From NCBI GenBank assembly GCA_002010305.1, contig MTND01000038.1, forward strand, positions 1-41,273: a DNA stretch of 41,273 bases. The letters are read 5' to 3'. Of the stretch, positions 1 through 41,273 are shown in pieces (position 1 is the first letter of the stretch; every line of letters starts with the position of its first letter). This DNA comes from Archaeoglobi archaeon JdFR-42 (GTDB taxonomy: Archaea > Halobacteriota > Archaeoglobi > Archaeoglobales > JdFR-42). The position numbers and the translations under genes were made by a program. Under the pieces are notes generated by a model. It saw nothing but the letters and a program-made list of their open reading frames with translations. It searched no databases and was not told the origin of the DNA.

Positions 1-91
1 AACCCTTAATAAGATGGTGAATAAGCCTTGTTTTTCCAGTTCCTGGTTCCCCTTTGATTAATAAGTTAGCTCCCAATTCACTATCCTCCAA
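1..91 (-). CDS. P-loop ATPase, N-terminal fragment (cut by window edge)
   Basis: Only the first 30 codons or so are inside the window. They read as a short N-terminus followed by a strand and a Walker A loop (GEPGTGKT), which is typical of RecA/KaiC-like or other P-loop ATPases. The likely start is a TTG at 89-91, overlapping the end of the membrane-protein gene to its right, so the two are probably co-transcribed and perhaps act together. The family cannot be decided without the missing 3' part. KaiC-like signalling ATPases of archaea often begin this way, but that is an inference. Confidence 0.55.
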   Translation of the reverse strand, partial: MEDSELGANLLIKGEPGTGKTRLIHHLIKG

Positions 92-791
92 CCATTTTTA
101 CCAGTTCTCGTAAATAATTATTTCCATTGTAAGCAAACACAATCAAAGCTGCGATTTCCATAAATTTATAACTTCCGACCATCACAAGGTCAATATTGAT
201 AAGAGAAAAACCATACAGCACAAAGGCCAGGGTAAAGCCGTTTATGATATCAACCAGATTTATGGGAACAATGATAATTCCGCCTTTTAGATAGGGAAGA
301 TACTTCGAGAGTGTTACATAAAGAATGTATAAAAGCACAACTATTGAAATGGCGAATACCACATCCATTGACTTAAATAAAATCCCCGAAATTACAGGAA
401 AATCTTGGACCAGTCGAAGCGAAAAGATCCAGTAGACACATATGGCAAGGAGGGTAACCACAAATCGATCCGGGACTATCTTAGGTAGCAAGTGGGATAC
501 ATCCATTTTTGCAAAAACGTAGATAAAATACAGAATTATGATCAGAAAGAACTGAGGAATTACCACCCGCTCTATGACATATACCCATTCGGGAAGAGAG
601 AACAAAGCCTTTCCAACTTCAAGTATGGCCCACGCCAGAAATACAACCAAGGATGCAACCATGATGAGAGTGGTGGATTTCCAATACAGATTGATTCTCT
701 CTTTATCTTCCTCAGCCAGATTTGTAATTATGAATAAAAGATAAATGCCGACCAGTGCATCCAGTGCACCCATGACGCCAATATAGCTCAT
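81..791 (-). CDS. polytopic membrane protein, about seven TM segments
   Basis: A 236-residue, very hydrophobic protein with roughly seven membrane-spanning stretches and short loops. It begins MSYIGVMG and ends MVGG. No catalytic motif is visible. The 3' end overlaps the start of the following P-loop ATPase fragment, and the 5' end overlaps the aminotransferase stop by about 4 bp, so it sits inside a host operon. A membrane sensor or transporter-like accessory of the ATPase is possible. The family is not recognised. Confidence 0.7.
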   Translation of the reverse strand: MSYIGVMGALDALVGIYLLFIITNLAEEDKERINLYWKSTTLIMVASLVVFLAWAILEVGKALFSLPEWVYVIERVVIPQFFLIIILYFIYVFAKMDVSHLLPKIVPDRFVVTLLAICVYWIFSLRLVQDFPVISGILFKSMDVVFAISIVVLLYILYVTLSKYLPYLKGGIIIVPINLVDIINGFTLAFVLYGFSLINIDLVMVGSYKFMEIAALIVFAYNGNNYLRELVKMVGG

Positions 792-1927
792 ATTAATACA
801 TCCTTAATTCTCTTTAGAGCCTCCATAAGGTTTTCCCGAGACGTTGCATATGAAATCCTCACCCATCCTCTCCAGCTCTTTCCAAAAGCCTCTCCTGGAG
901 TTACTGCCACGTATGCCTCCTGGAGCAATTGTTCAGAGACCTCCACACCAGTACCAAAGGAACTTACATCAGCGAAAAGGTAGAAGGCCCCATCAGGTGG
1001 TGCATATGAAATTCCCATTTCCTTCAACCCATTCACCAGTAGGTCGCGCCTCTTTTCAAATTCTTCTACCATACCAGCAAGAAATTGCTGATCTCCCTTC
1101 AGGGCGGCAATTCCCGCATACTGGACAAAGGATGTAGCACAACTCACCGAATGCTGCTGAACCTTAAGCATAGAGTCGATAATATTCCTAGGGGCTGCTG
1201 CATATCCCAGCCTCCAGCCAGTCATGGCATAAGATTTGGAAAAACCGTTAACCGTGATGACCCTTTCCCACATCCCATCAAAAGAAGCAAGACTGTAATG
1301 GACACCATCATAAATGATCTTCTCATAGATCTCATCGGATATAACAAGGAGATCATGATCTACCGCAATATCCCGGATTTCTTTCAAGAATTCCTTTCGG
1401 AAAACCACTCCAAGAGGGTTGTTAGGAGAGTTAACGATGATCATCTTTGTTTTATCACTCACATATTCCTGCAGGTCAGGGGCTTCGAAATTCTCATTCA
1501 AAGGACACCACACAACCTGTGCTTCGGCCATCATCACACAGGCTTCATAAGTAACCCAAGATGGTTCGAGGAGGATTACCTCATCTCCCCTGTTTACCGT
1601 GGCCATTACTGCTTCAAAGATGGCATGCTTCGCTCCCGGCGTTACAAGGATCTCTTCCGGACTGTATTCGATTCCATTCTCAACTCTGAGTTTATCTGAA
1701 ATTGCCTCCCTCAGCTCAGGGATCCCTTTGCTTGGAGTATAGTGAGTGTGGCCGTCTTCCATGGCTTTAATAGCTGCCTGAATGATGTGCTGGGGAGTTG
1801 GAAAATCCGGCTCTCCGACACTCAGGCTGATGATATCCTTTCCTTCTCTTTTTAACTTTGCTGCAAGATCCGAGATTTTCAGGGTTGCCGATTCTTCTAT
1901 TTTCTCAAGTCTATCTGCCACCATCAT
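788..1927 (-). CDS. class I/II aminotransferase (aspartate aminotransferase-like)
   Basis: About 380 residues of fold-type I PLP aminotransferase, normal length. Visible motifs are the N-terminal [10 protein letters not shown], the substrate loop [15 protein letters not shown] with the cofactor-binding Asp, and [15 protein letters not shown] with the Schiff-base Lys, followed by the conserved C-terminal Arg region (WVRISYATS). It likely moves the amino group between aspartate or another amino acid and 2-oxoglutarate in the cytoplasm; substrate specificity cannot be read from sequence. Start chosen at ATG 1927 (a second ATG follows directly; an in-frame TTG lies at 1936). It overlaps the end of ribH, so the two share a transcript. 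Confidence 0.88.
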
Positions 1928-2333
1928 ATTTTCCAAGCCTCTGTACCAGTTTTACAGCCGCTTCAACAGCCCGCTTTGCATAATCAATCCGTTCATGGGC
2001 TTCCAGCCTTCCCATCCCTGGGCCAGAGATGCCAAGGGTGACAGGTTTGCTGAACTCAAGGGAGAGATCCATTATCTTCCTTGCGGCATGTTGAGCTACA
2101 ACCTCATCATGCTCAGTTGCGCCCTCAATAACACACCCCAGAGTGACAACAGCATCCACATTCCCCTTGTCCAGCATTTTCTTTACTGCAATAGGGATAT
2201 CGAAAACCCCCGGGACTCTAACAACTTCAGCGACTTCTGCTCCAAGAAATTCTGCATGTTCTTTCCCCAAAATTTCCATCTGATATGTTATATCTCGATT
2301 AAATTCAGCCACGACAAACCCAAGTTTTACCAT
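1911..2333 (-). CDS. ribH: 6,7-dimethyl-8-ribityllumazine synthase
   Basis: A 140-residue protein of the usual compact archaeal lumazine synthase size. It shows the family signature: N-terminal [38 protein letters not shown] with the catalytic His region, and the [12 protein letters not shown] strand. The enzyme condenses 5-amino-6-ribitylamino-uracil with dihydroxybutanone phosphate in riboflavin synthesis and normally forms pentamers or 60-mers. It lies 4 bp downstream of the archaeal riboflavin synthase gene, which performs the next step, so the two act in sequence. The start ATG follows a GGTGAT stretch. Confidence 0.93.
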
Positions 2334-2337
2334 CTTA

Positions 2338-2808
2338 TCACCTCAATATAGGGCCGACATCGGCAAATCCCTGCCTCTGCCCGGTTCCTGCCTCCTTGAG
2401 TAGTTTATCGGGAGACGTAATAAGTTTTATGGCATTTTGAACATGCTCTCTCACTCTGTTTTCAACCACTTTCAGCAATTCTTTTTCCTGTTCAACTTCA
2501 TCCTCATAAACGAATACTTCGATTATATGGGTGTTGGTCATTAACTGGGCCATGATCAGCCCGAGAGAGGCTTCGTGTGCACACTGTTTATCTATAGGTT
2601 CACCGCCGGGCATACCCAGAGCGATGACCACATCACATTGCCTCTCTTCAATTAACTTTTTGCTCCCCACTGGCAAATCCTTTATACCCGGGACTGTATA
2701 TCGTATAGCCCTGAATCCCCAACGCCGGAGCTCGTCCTCTGCTATCTTTCCCATGTCAACCCTTGCGAAAGTGGTGTCACACACCCCAATTCTGGCTTTA
2801 CCTTTCAT
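2338..2808 (-). CDS. ribC: archaeal riboflavin synthase
   Basis: 156 residues, matching the archaeal riboflavin synthase family. This family is paralogous to lumazine synthase and unlike the bacterial RibE trimer. Visible features are the N-terminal [30 protein letters not shown], and [25 protein letters not shown]. It dismutates two lumazine molecules to riboflavin plus the pyrimidine precursor. It overlaps the 3' end of the class V aminotransferase by 11 bp and precedes ribH by 4 bp, giving a compact flavin operon. The enzyme type itself is good evidence for an archaeal host. Confidence 0.93.
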
Positions 2809-3946
2809 ATACCTCCAGAGCAGCTTTTACCCCGTCTCCATATCCACTTATAGCCCTCAACTTATATAATACAAACTCAACTGCTGCAATGGTGTTGAGC
2901 AATTCTTTATAACTCACATTCCCCATATTTCCGATTCTGAAAATCTTCCCTTTAAGGTGATCCTGTCCTCCTGCAATGGTAATACCGAACATTTTCCGAA
3001 CTTTTCCTCTCAGATCCCCATCTGATACACCATCGGGCATTTTAACGGCTGTTATGGTATTGGAATACTGGCTGTACTCATTCAATTCAGGAAACAGATC
3101 AAGACCCATGGCCTCCATAGCTGCTCTGCACCCTTCAGAGAGCCTCCTGTGCCTTGCAATTCTGTTTTCCAGTCCTTCTTCTTCAATGATCTTTAGAGCC
3201 TCGTACATGGCATAAAAGAGAGGTATTGCGGGAGTATAGGGTGTCTGGGTTGGAGTTTTTCCAACACTCTTTCTGTAAGCATTTAGGTCGAGGTAATAGG
3301 GAGATTTGCCGGTATAGCGATCCCAGGCTCTTTCGCTGACTGATACAGCAGCGAGTCCTGGAGGTGCTCCAAGACACTTCTGAGAGCCAACAATGGCCAC
3401 ATCTACGCCCCATGCATCGACCTGAACATCATCGCCTCCAATGGAGGTTATACCATCCATAATTGTGAGAGCATCATACTTTCTCGCAAGCTCTGCAATC
3501 TCTTTTGCAGGATTTAATATGCCCGTGGAGGTTTCATTGTGAACTAAAGCCACAGCCTCAGCTCCATTGGCCAGTGCCTTTTCCACCATCTCCAAATCAA
3601 TGGAAGAGCCCCATTCAAATTCCAGTTTCTCTGTTTCGCAGTATCGCTCGGCTATGAGACCAAGCCTGGCTCCAAACTTCCCGTTATTGATGGTCACAAT
3701 CTTTCCATCAACGAAATTGGCTATGGCTGCTTCCATTCCAGCAGTTCCTGATCCAGATATCAGAAACAGATCGTTTTTCGTGGCAAAAATATCTTTAAGC
3801 TGGGCAATACAGTAATCCATTATTTCTCCAAATTCATCTCCACGGTGGTTAATCATGGGTTTAACCATCGCTTTGAGGACTCTGGAATGGAGAGGGACCG
3901 GTCCAGGTATCATTAGCAATTCATCCACTTTTAAGCCTCCGGGCAT
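2798..3946 (-). CDS. class V aminotransferase (alanine-glyoxylate / serine-pyruvate type)
   Basis: A 382-residue PLP enzyme with the class V signature: LMIPGPVPLHSRVL at the N-terminus, SGSGTAGMEAA, NETSTGI, MDGITSIGGDDV with the pyridine-binding Asp, and VGSQKCLGAPPG with the PLP Lys. It belongs with archaeal alanine/serine-glyoxylate or broad-range transaminases; the exact substrate is unknown. The ATG at 3946 lacks a ribosome site. An in-frame GTG at 3928 is preceded by CGGAGG and lies about 38 nt below a TATA-like stretch at 3961-3972, so the shorter form may be the real one. It heads the operon continuing into ribC and ribH. Confidence 0.87.
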   Translation of the reverse strand: MPGGLKVDELLMIPGPVPLHSRVLKAMVKPMINHRGDEFGEIMDYCIAQLKDIFATKNDLFLISGSGTAGMEAAIANFVDGKIVTINNGKFGARLGLIAERYCETEKLEFEWGSSIDLEMVEKALANGAEAVALVHNETSTGILNPAKEIAELARKYDALTIMDGITSIGGDDVQVDAWGVDVAIVGSQKCLGAPPGLAAVSVSERAWDRYTGKSPYYLDLNAYRKSVGKTPTQTPYTPAIPLFYAMYEALKIIEEEGLENRIARHRRLSEGCRAAMEAMGLDLFPELNEYSQYSNTITAVKMPDGVSDGDLRGKVRKMFGITIAGGQDHLKGKIFRIGNMGNVSYKELLNTIAAVEFVLYKLRAISGYGDGVKAALEVYER

Positions 3947-3960
3947 TTTTACATCAGAGG

Positions 3961-3972
3961 GAATATTTAAAG
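3961..3972 (-). promoter_or_regulatory. TATA box of the aminotransferase-ribC-ribH operon
   Basis: On the minus strand this reads CTTTAAATATTC, a good archaeal TATA box. Transcription would begin about 25 nt downstream, near 3940, which favours the GTG start at 3928 over the ATG at 3946. Confidence 0.5.
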
Positions 3973-4087
3973 TTAATGTTACCTGTTCAAAAATTCAATA
4001 TTCATGGGATTCATTACAGACAATCAGGGATGATTTCACCACACCAATGGTAGCATGTGCTATCTATAGATGTTTAAACTATTTCTA

Positions 4088-4540
4088 TTACTTTTCTACA
4101 GAAGTGCCATATTTTACCTTCGCCTCATCCAGAATTTTTCTTACAATCTTTGCAGTGCTACAGAGCTCACACTCCTCCCTGTGGGTTATTCGAACCACTT
4201 TTGCCTGGATACCTCTCTCCCTCAATTTCTTTTCCAATTCCTCTTCATTGAAATGCTGGTCATATCCAAGGGCAATTATATCTGGCCTAAACTCCATAAC
4301 CGGCTTGAAAATATCCTTTTTATCTCCCAGAACTACCTTATCCACCCATTTTATGGCTTTGATTACCTCCAGCCGCTGATGTTCCGGTATGAAGGGTTTT
4401 GGTTTGTGCTTTACATTGGAGTCTCTTGCAATCACCACTATAAGCTCATCTCCCAGCTCCTTCGCCTTCTTCAGATAGGCAAGATGACCCGGGTGGATTA
4501 TATCAAAGGTTCCGGTAGCCATCACCCTCTTCACCTTCAT
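4088..4540 (-). CDS. ribL: FAD synthetase, archaeal RibL type
   Basis: 150 residues of a cytidylyltransferase-like nucleotidyltransferase with ATGTFDIIHPGHLAYL (HxGH motif) near the N-terminus, and a C-terminal ECELCSTAKI stretch with the paired cysteines typical of archaeal RibL. It transfers AMP from ATP to FMN to give FAD. It completes the flavin theme of this flank together with ribC and ribH. The start ATG at 4540 overlaps the TGA of the upstream JAMM gene (ATGA). A longer start nine bases upstream exists but lacks this coupling. Glycerol-phosphate cytidylyltransferase-like relatives are an alternative, less likely given the cysteines. Confidence 0.87.
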   Translation of the reverse strand: MKVKRVMATGTFDIIHPGHLAYLKKAKELGDELIVVIARDSNVKHKPKPFIPEHQRLEVIKAIKWVDKVVLGDKKDIFKPVMEFRPDIIALGYDQHFNEEELEKKLRERGIQAKVVRITHREECELCSTAKIVRKILDEAKVKYGTSVEK

Positions 4541-4938
4541 AATTCCCACTCTCCTTCTTCTGGGTCATCCACCACTTCCACGGGTATAGGTTCTCCACGT
4601 CTGGTATAGCACACCCAACAATCATCTTCAAAAGGATAGTAGGTTATGATGTGTAACTTGCCAAAGGATGAGAACAGTACAAGATCTTGGCTGGATGGCT
4701 CAGGACTGGATGAAGGATGGCTGTGAACAGTACCCACCACAGACAGGTCGATGGGGAGCATGTGAAGGTGCATTAAAGCACTGCGATCGCCAAAATGCCC
4801 CGGGAGGAACAACACCTCAGAAATTATTCCATCTCTCTGGCGTAGAACCCCAGCAAATTCATCCGGATAGGATTCCTTACTCACCTCAAGGATGAATTGC
4901 AGAGTTTCCCTACCCATTTTAATGTCTCTGTCTCTCAT
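4537..4938 (-). CDS. JAMM/MPN metalloprotease-like protein
   Basis: About 130 residues forming one MPN/Mov34 domain. The JAMM zinc motif is complete: an upstream Glu in DEFAGVL, then HSHPSSSPEPSSQD giving the two His and the Asp. Family members cleave isopeptide or small-modifier linkages in archaea (SAMP-type deconjugation), or act in related hydrolysis. The substrate here is unknown. The gene sits between the isomerase-like gene (19-bp overlap if the ATG at 4938 is used; an ATG at 4917 avoids it) and ribL (ATGA overlap), implying co-translation with FAD synthetase. Confidence 0.82.
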   Translation of the reverse strand: MRDRDIKMGRETLQFILEVSKESYPDEFAGVLRQRDGIISEVLFLPGHFGDRSALMHLHMLPIDLSVVGTVHSHPSSSPEPSSQDLVLFSSFGKLHIITYYPFEDDCWVCYTRRGEPIPVEVVDDPEEGEWEL

Positions 4939-5707
4939 CTTCTATATCCCTCAATATATCCCTGATCTTCCCCATCCCTATGAGGAGATAATCCACATCG
5001 CCATAGACCTCCAGAGTTATAGTATCGTTATAAATCTTTCTAACCTCCCCAAGAATGCTCCTGAAATCTATATTTCCGGCTCCAACAGGAAGATGCAGAT
5101 CCCAGAAATGACTGAAACCACCGTAATTATCGCTTAAATGTAGATGTCTGATATAGCTACCCAGATTGTTTATGAACTCCATGGCCCGGTTCTCCATCCC
5201 CATGAGATTGGCATGGCCTACATCCAGACAGAGATACAGCCCATCGACGGCATTAAAATACCGCATCATCTCTTCATGACTCTCGGCTGTATTCTCAAGG
5301 CAGATCATGATGGATCTGGATTCCCCCATCTCTCTTAACTTTTCCAGCATTTCCACCTTCATCTGAAATAAAGCCTCATCGGATAGATTAAAGGTTCTGG
5401 AGATAACTGGATGGAGTACCATCTTCGATGCATCAATTTTTCTGGCAAAATCTATTGCCTGAGTGAAGAGTCTAAGATGTGCCTCATATAAAACAGAAAA
5501 GGGGCTGGTAAGCTCGATCTCTGGAGCATGAACGATCGGAGGATTGCTGAAACTCTGAAGTATATCATCCAGCTTTTTCGAAGCATAATCTTTAAAATCC
5601 CTGTTAAGCTTTATTTCGACAAAATCGGGTTCAACCTCTTCAAGAGATCTTAGATTTTCCCCGATTTCCTGGATTTCATTCAGCTTCAACAGATGTCCAA
5701 GAAGCAT
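4919..5707 (-). CDS. sugar-phosphate isomerase/epimerase-like TIM barrel protein
   Basis: 262 residues resembling the xylose isomerase-like TIM barrel / AP endonuclease family 2 superfamily. Metal-ligand style motifs are spread along the barrel: VHAPEIE, MVLHPVIS, ICLENTA, LCLDVGHANLMG, IRHLHLSDN with HFWDLHLPVGAGNIDF, and the terminal ITLEVYG. Members are epimerases, isomerases or endonuclease IV relatives; the function here is unassigned. It is the first gene of the unit that runs into the JAMM protein and ribL, and lies about 100 bp from the divergently oriented tRNA-Asn. Confidence 0.8.
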   Translation of the reverse strand: MLLGHLLKLNEIQEIGENLRSLEEVEPDFVEIKLNRDFKDYASKKLDDILQSFSNPPIVHAPEIELTSPFSVLYEAHLRLFTQAIDFARKIDASKMVLHPVISRTFNLSDEALFQMKVEMLEKLREMGESRSIMICLENTAESHEEMMRYFNAVDGLYLCLDVGHANLMGMENRAMEFINNLGSYIRHLHLSDNYGGFSHFWDLHLPVGAGNIDFRSILGEVRKIYNDTITLEVYGDVDYLLIGMGKIRDILRDIEDERQRH

Positions 5708-5807
5708 GCATTCAGATAGAATGAATATAGGATATAACCTTTGTTAAGAAGGGCAAAGTTTAAGAACCCAAAAATTTTTATCTGTGGAGAGTAAGTGCCA
5801 TGCTGAT

Positions 5808-5880
5808 GCCGCCGTAGCTTAGCTGGTAGAGCGCGTGGCTGTTAACCACGTGGTCACAGGTTCGAATCCTGTCGGCGGCG
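5808..5880 (+). tRNA. tRNA-Asn (GTT anticodon)
   Basis: The sequence folds as a complete 73-nt tRNA. The acceptor stem is GCCGCCG / CGGCGGC with discriminator G, followed by a D arm with GCTTAGCTGGTAGAGC. The anticodon arm is CGTGG-CTGTTAA-CCACG (anticodon GTT), and the T arm ACAGG-TTCGAAT-CCTGT. CCA is not encoded. An AT-rich box A (about 5769-5780) lies 30 nt upstream. The 3' end is the attachment site of the mobile element that follows. The tRNA remains intact because the element restores the 3' end. Confidence 0.97.
5869..5880 (+). other. attL core (tRNA-Asn 3' end)
   Basis: CTGTCGGCGGCG at the end of the tRNA recurs at 37798-37809. The two copies bracket the integrase-bearing element. 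Upstream, the right copy shows weaker similarity to the tRNA (AACCAC and GGTTC conserved), as if a longer tRNA 3' fragment had decayed there. Confidence 0.8.
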
Positions 5881-5889
5881 TATTTAATG

Positions 5890-5939
5890 GAGGTTCGGGT
5901 TATCCTCGACAGAAAGAGGGTAGATCCGAACCTCTTTTT
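5890..5939 (+). terminator. stem-loop and T-run after tRNA-Asn
   Basis: A perfect 9-bp inverted repeat (GAGGTTCGG at 5890-5898, CCGAACCTC at 5926-5934) is followed directly by five T. It probably ends tRNA transcription. The left arm overlaps a 16-bp box that recurs beside attR at 37818-37833, so this region may also be an integrase arm site. Confidence 0.6.
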
Positions 5940-5940
5940 A

Positions 5941-5954
5941 CTTTCACATGAAAA
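5941..5954 (+). promoter_or_regulatory. element palindrome site 1
   Basis: CTTTCACATGAAAA, one mismatch from the TTTTCAYRTGAAAA consensus. It is followed by GGGAGGGG and the integrase start 24 nt later. Confidence 0.7.
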
Positions 5955-5978
5955 CAAAATAGGGAGGGGTGAATTGTT

Positions 5979-7184
5979 TTGCAGGTCTATGATGTGCACA
6001 GGTATGAAAAGAAGCTGTCCTATACTGAAAATAGAATTAAGAAGTTAGAAAATAGTAGTGTTATTAAATTAATTTTCCAGTTCAGGGATGCATGTTTTGC
6101 ATCAGGGATAAAGGCTCCCAGGATAGAGAAGCATTTAGACAATCTGAGCAGGATTGCCAAATGGCTCGGAAAGAGCTTCGAAGATACAACAAAAGAGGAT
6201 ATTGAGAAAATCCTGGCAAGGCTGGAGAGGGCTAATGCCCTGTCAGACTGGACAAAATACGATTACAAGAGGACGATCAAGACATTCTTTACCTGGCTGG
6301 GAAAAAAGGAGATTGTAGAATGGATTGTTCTAACAATTCCATCAAAAAACAAGCTTCCCGATGAGATCCTGACAGAAGAGGAGATCCAGAAGATGGTGGA
6401 TGCTTGTGAGAACCTGAGAGATAAAGCCATGGTTGCAGTGCTGTATGAGAGCGGAACAAGGGTTGGAGAGTTCCTGAAAATGAAGATCAGAGATATTGTT
6501 TTTGACAATAAGGGAGCTGTGATTCAGGTAACAGGCAAGACAGGAGATAGAAGGATCAGGCTGGTTGCTTCTGTTCCTTATCTTGCTCAGTGGCTGGATG
6601 CCCATCCACTGAAGCATAACAGGAATGCCTTTGTATGGCTCTCTTTGCAGAGGAACCTGAATATAGAGAGGAATGGGAATAAACCAATGGAGTATGATGC
6701 TTTAAGGATGCAGTTAAAGAAGATAGCGAAGAGAGCAGGGATTGAGAAAAGGATATATCCCCACCTGTTCAGACATTCAAGAGCCACTCATTTAGCTAAA
6801 TGGCTTACTGAAGCCCAGATGTGCGAGTTCTTTGGATGGGTTCAGGGCTCAGATATGCCCAGGATATACGTGCATCTTTCAGGAAGAGATGTGGATGATG
6901 CAATTCTGAGTATGTATGGCATTGAAAACAGGGAGATGGAAAAGCCCAAGATGGAAGTTGTGAAATGCGATAGATGCAAGGCTATCAATCCAAAAGATGC
7001 CCAGGTCTGCATGCGTTGTGGGATTCCTCTTGTTGATGCGGTGGATGAGTGGTATTGGGAAAAGAAGAAGGAGGAAGCTCTTACTGCCTATGTGATGAAT
7101 TCTACTTTCGGGAAAGCTATAATGAACATGGCAAAAGAAATGCAAGAGTTGAAGATGATTCTGGAGGAAATGAGGAAAAAGTAA
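5979..7184 (+). CDS. tyrosine recombinase integrase with C-terminal zinc ribbon
   Basis: 401 residues. An N-terminal SAM-like core-binding domain (about 20-110) precedes the catalytic domain, which carries ESGTRVGEFLKM (first Arg), HLFRHSRATHLA (HxxR) and YVHLSGRDVDDAIL (nucleophile Tyr). A C-terminal CDRC...CMRC zinc ribbon and a short helix follow, as in several archaeal integrases. It catalyses integration at and excision from tRNA-Asn. The start is a TTG at 5979 after GGGAGGGG; it is supported by the decayed copy near 37917, which is similar from this point on. The gene is intact and not split by att, unlike SSV-type integrases. It is the only gene between attL and the leftward operon end. 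Confidence 0.93.
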   Translation: MQVYDVHRYEKKLSYTENRIKKLENSSVIKLIFQFRDACFASGIKAPRIEKHLDNLSRIAKWLGKSFEDTTKEDIEKILARLERANALSDWTKYDYKRTIKTFFTWLGKKEIVEWIVLTIPSKNKLPDEILTEEEIQKMVDACENLRDKAMVAVLYESGTRVGEFLKMKIRDIVFDNKGAVIQVTGKTGDRRIRLVASVPYLAQWLDAHPLKHNRNAFVWLSLQRNLNIERNGNKPMEYDALRMQLKKIAKRAGIEKRIYPHLFRHSRATHLAKWLTEAQMCEFFGWVQGSDMPRIYVHLSGRDVDDAILSMYGIENREMEKPKMEVVKCDRCKAINPKDAQVCMRCGIPLVDAVDEWYWEKKKEEALTAYVMNSTFGKAIMNMAKEMQELKMILEEMRKK

Positions 7185-7185
7185 C

Positions 7186-7422
7186 CTATTCTCTCTTCAT
7201 TTTAATAAGTGGGTTCTTGAGAGTAAGAACTTTCATGGGCTTTCCATTCTCGTCTTCCCTGATGAACGTGGTTACCTTCGGTATAACTACAACACTTTTA
7301 CCCTGTTTTCCCTTGCTCAATGCTCTAAGCTCCTCTATAACTGCCTTTTCACCGAGCCTTTCCAGTTCCTCTATTTCACGTTCCAGCTTTTCCAATTCTT
7401 TCAGTTCTCTGGTTGTAACCAT
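7186..7422 (-). CDS. small protein, candidate antitoxin
   Basis: 78 residues. The N-terminal half is a charged coiled-coil-like helix (KELEKLEREIEELERLGEKA); the C-terminal half is strand-rich (SVVVIPKVTTFIRED, MKVLTLKNP). It starts 4 bp after the BrnT/DUF4258-like gene with GAGGATGAGATA before the ATG. Toxin-first order and small size suggest the partner of that toxin. No DNA-binding fold is clearly visible, so the role is inferred from position only. It is the last gene of the leftward train and ends 2 bp from the integrase. Confidence 0.55.
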   Translation of the reverse strand: MVTTRELKELEKLEREIEELERLGEKAVIEELRALSKGKQGKSVVVIPKVTTFIREDENGKPMKVLTLKNPLIKMKRE

Positions 7423-7426
7423 TATC

Positions 7427-7711
7427 TCATCCTCTTATTTTCTTGTTATATAACCTTTTTTCAGCATCGGTAGAATCTCTTGCAGTTTTCAATCTGTAAT
7501 TGTTACCCCATGACCTTTTGAGAAAGATTGTAAGATAGCGACCACTGTAAGGGTTTCTTGCCAGAATTTTATAGTTGTTTTTCCCAAGATAGATTCTAAG
7601 ATGCTTGTTTATCAGAGCTTCAATTACCTCATTGATTGAAACATTATGCTTCCTCATGTGAAGTTCGATTATGTGATTCCATCTTATTATCCAGTGTCCT
7701 ATTACAACCAC
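7427..7711 (-). CDS. BrnT/DUF4258-like candidate toxin
   Basis: About 94 residues. The N-terminal HWIIRWNHIIELHMRKHNVSINEVIEAL and the C-terminal YRLKTARDSTDAEKRLYNKK match the pattern of the RelE-fold BrnT/DUF4258 RNase toxins (TARD-T-EK-Y ending). The GTG at 7711 has no nearby ribosome site. The frame is open further upstream to the previous stop, where GAGGTGATAGA precedes an ATC codon, so the true start is uncertain. Downstream lies its possible antitoxin. Confidence is moderate because the family is divergent. Confidence 0.55.
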   Translation of the reverse strand: MVVIGHWIIRWNHIIELHMRKHNVSINEVIEALINKHLRIYLGKNNYKILARNPYSGRYLTIFLKRSWGNNYRLKTARDSTDAEKRLYNKKIRG

Positions 7712-7753
7712 TTTATCGAGCTTTCTACGTCTTCTTCTGATTCTATCACCTCA

Positions 7754-8183
7754 TCAGAACCACAGTATCCTTATCTCCCCTCTGAGATACTTAATCTTAG
7801 CAGTAATCTTCTGAATATCCCTTGCAGTCATAGTATCGAGAGTTCTCTTTAATGTCATCCATGAAGGAGGATATTCCCTTTCGTATCCGAGAGTTCTTAA
7901 AAGCTCCATGTTCTCCATGCACCACTTTTCCATCTCCCTTAAGCTCATTCCGTTCCTCACCATGAAGTAGGTTAAAGCTGTAAGAAATACGGGGTCATAG
8001 GGTTTTCTTCCCCTCCCCTTATGTTCCTTTCTTGGAACCATCGTTCTGACTGCATCTATGACAAGCTTGAGGCATGGCTCAGACATCCTGCAGAAGATAT
8101 CTCTATCGCATTTTAACGTGTAACAAAATTCATGTCCATCGGTGGGGCTATGTCTTATACTTCCCACACAAGACATGGAACCT
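7754..8183 (-). CDS. truncated transposase-like protein (N-terminal domain only)
   Basis: About 140 residues. The core, PRKEHKGRGRKPYDP-FLTALTYFMVRNGMSLREMEKW, followed by a helix-rich SWMTLKRTLDTM segment, resembles the N-terminal helix-turn-helix part of IS4/IS5/IS1182-like transposases. No DDE catalytic domain follows; the protein stops after KIKYLRGEIRILWF. It is either a transposase remnant or a domesticated DNA-binding protein. The start is uncertain: ATG 8183 overlaps the upstream gene by 29 bp, and a later ATG occurs at about 8085. There are no terminal inverted repeats around it, and the gene fits neatly in the operon, which favours domestication. Confidence 0.5.
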
Positions 8184-8442
8184 TCGCTCCATTCTCCTGG
8201 TATCTTGCTTCTTTGGTAGCCCTGTATTTCCTGCCATTCCATGTTACAAAGAAGGTAGCTCCAAAGGGAGCTATCGCAAAAGCCTTATGTTTTCTTGGAT
8301 CTGGGAAGATGGTTCTGATTCCGGTTCCTTTTTTACCGTAGGTTACGTAGTCTTCCCCTTCGAACCTTGCCTGTTTTTTGAATCTTATTGTTGTGGGTTC
8401 TCTTTGTGGTCGAGTTCTCCTCCTTACCCTAACCACATCCAT
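8155..8442 (-). CDS. small basic protein
   Basis: 95 residues, rich in Arg and Lys (VRVRRRTRPQREPTTIRFKK at the N-terminus) and in predicted strands (AFAIAPFGATFFVTWNGRKY). No known family recognised. The ATG at 8442 follows GGAGGGG closely. The third codon, GTG 8436, would sit exactly 18 nt below the palindrome at 8455, the spacing seen at other gene joints, so the protein may begin there. One of a run of tiny basic proteins that may bind DNA or form a particle. Confidence 0.65.
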   Translation of the reverse strand: MDVVRVRRRTRPQREPTTIRFKKQARFEGEDYVTYGKKGTGIRTIFPDPRKHKAFAIAPFGATFFVTWNGRKYRATKEARYQENGAKVPCLVWEV

Positions 8443-8454
8443 CCCCTCCTTCTA

Positions 8455-8468
8455 TTTTCATGTGAAAA
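8455..8468 (-). promoter_or_regulatory. element palindrome site 2
   Basis: TTTTCATGTGAAAA in the gap between two small-basic-protein genes; on the gene sense strand it is followed by GAAGGAGGGG and the start codon region 12-18 nt away. Confidence 0.75.
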
Positions 8469-8488
8469 AGAAAAGAGGGTTTACTGGC

Positions 8489-8788
8489 TCATGGGTTATC
8501 CACCAGCCTGTGCTTCAGTGCTTCGACACTGTTGTATTTAATGTCCTGTTCTTTCGAGATCCGTTTTGGTATCCCAACTACTGCATAGCCTTTATCCGTC
8601 TTAACTACCCTGAAGTTCCACCAGTATCCCCTCCATTTCTGTTTTCTCCATTTCTCAGCAAGTGATTGAGCCCCTTTCTTGGTCTTTTTAATTGCCAAAA
8701 CCTGTCTGACAAAGCCATCGAGGATCACTACTTTACCGAGTCCACCTGTTGTCAATCGCAGATACCTTAACTTTCGCTCAGCTACCAT
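8489..8788 (-). CDS. small basic protein
   Basis: 99 residues from the ATG at 8788, which follows TAGGAGGAAG; the longer frame to 8815 overlaps the upstream gene. The sequence is basic and strand-rich: ERKLRYLRLTTGGLGKVVIL, a KKTKKGAQSLAEKWRKQKW helix, then RVVKTDKGYAVVGIPKRI. The strand-helix-strand-strand plan is shared loosely with the neighbours at 8800-9087 and 9639-9860. Function unknown; nucleic-acid binding is plausible from charge. Confidence 0.65.
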   Translation of the reverse strand: MVAERKLRYLRLTTGGLGKVVILDGFVRQVLAIKKTKKGAQSLAEKWRKQKWRGYWWNFRVVKTDKGYAVVGIPKRISKEQDIKYNSVEALKHRLVDNP

Positions 8789-8799
8789 GTTTCTTCCTC

Positions 8800-9087
8800 C
8801 TACTGTCTCTTCCACACCGCTCCGAGCTCCTTGAAATCGTAGTATGAGACAACGTAGTCTTTCCTGCTGTATCTCGGCTTTGATGTGGCTATTCTCACGT
8901 TCTTCATCTCCTGCCTTTTCTTTGCATTCTTGGCTATCACTTCAGCCTCTGATTTCGTGTCGCAGCCGATAACGACCTTGTTTATCTTTCCCTTGGCTTT
9001 TCCCCAACCACTCATGAACTCGTCGGTCATGGTAACGTAGTAGTTCTTTGTAGGAATCCTCCAGTATTTCCCGGTCTTTCTTGCCAT
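8800..9087 (-). CDS. small basic protein, paralogue of the 9639-9860 product
   Basis: 95 residues. The middle reads KVVIGCDTKSEAEVIAKNAKKRQEMKNVRIATSKPRY, then KDYVVSYYDF. This parallels the 9639-9860 product (VKTKAEAERVKNSVSKKPDVKKVIVRRL, then DYGVTLDKKWGVWVY): a strand, a KSEAE/KAEAE helix, a KNV/KKV strand, then an aromatic strand. The two look like diverged duplicates of one alpha/beta mini-domain. ATG start 4 bp downstream of the previous gene's stop. Function unknown. Confidence 0.65.
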   Translation of the reverse strand: MARKTGKYWRIPTKNYYVTMTDEFMSGWGKAKGKINKVVIGCDTKSEAEVIAKNAKKRQEMKNVRIATSKPRYSRKDYVVSYYDFKELGAVWKRQ

Positions 9088-9091
9088 GAAA

Positions 9092-9361
9092 TCACCTCAG
9101 AAGCTTGAAATCTCTCACGAAATTGAGAACAGACTCCTTTAACCCTCTCCTGTCTCTCGGAGAGATATATACCATCCTCTCAGGTCTCTTCGATGGATAG
9201 AGCCATAGCCTGTATCTCACGTTCCCTCCATTTGTTGTTCCCTCTTTCTGGGCAATGACTCTCACTGTTTTTCCATTCCTTGATACATCGAAGACTCTCG
9301 TTCCCGGTGCCGTCGAATAAGAAGAGACGAATATCTCGTTCTTCCTACCAGTCTTCGCCAT
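9092..9361 (-). CDS. small basic protein
   Basis: 89 residues from ATG 9361 (MAKTGRKNEIFVSSYS). The frame extends three codons further up, but the SD-like GGTAGGTGGTAGG lies just before this ATG. Strand-rich and basic (RVFDVSRNGKTVRVIAQKEG, YRLWLYPSKRPERMVYISPRDRRG). The N-terminal MAK.R. and high charge resemble the 58-residue protein at the head of the operon. No family recognised. Confidence 0.65.
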   Translation of the reverse strand: MAKTGRKNEIFVSSYSTAPGTRVFDVSRNGKTVRVIAQKEGTTNGGNVRYRLWLYPSKRPERMVYISPRDRRGLKESVLNFVRDFKLLR

Positions 9362-9388
9362 ACCTACCACCTACCTATCTTCAAAAAT

Positions 9389-9646
9389 CTACCTCACAAA
9401 CTCCACCTTGTCCCCAAAGAGCTCTGCTTTCCCGAAGAATCCGTAGTATTTCCCTCTCTTGTCGTAGAGCTCGAATCCTTTTCCTGCCCTCAAAACATAC
9501 CATCTCTTCCTCTTCCCTGCCACTCCTGCAAATCTGGTCGCTTCACTGTAAGCTGGTGTGAACTCACCCACGTAGATCCTGTAACCTCTCTTCTGGTATC
9601 TCTGAAGGGCTTTTGGAGGTCTTTTCATTAATTGCAGCTTAACCAC
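9389..9646 (-). CDS. small basic aromatic protein
   Basis: 85 residues from a GTG at 9646 preceded by AAGGAGGGG. The upstream ATG of the open frame lies inside the neighbouring gene and has no ribosome site. Rich in Arg, Lys, Tyr and Phe: RPPKALQRYQKRGYRIYVGEF, KRKRWYVLRAGKGFELYDKRGKYYGFFG. Strand repeats with basic turns suggest an all-beta mini-domain. Overlaps the upstream small gene by 8 bp. Function unknown. Confidence 0.65.
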   Translation of the reverse strand: MVKLQLMKRPPKALQRYQKRGYRIYVGEFTPAYSEATRFAGVAGKRKRWYVLRAGKGFELYDKRGKYYGFFGKAELFGDKVEFVR

Positions 9647-9860
9647 GGTATCCCCTCCTTGAGTAAACCCATACACCCCATTTCTTATCCAGAGTAACTC
9701 CATAATCCCTGTAAATCCTCTTTCCGAGCCTTCTGACGATCACTTTTTTAACATCCGGTTTCTTCGACACCGAGTTTTTTACCCTCTCTGCTTCAGCCTT
9801 TGTTTTCACCGGAATCAGATAGCCAGTTCCGTTCATTTCCTTGACAACAATCCCTTTCAC
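9639..9860 (-). CDS. small basic protein, KAEAE-type mini-domain
   Basis: 73 residues from a GTG at 9860 following GGAGGGATCACA. The order is strand (GTGYLIPVKT), helix (KAEAERVKNSVSKKPD), strand (VKKVIVRRLGKR), strand (KKWGVWVYS). It is the closest visible relative of the 8800-9087 product. The start GTG overlaps the stop of a possible 22-codon upstream gene (GTGA), a coupling arrangement. Function unknown. Confidence 0.65.
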   Translation of the reverse strand: MKGIVVKEMNGTGYLIPVKTKAEAERVKNSVSKKPDVKKVIVRRLGKRIYRDYGVTLDKKWGVWVYSRRGYRG

Positions 9861-9925
9861 TGTGATCCCTCCTCAGAAATCGCTGAAATGCAGTTCTTTC
9901 CTCTTTCTTTCTCAATTCCCAACAC
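9857..9925 (-). CDS. possible 22-residue peptide gene
   Basis: A short frame beginning GTG at 9925 after GGAGGTGAAGAA and ending with a TGA that overlaps the next gene's GTG start (GTGA). The strong ribosome site and overlap suggest translation. A competing frame from an ATG at 9996, directly after the HerA stop, runs through the same bases to 9793 (67 codons, CREVKKC motif) but overlaps the next real gene heavily. Only one of them is likely used. Confidence 0.3.
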   Translation of the reverse strand: MLGIEKERGKNCISAISEEGSQ

Positions 9926-9996
9926 TTCTTCACCTCCCTACAGGTCTTCTTCAAATTCAGCCCTTCCTGGCTTATTTCAACCAGAGAAGGACACAT

Positions 9997-11226
9997 TTAT
10001 CCAACTGGAGAGAGTCCTATTTTGATGATGTAGGGCCTTGTGGGCTCCAGAACATTTCCATAGATGCCCTCTCCCTTCCCTATGTCATCGGCAAGGTAGT
10101 AGAAGCTCACAAGATCGTAGAGATTGACAGAGAGAGTTTTCAGGAGCTTATTGAGCTTCGAATCAGGAATGTAGCCCAGGATAAACACTTCATCCACGTT
10201 TTCTATCACCACTTTCTCCATCGAATGAGGGGATTGAGTCTCCAAAAAGACTGTCCATCCGTATGATCTTGCCAGAACTGTTACTGCCCTGATTATGGCC
10301 TGTTTAGCTGGGTTCATGCCCTCCTCAGGGCAGTAGGTATGGGCTTCGGTAATCCCTATGAAGCTCCGGGTTCTCTTAAAATGCCGTTCCATCATGGTCA
10401 GAACTTGGGAGACTATGAACTGCTTTATCTCGTAGTCTCCTATATCCGACAGATCGATGATGTTGATGATCTCCCGATCTATGTAATCCAGAAACGTGTT
10501 ATCCCTTTCAGTCTCGATGAGGCTGTCGTATTCTAAAAGCTCGCAGAACCTCTCTACACTGGCCTGCATGGTTCTGAAATAGGGATCTTCTTCGTAGTTC
10601 TGCAAGATTTCATTGAGCTTTATCCTGAACCTCCGTATGTCCCTTCTTGATCTTACATCCCTCCATGCTCTTTCAATTATTCTATCAGCAATAGATTGAC
10701 CCATCTTCTTACCGATATAGGCCATCAGGGCTGAGTATTCCAGTTCCTGCAAAGGAATCTTGAAGTTCCTTCCTGGAACCAAATATCTCTGAACTGGCTT
10801 ACCATTGGATCTCAACCTCACCGGCTCCACGTTCATTTCCACCAGTCTTTCAGGAGAGGGATGTCTCAGGAAATCGAGATCCCCTCTCTTTTCCTGGAAT
10901 ACCACGATGGAATCATCCCTCGTGGTTCGATAGTGAGCCTGTACAAAGTTTCTGAGGGTGTTAGTTTTGCCTATGCCCTTTCCTGCCACCACTAAAACCA
11001 CTTTTCCTTCCTCTACCCCCCTCCTGCGGGGGTTGTAGTAGTAGGGTTGAGTCCAGAACCGTTTAGGAGAGATTTTATAGCCCAATCTGACTGAATAATC
11101 GCTTCCTCTCCTTTTGTGCTTAATATGGATGGGGAGCTCTTCCTCTTCATCGAAGAGCCTGATGGATGGTTCATACTCCTGGAAAGAAATTGAAGGAGTG
11201 TAGTCAAAGATCCCCATCACCCACAC
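9997..11226 (-). CDS. HerA/FtsK-superfamily ATPase
   Basis: About 409 residues. Walker A is GKGIGKTN at about residue 80, Walker B is the hydrophobic strand FIGIT ending in Glu-Ala-His (ITEAH), with a sensor-like FLETQSPHS further on. These mark the HerA/FtsK family of hexameric DNA or substrate pumps. No NurA partner is encoded nearby, so end-resection is unlikely. In a mobile element next to membrane and secreted proteins it more likely packages DNA or powers transfer or assembly (inference). The start is GTG 11226 or ATG 11217; both overlap the upstream gene's end by 14-23 bp. Confidence 0.82.
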   Translation of the reverse strand: MWVMGIFDYTPSISFQEYEPSIRLFDEEEELPIHIKHKRRGSDYSVRLGYKISPKRFWTQPYYYNPRRRGVEEGKVVLVVAGKGIGKTNTLRNFVQAHYRTTRDDSIVVFQEKRGDLDFLRHPSPERLVEMNVEPVRLRSNGKPVQRYLVPGRNFKIPLQELEYSALMAYIGKKMGQSIADRIIERAWRDVRSRRDIRRFRIKLNEILQNYEEDPYFRTMQASVERFCELLEYDSLIETERDNTFLDYIDREIINIIDLSDIGDYEIKQFIVSQVLTMMERHFKRTRSFIGITEAHTYCPEEGMNPAKQAIIRAVTVLARSYGWTVFLETQSPHSMEKVVIENVDEVFILGYIPDSKLNKLLKTLSVNLYDLVSFYYLADDIGKGEGIYGNVLEPTRPYIIKIGLSPVG

Positions 11227-11854
11227 ACCCTTCCTGGCCTATATTATATTCCGACGTAGCCTTCATTCCAGCCTTCACACTGTGAAGGCTCTCCAGAACT
11301 ATGAAAACCTCCTCTGGAATGGTTACATAGCGTAATCTTCTTTTTCCTGACCCTTTAATTCTCTTGGAGATTTTTAGCAAACCATTTTCCTCTAAAATCC
11401 TCTCATGATCGTAGATTGATTGGAGGTTTTTTCCCAGCTCATCTTTGAAGTCTGATGTGAAGCCTTTGCCTCCCTTCTCGAAAACAAAAGTGAGATAATC
11501 GTAGGTGGCCGGATTGCTCTCCTGCAACTGCTCTATTTTCTTGATGATCTCATTTTCACCTTCGAATAGCTCTTCTTCCTCGTCATCTTCCTCTTCCTCG
11601 ATTATGATGGGAGAGTTATCCCTCTCTTCGACAGTCTCTGCATCCTTCAGCATTGTCAGAACGGCCATGAAGCTCTTGTCCACTTCATCCATTGCTTCAA
11701 TTGCCTTCGTCAATACCTCTGCAAGATACTCCTTGTCGATGTATTCCTTTTCCAGCTCCTTTAATGCCCTGATTAGCTGGTTGTTCCTCAGTTCCATCGA
11801 TCTTGAGATCAGGATCTCTATCTTTTCAATAGGAATCTTGATGAATTTGCTCAT
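11204..11854 (-). CDS. acidic-linker protein with C-terminal winged helix
   Basis: 216 residues: a helical N-terminal half (about 1-80), a highly acidic linker (EEEEDDEEEE near residue 90), then a winged-helix-like segment (about 115-195; YDYLTFVFEKGGKGFTSDFKDEL, then ILEENGLLKISKRI and strand RRLRYVTIPEE). It may be a DNA- or ATPase-binding adaptor. It overlaps the upstream membrane protein by ATGA and the HerA gene by about 20 bp, so it is translated with them. Confidence 0.7.
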   Translation of the reverse strand: MSKFIKIPIEKIEILISRSMELRNNQLIRALKELEKEYIDKEYLAEVLTKAIEAMDEVDKSFMAVLTMLKDAETVEERDNSPIIIEEEEDDEEEELFEGENEIIKKIEQLQESNPATYDYLTFVFEKGGKGFTSDFKDELGKNLQSIYDHERILEENGLLKISKRIKGSGKRRLRYVTIPEEVFIVLESLHSVKAGMKATSEYNIGQEGCVGDGDL

Positions 11855-12753
11855 TCTTCCACCTCATAGGTTCTCTGCCTTAATTTGTTGATGGCATTCC
11901 TTATTTTGTCCTCGTGAACTTCCTGGGCTTCCCTGGGAATGAAATCATCCCTCTCCATCCCCATCCCTAAACCCAGAGGGGGAATGTAGTCTCTTCTATC
12001 CGGATAGATCCTGTATGGATTGGATTTGCTGGCCACCCTAACCAGATTCTCCGTCATTCTCAAAAGCTCGATGTTCAGGTCTCGCATCTTCTGGAAAGCG
12101 TGTCTGTAAGCCCTGTTTTCCTCGATAGTCAATTCAACCCGATCTGGTGGGATCACTCTGAAGGTGTGAGCATCCACCGACATGAGAGTGTGAGCATGGA
12201 TTATGATGTGCTGCTCTCCCACTGTAATGAGTTCCTCCGGGACTTCTATGCGGTGTTTCCCTCTTTTGAAAGCCTTTGCAAGAGCCTGCATTCCGTTTAC
12301 GAGAATGGAGTTATGCCTTGGATAGTAGTAGAAGACATAGAAGCCCTTGTGTCCGTCAAGGCTCAATCTGTCGTAGCTGTCTGTTTTACCCAGAACTGTT
12401 ACATTGCTACCCATTCCGGTTCTTTCATCTGTCCAGAGAATTAGAGTTTTCTTTAATTTGGTTAATCCCTTGTAGTTCTTCTTTAATCTCTTTACTTCCT
12501 CTTCCTTGATTGCCTCTCTTAACTCTTCCTCCACCGATTTCTTGACCTCCATGTCGATAAGCTTCTTCAATTCAGATTTGCTCATTTGAACTCCGTATTC
12601 CTCTGCAACCTTTTCAGCTTCCTGGATCTTCTTTTCCCTCTGCTTGCTCCTTTTTGCTATCAGATATACAGTCAGAGATATGGCAATAACAACTAAAAAT
12701 GTGAAGATGGTTGTAACCGCATCTCTTGAGATATCTAACCCCACTAATGCCAC
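11851..12753 (-). CDS. membrane-anchored coiled-coil protein
   Basis: 300 residues from a GTG at 12753, which overlaps the previous stop (TAGTG) behind GGAGGGAACG. One N-terminal TM (IFTFLVVIAISLTVYLIA) is followed by a basic, then helical region (about 35-95, KSELKKLIDMEVKKSVEEEL), a mixed alpha/beta domain (about 100-215) with repeated HI/IHAHT strands, and a C-terminal tail. The bulk should face the cytoplasm next to HerA. Family not recognised; a secretion or assembly platform component is a guess from context. Confidence 0.7.
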   Translation of the reverse strand: MALVGLDISRDAVTTIFTFLVVIAISLTVYLIAKRSKQREKKIQEAEKVAEEYGVQMSKSELKKLIDMEVKKSVEEELREAIKEEEVKRLKKNYKGLTKLKKTLILWTDERTGMGSNVTVLGKTDSYDRLSLDGHKGFYVFYYYPRHNSILVNGMQALAKAFKRGKHRIEVPEELITVGEQHIIIHAHTLMSVDAHTFRVIPPDRVELTIEENRAYRHAFQKMRDLNIELLRMTENLVRVASKSNPYRIYPDRRDYIPPLGLGMGMERDDFIPREAQEVHEDKIRNAINKLRQRTYEVEE

Positions 12754-13085
12754 TACGTTCCCTCCAGCTTGATCTTAACAATCCTTATGGCCTTCCACTC
12801 CAGGTAGAAGTAGGCAGCCAGAAACACATCCACCAATGAAAAGACCATCAGGAAGGCTGCTATCGTGTTGCCCTGTGCCACCAGATTCAGGTATTCAGGG
12901 TTGATGGCCTGGATCCTCTCTGAATAGCTCTGCGAGATTCCCACTGCGTGGTAGATCTGCCCTGCTATCAGCATCATTACCAAAGCATTGATCAGGAAAA
13001 TGGCCATGACTGCGAAAGGCTCTTTATCGCTTACCTTTTCCTCATTTCTTTCCTCATTTCTTCTTTTTAGATTAAACCCTACCAT
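12753..13085 (-). CDS. small membrane protein, two TM segments
   Basis: 110 residues. After a charged N-terminus (KRRNEERNEEKVSDKE) come two hydrophobic spans (PFAVMAIFLINALVMMLIAG and TIAAFLMVFSLVDVFLAAYF) separated by a roughly 35-residue loop, and a short basic tail. It overlaps genes on both sides by 1-14 bp. Function unknown; part of the membrane complex module. Confidence 0.7.
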   Translation of the reverse strand: MVGFNLKRRNEERNEEKVSDKEPFAVMAIFLINALVMMLIAGQIYHAVGISQSYSERIQAINPEYLNLVAQGNTIAAFLMVFSLVDVFLAAYFYLEWKAIRIVKIKLEGT

Positions 13086-13659
13086 AGAACCACCCCAGAA
13101 TAGTTACAAATACCAGAAAGCCCACAACAAGGTAAACCAGCTTCATTGCGGGATTTTCCTTCAGAAAAGCCTTTATCTGGTCTACTGATGTTGGTCTGTT
13201 CTTTAAATCCTGAACATCAGCTCCTATTGCCGATACCTGCTCCTGCAAAGACTGTAATCTGTTATTGGTCACCTTGACCTGCTGTCTGATTTCATCGGGT
13301 TTCATTGGCTCATAGACATCAGCCCTGTATTCCTTGGCCTGAAAGGTTTTTGTGCCGTAATCGAAGCTGTTTTCTGTTAGAGTCAGGTAGTCTATCCTTA
13401 CCTGTGGATCCGTAACTCTGATGATCCATTCCTGTGGTGTCTCTCCAACTATGAGCCCTCCTGTTACCTTTATCCTGTCTGCCATCGATTTTGGAAAGTA
13501 GATATGGCCACCTATGAACAAACTACCAGTGTATGTTCCGTTAAATGAGTATTTGATTTGGTTCTCCTGGCCGTTTACCGTTGCCATTGCCATAAATCCG
13601 ACAAAGGCAAGGAGAATCGTGTAGATCAACACTAACAACAACCAGGCCTTCCACTTCAT
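13072..13659 (-). CDS. secreted membrane-anchored protein with coiled coil
   Basis: 195 residues. An N-terminal signal or anchor (WLLLVLIYTILLAFVGFMA) is followed by an extracellular strand-rich domain (about 30-115), a coiled-coil segment (QVKVTNNRLQSLQEQVSAIGADVQDL), and a C-terminal TM (LVYLVVGFLVFVTILGWFYG). The layout resembles viral or S-layer-associated surface proteins. The ATG overlaps the TGA of the 44-codon gene upstream (ATGA). Confidence 0.72.
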   Translation of the reverse strand: MKWKAWLLLVLIYTILLAFVGFMAMATVNGQENQIKYSFNGTYTGSLFIGGHIYFPKSMADRIKVTGGLIVGETPQEWIIRVTDPQVRIDYLTLTENSFDYGTKTFQAKEYRADVYEPMKPDEIRQQVKVTNNRLQSLQEQVSAIGADVQDLKNRPTSVDQIKAFLKENPAMKLVYLVVGFLVFVTILGWFYGRV

Positions 13660-13790
13660 AGAATCCTCCTGCCGGTGTTTATGTCGATGATCCCTGGGCT
13701 GTCTCTCTCCTTGAGCTCCTCTACTGCTTCCCTAATCTTCCTCATTTCCTCTATTGCGAGTTCCTTAAACCTGCAATTACGACAGTTCAG
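13656..13790 (-). CDS. 44-residue CxxC protein with probable CTG start
   Basis: The frame reads LNCRNCRFKELAIEEMRKI and onward to GRRIL, a tiny helical protein with an N-terminal CRNC pair. No ATG, GTG or TTG exists at the front. A CTG at 13788-13790 lies behind GGAGGTGATAGC and overlaps the TGA of the upstream gene as CTGA. It sits exactly 18 nt below palindrome site 3, the same spacing as ATG and TTG starts elsewhere. The 3' end overlaps the next gene as ATGA. It may be a zinc or redox mini-protein. Confidence 0.6.
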   Translation of the reverse strand: MNCRNCRFKELAIEEMRKIREAVEELKERDSPGIIDINTGRRIL

Positions 13791-15271
13791 GCTATCACCT
13801 CCATTCTCTTTTCATGTGAAAAATTATTCATGGAGTAGGTGTTCTGGGTTAATTTCGGTAAGAATCCGAGCTTCCAGGCTATTTTCTCCCACCAGACTGG
13901 ATGGCTGATCAGGAGAATTCTGAATTTCTGTACTCCGATCGTTCCAGGTATGAAGACTATCTTTGATTTGCTCTCTCCCAGGTAGTTTTCAATGTAGAAC
14001 TGGCCATAGGTGGTATTCTCCTGGTGTTTCAGTATTGATTGAGCTTTGGTATTGGTTGAGTTGACCTCGTAGAGAATGGCATACAGCTCTTCCTTGTCTG
14101 TGGTGTTGTTCAGGTTGAAGTTGTATATGTCATAGCCTTGTGTGACAGTTGGAAGCAGGAGCTCTGCTCTCTTCTGCTTGATAAACGGTAGATCGAAGAT
14201 TATCAAGAACGGTTTTCTGACTGGAGTAAAATAGCTTGAGACCGTAATGTTTGCCTCATTGTTGTTGTTGATCGTCTCATCCACATCCGTGATGGATGCA
14301 AAGTTAGCAGGGTCTGAATACTTGTAGACCCTTAGATTGTCGAATTTTGCCAGATCATCCGAGTTCCTGGTTGTATACAACCCCAGAGAGCCAGATGCAT
14401 AGCTGGTATCCGTTACGGTTACAGAAGTCCCTCCTATATCTAACTCAAGTTTTGAGCCCTTGATCTTGGCAGTAATGTGATACCAAGTGTTTGGATTGAT
14501 GGTTTTTCCAGAAGTGATTAGATCTGCGGGGGAATCCGATGCCGATTTTTGAATGGCTATGTTGTTTCCGTAAAATCCGGCAACAAAGGTGTAATAGTTC
14601 TTGTTTACATCATCATATCTCCCCAGAATGCCACTTGATCCGAAGTCACCCGTAGTTAGCACATCCACTTCTGCTATGAAGTCAGTCAGGTTTACTGGCA
14701 GGATGGCTTTTGCTCTTTGTGGATTTCCAGAAATCTGAAGGACTCCCTCTCCTGAATTCCAAACCCACGGGCTTCCTCCACCATAAAGGGTATATCTGCT
14801 TGTTGTATCCGTGTCGAAGTTATCATACCACTCAAGGGTCTTTTCTGGGTTGTTGTATGTGGATTTTGCTGCCTTGGTGTTGCCGTATGCGATGTTCAAT
14901 TCTCTGCTCCCATCCGTTAGATTTACTTCGATTGTGGCTGTTTGGTTTACATAATCCCAGTTTTTTAGCCAGAAATGCATCTCTGATCCGGAATCGTTGA
15001 AAACTCTGATGTCATCTCCTGTAGATTGAACCAGACTCCAGAACTGCCCTGAACTGCCGGAAATCTTCAGATTATTTGTAACATTGTAAACTTCAATGGT
15101 TTGACCATTTATCACCACTCTATACTGAGCATGTTCTGCTGGTGGATTCGAAATGGTTATTTTCAGGTGTCTGGTGTATACGTTCCCATCTGAGTCTGTC
15201 CAGGCCGATGCTGTTCCTATTGATGCGATAACAACCAGTATGGCAATTAAATATCTCAATTTAAGCTCCAT
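13787..15271 (-). CDS. DUF2341 / LamG-like secreted surface protein
   Basis: 494 residues. A signal peptide (LRYLIAILVVIASIGTASA) is followed by a DUF2341-like domain (about 20-135; YRVVINGQT, FNDSGSEMHFWLKNWDYVNQTATIEV, NIAYGN) and a concanavalin-like jelly-roll region (about 150-310; WYHITAKIKGSKLELDIGG, SLGLYTTRNSDDLAKFDNLRVY). Archaeal adhesins and virus spike-like proteins use these folds to bind glycans or hosts. The C-terminal third (about 330-494) is strand-rich without an obvious TM. The 3' end contains palindrome site 3 inside the coding sequence. Cell attachment is the likely role (inference). Confidence 0.78.
   Translation of the reverse strand: MELKLRYLIAILVVIASIGTASAWTDSDGNVYTRHLKITISNPPAEHAQYRVVINGQTIEVYNVTNNLKISGSSGQFWSLVQSTGDDIRVFNDSGSEMHFWLKNWDYVNQTATIEVNLTDGSRELNIAYGNTKAAKSTYNNPEKTLEWYDNFDTDTTSRYTLYGGGSPWVWNSGEGVLQISGNPQRAKAILPVNLTDFIAEVDVLTTGDFGSSGILGRYDDVNKNYYTFVAGFYGNNIAIQKSASDSPADLITSGKTINPNTWYHITAKIKGSKLELDIGGTSVTVTDTSYASGSLGLYTTRNSDDLAKFDNLRVYKYSDPANFASITDVDETINNNNEANITVSSYFTPVRKPFLIIFDLPFIKQKRAELLLPTVTQGYDIYNFNLNNTTDKEELYAILYEVNSTNTKAQSILKHQENTTYGQFYIENYLGESKSKIVFIPGTIGVQKFRILLISHPVWWEKIAWKLGFLPKLTQNTYSMNNFSHEKRMEVIA
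13809..13822 (-). promoter_or_regulatory. element palindrome site 3
   Basis: TTTTCATGTGAAAA lying inside the last codons of the DUF2341-like gene and exactly 18 nt upstream of the CTG start of the 44-codon gene. Confidence 0.75.
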
Positions 15272-16610
15272 ACTCTCCCCTCCTGATCAGGTAAACCAGA
15301 AGAGTCAATCCAGCTATTGGAAGAGCATATTTCAGGTCTATGCTTATGCCTGGAGCCTGTGGCTCCTTGAGCTGGACATTTCCAGCTTCTACCACTGCTT
15401 TCGAGGCATTGATCATGCCGTGGACAACCCTGTTATCGGGATCTTTGATCGGGTCTGTGCTGTTGGCTAAAGCATCCTTAACGTTAGCAGAGTTTAGATT
15501 GGGATTGACCTGCTTCATTAATGCAACAACACCAGAAACGATGGGAGTGGCATAGGATGTCCCAGATCCTGTGGTTGTGGTTCCAAATCTGGTTAAGATG
15601 GTTATTTCAACCCCTGGAGCAGCTAAAAAGGCTCCCTTGTTGCTCCAGGATGCTACCTCTCCATACCTGTTTACTGCTCCCACACTTACTACTTCAGGGT
15701 AACCGGCTGGGTAAATGAGCTTGTCGTAGCCCTCGTTTCCTGCTGCTGCCACCAGTATAACCCCTTTGTTGTATAAAGTCTGGATTGCTGTGTGTTCTGC
15801 TGGAGAGTAGACAGGTTGTCCATAACTCATGCTCACAATGGAAACATTGTGCTGGACTGCCCAGTCCAGTCCATCTAAAACATCCGATAGTTTCCCTGCT
15901 CCAGAGTCATCCAGCACCTTTACTGCATAGTAGCTGGCATTGGGAGCTATGCCCTGGAACTGGTCATCTCCCTCTCCTGCCAGTAAGGCTGCCACTGTGG
16001 TTCCGTGGCCTTCTAAATCATTCGGATCCAGATCATCGTAGGCAAAATCATAACCACCCAAATAGTTGTCATCGAGATCTGGGAGCTTGTAATTGACTCC
16101 CGTATCCAGGATGGCAACAACAACTCCTTCACCGGTAATGTTGTTGTAGTGGACAATTGGAAGGCTGATCTGCCTTTGTGCTTCTGTATATCCTGCTTCC
16201 TGGAGTCTATATCTGATGTTAGGAAGCTGTATTTCAGAATTCTCAATCAGGTAAACCTCTCTGTCCTCTTCTATGAATTCAATGGGCTTCTGGCTGATTT
16301 CCTGGATCTGGGAGAAGTTTAGCTCTGCAACAACGTAGGGGATTACCTCTCCTTTTCTCTGGTAAGGGATGTTGTTCTCTCTCAACCATGCTTCTGTGGT
16401 GTTGTTGAGCAGAATTACCGTTCTGAACTTCTTGTATGGTTGTATGGTTGCCTTCCATGCCAGGGTCTTATCCACCTTGGGATTCCCAACCGGGATTGTG
16501 TTGGGATCAGGGGTTTTGATGCTGAAAACGGGATTAATTTGAGTAAAATAGAGAAATCCTGCCAGTGTTAAGCTGACGATTATGATCCCTGCTATCACTC
16601 TGTCGCTCAT
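15261..16610 (-). CDS. membrane-anchored subtilisin-like serine protease
   Basis: 449 residues. An N-terminal TM (VIAGIIIVSLTLAGFLYF) precedes an inhibitor-I9-like propeptide (about 55-120) and the S8 catalytic domain: Asp in VAILDTGVNY, His in EGHGTTVAALLAG, the oxyanion Asn in AAAGNEG, and Ser in GSGTSYATPIVSGVVAL. A C-terminal TM (ALPIAGLTLLVYLI) follows, so the protease is anchored at the cell or particle surface. It could mature the neighbouring surface proteins or help exit through the S-layer (inference). Overlaps the next gene by 11 bp and the previous by ATGA. Confidence 0.92.
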   Translation of the reverse strand: MSDRVIAGIIIVSLTLAGFLYFTQINPVFSIKTPDPNTIPVGNPKVDKTLAWKATIQPYKKFRTVILLNNTTEAWLRENNIPYQRKGEVIPYVVAELNFSQIQEISQKPIEFIEEDREVYLIENSEIQLPNIRYRLQEAGYTEAQRQISLPIVHYNNITGEGVVVAILDTGVNYKLPDLDDNYLGGYDFAYDDLDPNDLEGHGTTVAALLAGEGDDQFQGIAPNASYYAVKVLDDSGAGKLSDVLDGLDWAVQHNVSIVSMSYGQPVYSPAEHTAIQTLYNKGVILVAAAGNEGYDKLIYPAGYPEVVSVGAVNRYGEVASWSNKGAFLAAPGVEITILTRFGTTTTGSGTSYATPIVSGVVALMKQVNPNLNSANVKDALANSTDPIKDPDNRVVHGMINASKAVVEAGNVQLKEPQAPGISIDLKYALPIAGLTLLVYLIRRGEYGA

Positions 16611-16918
16611 ACCCTACCTCCGAGACTGGCTATCTTGTTGCTGATGACCCCAAACCAGGGATACTGACTGACTAACCAGATCCATGCGGGATTGATGAAG
16701 TAGTAGCAGAGCAGGAAATTGATTGCAGTTCCAAATACGAGAGTGGCAACCGTGGAAATCAGAGAAAGAGACCTGAATGCCCATCTCACCACGAAGAACT
16801 CTATAACCAGCCATATCAGGACTACTGGAGTTGATAGACCGATTCCCTGGGCTATCTTGTATATGAACTGGCCTACATATCCGATCACGATCCCAAAAAA
16901 GATCGTCACTGGCTCCAT
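16607..16918 (-). CDS. small polytopic membrane protein
   Basis: 103 residues with about three hydrophobic spans (ITIFFGIVIGYVGQFIY-like N-terminal span, VVLIWLVIEFFVVRWAF, LISTVATLVFGTAINFLLCYYF). No enzymatic motif. The ATG follows a GTGAGGGAATGG stretch that overlaps a degenerate palindrome (site 4); its stop overlaps the protease start (ATGA). It may be a pore or scaffold of the same membrane complex; function unknown. Confidence 0.68.
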   Translation of the reverse strand: MEPVTIFFGIVIGYVGQFIYKIAQGIGLSTPVVLIWLVIEFFVVRWAFRSLSLISTVATLVFGTAINFLLCYYFINPAWIWLVSQYPWFGVISNKIASLGGRV

Positions 16919-16924
16919 TCCATT

Positions 16925-16938
16925 CCCTCACATGAAAA
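16925..16938 (-). promoter_or_regulatory. element palindrome site 4 (degenerate)
   Basis: CCCTCACATGAAAA: one half matches the consensus, the other is diverged. It lies 6 nt from the start of the small membrane-protein gene. Confidence 0.45.
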
Positions 16939-16951
16939 AAGAAAGGAGGGA

Positions 16952-19900
16952 TCAGAAGATCCACCGCAGAATGCCCACGATCACTGCCAGAGCTATGAGA
17001 ACGATGGCTATTGCGTAGATCAGTGTGTCCACGGTTGATATGCCCAGAAGTGGATAGCTCTCTGCTAAAGAGCCTGCTATGTCTCCGAGAATTCCTCCTA
17101 TGATCGGAATCCTGTCTAACAGACTGCCAGATCCAGTGTCTCCTGTAAAGGTCTCATTGCCCACCGTTACGTAGATGGTCTGAGTTGTGCCTTCTGTGGT
17201 CTCAGCATAGACAGAGAAGGTTCCATTCTGTTCGAAGGTGTGCACGTATCCGATCCTTCCGAACAAACCAGTTCCCAATATGCCACCGATTTTAGCTGTA
17301 ACCCCGACAGGAGTTCCATTGACGAAGATCTGAGCTCCTGAAAACCTGTTCCAGTCCCATATACTGGCCACTGAATCCTGTCTGGCTACCTCAAACTCCA
17401 CTTTCTGATTCTTTTTGACGGTGATGTTGCCGATGACGAAGCTGTCCGCGTATCTCGTTCCAGTGAGCTTGCCCTCTGATATGGCCGGTCTTGCCAAAAG
17501 GACTATTGCATTCGGGTTGTTCGGATCCACCGCATCCTTGATCGTTATGGTTATGGTGTCGGCCATTCCGTTCCACTCTGCTATGATTGTGTGTTGCCCT
17601 GGCTGCTGGAAGTCATACGTGAGTTTGGGGAAGAACCAGCCCGATGTCTCTCCTATGGGCTGATCGTCAAGGGTTATGCTCGCTCCTGAAAGCAGGGTTC
17701 CGGAGCTGTCTACTACCTCTATGTTGTGCTTGCCCTTGTATAGTTCTATGTTATCCGCATCATACCCATCCACTCTGACGGTTATTGAGGTTACAGTGGG
17801 CTCCTTGGTGTCTGTCTGGTTGTTGTCGTTCAGGTCTCCTGCGGGCTTGAGAACTACTGTTAAGGAGGTATCTGCCGTTACATTCACGTATTTGCTCAAT
17901 GGGAGGTATTTATTCGAAGGATCAGCTATGACTATGTGATGTGTGCCGGATGGAACTACCAGGATCGCTTCCCCATCTGAGTTGGTGATCTTCTGTTCAA
18001 CCGTTACCCCGTTATTGTCCCTGATGACTGCAATACCTGATAAGGCAGTTCCCTGCGGGTTCTGAACCTTTACCGTGAGGTTTAGATTGCCATTGTCGGT
18101 TGGCTGCTTGTCCTTGAGGCTCTGCAAGACTGTAATTAGCAGTTCTCCTGTTTGCTGACCCTGAACTACTGCATAGATCTTGTGCTGTCCTGGCTGGTTG
18201 AAGGAATACTTGAAGGCCGGGTTGAACCATCCTCCTGTCGTGCCTGCGTAGTTGCCATCGATGTAGATCATGGCATCGCTTACCGTGTCGACAATCTGCC
18301 CTCCAGAGAGCTTGTAGACCTTGAAGGTGACCGATCCTCCCTGATATAACGTGGTTTTGTCAGCAAATAGCTTATACTGATAGCTCTGGCCAGTGTTCGG
18401 ATCCGTAATGGGTTGTGTTCCCGGGTAATTACCTGTTTCATTGGTTCCTCCCTGAACGGGAGTTGCATTGCCTAAAACTTCTATGCTGGCCTGCTGGCTC
18501 TTTACTGAGTTATACACCGCATGGATGTAGTGTGTGCCAGAAGAAGTGATCTGTAATTCTGCGTAGGGCTCTGTATCCACGAATGGGAGCCACCAGAGGA
18601 AAGACCAGAAAGAGTGCTTCTGTGTGGTCTTGCCGGTGGGCTGTCCGTCAAGGTAGATCTCCGCTCCTGTAACGTAGCTGTCAAACCACCAGCTCTTCTT
18701 CTCTCTTACGTATATTTTTACGGTGTCTCCCTCATTGATTGAGTTAGAGGAGAGCTCCACGTAATACTTGCTGTTAGGATCTCCATAGACTGGTTCTGTG
18801 GTGTTATTTCCTGTTCCTCCATTGTTCCCTCCACCATTAGCTGGAGTCCCATACACCTTGTAAAAGGGTGGGCTCACGTCATCCTCGTAGAGCAGGTTTC
18901 CATTGCTGTCTGTGATTGTTACATGGTATGTTAAGCTCGTGTTTAAAGTTGTGATCTCAAAGTAACCGTCCAGATCGGTGTTTATGGTGGTCTCTTCGTC
19001 CTGTCCTATGGAGTTGTAGATTATCCCAGGATTGGTCTGAGGTAGGCCGTCGATGAACGGAATTGTAACCTTGAGCTCATTCCCCATAGAGTCATAGACT
19101 GGATTGGCATTCAGGTCAAACACTTGGAAGGTGTAATTTGATGTGGGTGTCCATCCCGATTGAGAATCGAGCCCTGTGATGTTTATAACTCCATTGGCAT
19201 CTGTGGCTGATGATGATATGTAGTTCATTCCCCAGGGGTTGGTTACCTTGATTAGAGCATTGGAGAGGGGTTGTCCATCCTTATACACGACCAGGGTTAT
19301 ATTGCCCACTCCTGAGGTTGTATTCCCTGAATAGGATGGAGCAGAATAGCTAATCAGATGCTGGATCTTCAGATTTGCTTTATAAACCGCTTTCCCTCCC
19401 TGGTCATAGACATACCCGAAGTATTTGTTTGGAATTACTTGCAGGTAATCCAGAACCTCTAACCGTGGATCGTAGAGGGTCACTTTTAGCTTGATCGGGA
19501 ACTTATCGGGCATTGAGGTAAGCTGGCTCAAATCGTATCCACTTGCCACGTTGGAGACCCACACCGTTCCGTTTTTATCTAAAATGTCTATTCGGGGATT
19601 CGGAGAGCCCGAATAAGAGAGCATGTTGCCCTTGCTGTTTATGTCCTCGATCGTTATGTCCCTTGAAAGGAGGGTTCCCGTTAAGATCTCCTTGTAGTAT
19701 GCCTTGTGTGTCCAGTAGTACTGCTCATAAGCCCCCGATACCTCTATGAAATCCGTGATCTTGTTCAGCATCACGACCTTCGGGGACTCGGTATTGGAGA
19801 CCGTTACCTGCCCGAATGTCTGCATGACTCCATCTGCATCCCTGTATTTGATTGTGAAGGTGTAGGAGGGCAAATTGGCCTGCTGTAACTGTAACTGGGT

Positions 19901-20167
19901 TACGTAGACATACCCCTCCGGAGGGTATATAGTCCAGTATCCCCCGTCACTCCCACCGGTAACCGTTTTCAGGGTATCTCCAAGGCTGTTTTGAACGAGC
20001 TGACTCGCAGAGCTCCAGGTTATGTTGGTCACATTGACCCAGTTTCCGTTAGTTGTAGGATCTGTGGAGAAGTCATCGTATAACGCAACCGATGCTGAAG
20101 CTGTAGTAATAGAGGCTATCAAGGCAGTGAGTAGAATCAAAGAAAAAAAGAGAGTTCTGGAAGTCAT
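16952..20167 (-). CDS. giant surface protein with repeated Ig-like domains
   Basis: 1071 residues. A signal peptide (FFSLILLTALIASITTASA) is followed by an N-terminal domain of about 270 residues, carboxypeptidase-regulatory-like beta domains (about 285-430 and 700-780; NALIKVT, TDANGVINITGL), a Gly/Asn linker near 445, and a C-terminal TM (IYAIAIVLIALAVIVGILRWIF). Four copies of one Ig-like unit occur near residues 500, 629, 825 and 942, each reading GA.IY.DG.P.G followed by an aromatic stretch, then G.H.IYA. It is the largest element protein and probably the main spike, fibre or adhesin. Start ATG behind GGAGG; first big gene of the module. Confidence 0.85.
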   Translation of the reverse strand: MTSRTLFFSLILLTALIASITTASASVALYDDFSTDPTTNGNWVNVTNITWSSASQLVQNSLGDTLKTVTGGSDGGYWTIYPPEGYVYVTQLQLQQANLPSYTFTIKYRDADGVMQTFGQVTVSNTESPKVVMLNKITDFIEVSGAYEQYYWTHKAYYKEILTGTLLSRDITIEDINSKGNMLSYSGSPNPRIDILDKNGTVWVSNVASGYDLSQLTSMPDKFPIKLKVTLYDPRLEVLDYLQVIPNKYFGYVYDQGGKAVYKANLKIQHLISYSAPSYSGNTTSGVGNITLVVYKDGQPLSNALIKVTNPWGMNYISSSATDANGVINITGLDSQSGWTPTSNYTFQVFDLNANPVYDSMGNELKVTIPFIDGLPQTNPGIIYNSIGQDEETTINTDLDGYFEITTLNTSLTYHVTITDSNGNLLYEDDVSPPFYKVYGTPANGGGNNGGTGNNTTEPVYGDPNSKYYVELSSNSINEGDTVKIYVREKKSWWFDSYVTGAEIYLDGQPTGKTTQKHSFWSFLWWLPFVDTEPYAELQITSSGTHYIHAVYNSVKSQQASIEVLGNATPVQGGTNETGNYPGTQPITDPNTGQSYQYKLFADKTTLYQGGSVTFKVYKLSGGQIVDTVSDAMIYIDGNYAGTTGGWFNPAFKYSFNQPGQHKIYAVVQGQQTGELLITVLQSLKDKQPTDNGNLNLTVKVQNPQGTALSGIAVIRDNNGVTVEQKITNSDGEAILVVPSGTHHIVIADPSNKYLPLSKYVNVTADTSLTVVLKPAGDLNDNNQTDTKEPTVTSITVRVDGYDADNIELYKGKHNIEVVDSSGTLLSGASITLDDQPIGETSGWFFPKLTYDFQQPGQHTIIAEWNGMADTITITIKDAVDPNNPNAIVLLARPAISEGKLTGTRYADSFVIGNITVKKNQKVEFEVARQDSVASIWDWNRFSGAQIFVNGTPVGVTAKIGGILGTGLFGRIGYVHTFEQNGTFSVYAETTEGTTQTIYVTVGNETFTGDTGSGSLLDRIPIIGGILGDIAGSLAESYPLLGISTVDTLIYAIAIVLIALAVIVGILRWIF

Positions 20168-20186
20168 TGTAAGACCTCCCTGGCTC

Positions 20187-20582
20187 TTACGAGCCGGTGA
20201 AGTAGAACTTCTCGGTTGTTGTTGTGTCCTTGGTGATGGTTACGTTAGTCTTGCTCAGGATTGTGCCGTTATAGTCTGCTATCACGTCATAGCTCCCGAC
20301 AGGAACCTTGTTGAAGGTTATAACCGACACATTCTGGCCATTTTCAGTGGTTATAGCTGTTTGCCCTGTAAATTCAGTTCCGAGAATCGAGACCGACACT
20401 CCCTTGAGCGGGCTTGTAGTTGTTGAGTTGTTGATGGTGGTGTTCTGATAGGTGTATACTTTCAGTGTCCCGGTGTCCTGGAAGAAGGGTATGTCGTCAA
20501 GATACCCACCATACCAGGCATAGCCCACACTGCCTATAACCACTGCCGTAAGAACGAATATTGCTGCTGTCCTTGCTTCCAT
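20187..20582 (-). CDS. membrane-anchored PEGA/carboxypeptidase-regulatory-like protein
   Basis: 131 residues from ATG 20582, whose A is the last base of the upstream TGA (TGATG). An N-terminal TM (AAIFVLTAVVIGSVGYAWYGG) leads to one beta-sandwich domain: LKGVSVSILGTEF, TTENGQNVSVITFNKVPVGSYDVIADYNG. The fold matches small regulatory-like domains also present in the 1071-residue neighbour, so the two may assemble together. The longer open frame to 20669 lies inside the upstream gene and is rejected. Confidence 0.75.
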   Translation of the reverse strand: MEARTAAIFVLTAVVIGSVGYAWYGGYLDDIPFFQDTGTLKVYTYQNTTINNSTTTSPLKGVSVSILGTEFTGQTAITTENGQNVSVITFNKVPVGSYDVIADYNGTILSKTNVTITKDTTTTEKFYFTGS

Positions 20583-21184
20583 CAGCCCTTCACCTCCACT
20601 GCTATCAGAGCTGCCAGCAGTCCCAGCAGGATCATCCACAACCACCAGGGCAGTGGCAGAGAATCCCACCAGCCGGCGGTGGCCTGTGAGGTTATTGAGG
20701 CAGTCTCATAGTTGCTCTTCACAGTCATTCCCTGAGTAACGGCAGAAGCATCAGGGCTTGTCGTGAACTGGATCTGCTTGAACCAGGTAAAGCCCTTGCC
20801 CACGTTTATGGCATTGCCGGGAACCAGAATCCTTACCGTATCCTGGTTCACCTTATCTATGTCTATTCTGATTCCAGAACCGGTCTTGAAGACTTTAGCA
20901 TCGCCGTAAACCCACTCCTTCTGATAGCTGAAGCTCGATGGAACTATTGTGATGTGGGCATCCACGGGATAGCTGCTCGTTTTTTCCACTGTCAGGATGA
21001 TCTGGTTAAAACCGTTCTCGCTGGGCTTGTCAGGGGTTATGATGGTCAATCTGGCCTGCTTGGTCAGAATGGTGTCTGTGGCTCCCAGGGCTGGAGAAAT
21101 AGTCAGTATCGCCAGCATCAGCACCACTGAAACCATCACTATTTTCGAACCTACCAAACTTCTCCTACCTACATTTCCTCGCAT
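20582..21184 (-). CDS. secreted protein with C-terminal membrane anchor
   Basis: 200 residues. Signal peptide (KIVMVSVVLMLAILTISPALG, cleavage near GATD), an extracellular strand-rich domain (about 35-170; IILTVEKTSSYPVDAHITIV), and a C-terminal TM (LWMILLGLLAALIAVEVKG) right after a Trp/Pro-rich stretch. A good ribosome site, TGAGGAGG, precedes the ATG. The topology (signal peptide plus tail anchor) is shared with the other surface proteins of the operon, consistent with a virion or vesicle envelope component (inference). Confidence 0.75.
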   Translation of the reverse strand: MRGNVGRRSLVGSKIVMVSVVLMLAILTISPALGATDTILTKQARLTIITPDKPSENGFNQIILTVEKTSSYPVDAHITIVPSSFSYQKEWVYGDAKVFKTGSGIRIDIDKVNQDTVRILVPGNAINVGKGFTWFKQIQFTTSPDASAVTQGMTVKSNYETASITSQATAGWWDSLPLPWWLWMILLGLLAALIAVEVKG

Positions 21185-21197
21185 TTATCAAACCTCC

Positions 21198-21374
21198 TCA
21201 AAAAATTCCCAAAAACTTCTTCTTTCCTACTTTCTTGCTCTTCTTCCTATTCCCTCCTACCTTCCTCTTCGATTTCTGCATCTCACTCCTTGGCTTTACA
21301 TACAGATAGCCATCTTTGGCAAAGTAGAAGTCTCCCTTTTTGTATCCAGGAATTTTCATAACTCTTTTAGCCAT
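21198..21374 (-). CDS. 58-residue highly basic protein
   Basis: A short gene at the head of the leftward operon: MAKRVMKIPGYKKGDFYFAK, then DGYLYVKPRS, then a Lys/Arg-rich tail (KSKRKVGGNRKKSKKVGKKK) ending FLGIF. The ATG at 21374 follows GAGGTGATAGG. The first half is strand-rich and the tail could bind DNA or a membrane surface. It resembles the basic proteins at 8-10 kb in composition. Function unknown. Confidence 0.7.
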   Translation of the reverse strand: MAKRVMKIPGYKKGDFYFAKDGYLYVKPRSEMQKSKRKVGGNRKKSKKVGKKKFLGIF

Positions 21375-21461
21375 GTCTGCCTATCACCTCGCTTTTTTTC
21401 CTGTAAATATCCTAAAATGAGCCCTGAAACTTCTGAAACTCTGGAATAACTGAAGAAAAGA

Positions 21462-21481
21462 AGGTAGGGAAATTCCTACCT
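21462..21481 (-). promoter_or_regulatory. leader hairpin (possible attenuator)
   Basis: AGGTAGG-GAAATT-CCTACCT, a perfect 7-bp stem with a 6-nt loop in the leader of the large leftward operon. It overlaps the stop of the 16-codon leader frame. No long T-run follows on the transcribed strand. Confidence 0.45.
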
Positions 21482-21526
21482 GTCTTCGCCGTTCCTACGT
21501 GACTTCGCATCCCCACCATGTCCCAT
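21476..21526 (-). CDS. possible 16-residue leader peptide
   Basis: ATG at 21526 begins MGHGGDAKSRRNGEDR and ends in the hairpin at 21462-21481. A TATA box lies about 24 nt upstream, so the mRNA could start at this ATG (leaderless). Position and coupling to a hairpin suggest a regulatory leader; there is no conservation evidence. Confidence 0.3.
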   Translation of the reverse strand: MGHGGDAKSRRNGEDR

Positions 21527-21544
21527 GCCCCGTGAGAGGGGTTA

Positions 21545-21556
21545 CTATATATTTTG
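21545..21556 (-). promoter_or_regulatory. TATA box of the main leftward operon
   Basis: Minus strand AAAATATATAGT. The gene train from 21374 down to 7186 follows without another clear TATA-plus-gap of this size, so this is the best main promoter. Confidence 0.5.
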
Positions 21557-21582
21557 GAATAGAAGTATATAATTCTTTTGTT

Positions 21583-21597
21583 AGAATTCCGAATTCT
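21583..21597. promoter_or_regulatory. 15-bp palindrome upstream of main promoter
   Basis: AGAATTC-C-GAATTCT, a perfect inverted repeat about 30 bp upstream of the operon TATA box: a likely operator or activator site. Confidence 0.5.
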
Positions 21598-21625
21598 ATT
21601 TAGTAAAGCAACCGACTATTTACAG

Positions 21626-21639
21626 TTTTCATGTGAAAA
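21626..21639 (-). promoter_or_regulatory. element palindrome site 5
   Basis: TTTTCATGTGAAAA just past the stop of the 68-codon gene, about 75 bp upstream of the main operon TATA box. Confidence 0.72.
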
Positions 21640-21646
21640 TTAAAGA

Positions 21647-21853
21647 CTATGCACCGGATAAAAGAGATTCCAGGTAGCTCTCAGCATCTCTAATCGAGTT
21701 AAAATTACCAAAATGATCAAACACTCTACTTTTCGGAAAATATCCAATGAGAGAGTAGAGTTCATCACCATTGGAGCTCAGGCAAATTATGGAAAAGATT
21801 GCCTTTTCCTTTTCCATTATTTTACCGATAGTCTTTGCTACTCTCACTTGCAT
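21647..21853 (-). CDS. 68-residue hypothetical protein
   Basis: A short protein, MQVRVAKTIGKIMEKEKAIF, then SIICLSSNGDELYSLIGYFP, with a C-terminal helix (DAESYLESLLSG). It looks like a small alpha/beta domain. It lies alone between the divergent toxin-antitoxin promoter and the main operon promoter. Family not recognised; a regulator of the nearby promoters would fit its position, but nothing in the sequence proves it. Confidence 0.55.
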   Translation of the reverse strand: MQVRVAKTIGKIMEKEKAIFSIICLSSNGDELYSLIGYFPKSRVFDHFGNFNSIRDAESYLESLLSGA

Positions 21854-21954
21854 GAGTGATCCCCACTATCAAAATGTTGGAGAATGTTTAAAGGTTGAGA
21901 GTGGAATGAAAGTAAATTATTGTCCCACCCACAAGAGTTAAATATTTACAACAT

Positions 21955-21968
21955 TTACAATATTGTAA
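21955..21968. promoter_or_regulatory. operator overlapping antitoxin start
   Basis: TTACAATATTGTAA, a perfect 14-bp palindrome whose last base is the first base of the antitoxin ATG. A TATA-like TTAAATATT lies about 25 bp upstream, so the transcript is probably leaderless and autorepressed. Confidence 0.6.
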
Positions 21969-22153
21969 TGACAGCAACTAAACGAATTCCAGTATCAGAA
22001 CCAATCTGGAGAGAACTATCAGAGCTTAAACAACCTGGACAGACTTTTGACCAGCTCCTCAGTGAGATCATAGAAAGAGAAAAGAAATACAGGCTCATCC
22101 AGGACATGAAGAGAATAGAGGAGGAAGAGGAGTTCGTGGAGCTGGAACTTTGA
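21968..22153 (+). CDS. antitoxin, RHH-type
   Basis: 61 residues from ATG 21968: MTATKRIPVSEPIWRELSEL, then QTFDQLLSEIIEREKKYRL and an acidic tail (EEEEEFVELEL). The strand plus two-helix pattern is that of ribbon-helix-helix antitoxins, and the acidic tail would wrap the toxin. It likely binds the palindrome over its own start. Its TGA overlaps the toxin TTG start. The upstream part of the open frame is inside the promoter and is not used. Confidence 0.78.
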   Translation: MTATKRIPVSEPIWRELSELKQPGQTFDQLLSEIIEREKKYRLIQDMKRIEEEEEFVELEL

Positions 22154-22431
22154 CTTACAAAGTGTTGATAAGTAAAAAAGCTCTTAAATTTCTTAACTCC
22201 CTTCCTGAAAAAAGTCAGCGAATTGTAAGAAATAAGCTCAAAATTCTACAGGAAGATCCATACCCTAGCAAGAGGGGGGATAAAGAAAAATTAACCTTGC
22301 CAGATTATGAGCTTTATAGAATGCATATCGCCAGAACTTTTACGGTATTTTACAGGATACGTGGTAACGAAGTAAAAATACTAGATCTCATGACCATTGA
22401 GATGGCACATAAAAAATATGGTAGATTGTAG
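22150..22431 (+). CDS. RelE/ParE-family toxin
   Basis: 93 residues, usual RelE size. TTG start at 22150 overlapping the antitoxin stop. Family features: YKVLISKKALKFLNSLPEKSQRIVRNKL helices, ILQEDPYPSKRGDKEKL, then the central strands YELYRMHIARTFTVFYRIRGNEVKILDL with the conserved Arg residues, and a C-terminal AHKKYGRL. Most relatives cleave ribosome-bound mRNA. The operon is one of few rightward units in this half of the element and probably stabilises it. Confidence 0.88.
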   Translation: MTYKVLISKKALKFLNSLPEKSQRIVRNKLKILQEDPYPSKRGDKEKLTLPDYELYRMHIARTFTVFYRIRGNEVKILDLMTIEMAHKKYGRL

Positions 22432-22448
22432 CTCTTACTCTCCACTCT

Positions 22449-22799
22449 TTATGTCTTTTCATGAGCAACTCCTTTAGAGGGTAAATTTATTTTAACCTCT
22501 CCTCTATCCACAAGTTTGCTGAGATGCTGTATTGCTGCTGATCTGTCTCTGATGCTGAATCTCTGCATAAATTCAGTGAGAGAGATTTTCTTCACATTCT
22601 GATCCTTTAAAGTCCTAATTCCCACGTTTACCTTGTCTGAAAGACCGACATATCTTCTCCTTGGATTGGGGTACCTGCATTTGTTATTGCAGTATCTGAT
22701 TTTGTCCCTGGGTAGAGGCTTTCCGCATGTCTCACACAGCCTTATTTTATGCATGCCTTTTCCGTATGTCTCCATATTGAGAGTCTCTGCCATCGCCAT
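22449..22799 (-). CDS. zinc-finger and winged-helix regulator
   Basis: 116 residues. An N-terminal CETC...YCNNKC zinc ribbon (about 22-42) is followed by a helix-turn-helix-like segment (ISLTEFMQRFSIRDRSAAIQHLSKLVDRGEV) resembling a winged helix. Start ATG after GGTGATATA. A DNA-binding regulator of the element is likely. Convergent with the RelE toxin; 9 bp from the next upstream gene. Confidence 0.7.
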   Translation of the reverse strand: MAMAETLNMETYGKGMHKIRLCETCGKPLPRDKIRYCNNKCRYPNPRRRYVGLSDKVNVGIRTLKDQNVKKISLTEFMQRFSIRDRSAAIQHLSKLVDRGEVKINLPSKGVAHEKT

Positions 22800-22808
22800 T
22801 ATATCACC

Positions 22809-23051
22809 TTAAAACTCATCCAGGCTCTTGTTGGCCTGTTTAATCACTACGTATCTCTCTGAACCTATGGTTCCTACCAGCTCTTCCAAGACATCATAGT
22901 TCTCTGTCTTTACCTGCAACTGGATTTCAACACTGTATCCATCGAAAGACTTTTTCCCCTTCAGAACTGCCTTGAATTCCTCCTTTATTCCATCCTCAGA
23001 CTCGCTTTCGCTCCTAACCACTTTTTTGTTGGATAGGGCAAATCTTTCCAA
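22809..23051 (-). CDS. 80-residue hypothetical protein
   Basis: TTG start at 23051 behind GGAGGTGAGATA. Charged N-terminus (SESESEDGIKEEFKAVLKGKK) followed by a strand-helix-strand core (YSVEIQLQVKTENYDVLEELVGTIGSERYVVIKQ), an alpha/beta plait-like mini-domain. No family recognised. It precedes the zinc-finger regulator in a two-gene unit, with about 100 bp of AT-rich upstream DNA that probably holds its promoter. Confidence 0.6.
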   Translation of the reverse strand: MERFALSNKKVVRSESESEDGIKEEFKAVLKGKKSFDGYSVEIQLQVKTENYDVLEELVGTIGSERYVVIKQANKSLDEF

Positions 23052-23153
23052 TATCTCACCTCCACAGGTTTTTAGGGTTTTTAAGCCCCCCTCACCGTGT
23101 TTCAGGATCGGGAGACATTCAATAAAATAGAAAAAGAATTTAGAATTCAGTAT

Positions 23154-23282
23154 TTAGTCAAATAAAATGAGTCTCCATCCCTCTTCTGTCTTTTCGGCCT
23201 TGAACTTCCTTGTTCCTGTAATCACCAGGTCGTTTATGAAAATGGGCAGATCTGGATCTGGAATTCCTCCCAACTCTCTCAT
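23154..23282 (-). CDS. 42-residue hypothetical protein
   Basis: MRELGGIPDPDLPIFINDLV, then a basic stretch and EGWRLILFD. It starts one base after the TGA of the upstream membrane-protein gene, indicating coupled translation. The coherent sequence and tight spacing argue for a real small gene. Function unknown. Confidence 0.5.
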   Translation of the reverse strand: MRELGGIPDPDLPIFINDLVITGTRKFKAEKTEEGWRLILFD

Positions 23283-23283
23283 A

Positions 23284-23502
23284 TCACATCAGCCCTCTAA
23301 TTATCTCAACTGCTAACGTCAGAGCGTAGTATCCGAGTGTTACTCCTATCAGAAATCCTATGAAAACCCCGAATCCCATTGGAACTCCTATTTTGAGTCC
23401 TTTCAGGGTATGTCTGGCAATGTCTTTCAAAAATGACTTTACGATGGTTTTTGGTTTCAGGATTTCCTCTCTATTGTATGTTTCCTTCAAAGTTTCCTTC
23501 AA
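23284..23502 (-). CDS. small membrane protein
   Basis: 72 residues: a charged N-terminal half (KETLKETYNREEILKPKTIV) and a hydrophobic Gly-rich half (GVPMGFGVFIGFLIGVTLGYYALTLAVEII) that makes one long or two short TM segments. Holin-like size and Gly pattern, but without further evidence this is only a possibility. Lies between the 320-residue regulator and the 42-codon gene. Confidence 0.6.
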   Translation of the reverse strand: MKETLKETYNREEILKPKTIVKSFLKDIARHTLKGLKIGVPMGFGVFIGFLIGVTLGYYALTLAVEIIRGLM

Positions 23503-23515
23503 AATACCACCCCCT

Positions 23516-24478
23516 TTACCTTATTACTCCATTCATAACCTTCATTTCTTCCTGAAGGCTCCTCTTCATGTCTATATCATCGAAAACGATCTTCCACGTG
23601 GTGAAGTCATGTTTGTTTTCAGCTTCGAATTTTACCGGGAAGTTTACATTCTCTGCAATGTAGTTTATGAGCAATCCCACTCTGGCCTCGAAATGTGCTG
23701 AATTGCTGTATTTGCTCCAGTGATTTTTCAGAATAGCAATAGTATGATGGTATGCCATTTCAGAACTCTTTGCATTTTCCCTCAGAGTTTCATACAGGTC
23801 ATAAATTTCATCGATTGACTCAAATTCCACTGTCATGTCCTCAAGGTAGGCAGTGGTTCTTAAGCTGTAAACTTTCAGAATTATCCGGTCTCCCTCTTTA
23901 TACTCGTGAATTTCGAGGTCTTTCTTCACTGGAATTATTTTTTCCACCAGTCTGAACCTCTTTTCGATAGCAAGTCTGAAAATATGTTCCCCCCTTCTGC
24001 CAACCGATCTTTCGACAATTCCTGCAAGTTCCATTTTGTTTAATGCCTGTCGTATCTTATATTTCTTGAATATTCTCAACTTATTGTGCAATTGATTAAC
24101 TGTATGTGGCTCTTCTTTCAGAATCTTTTTTATCCTCTTCATTAGCTCTTCTTCGCTCTGTGAAATCTTCTCTCCTGCTTTTTTCTGGTTATGTCCATTG
24201 TTCTTTGACTCTCTCTGTGGTTTTACTGGAAGTTCAATAGCTTCGAGATCAATGAGCCATTCAATGACTTTAGGCAAGAATTCTCGTGGAACGAGGATCA
24301 TAGAATTTTTCATTATTTCACCAGAGGCTCGATGTAATTCTATGATTAGGTAGGGTTCAGTTAGATAAAATAGGTATTTTAATACCGTTCCATTGATTTC
24401 CTTTTCAAACTTTAATTTAAGTAGGCTATACAATTCCTCAATTCTTCTTCTAATCTCCTTTTCATTCAATTTTTCCAT
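23516..24478 (-). CDS. winged-helix protein, relative of the 620-residue protein
   Basis: 320 residues. An N-terminal domain (about 1-80) ends in SMILVPREFLPKVIEWLIDL, close to LHELLIPEVIEWLKKEGW in the 35144-37006 product, so the two share an ancestral domain. A charged linker follows, then a winged helix (about 110-165; KILKEEPHTVNQLHNKLRIFKKYKIRQALNKMELAGIVERS) and an alpha/beta C-terminal half. It could regulate or take part in element replication. Ends 13 bp from the small membrane-protein gene and is preceded by the DUF5131 gene. Confidence 0.65.
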   Translation of the reverse strand: MEKLNEKEIRRRIEELYSLLKLKFEKEINGTVLKYLFYLTEPYLIIELHRASGEIMKNSMILVPREFLPKVIEWLIDLEAIELPVKPQRESKNNGHNQKKAGEKISQSEEELMKRIKKILKEEPHTVNQLHNKLRIFKKYKIRQALNKMELAGIVERSVGRRGEHIFRLAIEKRFRLVEKIIPVKKDLEIHEYKEGDRIILKVYSLRTTAYLEDMTVEFESIDEIYDLYETLRENAKSSEMAYHHTIAILKNHWSKYSNSAHFEARVGLLINYIAENVNFPVKFEAENKHDFTTWKIVFDDIDMKRSLQEEMKVMNGVIR

Positions 24479-24479
24479 A

Positions 24480-25169
24480 TTACCACCCTCCTGATTTTTT
24501 TAATGGGAATTCCTGGATTGTTTCAGGCCACTTCAGATTATCTTTCAGAAAAACAGCTATTCCGAGCTCTCTGGCAATTTCTATGAGTTTTTCAACCCAT
24601 TCTGGATTAGGTGGTCTGTATGGGTTTGTTTGTGATCCTATTATGATCCAGTCAATTCCATCAAGGGCATATCTGATGGCTTGGTAATCTCCGTAGAATG
24701 GATCTTTCATATCGGTTAGCAAAGGTTCAAAGCTCACAAACTTGCATGATGCATTGGTCTTTTTAAGCTGGTTAATCCGTGGAATGAATTTATTACTCTC
24801 AGCCGTAGTTCCCAGCCATGAATTCCTTGGGAAATTGTAGTAAATAGCCCTGGATGGGTTCTTTGTCAATATCTGATATATGTGATATGACTTCCGGATG
24901 GTTAGCAATACCTGTTCTATCCATCCCCCTCTGACATTTCTGTCAAACAGATCCCCCATCGAGCAAACAAATATCTTCGATTGTTTTCTGACCTCGAAGG
25001 GCTCCATGAGTCTTTCTTCGTGAAGGTGAGGTTCAAAGGTGTAGCATTTCTCACATCTATGCCTGAACCTCTTTGCCATTTTCCTGGCATAGCAGTATGA
25101 GCAGCCATTAGAGCAGCCCACAACAGGGTTCCAAGTGTAGTCAGTCCATTCGATTTTAGTCCTGTTCAT
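24480..25169 (-). CDS. DUF5131 (phage Gp37/Gp68) radical-SAM-like protein
   Basis: 229 residues. Start ATG 25169 after AAGGAGGG; seven upstream codons of the open frame are discarded. Begins IEWTDYTWNPVVGCSNGCSYCYA, with the CxxxCxxC cluster motif, then two further CxxC cysteines (RCEKCYTFEPHLHEERL), SKIFVCSMGDLFD, ILTKNPSRA, WLGTTAE, FVSFEPLL and WIIIGSQTNPYR. These are hallmarks of the DUF5131 family, common in phages and mobile elements and predicted to be a radical SAM fold. Biochemical role unknown; DNA or nucleotide modification is a common guess. Confidence 0.85.
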   Translation of the reverse strand: MNRTKIEWTDYTWNPVVGCSNGCSYCYARKMAKRFRHRCEKCYTFEPHLHEERLMEPFEVRKQSKIFVCSMGDLFDRNVRGGWIEQVLLTIRKSYHIYQILTKNPSRAIYYNFPRNSWLGTTAESNKFIPRINQLKKTNASCKFVSFEPLLTDMKDPFYGDYQAIRYALDGIDWIIIGSQTNPYRPPNPEWVEKLIEIARELGIAVFLKDNLKWPETIQEFPLKKSGGW

Positions 25170-25186
25170 AGGGTCGTTCCCTCCTT

Positions 25187-25339
25187 TCATCTTTTATTGC
25201 AGAAAGGCAGTCCAAATCCATCGCAATCTCTCGGAAATAGCCCTTTAGCCACTCTGTCTATCCTATCCAATAACAGGGCAGTCTCTCTTCGGCTCAATTT
25301 TCTCTCAAAAAACAGATCTATCGATAACCTATACTGCAA
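25187..25339 (-). CDS. 50-residue hypothetical protein
   Basis: TTG start at 25339 behind GGGGGTGAGAAC, exactly 18 nt below palindrome site 6. The product reads QYRLSIDLFFERKLSRRETA, then LLLDRIDRVAKGLFPRDCDG and ends FCNKR; helical with two Cys. It precedes the DUF5131 gene. Its leader is nearly identical to that of the next gene up, which has CTG at the same place. Confidence 0.6.
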   Translation of the reverse strand: MQYRLSIDLFFERKLSRRETALLLDRIDRVAKGLFPRDCDGFGLPFCNKR

Positions 25340-25357
25340 GTTCTCACCCCCATTTTA

Positions 25358-25371
25358 TTTTCACGTGAAAA
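25358..25371 (-). promoter_or_regulatory. element palindrome site 6 (perfect)
   Basis: TTTTCACGTGAAAA, a perfect 14-bp palindrome. It is preceded on the sense strand by a TGA stop and TTTTTTCC, and followed at exactly 18 nt by a TTG start. Confidence 0.8.
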
Positions 25372-25381
25372 TTGGAAAAAA

Positions 25382-25990
25382 TCAGATCTCCAAATATGCG
25401 AATCTGCTCTTTTTAAGCTGGTATAGCTCTTCGTTCAGCTCTTCTTTCAATGTCTCTATTTCTTCCTCAATGACTCGCTCTTTGATCACGTTCAGCCTGT
25501 CTGTGATGTCCTGGTCATCGAATATGTTTAGTTCATGAAGCCTGTCAATGAGCCTTAACAGACCTGTCTTGCTATTTTTGTGTATTTTTCCCTGGATGTT
25601 CTCAATTCTCTCCAGGATCTTTGTAATAACCTGGTGTTTGAGAGCATAGAGCATCTGGTGATATAGCTCCCCCTGCCTGATTCCCTCTTCGTCAAGGGGA
25701 ATGGCTATCAGGTGGGCTTTCAGGGATGGGTCGATTTCAGACAGCTTCTGTGATGTCTCTTTTACTATACCCTGCAACTCTGGGATCTGTGATTCTTTGA
25801 CAACCCATAAACCGTAGAAATCGAAGACCAGTTTCTGGATGTTCCATCTGGCCGTCATGCGTATGTTTGCTATTTTATCACGTGTTTTTTTGTCGAAAAC
25901 GTATTTGATCTTGACCTCTTTCTCATTGAGTTCCTCTCTGTTTTGCTGTCGATTCTCGGAGCTCATGCTAAGCTTAACTATGTATAACAG
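25382..25990 (-). CDS. helical protein, probable CTG start
   Basis: About 202 residues, almost entirely helical and charged (QQNREELNEKEVKIKYVFDK, then coiled-coil-like HQVITKILERIENIQGKIHK and the C-terminal EEEIETLKEELNEELYQLKK). The first ATG (25966) has no ribosome site. Eight codons upstream a CTG at 25990 follows GGGGGTGAGAAC and lies 18 nt below palindrome site 7, matching the TTG of the gene at 25339. Function unknown; it lies between the DUF2997-like gene and the small 50-codon gene. Confidence 0.65.
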   Translation of the reverse strand: MLYIVKLSMSSENRQQNREELNEKEVKIKYVFDKKTRDKIANIRMTARWNIQKLVFDFYGLWVVKESQIPELQGIVKETSQKLSEIDPSLKAHLIAIPLDEEGIRQGELYHQMLYALKHQVITKILERIENIQGKIHKNSKTGLLRLIDRLHELNIFDDQDITDRLNVIKERVIEEEIETLKEELNEELYQLKKSRFAYLEI

Positions 25991-26008
25991 GTTCTCACCC
26001 CCTTTAAT

Positions 26009-26022
26009 TTTTCACACGAAAA
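26009..26022 (-). promoter_or_regulatory. element palindrome site 7
   Basis: TTTTCACACGAAAA in the same cassette as sites 6 and 8 (TGA stop, TTTTTTCC, palindrome, 18 nt with GGGGGTGAG, start codon CTG). Confidence 0.75.
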
Positions 26023-26031
26023 GGGAAAAAA

Positions 26032-26187
26032 TCAGCCACAAAAAACTCTTTTAAGGTTTTTAGGTTCTATTCCGAGTGATTTCAGTTCTTTCAGGATCTC
26101 TCTTACCTCTTCCTCTCCTGTCTGACTGTCCATGAACGGGTTGATCGTGATCCTACCTTCTTCGAATGTGATTACCAGTTCTTGCAT
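26032..26187 (-). CDS. second, diverged DUF2997-like small protein
   Basis: 51 residues: MQELVITFEEGRITINPFMD, then GEEEVREILKELKSLGIEP and a short basic end. It follows the strand-turn-strand-helix plan of the DUF2997 protein immediately upstream (VEMLEDGKLIVDHSG, then LEAIVRDLKQLGIEVRIL), so it looks like a duplicate. ATG behind GAAGGGGGAATTCT; overlaps the upstream gene by 35 bp. Probably a small partner of the DUF1257/AAA proteins. Confidence 0.6.
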   Translation of the reverse strand: MQELVITFEEGRITINPFMDSQTGEEEVREILKELKSLGIEPKNLKRVFCG

Positions 26188-26353
26188 AGAATTCCCCCTT
26201 CTTCTGCTGTTTTAAGATCCTAACTTCGATCCCCAGTTGTTTCAGGTCTCTTACAATAGCTTCAAGATCATCCATGCATTCCCCTCCCAGGAAGCCTGAA
26301 TGATCCACGATCAGCTTTCCATCTTCCAGCATCTCCACCCTGATCGTTTTCAT
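26153..26353 (-). CDS. DUF2997 family protein
   Basis: 66 residues from ATG 26353. The N-terminal KTIRVEMLEDGKLIVDHSGF, followed by GGECMDDLEAIVRDL, matches the DUF2997 pattern (strand, DGK turn, strand, then G-x-x-C before a helix). In bacteria and cyanobacteria this family is often encoded beside Ycf35/DUF1257 and Ycf46-type AAA genes, as here. The start overlaps the DUF1257 stop (ATGA). The longer open frame to 26527 runs through the DUF1257 gene and is rejected. Confidence 0.72.
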   Translation of the reverse strand: MKTIRVEMLEDGKLIVDHSGFLGGECMDDLEAIVRDLKQLGIEVRILKQQKKGEFYARTGNHIRRR

Positions 26354-26736
26354 GCTCTCCTCCCCACGAATGCAAATTTTCTGTCCTTTATGTTGTGTTT
26401 CTGGACTATGTATCCTCTCTTTCTGAGAATTCTCTCGATTGCAACTTCTGCATATTTCTCCTTGAGATATTCTGCATGATGTAACATCATAGAATCGCAG
26501 ATCACCCTTACCATGCCGTGCTCCCATTTGAAGCCTATTCCGTATCCGTCTAATTTTCCTATTTTAACCAGTAGATCCACGTTCTCTGTTTTTCCATGCC
26601 AGTCTCTTACCACTCCGTTTTCCTGAATTGTCCAGTCATAAAACTGATTTTCTGAGTTGATCCTTCTTACTGCTTCCATGATTAGCTGTTTATCCCTCAT
26701 GTTGATTTCAGTCTGAAATTCTGTTAATTCAGACAT
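26350..26736 (-). CDS. Ycf35-like DUF1257 protein
   Basis: 128 residues beginning MSELTEFQTEINMRDKQLIM and continuing with the DUF1257/Ycf35 layout: a WHGKTENVDLLVKI segment, DGYGIGFKWEHGMVRVICDS, a helix with AEYLKEKYAEVAIERIL, and the final RGYIVQKHNIKDRKFAFVG strand pair. Chloroplasts and cyanobacteria carry this protein (ycf35); function unknown. ATG follows AAGGAGGTATAATCA and lies 18 nt below palindrome site 8. It sits between the AAA ATPase and DUF2997 genes, the gene neighbourhood known for this family. Confidence 0.8.
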   Translation of the reverse strand: MSELTEFQTEINMRDKQLIMEAVRRINSENQFYDWTIQENGVVRDWHGKTENVDLLVKIGKLDGYGIGFKWEHGMVRVICDSMMLHHAEYLKEKYAEVAIERILRKRGYIVQKHNIKDRKFAFVGRRA

Positions 26737-26754
26737 TGATTATACCTCCTTCAA

Positions 26755-26768
26755 CTTTCACATGAAAA
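26755..26768 (-). promoter_or_regulatory. element palindrome site 8
   Basis: CTTTCACATGAAAA between the AAA ATPase stop (TGA, then TTTTTTCC) and the DUF1257 start, which is exactly 18 nt away. Confidence 0.75.
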
Positions 26769-26777
26769 TGGAAAAAA

Positions 26778-28307
26778 TCAGAGCTCAATTCTTCTTGCCT
26801 TCGAGCCAGATTCTGAATCCCTGATGCTTGCAGGCTTGCAGTAGATCTCAGCCCACTTCCTTATCCTCTCGATCTCATCTTTCCTCTTCTTACTCAACGG
26901 CATATATCCCTGTATCTCCTCGATGATGTGCTGGTTGTCAAGCTCCAGACCTTCATCAAATGCCCTATACAGGGCTTCAGTTATGATTTGTTCAATTTCA
27001 GCACCACTGTAACCCTCTGTGAGCCTTGCGAATTCTGATATGTCGAAGTTTCCCGGATCTCTTCCTATTTTATTCAGATGAATCCTGAAGATCTCTTCCC
27101 TCTCACTTCGTGAGGGGAGATCCACGTGGAATATGTCATCGAATCTGCCAGCTCGTGTCATCTCTGGTGGAAGTTTGAAGGGATCATTACAGGTAGCCAC
27201 CACGAAAACAGGTTTCTGCCTTTCCTGCATCCAGGTAAGGAGTTGTCCGATAACTCTTGCTGTTACTCCACTGTCGGTCTCTCCTGAGCTTGATATACCT
27301 GCAAAAGCCTTTTCGATTTCATCCACGAATAAGATACAGGGAGCAATTGACTCAGCTATTTTCAGGGCTTCTGCCATGTTCTTTTCCGATTCTCCTACAA
27401 GGCTACCGAAAACCTTTGACATGTCCAGCTTAAGCAGTGGCATCCCGAAGAGCTTTGCAGTTGCCTTTGCAGTCAGGGATTTTCCGGTCCCTGGAGCTCC
27501 TACCATCAATATTCCTTTGGGTGGTCTTAACCCGAATTCCCTTGCTTCCCTGCTGAATGCCTTTTTCCTTCTCATTAACCAGGATTTTAGGTTTTCAAGA
27601 CCTCCTATGTCCTCCATACTCTCCATTGAGTGGTAGTATTCCAGTATGCCGGTCTTCTTGATGATCTGCTCCTTTTCCGTTATGATTGTGGATGGATCAA
27701 GGTTTCTCTTTGCCACTATGGATTTTGCCAGGACATTTTCAAATTCATCAAGAGTTAATCCAAGACCTGCATTCAGGATCGTGTCTGTATTGCCGTTAAG
27801 CTCGATGTTGAGATTCAGGGCTTCATTGACATCCTTGACCATTACTTCAAGGATCTTCCTGAGCTCTTCCTTTTCAGGTAGGGGTATGTCGATCACTGTA
27901 ACGTATTTCTGAAGGTCTATGGGAATGTCAGTGATTGGAGCAAGGAGTATCAGGGTTGAATAGCTGTTTTTGAGCTCAAAGTAGATGTCTTTAAACATCC
28001 TTATGGTCAAAGGCTCCTGGATAAACGGGTGGATGTCTTTCATCAGCATTACTGCCTTTTCCTGGTTAATCAGTTCTGTAAAAGCCATCAGGGAAGAATC
28101 AATGCTCACTGCTCCAGGATCAACATCTTCCAGATCTGCTGTCAGCTTCTGGATGCCCTTCGTGGCAGACCATACGTAAAAGGTCTTTTCAAGATCAGTA
28201 GTGATCTCTGACAGCTTTTGGATGACTCTCTGCTCTTCTGAACTTGTGAGCCAGATTATCGGGTATCTGGCTCGAATAAGGGTTTTGAGCTCCTCCTCCC
28301 AGTTCAT
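26778..28307 (-). CDS. Ycf46-type AAA ATPase
   Basis: 509 residues. An N-terminal alpha/beta domain (about 1-230; RARYPIIWLTSSEEQRVIQKL, TLILLAPITDIP) characteristic of Ycf46 proteins precedes one AAA module: Walker A GAPGTGKS, Walker B CILFVDEIEKAF, sensor 1 VVATCNDP, arginine finger region RAGRFDDIFHVDLP, sensor 2 YSGAEIEQII. ATG at 28307 shares its A with the upstream TGA and follows GGGGTGATC. Such ATPases remodel proteins; the substrate is unknown, with DUF1257 and DUF2997 products as likely partners. Not a second Cdc48: only one ATPase domain and a different N-domain. Confidence 0.88.
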   Translation of the reverse strand: MNWEEELKTLIRARYPIIWLTSSEEQRVIQKLSEITTDLEKTFYVWSATKGIQKLTADLEDVDPGAVSIDSSLMAFTELINQEKAVMLMKDIHPFIQEPLTIRMFKDIYFELKNSYSTLILLAPITDIPIDLQKYVTVIDIPLPEKEELRKILEVMVKDVNEALNLNIELNGNTDTILNAGLGLTLDEFENVLAKSIVAKRNLDPSTIITEKEQIIKKTGILEYYHSMESMEDIGGLENLKSWLMRRKKAFSREAREFGLRPPKGILMVGAPGTGKSLTAKATAKLFGMPLLKLDMSKVFGSLVGESEKNMAEALKIAESIAPCILFVDEIEKAFAGISSSGETDSGVTARVIGQLLTWMQERQKPVFVVATCNDPFKLPPEMTRAGRFDDIFHVDLPSRSEREEIFRIHLNKIGRDPGNFDISEFARLTEGYSGAEIEQIITEALYRAFDEGLELDNQHIIEEIQGYMPLSKKRKDEIERIRKWAEIYCKPASIRDSESGSKARRIEL

Positions 28308-28444
28308 CAGATCACCCCTGTAAAGAAGGAGCAATCCCAGGCAGGATTCACGAAAAACAGGAAGATGTCCAGGTTCTTTGCGGAACAGTAGCCTTTGCTC
28401 AATCCAGTTCTCTTAAAATAAAGGCAGTCATCACATTCTCTCAT
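28307..28444 (-). CDS. 45-residue cysteine-rich protein
   Basis: ATG at 28444 behind GGAGGGGTGCAAT: MRECDDCLYFKRTGLSKGYC, then SAKNLDIFLFFVNPAWDCSFF. Four cysteines (CDDC...C...C) suggest a zinc or iron-sulphur knuckle. Its TGA overlaps the AAA ATPase start (TGATG), so the two are translated together. Upstream codons of the open frame precede the ribosome site and are not used. Confidence 0.65.
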   Translation of the reverse strand: MRECDDCLYFKRTGLSKGYCSAKNLDIFLFFVNPAWDCSFFTGVI

Positions 28445-28532
28445 ATTGCACCCCTCCCTTAAAATTGAGCCCTCCCTGGCATTTTTCAGCCAGAATGAGG
28501 ACACGGATTTAAAAAATTGAGGGAAAGGTTAT

Positions 28533-28788
28533 GAGCATCCACCTTGGGCAACCTGAGGTGTCCGGGGAGGATTGCATGTCGCATCCCTGCCCTATTGAGG
28601 GATCATCGTGGACAGAGCCTGCATGTCCACTCCCTCATTGAATCCCCCAGGCTCATACACCCAGGTTGCTTTCCTGGAATGGGCTTGCTTCCTCCGGGAA
28701 GGCTCAGAATTAAGGTCTTGGTGTCGCCACCTGGAGGGTTTTGCAGGTGAACCCTCTCAGGCTCTGAGTCCCAGCTCCCGGAGACATT
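28533..28788. ncRNA. GC-rich structured RNA candidate, about 255 nt
   Basis: This gene-free stretch is clearly more GC-rich than its surroundings and packed with complementary segments. GCAACCTGAGGTGT (28549) pairs with ACACCCAGGTTGC (28658) as a 13-bp helix with one bulge. Inside it are ATCCCT/AGGGAT and GTGGACA/TGTCCAC hairpins. The 3' part has CTTCC/GGAAG, GGTG/CACC and CTCAG/CTGAG hairpins, and CACCTG/CAGGTG interleaved with GAGGGT/ACCCTC, a pseudoknot pattern. Open frames across it lack ribosome sites. Strand is unresolved: a TATA-like TTTAAAAAA precedes it on plus, and the same site is a T-run terminator if it is read on minus, where CTTAAATAC may be the promoter. It does not match RNase P or SRP RNA signatures I know. 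Confidence 0.55.
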
Positions 28789-28811
28789 ACTACTAATCTA
28801 CTAATTACGGT

Positions 28812-28835
28812 AATACTAATTTTAGAATTAGTATT
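28812..28835. repeat. 10-bp inverted repeat beside the RNA candidate
   Basis: AATACTAATT-TTAG-AATTAGTATT, perfect arms. It could be an operator or terminator stem between the RNA candidate and the AbrB operon. Confidence 0.55.
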
Positions 28836-28845
28836 TAAGTATTTC

Positions 28846-28859
28846 TTTTCACATGAAAA
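28846..28859 (+). promoter_or_regulatory. element palindrome site 9
   Basis: TTTTCACATGAAAA between the RNA candidate and the rightward AbrB operon, about 95 bp upstream of the AbrB ATG; no ribosome site follows directly, unlike most other copies. Confidence 0.72.
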
Positions 28860-28954
28860 TAGAAATGTGTTGAAGTGGGCACAAACTTTTAAGTTATGCC
28901 CACCCTATATCAACATTTAAATAACTGTTAGTATAACTGTTAATAGGTGATGGC

Positions 28955-29113
28955 ATGGGAAAGGGGAATGTAACAACAGTTTACAGGAACAAGGAGGGAC
29001 AGTATCAGACCACAATACCACGTGGTCTGGCTGAAGCAATGGGTCTGGAGAAGGGGTCAAAACTTGAGTGGATGATCGAGGGTAAGAATACCTTCAAGGT
29101 GAGGATCTTATGA
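28955..29113 (+). CDS. AbrB/SpoVT-type DNA-binding protein
   Basis: 52 residues: VTTVYRNKEGQYQTTIPRGL, then AEAMGLEKGSKLEWMIEG and a terminal strand (TFKVRIL). This is one swapped-hairpin AbrB domain, dimeric in family members and usually a transcription regulator or antitoxin. ATG at 28955 after AGGTGATGGC. Its stop overlaps the next ATG (ATGA). A TATA-like ATTTAAATAA lies about 40 bp upstream. It probably regulates its own operon containing the serine recombinase. Confidence 0.82.
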   Translation: MGKGNVTTVYRNKEGQYQTTIPRGLAEAMGLEKGSKLEWMIEGKNTFKVRIL

Positions 29114-29340
29114 GGGAGAGCATATTCCAAGGAGATACCCTTCGGAAAATAGCGATGAAAAGAGGAGAAGTGATCCCTGGATTCGATCCAAAAGGCAGAA
29201 AAGCAAACCACAGACCGAGATGCCCTCATTGTTTAGGAGTGGTCAATGTCGCCCTCGTTAGGGAAGGACATGGACTTAACAGGAAGCTCGTTAAAATCGG
29301 CTATTGGTGCAAACAGTGTGAGGTATTCTTGAGAGAGTAG
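29110..29340 (+). CDS. zinc-ribbon protein
   Basis: 76 residues. A basic N-terminal half (LRKIAMKRGEVIPGFDPKGR) leads to a zinc ribbon with CPHC and CKQC pairs about 28 residues apart. Small single-ribbon proteins of this kind bind nucleic acids or partner proteins. Encoded between the AbrB regulator (4-bp overlap) and the serine recombinase (15-bp gap); since that recombinase lacks the usual C-terminal zinc ribbon, this protein might supply it (inference). Confidence 0.68.
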   Translation: MRESIFQGDTLRKIAMKRGEVIPGFDPKGRKANHRPRCPHCLGVVNVALVREGHGLNRKLVKIGYWCKQCEVFLRE

Positions 29341-29355
29341 GCAGGTGAGGATCTT

Positions 29356-30090
29356 ATGAAGGTTGCAGGGTATGTGAGGGTGAGCACAGCAGATCAGGCT
29401 GAAGGGTTCAGCCTTGAAGCTCAGGAAGACCAGATCAGGAAGTGGTGTGAAGAGAACTCTTACGAACTCGTGAAGGTTTACAGAGATTCAACATCAGGTA
29501 AGCTCCTTGAGAGGGAAGCACTGTTGCAGATGCTCGATGATGCGGAGAAGGGTCTTTTTGATGTGGTGGTTGTAACCGAAGCAGACAGGATAAGCAGAGA
29601 TCTCGACCTAAAGGGATGGATAAAGATTAACCTGATGCATTCTGGGGTTGATCTCATAGAGCTGAACAAGAGGGAGATCCAGACACCTGAGGATCAGTTC
29701 TTTAACCGGTTGATTGAAGCATTTGCAGAGTATGAAACCCTGAGAAGGCAGGCAAGGATAGAGAGGGGAAAGCTGAAGGCTGTGAGGAACGGGATTCCTA
29801 TAACAAGGATGCCAAGAGGTTACAGAAAAAAGAAAGATAAAGTATGGATTGTGGAAGATGAGGCTGAGAAGATCAGGCAGATTTTCAGAGACTACTTGGA
29901 AATAGGGAGCATAAGGGCAGTGGCAAGGAAGCATAACATGCCATATTCAACCGTTAAGAAAATCCTGAGAAATCCTGTTTATGCTGGATACTTCAGCCAT
30001 AACGGCAAGCTCGTAAAGGGGAGTTTTGAGCCTATAATTCCCCTTGATGTGTTTAAGAGGGTGAATCCTGGTTTTGTCAGCAATAAGTAA
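29356..30090 (+). CDS. serine recombinase (resolvase/invertase family)
   Basis: 244 residues. The N-terminal resolvase domain (about 1-140) begins VAGYVRVSTADQAEGFSLEAQ with the nucleophile Ser, and contains VVVTEADRISRD and the FFNRLIEAFAEYETLRRQARIERG helix. A short recombinase domain follows (about 150-235; PRGYRKKKDKVWIVEDEAEKIRQIF, YSTVKKILRNPVYAG). Large serine integrases continue with a zinc ribbon and coiled coil; here the protein stops early, so it is a compact form. It is a second recombinase besides the tyrosine integrase and may resolve multimers, invert DNA or move this operon. Confidence 0.9.
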   Translation: MKVAGYVRVSTADQAEGFSLEAQEDQIRKWCEENSYELVKVYRDSTSGKLLEREALLQMLDDAEKGLFDVVVVTEADRISRDLDLKGWIKINLMHSGVDLIELNKREIQTPEDQFFNRLIEAFAEYETLRRQARIERGKLKAVRNGIPITRMPRGYRKKKDKVWIVEDEAEKIRQIFRDYLEIGSIRAVARKHNMPYSTVKKILRNPVYAGYFSHNGKLVKGSFEPIIPLDVFKRVNPGFVSNK

Positions 30091-30104
30091 AAAAGGAGGG
30101 GAAA

Positions 30105-30126
30105 AGAGCTCCGGGAGCTGAGCTCT
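30105..30126 (+). terminator. GC-rich hairpin after serine recombinase
   Basis: AGAGCTC...GAGCTCT with inner AGCTC-CGG-GAGCT. The motif GCTCCGGGAG is also found at the edge of the RNA candidate (28773-28783, reverse) and before attR (about 37765-37775). Probably the operon terminator. Confidence 0.45.
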
Positions 30127-30241
30127 GGGAGGGACTCATCTCTCACTACTATTTTTAGAATTCCATAAATAGTTTTTGGTAAACCGTTGATTGTTATACT
30201 ATCCCTTCAGTTTGTCTTTGTGTAGATACTTCATAAAATAA

Positions 30242-30257
30242 TAAGTCCGAGGACTTA
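30242..30257. promoter_or_regulatory. inverted repeat upstream of the DprA operon
   Basis: TAAGTCC-GA-GGACTTA in the 300-bp gap (30091-30391) between the serine recombinase and dprA-like gene. The gap is AT-rich, has a TATA-like GTTTATAGA near 30349, and otherwise shows no gene. Confidence 0.45.
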
Positions 30258-30391
30258 GTAATACTTAACTTCGGATAATTGTCTTGTCTCATATTTTGTT
30301 AATTTTTGTTTGTTGAATTGTTAGACCAATGGATCAATAAAATGAAAAGTTTATAGATGTGAATTGAAAAAGAAATATATGAGGAGATGAC

Positions 30392-31120
30392 ATGAGTGTG
30401 GAGATAAAAGAGATAGCTCCAATTGAGCTTTTAGGTCGTAAGTTAAACGAATTTGAGAGAAAATATGCTCCCCCTGTATTATACGTCGCTGGATCGATGA
30501 AAATACCACTACCTGAGCCCCGTGTGGCAGTCATTGGAACAAGAAAACCATCCTCTGATGGAATTAAAGCAGCATCTAAAATAACGAAAGAACTTGTTAA
30601 AAATAAGGTTATTGTTGTTAGTGGCCTTGCAAGGGGTATTGACACTGTCGCACACGAGACAGCAATAAAATGTGGAGGAAAAACAATTGCTGTTTTGGGA
30701 ACTCCTCTCAATGGATTTTATCCTCGTGAAAACAGATCTTTGCAGGAGTTGATAATGAGAGAGCATTTAGCAGTTAGTCAGTATCCTGTAGGTTATATTA
30801 CCAAGCCAAAGCACTTTGTTCTCCGAAATAGAACGATGGCGTTGATTTCCAACGCAAGTATTATTGTTGAAGCTGGAGAAAGTAGCGGTGTAGTTTCTCA
30901 AGGATGGGAAACTCTAAGACTTGGTAGACCGCTCTTCTTCTGGAAGTTACTTGCTGAAAAAGATATAAAATGGGTAAAAGAAATGATTAATTACGGTGCC
31001 AATGTCTTTAAAAATATCAATGACTTGAGGCGTGCTATAAGAGAGCTGATACCACCACCTGCTGAAAAGCCTTCTGAAGTGCTTTCTGTAACAGAGCTGG
31101 GGCTAACAGACGTTGTTTAA
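30392..31120 (+). CDS. DprA/Smf-like SLOG-domain protein
   Basis: 242 residues, close to one Rossmann-like DprA core without the extra winged helix of competence DprA. Motifs: RVAVIGTRKPSSDG, VVSGLARGIDTVAHETA, KTIAVLGTPLNGFYPRENRSL, FVLRNRTMALISNASIIVEAGESSG. Family proteins bind single-stranded DNA or, in the SLOG group, nucleotide ligands. It is followed 6 bp later by a phosphoribosyltransferase gene. Such SLOG/PRTase pairs have been discussed as nucleotide-based conflict systems (recalled literature), so defence is more likely than competence. ATG behind GAGGAGATGAC; the island is AT-rich relative to its neighbours. Confidence 0.88.
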   Translation: MSVEIKEIAPIELLGRKLNEFERKYAPPVLYVAGSMKIPLPEPRVAVIGTRKPSSDGIKAASKITKELVKNKVIVVSGLARGIDTVAHETAIKCGGKTIAVLGTPLNGFYPRENRSLQELIMREHLAVSQYPVGYITKPKHFVLRNRTMALISNASIIVEAGESSGVVSQGWETLRLGRPLFFWKLLAEKDIKWVKEMINYGANVFKNINDLRRAIRELIPPPAEKPSEVLSVTELGLTDVV

Positions 31121-31126
31121 TTTCCT

Positions 31127-31852
31127 ATGTCCATCGAAAATGAAAACGTAATAATAAATGAACTCGAATTTTGCTCTATCTTTTCCTATTGCCCTAGAGA
31201 TAATTCTGATGAGGGATTATTAGCAAAAAGGCTCATGAATCATATAAAAAATGATACAATGATAAAAATCAAGAGGACAGTCTTTATAAAAAATGGGGGA
31301 GTGACAGTTGAGAAAGAACTGTCTGCATCGCAATATGTTGCAGAAGTATTAAAAAAACTAGTGAATGGAGGTTATTTCTCAGATTTCTTCCAAGAAGATA
31401 CAATCCTAATTCCCATGCCTAGAGCTACGCCAATTAAAAAAAGTCAACTTTGGCCATCATTTCAGATAGCAAAGGCGATGGAAAATGAGGGGCTTGGGGT
31501 CGTTAGACCTGTATTAGTAAGAACAAAACCCGTTTTAAAGTCCTCATTAGCTTCACCAAAGCAGAGACCCAAACCAATAGACCACTACGAAAGCATGGGA
31601 ATTAATAAAATGGTGGAACTGGGCTCGAAGAAATTAATATTTGTAGACGATATTGTGACGAGGGGTCACACATTTATGGGGGCTGCTTGGCGACTTAAAG
31701 AAGCTTTTTCAAATGTCGGGATAACTGCATTTGCTGCTATGCAAACTATTAGTAACAAATCTGAATTTAAAAATCACTTTTACCCAGCTAAAGGCACAAT
31801 AAATTATAGAAGAGACGAAAGGGATTGCATACGCAATTGGAAACCAGTTTAG
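31127..31852 (+). CDS. ComF-like phosphoribosyltransferase-domain protein
   Basis: 241 residues. The C-terminal half has the type I PRTase fold: TILIPMPRATPIKKSQLWPS, then the PRPP loop KLIFVDDIVTRGHTFMGAA. The N-terminal 80 residues are unfamiliar and lack the ComF zinc finger. It either uses PRPP to make or remove nucleotides, or senses them. Gene order DprA-like then PRTase with a 6-bp gap suggests a two-component system. No ribosome site before the ATG, consistent with coupling to the upstream gene. Confidence 0.82.
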   Translation: MSIENENVIINELEFCSIFSYCPRDNSDEGLLAKRLMNHIKNDTMIKIKRTVFIKNGGVTVEKELSASQYVAEVLKKLVNGGYFSDFFQEDTILIPMPRATPIKKSQLWPSFQIAKAMENEGLGVVRPVLVRTKPVLKSSLASPKQRPKPIDHYESMGINKMVELGSKKLIFVDDIVTRGHTFMGAAWRLKEAFSNVGITAFAAMQTISNKSEFKNHFYPAKGTINYRRDERDCIRNWKPV

Positions 31853-32060
31853 TTAAAATAATAAAAAATTGGAGATTACACCGTCTTTTCTTATTTAATC
31901 CCTTCCATTTTGCTGTTAGCCTCTTTAAGAAATTGATTGTCCAAGGTGTTAAATAGATATCAATTCTTGGATGGTCTTTTAGGAGTTGAGCTTCTTTGAG
32001 GCGGTCGATAGCGTTCGAATTAGATTTTAAAAAAGTGAATCGAAAAATAGATAAGGATAT

Positions 32061-32576
32061 TTGAATAGAAAATGGTCAGTTATGAATGACTTTCTAAGTA
32101 TCCTTGTAAGCTTGGCTATAGCCCTAACATCTGTTGGAATTTCTCACCTTATTTATCAAAGGAATAAATTCAAATCGAATTTTAAAGGTGTGCTTGCAGA
32201 ACTGGACTACAATTTATTGACCCTCAAACTCATAAAGATGACTCTTGAAGAAGGAGAGAAGAAAGCAACAAATAATGAAGAGTTTCGTTTTCCCCTTGTG
32301 GAATTGGAAACGTTCACTTTCAATCATTTCATCCTCGAAGGATATCTGATGAGATTAGATATGAGAGATAAAGAATTTTTAATGGGTATTTATAAATTAT
32401 TTGAGGCTATAAACAGGTATATTGAATATTACGAAGAGACCAAACTTAATCTATTATATCGTTCAGCATATGGTGGGGAGTTTAGAGAGACTGTACGACA
32501 AGACCTTAAGACCCTTATATCAGAAGTTGAGCCCAAGATAGAGGAGTTTATTCAAAGGCATTCAAATTATCTATGA
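32061..32576 (+). CDS. N-terminally anchored membrane protein of the cargo island
   Basis: Up to 171 residues from a TTG at 32061 behind AAGGAT; an ATG at 32082 is the alternative. One N-terminal TM (FLSILVSLAIALTSVGISHLIY) precedes a helical cytoplasmic domain (about 35-165; VLAELDYNLLTLKLIKMTLE, LFEAINRYIEYYEETKLNLL). Topology is like many small membrane effectors of defence systems, and it follows the DprA/PRTase pair after a 208-bp gap. Effector role is an inference; family not recognised. Confidence 0.65.
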   Translation: MNRKWSVMNDFLSILVSLAIALTSVGISHLIYQRNKFKSNFKGVLAELDYNLLTLKLIKMTLEEGEKKATNNEEFRFPLVELETFTFNHFILEGYLMRLDMRDKEFLMGIYKLFEAINRYIEYYEETKLNLLYRSAYGGEFRETVRQDLKTLISEVEPKIEEFIQRHSNYL

Positions 32577-32591
32577 TCTTCGCATTCAGCT

Positions 32592-32954
32592 TTATGGAAT
32601 TGGATCACGATAATGGTCGATAAGTTTTCTCATTATCTCTGTGCCCGGTTCTCCCATATCCTCAAGTTTGTTTACAATTTCTTCCATTTGTTTTTTAATA
32701 TCTTGAAATTCTTTAGCCAACTCTTTAAACTTATTCATGTCTGTTACAAATCTTTCTGGATTACTGACGATAAGAATTTCTCGTTTCACACCCCCAGGAA
32801 TGTCTTCCTCTGGTTTTACTACAACCCATAGATCTCTTGATTTGTAAATCAGAGTTCCAGACGGATTGGTTACTTTTTTAATATTGTCCAATACCTTATC
32901 TATTTCATTCATAAAATCAGAAAATTTTTTTAGTAATTTTAGAAGATCTGACAT
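32592..32954 (-). CDS. hypothetical coiled-coil protein
   Basis: 120 residues: helical N-terminus (LLKLLKKFSDFMNEIDKVLD), a small strand segment (TLIYKSRDLWVVVKPEEDIPG, EILIVSNPERFV) and a C-terminal coiled coil (KFKELAKEFQDIKKQMEEIV). Leftward, converging on the cargo island with 15 bp between. Family not recognised. Confidence 0.6.
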   Translation of the reverse strand: MSDLLKLLKKFSDFMNEIDKVLDNIKKVTNPSGTLIYKSRDLWVVVKPEEDIPGGVKREILIVSNPERFVTDMNKFKELAKEFQDIKKQMEEIVNKLEDMGEPGTEIMRKLIDHYRDPIP

Positions 32955-33060
32955 GAATTGTGATTAACTACTCAAGATACATAATATTTTCCTACCCTTT
33001 TAACCATGCATAAGTCATTGTCAATTAACCATCCCCTTCTTTATCCACTTCCAGAATAGA

Positions 33061-33264
33061 TTAATCTCTTAAATTTTCACATGAAAATTGATTACTGCCA
33101 TTCCCGTTTCCGTTGTTCATGCTCTCCATAACTGCCTTGACAAGTTCCATAAGCTGTTTCTGGTGCTCCATGAACTTCTTTTGCTGTTCCATGACTATGT
33201 AGTAAAGCTGGTTAATTTGATGAGTTGTTGGGACACTGCCAAGCCATTCAATTACTCCCGTTAT
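33061..33264 (-). CDS. small helical protein, start uncertain
   Basis: The frame reads VIEWLGSVPTTHQINQLYYIV, MEQQKKFMEHQKQLMELVKAV, then an Asn/Gly repeat and QFSCENLRD. It follows the 247-residue gene by a few bases, with AAGGGGGGAG just before, but the first possible codons there are non-standard (ATA); the first ATG is at 33192. Palindrome site 10 lies inside its last codons. The VIEWL motif recalls the VIEWL of the 320- and 620-residue proteins. Function unknown. Confidence 0.45.
   Translation of the reverse strand: MTGVIEWLGSVPTTHQINQLYYIVMEQQKKFMEHQKQLMELVKAVMESMNNGNGNGSNQFSCENLRD
33074..33087 (-). promoter_or_regulatory. element palindrome site 10
   Basis: TTTTCACATGAAAA inside the 3' end of the small helical gene, about 120 bp upstream of the next leftward gene. 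Confidence 0.7.
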
Positions 33265-33276
33265 TCTCCCCCCTTT

Positions 33277-34020
33277 TCACTTTACTTTCTTCTTTAATTT
33301 TACAGCTTTTTTCAGGTCTTCTTCTGTGATTCCTCCATTCCAGTATAGCTCAAAAGTTTCTGATGTGGGGTCTCCATTTTCTGGATAAACAGTCACTTTA
33401 AGGATATACTTAGTATTGGGCTGGAAGTTGTAGTGAAATATGTAAGGAGTAACAAGACCAAACTTAATGTCTCTTAAATCTGGAAAGTCCGAAAATAAAT
33501 ATACAGGACACTTCTCCACTTTTGTTCCGAGTTTTATTTCTTCCCCATCAGGAGTAACAAAGTAATATATTCCCAATAAGTGTAGTTCCTCCTCATCGCC
33601 TTTATAGATTGTAACTGGGGTCTCCATATCCCTTCCTATCAAATAATTCCTCCTCCACCCTAAGATAACCTGCAAAGGTTCTTCTTTCAGGTGGGAATTT
33701 TGAGCTTTGAGTATTGTGAGTTTAGCAATACAATTTTTTGCATGAACCTTTCCTATATTCTTTACTATCAGAGATAACTGCCGGGTTTTGCATTGATATT
33801 CTTTTGATGGTTGACCAACAGCAATCCCTTTTAATCTCCCTTCTCTTTGGGGGATATCTCTCACATGGATATACTTTTCTCCATCATCACGCTTGTAAAA
33901 GTCAATTTCCAAATATGGTTTATTTCTTCGTTCTTTCAATATAGAATACGATACAGTGAGAATCCAGACCAATAAACCTCCAATTGAACCCGATAGGAGA
34001 TTTGACCAATTCACATCCAT
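33277..34020 (-). CDS. membrane-anchored beta-rich protein
   Basis: 247 residues. An N-terminal TM (LLSGSIGGLLVWILTVSYSIL) precedes a mostly strand-built domain (YLEIDFYKRDD, RQLSLIVKNIGKVHAKNCIAKLTIL, TKYILKVTVYPENGDPTSETFELYW) with an immunoglobulin-like feel, and a basic C-terminal end. The VKNIGKVHAKNCIAKL stretch resembles domains found in many prokaryotic membrane-linked proteins of unknown role. Lies 8 bp downstream of the ribbon-helix-helix gene. Confidence 0.68.
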   Translation of the reverse strand: MDVNWSNLLSGSIGGLLVWILTVSYSILKERRNKPYLEIDFYKRDDGEKYIHVRDIPQREGRLKGIAVGQPSKEYQCKTRQLSLIVKNIGKVHAKNCIAKLTILKAQNSHLKEEPLQVILGWRRNYLIGRDMETPVTIYKGDEEELHLLGIYYFVTPDGEEIKLGTKVEKCPVYLFSDFPDLRDIKFGLVTPYIFHYNFQPNTKYILKVTVYPENGDPTSETFELYWNGGITEEDLKKAVKLKKKVK

Positions 34021-34028
34021 ATTTAACT

Positions 34029-34226
34029 TTAATTATTCTTTTCTTCTTTTCCAACTTCTTTCTTTTTTATGAATCCATGTTCAACCAGCCACGAGATTAT
34101 GATATTTCTTAAAATCTCGGCGTCTTTGTCTCCCATTACTCCTTTGAGGTTTGTTTCTATGACTTCCCATGTTCCTTCTGGAACTGTAACTGTTATCCTT
34201 TTACCCTTGTATCTTGGATCAGGCAT
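34029..34226 (-). CDS. ribbon-helix-helix-like regulator
   Basis: 65 residues: RYKGKRITVTVPEGTWEVIE, then DKDAEILRNIIISWLVEHGF and a Lys-rich tail. A strand followed by two helices fits CopG/Arc-type repressors. A TATA box (34249-34258) lies about 27 bp upstream of the ATG, so the transcript is probably leaderless. It likely binds the TTAGCAC repeats in the divergent promoter next to it. Confidence 0.72.
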   Translation of the reverse strand: MPDPRYKGKRITVTVPEGTWEVIETNLKGVMGDKDAEILRNIIISWLVEHGFIKKKEVGKEEKNN

Positions 34227-34227
34227 A

Positions 34228-34288
34228 TTAGCACCTAATTAGCACAATACTTAAATACTTTTTGTATCGGATAATTAAGTGCTAATTA
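34228..34288. promoter_or_regulatory. divergent promoter with TTAGCAC operators
   Basis: Two direct TTAGCAC copies (34228-34234, 34239-34245, 11 bp apart) and an inverted copy. TAATTAGCAC (34236-34245) and GTGCTAATTA (34279-34288) form perfect 10-bp arms flanking the TATA-like CTTAAATACT. A natural target for the adjacent ribbon-helix-helix protein, allowing control of both directions. Confidence 0.65.
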
Positions 34289-34308
34289 AGGCATAATCAG
34301 GTGATAAT

Positions 34309-34578
34309 ATGAGCATGATAAAAGTCCATAAGGTTTTAGAAGAAGTGGCAGTTAAGGAGAATCGGAGCATCAATGATGTCCTCCAGCAGTTGCTGGAGAA
34401 AGAAATGCAGAAAAGGATAACAGGGCAGGCAAGGGTCAGGTTCCTGATAGATGGTGGTTTTGAGGGGGAAGTAAAGGTGGATGTAACTGGTATTCATGTG
34501 AAAGCAGATAGAGATGGTCTGAGGATCTTCATTAACGGATGCAATGGGGAGCTGGAGATTGAAATAGAGAATAGTTGA
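34309..34578 (+). CDS. small protein with possible RHH-like N-terminus
   Basis: 89 residues. The N-terminal helices (MIKVHKVLEEVAVKENRSIN, DVLQQLLEKEMQKRI) resemble antitoxin or ribbon-helix-helix helices; the C-terminal half is strand-rich (ARVRFLIDGGFEGEVKVDVTG, GLRIFINGCNGELEIEIE). Expressed from the divergent promoter, with GGTGAT before the ATG. It contains an imperfect palindrome copy (TTCATGTGAAAG near 34492) within the coding region. Function unknown. Confidence 0.65.
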   Translation: MSMIKVHKVLEEVAVKENRSINDVLQQLLEKEMQKRITGQARVRFLIDGGFEGEVKVDVTGIHVKADRDGLRIFINGCNGELEIEIENS

Positions 34579-34625
34579 AATATTTTTTTATTGTCTTCTT
34601 TAATGAGGAAAGGAGGTATGTAATA

Positions 34626-35108
34626 ATGAGTGATCGAGATAAATTTCAAGAGTTGGAAAAAGCAATCGTAAGCGTTAGCAATGCTTTAAAGGACTTAAGT
34701 TCTTTTGAAAAGGAAGTGGCAGAGATTATAAAAGTGCTCTCAATTCGGATCTCTAACCTCGAAAGACTTATTGAAATGGCCTTTCCTATTTTTATCATGC
34801 CATTCGTAAACGACGAAAAGACGCAAAAAATGCTAAAGGCGTTCCTGTCTCCAATAGAGATTCCAGCTTCCAGATATCTTAAATACAATCTCAGTTTTGA
34901 TGAAACTGATGTCAAAATAATGGAGCATATCCTCACAGGTAAAAATCTTTGGGAAATCCATAAAGAATTAGAGATATCAAAAGAAGATATGAACAATAGG
35001 ATTAAAAGACTTGAAGAACAGGGATTTATAGCTTCTTTAGACTCTGTAAATTATATAGTGAACTACAGGTATTTTGAATATGCAAAATTAAAATTAGGAA
35101 AACATTAA
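34626..35108 (+). CDS. winged-helix regulator with coiled coil
   Basis: 160 residues from ATG 34626 behind AAAGGAGGT; the open frame extends upstream into an AT-rich, unlikely peptide. N-terminal coiled coil (about 1-60; FQELEKAIVSVSNALKDLSS, EVAEIIKVLSIRISNLERLI), then a C-terminal winged helix (about 105-160; DVKIMEHILTGKNLWEIHKEL, MNNRIKRLEEQGFIASL). Probably a dimeric transcription regulator of the element. Same transcript as the preceding gene. Confidence 0.7.
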   Translation: MSDRDKFQELEKAIVSVSNALKDLSSFEKEVAEIIKVLSIRISNLERLIEMAFPIFIMPFVNDEKTQKMLKAFLSPIEIPASRYLKYNLSFDETDVKIMEHILTGKNLWEIHKELEISKEDMNNRIKRLEEQGFIASLDSVNYIVNYRYFEYAKLKLGKH

Positions 35109-35143
35109 TTTTATTTCTTCTTTCCCCTTTTCAATATTATTTT

Positions 35144-37006
35144 CTAACCACCACCATTTCTGTTCACTCTCAGTCTTGTCAGCTTTTCTTCGAGTGACGT
35201 CACCTTGCTGTTCAAAGTAGCAACAAAATTCATGAGCTGTGTCATTTCAATTATATGTTTGTCAGAGAGTTTCTCTACGAGTTTAGTTACCACATCATGC
35301 ATAACCTTGCTTAACTTCACCATAACGTCTTTTATCTCTTTGATCTCATCTCTTATCTCTTTTATCTCCCTTCGATACTTTTCAAGCTCTTTTTTAAGTT
35401 CGTTTTCTCTTTCCTTTGATTTTTCCAGTTCTTCTTCAAGCTTTTCCAGTTTTTCAAGAGTTTTTATGAGCTCATTTTGTAAGGTCTGGTTGAAGGATAC
35501 TCCACCGTGAATAAGTGGCTCAAGATTCGGCTGCCCATTTAATTTTGCCGATCTGCCTAATATAGCAAGACCTGAGGCAACATCTGTATTTAGCAATCTT
35601 GATATTCCACTCACAAAAATAGAGGCATTTTCAGCTGAGGTTTTACTTTCTGTGTTCTTGAATTCAATTTCTGCTGTCGTAGTGCCTGGAGAACAATCAA
35701 TTGACATTCCGAGTTCTGGTATGCTTATTTTTCCGTATTTTTCTACGATCTGGTAAACCTGATTAGATCTCCCTACATCGTAAAAAGCTATATGTGGTCT
35801 ATTTACTCCTTCTTTGGATATTTTACCCATTCTGGCTTTTCTCTCACCTGTCCAGCCTAAATCACGATATGAGTAAATGTCACCTATGAGGTGGCAGAGA
35901 GAATCAACAAACTTCTCTATGAGAGATGTGCAAACAGAAGTGATGTCTTGCTCAATCAGTTCTGCATTAAGGACAACTGTCTGTGAATTTCCATTGCCCG
36001 GTGCACCGGTATGATCACCTGATGGTGTGAAGTAAATCGAGCCATAGTTTGATAGAAATTCTTCCAATGACACTTCGTAGTTGAACCTTCCAGAGGGTTC
36101 TACGAGTACTTTCCATTTATAGACTTCAAGCTGAACACGTGGTTCTCTGTGGTATTTGAACACATAGCTGGCGTTGCTTCCATTTCTTTTGATTTTTCTC
36201 ACGAGACTCCAACCTTCTTTCTTGAGCCATTCAATCACTTCAGGGATGAGAAGTTCATGGAGGTTCACACGCTCTTTATTTCCGTTCACCTCATTTCTCC
36301 TGGTTTTCACAATGAAATAAGCCCTCTGGAAGCCGTGGATGCGGACACGCCAGTCTGAGAGGAGAGTTGCACCCCCCGGTGTAGCATTTTCACATCTGGC
36401 TATTTGTGATTTTTTATAAATCCTTTTGAAAGTTTCATTTATCCTGTAAATACCGTTTTTAACTCCAGTAATGATCTTAATTTCTCTAAGGTGTTTGATC
36501 CTTTTTGTTATAGTAGTTCTGTGGATTCTCTTTCCCAATCTTGACGAAACAAAGTCTGCTATCATAGATTGTGTGATACCAACTAAAGAATGTCTCTCAA
36601 TAAATTCTAAAATTAATGGAGTAACCAGATCTCTTCCAGAATCAATCTGGGCAATTAAAATATTCCAATCGAGAGGAGTCTCTTGATATGCATTTTTCTC
36701 TTTGGGTATACCTGCTGAGGGTGTGAAATTTTTTAAGGAGGGGTGCACCCCTATTTCACACTTGGTTGAATCTTTATTTTCATTGCCGTTTTCGTTTAAA
36801 AAAGCTCTCAGATCTGTTTTTATTTCACACCCTGGTGCACCCCTACCAGCATTTTTCACACCTGTGACAGAACTATGAACGTAGGGATTGCCATTTATAA
36901 TATGATTAACTGCACAGGTGGAGCAAGGGTCTTCTTCATCCTCAAGCCTTCGACACTCCCTGCAAATATCCTCCCAGTCTTCAATATCAGAAAGATCATG
37001 GCTCAA
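35144..37006 (-). CDS. 620-residue winged-helix/coiled-coil protein, candidate replication initiator
   Basis: TTG start at 37006 behind AGGAGGTATC. N-terminal Cys pairs (CREC, CSTC; about 15-33) form a possible zinc site. A low-complexity region (about 45-110) is followed by a winged helix (about 125-195; LEFIERHSLVGITQSMIADFV, TTITKRIKHLREIKIITGVK), the LLIPEVIEWLKKEGW domain shared with the 23516-24478 product, a central alpha/beta region (about 250-470), and a long C-terminal coiled coil (about 515-615). It is the largest gene near the right end. Its own gene carries iteron-like repeats, as in phage and plasmid initiators whose origin lies inside the gene. No polymerase, primase or helicase motif is visible, so the replication role is inferred. 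Confidence 0.6.
   Translation of the reverse strand: MSHDLSDIEDWEDICRECRRLEDEEDPCSTCAVNHIINGNPYVHSSVTGVKNAGRGAPGCEIKTDLRAFLNENGNENKDSTKCEIGVHPSLKNFTPSAGIPKEKNAYQETPLDWNILIAQIDSGRDLVTPLILEFIERHSLVGITQSMIADFVSSRLGKRIHRTTITKRIKHLREIKIITGVKNGIYRINETFKRIYKKSQIARCENATPGGATLLSDWRVRIHGFQRAYFIVKTRRNEVNGNKERVNLHELLIPEVIEWLKKEGWSLVRKIKRNGSNASYVFKYHREPRVQLEVYKWKVLVEPSGRFNYEVSLEEFLSNYGSIYFTPSGDHTGAPGNGNSQTVVLNAELIEQDITSVCTSLIEKFVDSLCHLIGDIYSYRDLGWTGERKARMGKISKEGVNRPHIAFYDVGRSNQVYQIVEKYGKISIPELGMSIDCSPGTTTAEIEFKNTESKTSAENASIFVSGISRLLNTDVASGLAILGRSAKLNGQPNLEPLIHGGVSFNQTLQNELIKTLEKLEKLEEELEKSKERENELKKELEKYRREIKEIRDEIKEIKDVMVKLSKVMHDVVTKLVEKLSDKHIIEMTQLMNFVATLNSKVTSLEEKLTRLRVNRNGGG
36366..36862. repeat. iteron-like repeats inside the 620-codon gene
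   Basis: A unit of about 30 bp reading G(G/T)TGCACCCC, then AGCATTTT and CACAY occurs at 36366-36396 and 36834-36862. A third, symmetrical copy has GTGTGAAA (36721-36728), the 14-bp palindrome AGGGGTGCACCCCT (36739-36752) and TTTCACAC (36754-36761). TTTCACAC also occurs at 36823-36830. A related CCGGTGCACCGG palindrome lies near 36000. Such clusters mark origin or repressor-binding regions. Confidence 0.5.
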
Positions 37007-37077
37007 GAAGATACCTCCTAACTTCTAAAATTTCAATACTAAAATACTGAAAATAGTAGTAAATGCAAAAGAAAGAC

Positions 37078-37311
37078 TTACATGTATGCCACGTCAGAGG
37101 CAACCCTTGCAGAGCCCCTCCCTCCGTGTCTGAACTGTTCTGCAAGGTTATTCAGGCTTTCCCAGTCGTTCTTCCACTTTAAGAAGAGCTCATGCATGAA
37201 AACAACCACAGAAACCATTGGGGATTCCTTGAGAGCCTGAGGATGTGTTTTCAGCCATTCTCTGAACTCTTCTTCGAGATTTAAGCTCATGAGATATGAC
37301 TCAAAATCCAC
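37078..37311 (-). CDS. 77-residue hypothetical protein
   Basis: GTG start at 37311 about 12 nt after GGGAGGG. Helical: MDFESYLMSLNLEEEFREWL, then KTHPQALKESPMVSVVVFMH and LKWKNDWESLNNLAEQFRHG. It lies just upstream of the 620-codon gene with 71 bp between. No family recognised. A small accessory to the putative initiator would fit. Confidence 0.5.
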   Translation of the reverse strand: MDFESYLMSLNLEEEFREWLKTHPQALKESPMVSVVVFMHELFLKWKNDWESLNNLAEQFRHGGRGSARVASDVAYM

Positions 37312-37373
37312 CTTTCATCCCTCCCGATGTCATGTTGCCACTCTTTTCATAAAAACATTACTATTTTCTATAC

Positions 37374-37387
37374 TACCAAATTTGGTA
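37374..37387. promoter_or_regulatory. 14-bp palindrome in divergent promoter
   Basis: TACCAAATTTGGTA, perfect. GGTATTC (37384-37390) and GAATACC (37441-37447) form a second inverted pair flanking the TATA-like AATTTAATAA of the rightward gene. Probable operator of the winged-helix protein. Confidence 0.55.
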
Positions 37388-37459
37388 TTCGAGAATTTAT
37401 TTTTTATTAGACTGTGTTTATGGAAAGAATTTAATAATTAGAATACCACAGAACTAATT

Positions 37460-37756
37460 ATGGAACACAAAGAGATCCACGATGAAAGAGCCCTGATTCA
37501 CAGGGCATTTTCACACCCTACAAGGATAGCAATTTACGAGATTTTGCTCAAGAACAAAGGCAAAGCATTAACTGTAACTGAGATCAGGCATGAATTAATG
37601 GAGAAATACAATATTTTTCAGGAATACGTGAGGATTAAGCATCATCTGCAAATGATGGTGGATGGTAAGATTGTAGAATACATACGGCATGCTCGAAGAC
37701 CGGATGAATTCAAGCTCATAAAAAAAGTTGATCTGATAGTGGAGGATCTTGAGTGA
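37460..37756 (+). CDS. ArsR-like winged-helix regulator
   Basis: 98 residues: IHRAFSHPTRIAIYEILLKN, then LTVTEIRHELMEKYNIFQEY, IKHHLQMMVDGKIVEYIRHA, the order of an ArsR/helix-turn-helix winged domain. A TATA-like stretch about 28 bp upstream of the ATG and the lack of a ribosome site suggest a leaderless message. It is the last gene before attR, a common place for the regulator of an integrated element. Confidence 0.8.
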   Translation: MEHKEIHDERALIHRAFSHPTRIAIYEILLKNKGKALTVTEIRHELMEKYNIFQEYVRIKHHLQMMVDGKIVEYIRHARRPDEFKLIKKVDLIVEDLE

Positions 37757-37797
37757 TATATAAAGCTCCGGGAGTTCCGAACCACTTATTATTGGTT

Positions 37798-37809
37798 CTG
37801 TCGGCGGCG
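37798..37809 (+). other. attR core
   Basis: CTGTCGGCGGCG, identical to the last 12 bases of tRNA-Asn. It is the displaced original tRNA 3' end; GGTTC just before it also matches the T arm, with six bases missing between. Confidence 0.78.
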
Positions 37810-37916
37810 CTTTCGGATCGGGTTATTCCCGACCTCCTTCTTTCTTATGAACTTCTTATGAACTTCTACATATGAGGGGTTACTTTTTATAGGATTACAA
37901 GGAGAATCATGAGTTT

Positions 37917-38165
37917 TACAAGTCTATGACGTATGAGTACGAAAAGATTGGAAAATACTGAAGATAGAATCAGGAGTTCAGAAATGGAAAGGATGTCAAG
38001 TTGATTTTCCTTTCAGAAGGTGTTTTGCTTCTAGAATTAAAGCTACCAGAATGGAAAACACTGGGCAATTAAGGATTACTAAATGGTCCGATAAAGAACT
38101 CGAGGGAGCAATAACGAGAAAAAGGTGGTCGTAAAAGTAAAAGGTGCTTGAGCTGAAAGAATCAC
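37917..38165 (+). pseudogene. decayed integrase gene of an older element
   Basis: From TACAAGTCTATGACGTATGA onward the sequence runs parallel to the first 250 bp or so of the intact integrase gene (5979 on): GAAAAG, then AATACTGAAGATAGAAT versus AATACTGAAAATAGAAT, TGATTTTCC...TTCAG versus TAATTTTCC...TTCAG, and TAAATGGTCCG versus CAAATGGCTCG. Frameshifts and stops break it. It begins at nearly the same distance from its att core as the live gene, so it is a degenerate left arm of a related element that used the same tRNA earlier. Between attR and this relic (37810-37916) no gene is seen; a tandem TTCTTATGAAC repeat lies there. Confidence 0.8.
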
Positions 38166-38189
38166 GTCAGTAAAAAAACAGGGTGGATT

Positions 38190-41100
38190 TTAATAAGCAT
38201 CCACCACAAACACAAACTCGTATGTGATATGTTGTGCTCCCTGAGAAGTGACAGTGAAGTGAATTATATAAGAACCTCTCTCCATTGCTCTGACGATCAC
38301 ATCTATTTCCTTTTCTTCCAATGTATCCAGGATTATTGACTCTGGGACATCCACATCTACATTTCCAAGAGTGAGTGGATCCAAGTTATATTCTAATTGT
38401 ATGGTATTCGGTTCATCGTCTAGGTTTTTGAGCCAGATACCAAAAGTAGCTGTGCTGTTTACAGATACCCTCTGCCTTAGACCCTCTTGTTCGGCTCTGA
38501 AGTATTTGCTTGGGGTCATGAAGGGCAATATATGTACCACCACTGGGGTAATAGCCTTTTCACCTTCTCCGCCCACTCCATACACTGATAAGCCTGAAAG
38601 ATTGGCCCAGACATAATTCTCAGATGTGTTAACCCCTGCTCCATACAACACAGTTCCATCGCTGAGATTGATGGGGCATGAACCTCCACAGTCCAATCTA
38701 ACCCAGCTTCCATTGGTCAGCCTATACAACCGCAAGGAGCTCTCGTTGATGTCCACGCTATCGTTGAGGGCACCATTGTGGTTCTTGTCCAGCATGCTTT
38801 CGTCGTAGTACACCTTAATCAACACATGAAGGATGTCGCTCTTGTTAATGTTGGAGGCATTTATGGAGAAATACAGCCCCACATCGTTGGCCCCTACTGA
38901 ACTTGCGTTGAAGGCTCCTGGATTGGTGGTGGCGGTTATGTTGATCTGGGGATTAACATCTTTGTTGGTGGTGATTTCTATAACAACTCCAGTTTCACTT
39001 CTTCCATCTATGGTAGTGGCGTTGTGGGCAGTTATGTTTACAGATTGATTGATTTCTGATCTGGTTACATTCACATGGATGGATGTGGTATTGGAGTTGT
39101 ATGCCTCATCTACAGCAGTGATGTTTATCCAGCTCCAGCCTATGGAATAGTTCAAAGCCCTCCAGAAGTATCCTCTGTCAGTCCAGGTATAGACAGGGGT
39201 TCCGTTGAGGAAGAGTGTTGCAATTAAGTCGTTTATGTCCTGGATGCTACCGTAGGTGAAGTTAAATATCTGGCCGATTATGGTGTTGTTCTCCGGGAAG
39301 GTAATGGTAATGGATGGAGGATGGGTGTCTACGGTTACATACCTAACCTCCGTTCGATTCCACATCCCCGAGAGATCTTGACCCAACACCAGGTAGGAAT
39401 AACTACCATCTGCCAATCCAGTTACATTGTAACTCCAGTTTAATCCGGAGCCAAGCATGGTGTAGTTGGTTCCGTTCCAGTTAAGCACAGCAGTGGTTAA
39501 AGATCTACTGGAGGTTACGCTGACGTTCACGTAGGTGATGTTGATGATCGAGTTGTTGGCTGGAGTTGGAGGGACGAAGGTTATTGCAGGGGGAGTTGCA
39601 TTAACGAAGAAATAAACCACCTGACTTGAGTTCATGTTGCCGATGGTGTCGTTGGCATAAATCCTGATCCAGTGATTTCCATAGGGCAGGATCACATTCC
39701 CCACATAGTAATTATTGCTCAGGGTTAGGGTTATGTTGGTAGTTCCGTCTACCTGGGCTATTACCGTATCTATACCACTCGGATCCGTGGCTGAAACGTT
39801 TATCTGGATGGATGTAGTGTTGTAGGTGGTATTTTGTGGGGAGATTATGGTAACGTTGGGTGGGGTTGTGTCCAGGATTGGTATGGTGAGGGGGAGGTAG
39901 TCGATATTGTTGGTGGTTAGAGTGTAGGGGGAGTCGCAGATGCCATCTGCATCCGCGTCGGTGCATGTCTCGCTAAAACCATGGCCACTGGGAGAGGCCC
40001 AGTAGTTGCCTCCCAGGTAAGGGCCATTTATGATGTTTGTTGCTAAGGTTTTGGAAGTGTTCCAGGTGTTGAAGTAGATGGTTCCTGTAAATCCTGTGTT
40101 GTTGGTATTATTAAGGTAGTTGTTGTAGATCAAGTTATAGCCAGAATCATCAAGATATATTCCATATCCAGTATTGGACATGATAGTATTGTTTACTATG
40201 GTATTATTGCCAGGATAGTAGAAGTATATCCCGTAATAGTTGAAGCTTATATTGTTACTGGTTAAGGTGTTGTTTGTAGATTCTTCAACATAGACTCCAA
40301 GATTGTTATTCAAAAACGTGTTATCAACCAACGTATTGTTGCTGGAATACTCAAGGTAAACTCCATCCCAAATATTCAAGGCTGCTGAGTTGTTGGTTAT
40401 GGTGTTATTGCCAGACTCATAGAGGTGAATTCCCAAATTGTTTGAGCTTGCTATATTATTTGTGAGGTTGTTATAGTAAGAAGAGCTTAGAAATATTCCA
40501 TTACCACCGTTCAAAGTTACATTATTGCCTATAATATTATTGTGGTAAGAACCTCCAAGATGGATTCCAGAATAACTATTATTCAATGCGTTGTTATTTG
40601 AGATTGTGTTATGGCTGGAATAGTCCAAGTAAATTCCAACACCATTTAAAGTTGCATTGTTGTTGGCTATGGTGTTGTAGTTACTGGAAGAATAGAGGTA
40701 GATTCCATAGTAGTTTGAAGTAACAATGTTCTTTACTACGGTGTTGTTGTCACAAGAGAGGTCGAGATATATTCCATAATAGGTGTTTGAGATTACTGTA
40801 TTGTTTTCTATGGTGTTATAATCACTATAGTCTGGGTGGATTCCATATTTGTTAGAGGCAACAATATTATTCACTATTGTATTGGAGTTACTATGCATCC
40901 AAAGAAGGATTCCATCATTAGTATTGGAGCTAACAATGTTTCTGGCTAGGGTGTTGTTGCTAGAATACCTGAGGTAGATTCCATAGTAGTTTGAAGTTGC
41001 ATTGTTGTTGGCTATGGTGTTGTTGTTGCTGTAATTGGCGAGGGAGATTCCATCACCATTTAAGGTTGCGGTATTGTTGGTAAGGGTGTTGTTGGTGGAA

Positions 41101-41273
41101 GAATAGAGGTAGATTCCATAGGTGTTGTTAGTTGCGGTATTGTTTTCTACAAATCCATTTTGAGCATTTAAATAGTATATACCATAATACCAATCAGTTA
41201 CGGTGAGGTTCTTGACGGTGACGTTCGTCAAGGTGGAGAAGTTGTAGACATAAACGCCATAGGTGTTGGAGGT
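38190..41273 (-). CDS. NosD-type beta-helix surface protein (5' end outside window)
   Basis: At least 1028 residues; the frame stays open to the window end. The first 380 or so are about 16 repeats of a 22-24 residue beta-helix rung (NTI.NN.....YGIYL..SSNNT pattern) as in NosD/right-handed parallel beta-helix proteins. A capping region follows with GGNYWASPSGHGFSETCTDA. Next come three Ig-like bacterial-adhesin domains (PPNVTIISPQNTTY; VNATPPAITFVPPTP; VDTHPPSITITFPENN) and a C-terminal domain ending TYEFVFVVDAY. Many N-glycosylation sequons suggest an exported cell-surface protein. It belongs to the host, outside the element. Confidence 0.85.
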   Translation of the reverse strand, partial: TSNTYGVYVYNFSTLTNVTVKNLTVTDWYYGIYYLNAQNGFVENNTATNNTYGIYLYSSTNNTLTNNTATLNGDGISLANYSNNNTIANNNATSNYYGIYLRYSSNNTLARNIVSSNTNDGILLWMHSNSNTIVNNIVASNKYGIHPDYSDYNTIENNTVISNTYYGIYLDLSCDNNTVVKNIVTSNYYGIYLYSSSNYNTIANNNATLNGVGIYLDYSSHNTISNNNALNNSYSGIHLGGSYHNNIIGNNVTLNGGNGIFLSSSYYNNLTNNIASSNNLGIHLYESGNNTITNNSAALNIWDGVYLEYSSNNTLVDNTFLNNNLGVYVEESTNNTLTSNNISFNYYGIYFYYPGNNTIVNNTIMSNTGYGIYLDDSGYNLIYNNYLNNTNNTGFTGTIYFNTWNTSKTLATNIINGPYLGGNYWASPSGHGFSETCTDADADGICDSPYTLTTNNIDYLPLTIPILDTTPPNVTIISPQNTTYNTTSIQINVSATDPSGIDTVIAQVDGTTNITLTLSNNYYVGNVILPYGNHWIRIYANDTIGNMNSSQVVYFFVNATPPAITFVPPTPANNSIINITYVNVSVTSSRSLTTAVLNWNGTNYTMLGSGLNWSYNVTGLADGSYSYLVLGQDLSGMWNRTEVRYVTVDTHPPSITITFPENNTIIGQIFNFTYGSIQDINDLIATLFLNGTPVYTWTDRGYFWRALNYSIGWSWINITAVDEAYNSNTTSIHVNVTRSEINQSVNITAHNATTIDGRSETGVVIEITTNKDVNPQINITATTNPGAFNASSVGANDVGLYFSINASNINKSDILHVLIKVYYDESMLDKNHNGALNDSVDINESSLRLYRLTNGSWVRLDCGGSCPINLSDGTVLYGAGVNTSENYVWANLSGLSVYGVGGEGEKAITPVVVHILPFMTPSKYFRAEQEGLRQRVSVNSTATFGIWLKNLDDEPNTIQLEYNLDPLTLGNVDVDVPESIILDTLEEKEIDVIVRAMERGSYIIHFTVTSQGAQHITYEFVFVVDAY

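Follow-up and report, generated by a model that had tools for sequence, protein, structure and literature searches.

A 14-bp palindrome repeated at the gene joints of an integrated archaeal element: probable operator sites of one regulator

The stoperators of the cluster A mycobacteriophages (L5, Bxb1) are asymmetric sites of a known repressor, set mostly one way round with respect to transcription (PMC6550527, PMC9283540). Two further systems began as repeats in sequence. The SPBRE of SPbeta is a 15-bp intergenic repeat that was predicted in silico and has since been shown to bind the master repressor MrpR (PMC10516654), and mycobacteriophage BPs carries 12-bp palindromic sites (CGACATATGTCG) across its genome (PMC4557955). 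Both are precedents for repeats noticed in sequence that turned out to be repressor sites (PMC10516654, PMC4557955). In archaea, F55 keeps the SSV1 provirus silent from sites that overlap the TSS and the BRE (PMC5569661). The letters TTTTCACATGAAAA occur in none of the papers searched, and a search there for stoperators in archaea matched only an unrelated cyanophage paper.

We analysed a window of 41,273 nucleotides, the whole stretch MTND01000038.1:1-41273 from Archaeoglobi archaeon JdFR-42. It contains an integrated virus-like element of ∼32 kb, within which a 14-bp palindrome with perfect dyad symmetry, TTTTCAYRTGAAAA, occurs in about ten copies. The left repeat CTGTCGGCGGCG (5869–5880) lies within the 3′ end of tRNA-Asn (5807–5881), and a tyrosine integrase follows this tRNA (Pfam 6e-25). 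The element is 89% coding. Its genes include those for an S8 protease, a DUF2341 protein, a 1071-aa surface-like protein, a serine recombinase, DprA and DUF5131, as well as an AAA ATPase gene followed by a DUF1257 gene. The P-loop KGIGKT suggests that the element's ATPase is of the HerA/FtsK kind; a Pfam search with this protein gave no match. The coordinates of the sites and of the features discussed are collected in Table 1.

Table 1. Palindrome copies, element boundaries and candidate regulators (window coordinates)
Feature	Coordinates	Strand	Sequence and context
Site 1	5941..5954	+	CTTTCACATGAAAA, one mismatch; strong hairpin plus T5 before, integrase ribosome site after
Site 2	8455..8468	-	exact; 46-nt gap between 8489-8815 and 8155-8442
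Site 3	13809..13822	-	exact; in coding end of 13787-15271, ahead of small ORF 13656-13790
Site 4	16925..16938	-	three mismatches; 33-nt gap between 16952-20167 and 16607-16918
Site 5	21626..21639	-	exact; upstream of structural unit; TATA-like TGTAAATA 1 nt downstream
Site 6	25358..25371	-	exact, CACGTG centre; cassette TGA-T6-CC-palindrome-GGGGGTGAG-TTG; 42-nt gap
Site 7	26009..26022	-	one mismatch; cassette as at 25358; 41-nt gap
Site 8	26755..26768	-	one mismatch; cassette as at 25358; 41-nt gap, DUF1257 gene (ATG 26736) next
Site 9	28846..28859	-	exact; upstream of leftward unit headed by AAA ATPase; TATA-like CTTAAATA 6 nt downstream; adjoins rightward MazE/AbrB-like gene
Site 10	33074..33087	-	exact; in coding end of 33061-33276
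Eleventh, weak match	34491..34504	+	two mismatches; inside ORF 34309-34578
Integrated element	5869..37809		12-bp direct repeats CTGTCGGCGGCG at 5869-5880 and 37798-37809
Terminator-like hairpin	5889..5940	+	-30 kcal/mol, T5; between tRNA-Asn and site 1
Winged-helix protein	11204..11854	-	candidate regulator; homologue in same-genome remnant at C1:64284
MazE/AbrB-like small DNA-binding protein	28955..29113	+	adjoins site 9; candidate regulator
HTH_20 (ArsR-like) protein	37460..37756	+	near attR; candidate regulator

The 31,943 bases of the element that were scanned gave 6, 9 and 10 matches at zero, up to one and up to two mismatches, respectively, where 300 dinucleotide-preserving shuffles of the same bases gave means of 0.003, 0.07 and 1.1. 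The ten coordinates listed by the sequence-only reading were all right, with six exact copies, three carrying one mismatch and the copy at 16925 carrying three. The additional weak match at 34491 is probably due to chance. Not one of 29 control palindromes, made by permuting the half-site TTTTCA, gave a single match at up to one mismatch, and the window flanks (9.3 kb of host DNA) contain none at up to two mismatches, in agreement with the earlier reading. Across the 2.15 Mb genome there are 10 exact copies, six of which lie in the element (1.5% of the genome) and four in the remaining 2.1 Mb; the density in the element is ∼100 times greater. The proposed restriction of the copies was supported, for the element together with a remnant of a related one, which holds one further exact copy; of the four exact copies elsewhere, two belong to a host repeat module. 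Read in gene sense, the central dinucleotide is CA, CG or TG in mixed numbers, and the site is without polarity.

Eight of the ten sites are wholly non-coding; those at 13809 and 33074 lie within coding ends, as had been claimed. A single site is present in each of the co-directional leftward gaps of 33, 41, 41, 42 and 46 nt, and the assignment of the palindromes to gene joints was borne out. Overlapping joints and gaps of 26 nt or less have no site, site 3 in its coding end excepted. A 106-nt gap follows site 10, and larger gaps of 136 and 232 nt are without a site.

The sequence-only reading had also put the palindrome at a fixed 18 nt from the start codon. This distance is exact at five joints (8436 GTG, 13790 CTG, 25339 TTG, 25990 CTG and 26736 ATG), but at several of them it depends on assumed GTG, CTG or TTG starts, some of which have in-frame ATG alternatives (8442 ATG, at 12 nt, for site 8455; 25966 ATG for the 25990 CTG), and it is not seen at 21626, 28846 and 33074. 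Site 5941 has an ATT at 18 nt and a TTG at 24 nt, and site 16925 has an ATG at 6 nt. The distance from the palindrome to the Shine-Dalgarno sequence, 5–8 nt, is the sturdier regularity and the better description. The cassette said to be shared by 25358, 26009 and 26755 (TGA-T6-CC-palindrome-ribosome site) was confirmed.

For the sites at 21626 and 28846, which lie upstream of the element's two main leftward units, the TATA-like sequences on the minus strand score 7/8 and 8/8, respectively, in a simple consensus scan over 45 nt, where the background is 23% for scores of 7/8 or better and 2% for 8/8. By the same scan, the seven joint and integrase sites have no convincing TATA in the 45 nt upstream (best scores 5–7, with only 26009 reaching 7), so that most of the sites, seven of ten, lie away from promoters recognisable by this simple consensus. 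The 16 nt before the joint sites contain at least 12 pyrimidines at five of seven sites, compared to 6% of element 16-mers. A run of T5 or longer is present there at four of the seven, against a background of 2%; three of these four sites are similar cassettes and hence not independent. Between 5860 and 14000, no E. coli-type promoter or terminator signal was prominent at the joints scanned. Short poly-U can act as a terminator for archaeal (euryarchaeal) polymerases (PMC7289017).

We consider that the palindromes are DNA binding sites of one dimeric, probably element-encoded regulator, acting as true operators at two promoters and in the manner of stoperators at the joints, and we put the probability of this reading at roughly 0.6. 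It is favoured by the enrichment of the motif, its restriction, its placement at joints, the combination of promoter-linked and promoter-less sites, the pyrimidine tracts and the lack of polarity, and by a remnant copy that precedes a winged-helix gene. At 21626 and 28846, the bound regulator would compete with TBP/TFB for the TATA/BRE next to it. Elongating RNA polymerase would meet it as a roadblock at the internal joints and ahead of the integrase, just after a pyrimidine- or T-rich tract that may itself be a weak archaeal terminator. The integrated element would then be silent, or its gene blocks would be expressed in proportion to the level of the regulator. More tentatively, the joints may form an archaeal stoperator system in which each combines a weak T-tract terminator with a palindromic operator immediately ahead of the next ribosome site, the regulator turning read-through into termination at seven points and silencing the provirus block by block. 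The tight distance between palindrome and ribosome site is not required by a roadblock model and counts against it.

Three element proteins are candidates for the regulator (Table 1). Of the four regulators that the sequence-only reading had named (products of 22449–22799, 34029–34226, 34626–35108 and 37460–37756), none stood out in the tests made. The product of 11204–11854 has a confident C-terminal winged helix in its AlphaFold model, for which Foldseek ranks a Pyrococcus regulator homologue first (1ub9, E 7e-5). The gene lies in the structural operon and has more distant homologues in relatives without the motif, and because of this conservation its link to the palindromes is weak; the protein may instead have a packaging or structural role. 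The structure model of the 34620–35108 product was poor.

The array resembles the L5/Bxb1 stoperators in that one short site occurs in many copies across a temperate element, mostly off promoters in transcribed regions and with few true operators. The parallel drawn with L5 thus holds for the many copies (nine at up to one mismatch, 0.07 expected) and for the mixture of operators and promoter-less sites. It fails for orientation, as the L5 sites are asymmetric whereas the site here is a perfect dyad with a mixed central dinucleotide. Further differences are the archaeal host and a regulator represented by candidates only. Because the site is symmetric, the array is not of the L5 type, while it would work like stoperators.

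SPBRE is similar in having about ten copies of a short repeat in the intergenic regions of one prophage; it differs in lying in bacterial promoter regions under a recombinase-like repressor (PMC10516654), whereas most copies here have no recognisable promoter. As with repeated operators of the SPBRE and BPs kind, the palindrome is largely a property of the prophage. BPs likewise has short palindromic half-sites in several intergenic regions under one repressor (PMC4557955), but it is a bacterial phage with fewer sites, the full site consisting of two half-sites with a variable spacer. With F55, SvtR and AvtR, the likeness is to an archaeal temperate element silenced by a small DNA-binding protein at several sites. 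F55, however, binds tandem ATAGATAG repeats at few promoters (PMC5569661), and the passages of that review consulted describe no array at operon joints. The AvPV1-like pleomorphic proviruses are also integrated at tRNA genes in Archaeoglobi hosts (PMC10919331), but AvPV1 measures 17.9 kb and has a pleolipovirus module, in contrast to the 32 kb, putative FtsK/HerA-like ATPase, S8 protease and DUF2341 of the present element.

The palindrome could instead act in the mRNA, as a hairpin that masks the ribosome site, or that is a target for cleavage or protein binding, and so regulates translation block by block. The constant 5–8 nt to the ribosome site would suit such an element; in folds of several joints the ribosome site pairs with the upstream pyrimidine tract (−20 kcal/mol at 8455), and some departures from the consensus (16925, 26009 and 26755) are G-U compatible on the sense strand. 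We therefore compared the pairing of each site's own flanks with that of flanks swapped between sites, at three flank lengths and on both strands. Own flanks paired no better than swapped ones (p about 0.5–0.8; eight to twelve sites, with limited power), and the earlier suggestion of RNA processing sites gained no support from this test. Moreover, the would-be loop bases at the centre vary without polarity, the departures at 5941 and C1:64257 are C-A in the sense strand, and the stems are AU-rich whereas the host 16S rRNA is 61% GC, hinting at a thermophile. The lack of flank covariation and of central-dinucleotide polarity favours reading the dyad as DNA, and we regard an RNA-level element as unlikely. 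In a search against known RNA families, the tRNA was the sole match within the element; neither this search nor the covariation test supported an mRNA regulatory hairpin.

It is rather improbable that each palindrome is an internal promoter, of a non-TATA, element-specific type starting just upstream of the ribosome site, so that every block would be transcribed separately downstream of a T-tract terminator. The block order (upstream stop, T tract, palindrome, ribosome site, start) with its near-fixed spacing is what such promoters would give, as is the strong hairpin plus T5 between tRNA-Asn and the integrase site. Against this, there is no TATA-like sequence at a usable spacing, and at 21626 and 28846 the same palindrome has ordinary TATA-like sequences next to it. 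We also know of no archaeal promoter that consists of a bare 14-bp palindrome, which weighs against this reading.

The copies outside the element bear on the origin of the regulator. A remnant of a related element on contig 1, at a locus spanning tRNA-Glu to an integrase (C1:80858-82159), has two copies of the palindrome, one exact (C1:59500) and one with a single mismatch (C1:64257). The latter precedes a winged-helix gene (C1:64284), with 13 nt to its ATG; the product of this gene is 64% identical to that of 11204–11854. Genes between the tRNA and the integrase include some that are cas-like, as read from ORF sequences. A box, AAGGCTCATAGAGAG, has three copies in the genome, each with a copy of the motif 8–9 nt away and all of these motif copies outside the element; no other box was found in the genome when one mismatch was allowed. 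With four exact copies elsewhere in the genome, including two in the host repeat module, the sites could belong to a host regulator and have been borrowed by the element, and all three boxes adjoining motif copies would fit this. We think it decidedly unlikely, as only four exact copies are present in 2.1 Mb of host DNA at about one-hundredth of the element's density, and at least one of the three AAGGCTCATAGAGAG modules is situated between the ends of converging genes. Partition, packaging or nucleoid-organising sites independent of transcription, which the many dispersed dyads in a single element might suggest, are very improbable, as the placement follows gene joints and ribosome sites without a cluster and no partition protein was recognised among the proteins searched.

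Relatives with a 48–50% identical ATPase were found in MAGs assigned to Archaeoglobaceae, Archaeoglobus and Ca. Mnemosynella, which puts the host within or close to Archaeoglobi; the searches made found no relative closer than ∼50% ATPase identity. The sequence-only reading had proposed, as a test, that related elements should keep the motif at the corresponding joints. For these distant relatives the test failed: the motif is absent from five of them (ATPase ∼50% identical). A de novo palindrome scan of G016, G017, G023, G033 and G057 gave no array clear of shuffles; in G057, TTTCTCGAGAAA was counted 16 times, with shuffle maxima of 6–12. The absence from five relatives of the motif or a comparable palindrome array counts against the operator reading. 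Among 394 genomes of the phylum, the palindrome-plus-GGRGG cassette occurs three times in the element, once elsewhere in its genome (C7:13100) and once in a single further genome. No relative was found among viral contigs with the ATPase, the 95-aa protein, the AAA protein, a winged-helix alignment or the cassette pattern, nor was there a relative of the ATPase among phage records or IMG/VR contigs. One viral contig carries an integrase relative and lacks the motif in the 6.2 kb examined; a scan of genome contigs with the large surface protein gave no match.

Few controls of lysogeny have been characterised in archaeal proviruses, and those cited here act at promoters. The palindrome offers a sequence by which to trace the regulator of a poorly known group of Archaeoglobi elements. 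If our reading is correct, an element-wide operator array, placed mostly at joints without promoters, would make regulated elongation or termination in archaea directly testable.

The palindrome also occurs in a host module present in three copies in the JdFR-42 genome, where it is followed by a TATA-like TTTGAAAT or TTTTAAAAT and then by AAGGCTCATAGAGAG. The copies on contigs C7 and C39 lie past the 3′ end of a gene for a multi-spanning membrane protein, and the C39 copy is located between converging gene ends. The same genome contains a second integrated locus, bounded by tRNA-Glu and an integrase, in which two copies of the palindrome were found. One gene of this locus is ATPase-like, another is the winged-helix homologue of one candidate regulator of the element (11204-11854), and, judging by the ORF sequences, there is also a cas-like gene cluster.

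In the stretch C10:20000-59999 of the genome G057, which holds a related element without the palindrome, TTTCTCGAGAAA gave 16 matches at ≤2 mismatches, compared with shuffle maxima of 6–12. These matches may belong to another kind of array in that relative.

Within the element, a DUF1257 gene comes after the gene for an AAA ATPase (32–34% identity to phage AAA proteins), as do two small ORFs; these ORFs may be DUF2997-like, and neither gave a Pfam match. A rightward pair consists of a small ORF upstream of a gene with a weak Pfam match to ParE-type toxin. In the rightward block, a DprA-like gene precedes one that we infer from its sequence to be phosphoribosyltransferase-like.

Coordinates of the features described (window positions unless a contig is named)
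Feature	Position	Locus
Hairpin	5889-5940	
Small ORF and toxin-like gene	21920-22431	
ParE-type-toxin-like gene	22150-22431	
AAA ATPase, DUF1257 gene, small ORFs	26032-28334	
DprA-like and phosphoribosyltransferase-like genes	30392-31852	
Integrase-like stretch	37912-38058	
Host module	G000:C15:56430	L018
Host module	G000:C7:14275	L019
Host module	G000:C39:2111	L020
Second integrated locus	G000:C1:59144-82159	L017 + L031
TTTCTCGAGAAA matches	G057:C10:20000-59999	L015-L016

At the integration site, a very stable hairpin (−30 kcal/mol), plus T5, lies between tRNA-Asn and the integrase gene. Immediately to the right of attR, a stretch aligns over 155 nt with the beginning of the integrase gene at 68% identity and is apparently a decayed integrase from an older element at the tRNA-Asn also used by the present one.

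Follow-up and report, generated by a model that had tools for sequence, protein, structure and literature searches.

The described systems closest to the locus analysed here are the pT26-2 family (pT26-2, pGE2 and pMEFER01, from Thermococcales or Methanococcales), the pR1SE-type elements (pR1SE/apHPV), Thermococcus pAMT11 of the TKV1 group, and the Thalassapleoviridae (AvPV1, ApPV1 and GacPV1). The pT26-2 family carries a tyrosine integrase and a long run of genes for membrane and surface proteins that includes a HerA-type ATPase. According to PMC6972569, the pT26-2 core proteins have no reported relatives beyond two archaeal orders and what they do is a matter of guesswork; t26-14p is placed in a superfamily with conjugation ATPases. 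Integrated copies that lack replication genes still keep the core genes, and cells that lose TKV2/TKV3 grow more slowly, by the same account, which mentions no protease, peptidase or subtilisin. The pR1SE/apHPV core consists of a large beta-rich protein, a subtilisin-like S8 protease, an S-layer/Big6-like protein and a VirB4/HerA-like ATPase (PMC10818511 Table 1). pR1SE is reported to move in its own vesicles, in which its subtilisin was found and its ATPase ORF25 was not detected (PMC10818511). Among viruses, the first to be described from Archaeoglobi is a pleomorphic one located at a tRNA gene (PMC10919331).

The window, i.e., the whole analysed stretch of 41,273 nucleotides from Archaeoglobi archaeon JdFR-42, contains a mobile element integrated at 5869-37809 (about 31.9 kb), and the gene train at 9997-21374 is the core module of this element, which lies in tRNA-Asn and is bounded as follows:

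5807-5881, plus strand: tRNA-Asn (gtt), the integration target, with the attL core at 5869-5880
5979-7184, plus strand: tyrosine integrase (PF00589, 6.1e-25) with a weak C-terminal zinc-ribbon match
37798-37809, plus strand: attR core, a 12-base repeat of the tRNA 3' end
37913-38114, plus strand: decayed copy of the integrase 5' region immediately past attR (67% over 218 alignment columns, E 5e-17)

The integrase remnant has a raw score of 50, compared with at most 18 in 500 shuffles. Integrase homologues adjoin a tRNA in the sister elements E102 and E149, and in E193 the homologue lies at the end of the contig. A second att repeat was sought in four stretches and was found in the window, with none in E102, E149 or E107. 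Searched with 64 spacers from one host CRISPR array, the element gave no match (longest alignment 17 columns); against the sister elements and the plasmids and viruses used for comparison the spacers gave nothing convincing either, the longest alignment being one to pMEFER01 of 20 columns at 90%.

The initial annotation described one co-directional, overlapping train, and its ORFs are indeed present as listed on the minus strand. Among the 11 junctions of the 12 train genes there are seven overlaps of 1-23 bases and gaps of 13, 19, 33 and 127 bases. The parts discussed below are:

9997-11226, minus strand: K, HerA-type ATPase (Walker A, predicted fold, profiles), possible t26-14p counterpart
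11204-11854, minus strand: J, regulator candidate (winged helix by eye, with no Pfam match)
11851-12753, minus strand: I, one N-terminal TM and a soluble domain (hydropathy, profiles), probable t26-15p counterpart
12753-13085, minus strand: H, small protein with two TM (hydropathy)
13072-13659, minus strand: G, N- and C-terminal hydrophobic segments (hydropathy), conserved ectodomain and coiled-coil-like stretch
13787-15271, minus strand: D, DUF2341/concanavalin-like surface protein with an N-terminal signal (PF10102, 1.1e-11; Laminin_G_3, 0.0011, under its cut-off)
15261-16610, minus strand: F, subtilase (PF00082, 9.6e-50) with a hydrophobic segment at each end
16607-16918, minus strand: E, small protein with two TM (hydropathy)
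16952-20167, minus strand: C, fast-changing 1071-aa beta-domain surface protein with signal peptide and C-terminal TM (Pfam, hydropathy)
20187-20582, minus strand: B, 131-aa protein with an N-terminal hydrophobic segment (hydropathy); the start of ORF 20187-20669 is more likely at 20582, relatives being 131-132 aa
20582-21184, minus strand: A, 200-aa protein with signal peptide and C-terminal TM (hydropathy)

The module is conserved as a block and is more than a chance arrangement. Four sister elements, in named Archaeoglobi records whose genomes share the window's order or class, hold it in nearly the same order: E107, E102 and E193 keep the order except for gene D, whose position varies, and E141 does so as far as its 7.5 kb contig goes. 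A fifth, in Ca. Mnemosynella, has only the integrase, the ATPase and one small protein. A full-length ATPase occurs in six of 59 Archaeoglobi genomes, the window's own included. At two other HerA-like loci (G025 and G124) no further module profile matched within the 19.9 kb around each. Purifying selection is seen in 10 of 11 E107-E102 gene pairs (dN/dS 0.03-0.28); protein C is 29% identical between these two elements, and the 10 other module proteins are 66-92% identical.

The HerA pump proposed initially is upheld. K carries the Walker A motif VVAGKGIGKTN and has a predicted HerA-type ATPase fold (model pLDDT 70.5, pTM 0.75), with HerA 4d2i as the top Foldseek match (E 5e-12). The HerA superfamily includes conjugation ATPases. 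In hhalign, K matches t26-14p at 97.5% (E 7.6e-12, score 91.1; this E value, like that for I and t26-15p below, is for one pair and not a database), compared with 96.1% (E 3.4e-9, score 74.5) for a general HerA profile; t26-14p itself matches general HerA at 94.8%. When a t26-14 profile was run on 4297 ORFs, five of six element ATPases ranked directly after the profile's own members (E 4.9e-11 to 2.6e-8), and the sixth, of Mnemosynella (1.7e-6), was outscored by a DUF87 protein, L088 (2.4e-7). In the reverse direction, only the pMEFER01 ATPase (37.7 bits) exceeded the general HerA proteins (up to 30.5) with the K profile, those of pT26-2 (16.0) and pGE2 (19.5 bits) falling below them. Direct plasmid, phage or IMG/VR kin of the ATPase can be rejected: no relative of K was found in IMG/VR or INPHARED, none significant among plasmids, and a sister ATPase gave 11 weak, partial plasmid matches at E up to 10.

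Protein I has an N-terminal helix followed by a basic stretch, and its domain should therefore face the cytosol; its structure model is poor (pLDDT 51). Its profile matches t26-15p at 93.3% (E 2.6e-7) with the window sequence included and at 43.1% without it, and single t26-15p sequences give 21-57%. On the 4297 ORFs the top non-self matches of the t26-15 profile are I of the window (6.9e-5) and of E141 (5.3e-4), and for three of the five I copies this profile gives E 0.05-1.1. The I profile scores t26-15p proteins at E 0.025, 0.35 and 6.3, and SBDS proteins better (best 3.3e-4). Against 200 decoy ORFs the top values were 40.0% and 26.1%, from 231-aa ORFs at SBDS loci, and the next was 3.9%. 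Weak I-profile matches in one genus outside the order (E 0.0017-0.0093) were rejected as chance, since the one inspected is an SBDS protein.

K and I thus probably correspond to the pT26-2 pair t26-14p and t26-15p. The link is probable and not proven, because the K match stands little above general HerA and the I match falls from 93% to 43% without the window sequence. For t26-5p, 6p, 7p, 11p and 13p, five of the seven core proteins, hhalign found no homologue in the element, no further pair with a pT26-2 protein exceeding 17.5% (C with t26-5p). The suggested resemblance to pT26-2 has some substance and is probable for the pump and its partner; most core proteins are unmatched and the gene order is changed; the element also differs in its Archaeoglobi hosts and its anchored subtilase.

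Hydropathy gives the membrane architecture of the module proteins other than the ATPase. The surface proteins are membrane-anchored, as had been said, although "tail-anchored" is better replaced by signal peptide plus C-terminal anchor. The description of C as an Ig-repeat protein is fair but loose, because C matches weak beta-sandwich-type domains (CarboxypepD_reg, 6.3e-7, under its cut-off; PEGA, 1.6e-5, over its cut-off). The two-TM subtilisin is supported as a genuine subtilase by its Pfam match and by the catalytic D, H and S, invariant in all five copies of F; the C-terminal segment of the window copy was found at a hydropathy threshold of 1.6 and was absent at 1.7, compared with both thresholds in the four sisters. 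The five element copies form one clade in the subtilase tree (support 100/100), and for this reason we regard the subtilase as co-inherited with the element. The element subtilases are, judged by sequence, of a kind already known, yet with a clade of their own and with predicted anchors at both ends.

A protease in such a set is not unusual as first supposed, since pR1SE-type elements and pAMT11 each have a subtilisin. The element resembles pR1SE/apHPV, compared here by description only, in having an S8 subtilisin and a HerA-type ATPase in its core, and differs in that the pR1SE/apHPV genes form two clusters split by a variable region and are reported from haloarchaea only. The haloarchaeal S8 plasmid loci H14, H27, H34 and H46 were considered as pR1SE relatives and set aside, no such module appearing in PLSDB's incomplete annotation; a further locus, H5, is unannotated there. 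By eye, pAMT11 has surface proteins, a subtilisin (a preprosubtilisin), small TM proteins, a TM-plus-soluble protein, an ArsR-type protein and an ATPase in similar order. The subtilases match by profile (99.9%), and in the tree that of pAMT11 falls outside the element clade. Its other proteins, as single-sequence targets, gave no profile match to the element, and K against its ATPase reached 2.5% (a single-sequence target of low power). pAMT11 has an annotated serine resolvase and no tyrosine integrase, unlike the element.

We propose, with confidence barely above even, that this Archaeoglobi module, probably a distant relative of pT26-2, encodes the element's own membrane-bound DNA-transfer apparatus. 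Protein I would hold a HerA-type hexamer of K at the inner membrane face, and this pump would push the element outwards after excision. A, B, C, D and G would form a surface assembly, of which the fast-changing C, and perhaps a lectin-like D, would contact the next cell. The doubly anchored F, outside the cell, would process surface proteins or open the S-layer locally, a role that may be likened to that of the murein hydrolase in bacterial conjugation. Delivery would most likely be by element-coded membrane vesicles, by analogy with the report for pR1SE, or by contact.

Alternatively, the element could be contact-dependent and conjugation-like, K and I acting as a coupling or translocation engine and the surface proteins as a mating junction. 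The HerA-type fold of K, I as a possible membrane tether and the fast-changing C are consistent with this reading, which we nevertheless consider doubtful: Pfam scans of 30 window proteins (short ORFs excluded) found no relaxase, coupling-protein or pilin family, and plasmids yielded no significant relative of K, with weak fragments for a sister ATPase. The result that the initial annotation named as refuting its reading, a match to pilus, archaellum or chromosomal secretion genes, did not appear in the same Pfam scans.

The initial annotation correctly recognised a mobile element that carries surface proteins and a DNA pump, and its possible virus is not borne out. If the element were the provirus of a pleomorphic, enveloped virus not yet described, its envelope proteins would be A, C, D and G, K would package the genome and F would mature the spike. 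The integrase, a packaging-type ATPase and membrane proteins with ectodomains would suit such a virus, as would the pleomorphic Archaeoglobi virus at a tRNA gene; the Thalassapleoviridae likewise have Archaeoglobi hosts, an integrase and membrane proteins, AvPV1 lying at a tRNA gene. They have VP4, however, and no module family exceeded 2.3% with a sequence profile of this fusogen built from AvPV1, ApPV1 and GacPV1, which recovered HRPV1 VP4 (67%) and AvPV1 ORF5 (81%) as positive controls; pleolipovirus kinship through the fusogen is rejected at the profile level. The VP3 profile, which had no positive control, also gave at most 2.3%, and K matched the pleolipovirus NTPase at 14.1% over 19 columns with a profile that also missed the HRPV1 and His2 NTPases. 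As initially stated, no capsid, portal or tail gene is recognisable: a PHROGs scan of 20 proteins found no convincing family. Its structural-category matches were weak ones, a terminase profile on K (E 1.4e-4) and tape-measure and head profiles that aligned to the coiled coil of 35144-37006 (best 4.5e-5). The lack of K relatives in IMG/VR and INPHARED and a length above the 7-18 kb of AvPV1-type viruses also argue against a provirus, which we judge unlikely. We find it improbable that the host has domesticated the module as a surface or secretion system and retains it in the integrated element for its own benefit, the persistence of pT26-2 core genes and the growth effect of TKV2/TKV3 (PMC6972569) being outweighed by the patchy distribution of the ATPase and the position of the module beside an integrase and tRNA with an att repeat.

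With a membrane-bound transfer apparatus as the preferred reading, these elements look like a so far unrecognised family that builds its own transfer machinery. A third host group in which pump and partner are probably retained alongside different surface proteins would reveal the most important parts; in addition, the family has a protease of the kind known from pR1SE. Should the pT26-2 link fail, the conserved surface-and-pump module still provides a shortlist of candidates for detection in preparations of vesicles or particles, and a testable view of how the DNA of an archaeal element gets past the S-layer. A broader conjecture, which we hold only tentatively and think unlikely, is that the Thermococcales, Methanococcales, Archaeoglobi and haloarchaeal elements share one kind of capsidless self-encoded delivery machine for DNA, in which a mosaic surface assembly overlies a HerA-type pump and a membrane tether like t26-15p, and that a subtilase joined it on at least two independent occasions, to open the S-layer or to serve in maturation. 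If so, the Archaeoglobi family would be the link, because it combines the pT26-2-like pump-and-tether pair with a pR1SE-type protease.

The remaining features of the element are:

7754-8242, minus strand: DUF772-domain protein (PF05598, 9.5e-7), also in E107 and E102
8155-8442, minus strand: L, conserved 95-aa protein downstream of the ATPase (identity 70-71% in E107/E102, 53% in E149)
26778-28334, minus strand: AAA+ ATPase of the accessory region (PF00004, 6.2e-32; phrog_8638, 2e-145)
30392-31852, plus strand: ShosA/ShosT-like pair (DprA-like and phosphoribosyltransferase-like), cargo (PADLOC 2e-73, 8.9e-26)
35144-37006, minus strand: 620-aa protein with a C-terminal coiled coil in the variable region, with relatives in E193 and E102 (short match)
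5942-33086: eight copies of the palindrome TTTCANNTGAAA, starting at 5942, 8456, 13810, 21627, 25359, 26756, 28847 and 33075

The eight palindromes compare with 0.14 expected. A copy of J, 63% identical, lies elsewhere in the genome behind the same palindrome, and it is probably through these sites that J switches module and integrase jointly.

The gene train at 9997-21374 belongs to an element integrated at a tRNA gene, on a window that is one entire contig (C23, 41,273 bases) of a 2.15 Mb genome. To the left of 5.8 kb the genes are ordinary chromosomal ones: Pfam scans of all five identify two aminotransferases, lumazine synthase, a JAB-domain protein and a TIM-barrel protein.

Principal features of the element (window positions)
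5807-5881: tRNA-Asn gene, the integration target
5979 (start): tyrosine integrase gene, after tRNA-Asn
9997-21374, minus strand: gene train, the K-to-A module
5942, 8456, 13810, 21627, 25359, 26756, 28847, 33075: copies of the palindrome TTTCANNTGAAA, within the element

Twelve bases at the tRNA 3' end (5869-5880) are repeated at 37798 in the same orientation, a match that is weak if taken alone, and directly behind this repeat the start of the integrase is matched (67% over 218 columns, E 5e-17) with a raw score of 50 versus at most 18 in 500 shuffles. A second copy that had inserted here and then decayed would leave such a remnant, and repeat and remnant together set the element limits at approximately 5869-37809. 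A second att repeat was not found in E102, E149 and E107, the other related Archaeoglobi stretches with a tRNA in view. The train itself is as the initial annotation described it, co-directional and overlapping, with overlaps at 7 of the 11 junctions. Hydropathy shows the membrane architecture of the module proteins: hydrophobic segments lie at both ends of the surface proteins A, C and G, I has a single membrane helix, and the subtilase F has segments at both ends that are seen at a slightly lower hydropathy threshold. A HerA fold is predicted for the ATPase K.

When 246 genomes of the phylum were searched with the ATPase, 97 hits reached E <=0.001. Apart from K itself, close relatives number five (372-397 bits at 48-51% identity), and no other hit exceeds 29.3 bits. 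Full-length K occurs in 6 of the 59 genomes of the class, the window's included, and a broken fragment in one. The five sister elements come from hosts known as MAGs, four of them recorded as Archaeoglobus, Archaeoglobaceae or Archaeoglobi and the fifth as Ca. Mnemosynella biddleae. The module is co-inherited: it is present in four of the five sisters in unchanged order, except for the DUF2341/concanavalin-like surface protein D, which is placed elsewhere (the E141 contig, of 7.5 kb, ends within the module). The integrase directly adjoins a tRNA gene in all three elements with both in view (Asn in the window, Met in E102, Phe in E149). The Ca. Mnemosynella biddleae element (L043) is reduced, having kept the integrase, the ATPase and the 95-aa protein L, with the surface module absent. 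Between E107 and E102, dN/dS was 0.03-0.28 in 10 of 11 gene pairs (D and the small two-TM protein H left out), values that are rough for the four pairs with dS >1. The remaining pair, that of the 1071-aa surface protein C, is saturated and has 29% identity, versus 66-92% for the other ten proteins. In this comparison C is most conserved towards its C-terminus (0.40-0.47 versus 0.17-0.28), a pattern less clear in other pairs. Close to the C-terminus of the D-like proteins, 100 residues are 85% identical between E102 and E107, the rest being absent in E107. The outer parts of the surface proteins seem to be exchangeable.

The resemblance to pT26-2, which the initial annotation had raised, was examined with hhalign by comparing 13 family profiles (12 with a window member) with 14 targets from the plasmids pT26-2, pGE2 and pMEFER01 and 18 pAMT11 proteins. 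K matched the core ATPase t26-14p (97.5%, E 7.6e-12) and I matched t26-15p (93.3%, E 2.6e-7); besides these and the subtilases, no pair in the target set exceeded 19.5%. The t26-14p and t26-15p genes are adjacent in pT26-2, and K and I lie one gene apart in the window. In the reverse search of 4297 ORFs, drawn from loci gathered in this analysis and not a random background, five of six element ATPases came top after the t26-14 profile's own members, and the best non-self matches of the t26-15 profile were the I proteins from the window (6.9e-5) and E141 (5.3e-4); the I copies of E107, E102 and E193 gave E values of 0.05-1.1. Several results speak against kinship, these last E values among them. 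General HerA is nearly equal for K (96.1%, score 74.5, against 91.1 for t26-14p), and in the forward search with the K profile two of the three t26-14p proteins rank under it. With the I profile, all three t26-15p proteins rank under SBDS proteins, which are chance hits. The I match falls to 43.1% once the window sequence is left out. The link of I to t26-15p is favoured by 200 decoy ORFs, which reached a maximum of 40.0% with I. We propose a distant kinship to pT26-2 that is probable rather than proven and that rests on the K and I pair together. The pT26-2 family has been described as limited to Thermococcales and Methanococcales, with 12 conserved proteins without relatives elsewhere, in a paper that covers 26 integrated elements (PMC6972569), and our literature search found no paper naming "pT26-2" together with "Archaeoglobi".

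An S8 match at E <=1e-10 is found in 35 of the 59 genomes of the class, with bit scores of 714-856 for the five element subtilases against 246 for the next best. A tree was built of 22 rows (the five element copies, 16 of 45 other places in the class, and pAMT11). In it the element subtilases form a single clade with full support (n=5), window F being a long branch, while the pAMT11 subtilisin falls elsewhere, apparently as a separate recruitment. At a hydropathy threshold of 1.6, segments at both ends occur in all five element subtilases, while none of the 16 others has one in its last 60 residues. The clade and the anchoring at both ends thus make the subtilisin a trait of this module. It is likewise a core gene in the haloarchaeal pR1SE plasmid-vesicle elements, where it is reported from every size fraction of the vesicle proteins and the ATPase ORF25 is reported as undetected in them (PMC10818511).

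The first Archaeoglobi virus described is pleomorphic and has a VP4-like fusogen (PMC10919331). A VP4 profile that recovered its positive controls, the distant HRPV1 VP4 and AvPV1 ORF5, matched none of the element families at the level of sequence profiles; in the pleolipovirus NTPase profile comparison the positive control did not work. A link to the known virus is rejected for the fusogen at that level, and a fusogen in C or D that leaves no sequence trace may be present. In the working that we propose, I would tether the pump K, which would export excised element DNA, the surface proteins would mediate release and contact, and F would process surface proteins or open the S-layer. The pR1SE parallel favours delivery in vesicles that the element makes itself; contact transfer may be the route instead, as may an enveloped virion.

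The window has 8 copies of the palindrome TTTCANNTGAAA versus 0.14 expected, always inside the element, and the whole genome has it at 25 places. Four copies lie 13-25 bases upstream of ORF starts, including those of the integrase and L, and one lies 252 bases upstream of the train start. It is probably the operator of a single regulator, for which J is the candidate: a second J copy, 63% identical, on another contig of the same genome (C1:64284-64868; L120:9285-9869) also follows TTTCANNTGAAA, at 14 bases, so that binding by J is the simplest reading. None of the stretches retrieved for the five sisters contains the palindrome, which would fit a J that is different in them. The C1 copy of J lies about 5 kb from a tRNA-Glu gene and 16 kb from another integrase, perhaps in another element sharing or borrowing the regulator. 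Between them is a CRISPR array (L120, about 10.2-15.2 kb) of 65 repeats beside putative cas genes, as judged by eye, and its 64 spacers gave no match to the element or to any sister element.

The accessory region encodes an AAA+ ATPase and a 620-aa protein that has relatives in two of the sisters. Also encoded there are a DUF5131 protein (24480-25190), which matches phrog_2045 (4.4e-61) and two PADLOC candidate-system models, and a serine recombinase (PF00239, 29356-30090), which accompanies the element's own tyrosine integrase. The ShosA/ShosT-like pair of this region (PADLOC names; 30392-31852) consists of DprA-like and phosphoribosyltransferase-like genes; defence systems are reported as cargo of haloarchaeal vesicle plasmids too (PMC10818511). 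Just beyond the element, at 38190-41273, lies a gene for a large right-handed beta-helix (NosD-type) protein with a bacterial Ig domain, which runs off the contig end.

Follow-up and report, generated by a model that had tools for sequence, protein, structure and literature searches.

Does the GC-rich stretch that lies between two divergent operons in a provirus of Archaeoglobi archaeon JdFR-42 encode a structured RNA, or does it fold well for some other reason? This question arose from a preliminary description of a window of 41,273 nt, by which we mean the whole stretch of DNA that was analysed (contig MTND01000038.1 of assembly GCA_002010305.1, positions 1-41,273, forward strand). The features of the candidate and of its surroundings are compiled in Table 1.

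Table 1. Coordinates of the candidate island, its structural elements, the neighbouring genes and the promoter-like signals in the window.
Feature	Position	Strand	Remarks
DUF1257 protein	26350..26736	-	leftward operon
AAA ATPase	26778..28334	-	left neighbour
Small cysteine-containing ORF	28307..28504	-	first of leftward operon; ATG at 28444 preceded by GGAGGGGTG ribosome site
TATA-like TTTAAAAAAT	28508..28517	.	+ strand start ~28538; - strand: leftward operon start ~28485; consensus match only
GC-rich gene-free island, candidate structured RNA, ~255 nt	28533..28786	.	GC and fold z-scores
Domain closed by 13-bp helix	28548..28669	.	28548-28555/28662-28669 and 28557-28561/28657-28661; A28556 bulged
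Two-part hairpin	28596..28637	.	TGAGGGA/TCCCTCA and GTGGACA/TGTCCAC; 9-nt loop
Pseudoknot-like pair, 7 bp	28615..28654	.	loop 28615-28621 GAGCCTG with 28648-28654 CAGGCTC
3' hairpin domain	28692..28783	.	closed by CTCCGGGA/TCCCGGAG
BRE/TATA-like GAAATACTTAAATA	28832..28845	-	start ~28809; consensus match only
TCAACATTTAAATA	28910..28923	+	best TATA-like match; probable rightward-operon promoter, start ~28946
MazE/AbrB-like DNA-binding protein	28955..29113	+	right neighbour
76-aa ORF	29110..29340	+	rightward operon
Serine recombinase	29356..30090	+	rightward operon

The island lies in an integrated element, whose host is marked as an archaeon by an rRNA match. A tyrosine integrase gene (5979-7184) comes after a tRNA-Asn gene (5808), and the 12-nt sequence of the tRNA-Asn 3' end, CTGTCGGCGGCG (about 5869-5880), is repeated directly at 37798-37809; with these repeats as the probable att sites, the provirus would measure about 31.9 kb. 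Two genomes from the host's order harbour related proviruses (L127, L128 and L131). They have in common a virion-like block corresponding to positions 9997-17071 of the window, with weaker matches around 20358-21139, and L131 shows an integrase-like match near a tRNA-Gln. No comparable island was found in these relatives having the same virion genes, and the region around it is not common to them, so that the island falls in the accessory portion of the element, which varies between relatives.

The provirus has further features of its own. The palindrome TTTTCACRTGAAAA occurs at ten of its sites (5941, 8455, 13809, 21626, 25358, 26009, 26755, 28846, 33074 and 34491), with 16 strand-wise matches in the element versus 1.06 expected, and is rare elsewhere in the 2.15-Mb genome. 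In several cases a GGAGG-like ribosome site at a gene boundary follows it within a few nucleotides, and it might possibly represent an element-wide operator or a 5'-UTR element. Two copies are present in a second integrated element of the same genome (contig C1, within 50000-69999). This element also has a homologue (61% identity) of the protein encoded at 11204-11854; the matching region contains an in-frame TGA. Moreover, the provirus carries a ShosTA-like anti-phage toxin-antitoxin pair (30392-31852, + strand), in which one gene matches the ShosA model (E 2e-73) and the gene next to it the ShosT model (E 8.9e-26).

In base composition the island differs from its surroundings, having a GC content of 0.579 (28533-28786) versus 0.425 for the whole provirus and 0.31-0.48 for the remaining intergenic gaps. 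Its proposed gene-free nature was confirmed, since it contains no recognised ORF and sits in a 510-base gap between divergent operons, the leftward one comprising the small ORF, the AAA ATPase and the DUF1257 protein and the rightward one the MazE/AbrB-like ORF, the 76-aa ORF and the serine recombinase. The divergent setting was likewise confirmed, and TATA-like boxes, identified by consensus match, as well as a T6 run are present. The left TATA-like box probably also serves the leftward operon, and the T6 run at 28512-28517 (within TTTAAAAAAT) would suit the end of a - strand transcript. A terminator-like hairpin was looked for and not found. A strand call from the adenine content of unpaired positions (41% on the - strand, 23% on the + strand) was rejected, the shuffled sequences having nearly the same adenine content and the tRNA control indicating the wrong strand.

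Two observations concern the neighbouring genes. An inverted repeat, GTGGGCACAA/TTATGCCCAC at 28875-28903, flanks a TATA-like AACTTTTAAGTT in front of the MazE-like gene and is a possible operator. In the DUF1257/AAA ATPase pair (26350-28334, - strand), the AAA protein is closest (at most about 49% identity) to one protein of a Treponema plasmid and one of Hodarchaeota, a relationship which suggests that the pair may have moved between domains. A literature search turned up no work on either this element or archaeal DUF1257 proteins.

As evidence for structure in the island, the energy of the whole fold outweighs the number of its stems. Compared with dinucleotide-preserving shuffles (400 per strand), the island reached z-scores of -3.28 on the + strand and -3.11 on the - strand, with equally good shuffles in 0 of 400 and 1 of 400 cases, respectively; on either strand its energy thus falls below that of the shuffles, as expected of a structured RNA. 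In a scan of about 215 windows of 256 nt, it was lowest in energy and second in z behind the window containing tRNA-Asn. In coarse scans, protein-coding parts of related loci also came down to z of about -3.8, and a high-z window of L127 falls within an integrase gene, a sign that coarse z-scores give false positives. Perfect stems of at least 7 bp number 7 versus 2.9 expected (p = 0.03) and those of at least 8 bp 3 versus 0.8 expected (p = 0.04). This is a modest excess, and the preliminary description, which spoke of far more complementary segments than chance, overstated it.

The individual elements of the fold were confirmed. The proposed 13-bp closing helix is exact, with a single bulged A, and the several hairpins and the interleaved pair are both present in the sequence. 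The closing helix is missing from the minimum free energy (MFE) structure of the + strand (-114.9 kcal/mol), where forcing it gives -113.3 kcal/mol, i.e. a cost of 1.6 kcal/mol, and it is part of the MFE structure of the - strand. The pseudoknot-like duplex contributes -11.3 kcal/mol. When the closing helix is imposed while the two pseudoknot segments stay free, the remainder folds at -111.9 kcal/mol, and in this model the pseudoknotted form would be energetically comparable to the MFE structure after a penalty is added. The full pseudoknot would be under steric strain as long as the lower stem stays closed, because the 10-nt connector is short for spanning the 14-bp hairpin stem. Moreover, the loop region has a competing partner (28613-28621 with 28758-28766, 9 bp), a pairing predicted to disrupt the 3' domain.

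The search for known families using Rfam 15 over the whole window returned tRNA-Asn at 5808 as the only match; no family reached the gathering cut-off for the island, in line with the earlier statement that claimed no known RNA class for it. At E values up to 10, two sub-threshold, chance-like matches appeared in 28300-29000, the best of them to a human lncRNA model (E 0.15). Using blastn, no homologue of the island was found in the host genome, in the same family, in 394 genomes of the phylum or in phage or plasmid records, and the 394 genomes gave short chance-level matches only, mostly of 16-42 nt. A viral contig (L032) having 17 nt in common with the island was rejected, its surroundings reading as unrelated coding DNA. 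A single-sequence covariance model of the island, which detects only moderately diverged relatives, gave self or chance-level matches only in the 394 phylum genomes and the 40 nearest ones (looser filters), and no homologue at 80 AAA-ATPase loci and in the related proviruses (filters off). At the level of contigs, six scans covered viral contigs and one covered genome contigs, mostly via neighbouring proteins; no relative of the AAA ATPase, of the recombinase or of two other proteins of the element came up among the viral contigs. The sole viral-contig match of the 76-aa ORF (L037) was discarded, as the ORFs there resemble those of a high-GC bacterial phage. A link of the island to the AAA module was rejected too, no common island being present upstream of archaeal and bacterial AAA relatives. 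Across these collections, then, no homologue turned up from which covariation could be computed.

The main rival to an RNA gene is a spacer or control region of DNA between divergent promoters, with operator-like dyads, in which the fold would be a by-product of GC content and internal repeats. Promoter-like boxes do diverge on either side of the island, and its short direct repeats (28573/28620 and 28648/28758) and inverted repeats could be protein sites. Moreover, the two strands fold almost equally well, which is expected for any GC-rich, dyad-bearing stretch, and this together with the lack of homologues weakens the RNA reading. However, about 255 nt of such GC-rich sequence would be unusual for archaeal promoter DNA, given the 31-48% GC of the other gaps of the element, and the fold energy is better than that of composition-matched shuffles. 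We regard a purely DNA-level role as possible, though on the whole unlikely. The same energy argues against a decayed piece of foreign, more GC-rich DNA, either an old insertion or a gene remnant, as a decaying sequence would not be expected to fold better than its shuffled versions. Such an origin would account for a composition unlike that of the element and for the lack of the island in related proviruses; the tested ORFs are nevertheless without protein-family similarity and no DNA match exists in the phages or plasmids searched, which makes it rather improbable.

The two remaining explanations have little in their favour. Two overlapping + strand ORFs of 62-68 codons cross the island, 28544-28750 starting with TTG and 28608-28796 starting with GTG, and either might be taken for a short protein-coding gene. 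However, a Pfam search of the ORFs across the island gave no significant match, tblastn of the longer one against plasmids found none, and no recognised protein homologue emerged; together with the TTG and GTG starts, this renders a coding function very improbable. Equally slight is the chance that the island is a known type of archaeal RNA in diverged form, for example an H/ACA guide. The 3' domain does appear to end in GGAG-ACA, the ACA following right after a basal stem of 8 bp and lying 15 nt from a possible pocket, yet the Rfam matches at E up to 10 were irrelevant and a mobile setting would be unusual. Using one pocket model, the deduced target has a single genomic match, at about chance level and in no Rfam RNA, so that identity as an H/ACA guide is not supported.

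We favour, at a probability of roughly 0.45, the reading of the island as a provirus gene for a small, lineage-specific noncoding RNA that is transcribed on its own and is particular to this element or to close relatives of it. The z-scores of -3.3 and -3.1, the rank beside a real tRNA and the GC content of 0.58 versus 0.425 speak for it, as do the gene-free divergent gap, the ORFs without Pfam match, the TATA-like boxes suitably spaced on either strand and the 13-bp closing helix with compatible hairpins. It is weakened by the modest stem excess (p = 0.03), the lack of a homologue and of a terminator-like hairpin, and the related proviruses without the island. The earlier proposal, that the mobile element carries a structured RNA, is thus partly supported and stays the best single reading, with the island as a reasonable candidate for an orphan ncRNA. 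One of the flanking TATA-like boxes, either that at 28508 (+) or that at 28845-28832 (-), would drive transcription of a stable RNA some 255-290 nt long. Its predicted fold has two domains, a 5' one that is closed and multi-branched and may contain the pseudoknot, and a 3' one formed by a hairpin. The loop 28615-28621, with its two competing partners (28648-28654 and 28758-28766), would permit alternative folds, and the RNA would most likely act as a trans-acting or protein-binding regulator of the element. A bolder reading, which seems unlikely to us, takes the island as the first known representative of a new RNA class, about 255 nt long, possibly pseudoknotted and carried by archaeal tRNA-integrated proviruses. 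To our knowledge, few structured RNAs of archaeal viruses or proviruses have been characterised, and a confirmed RNA would offer a concrete handle on RNA-level control in archaeal proviruses; one sequence with a better-than-chance fold makes it a candidate and not a discovery.

Compared with known systems, the island shares with the archaeal H/ACA guides one hairpin domain directly followed by ACA, and differs from them in having no Rfam match, no rRNA target under one pocket model and a poorly fitting pocket geometry. With the large ornate phage RNAs, which the preliminary description had brought up for comparison and to which GOLLD and ROOL belong, it has in common a noncoding island in a mobile element and a multi-domain fold. 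GOLLD and ROOL are several hundred nucleotides long, widely conserved with covariation and represented by Rfam models, whereas the island of about 255 nt matches neither model; nothing beyond size and isolation favours that likeness. A further comparison is offered by the intergenic ncRNAs of Pyrococcus abyssi, GC-rich intergenic noncoding RNAs of archaea (PMC3124441). In contrast to these RNAs, our candidate sits in a provirus, is predicted from its sequence and showed no conservation in the collections searched. It resembles them in its intergenic position, its stable fold, the lack of a recognised ORF and the archaeal promoter-like boxes that flank it (PMC3124441).
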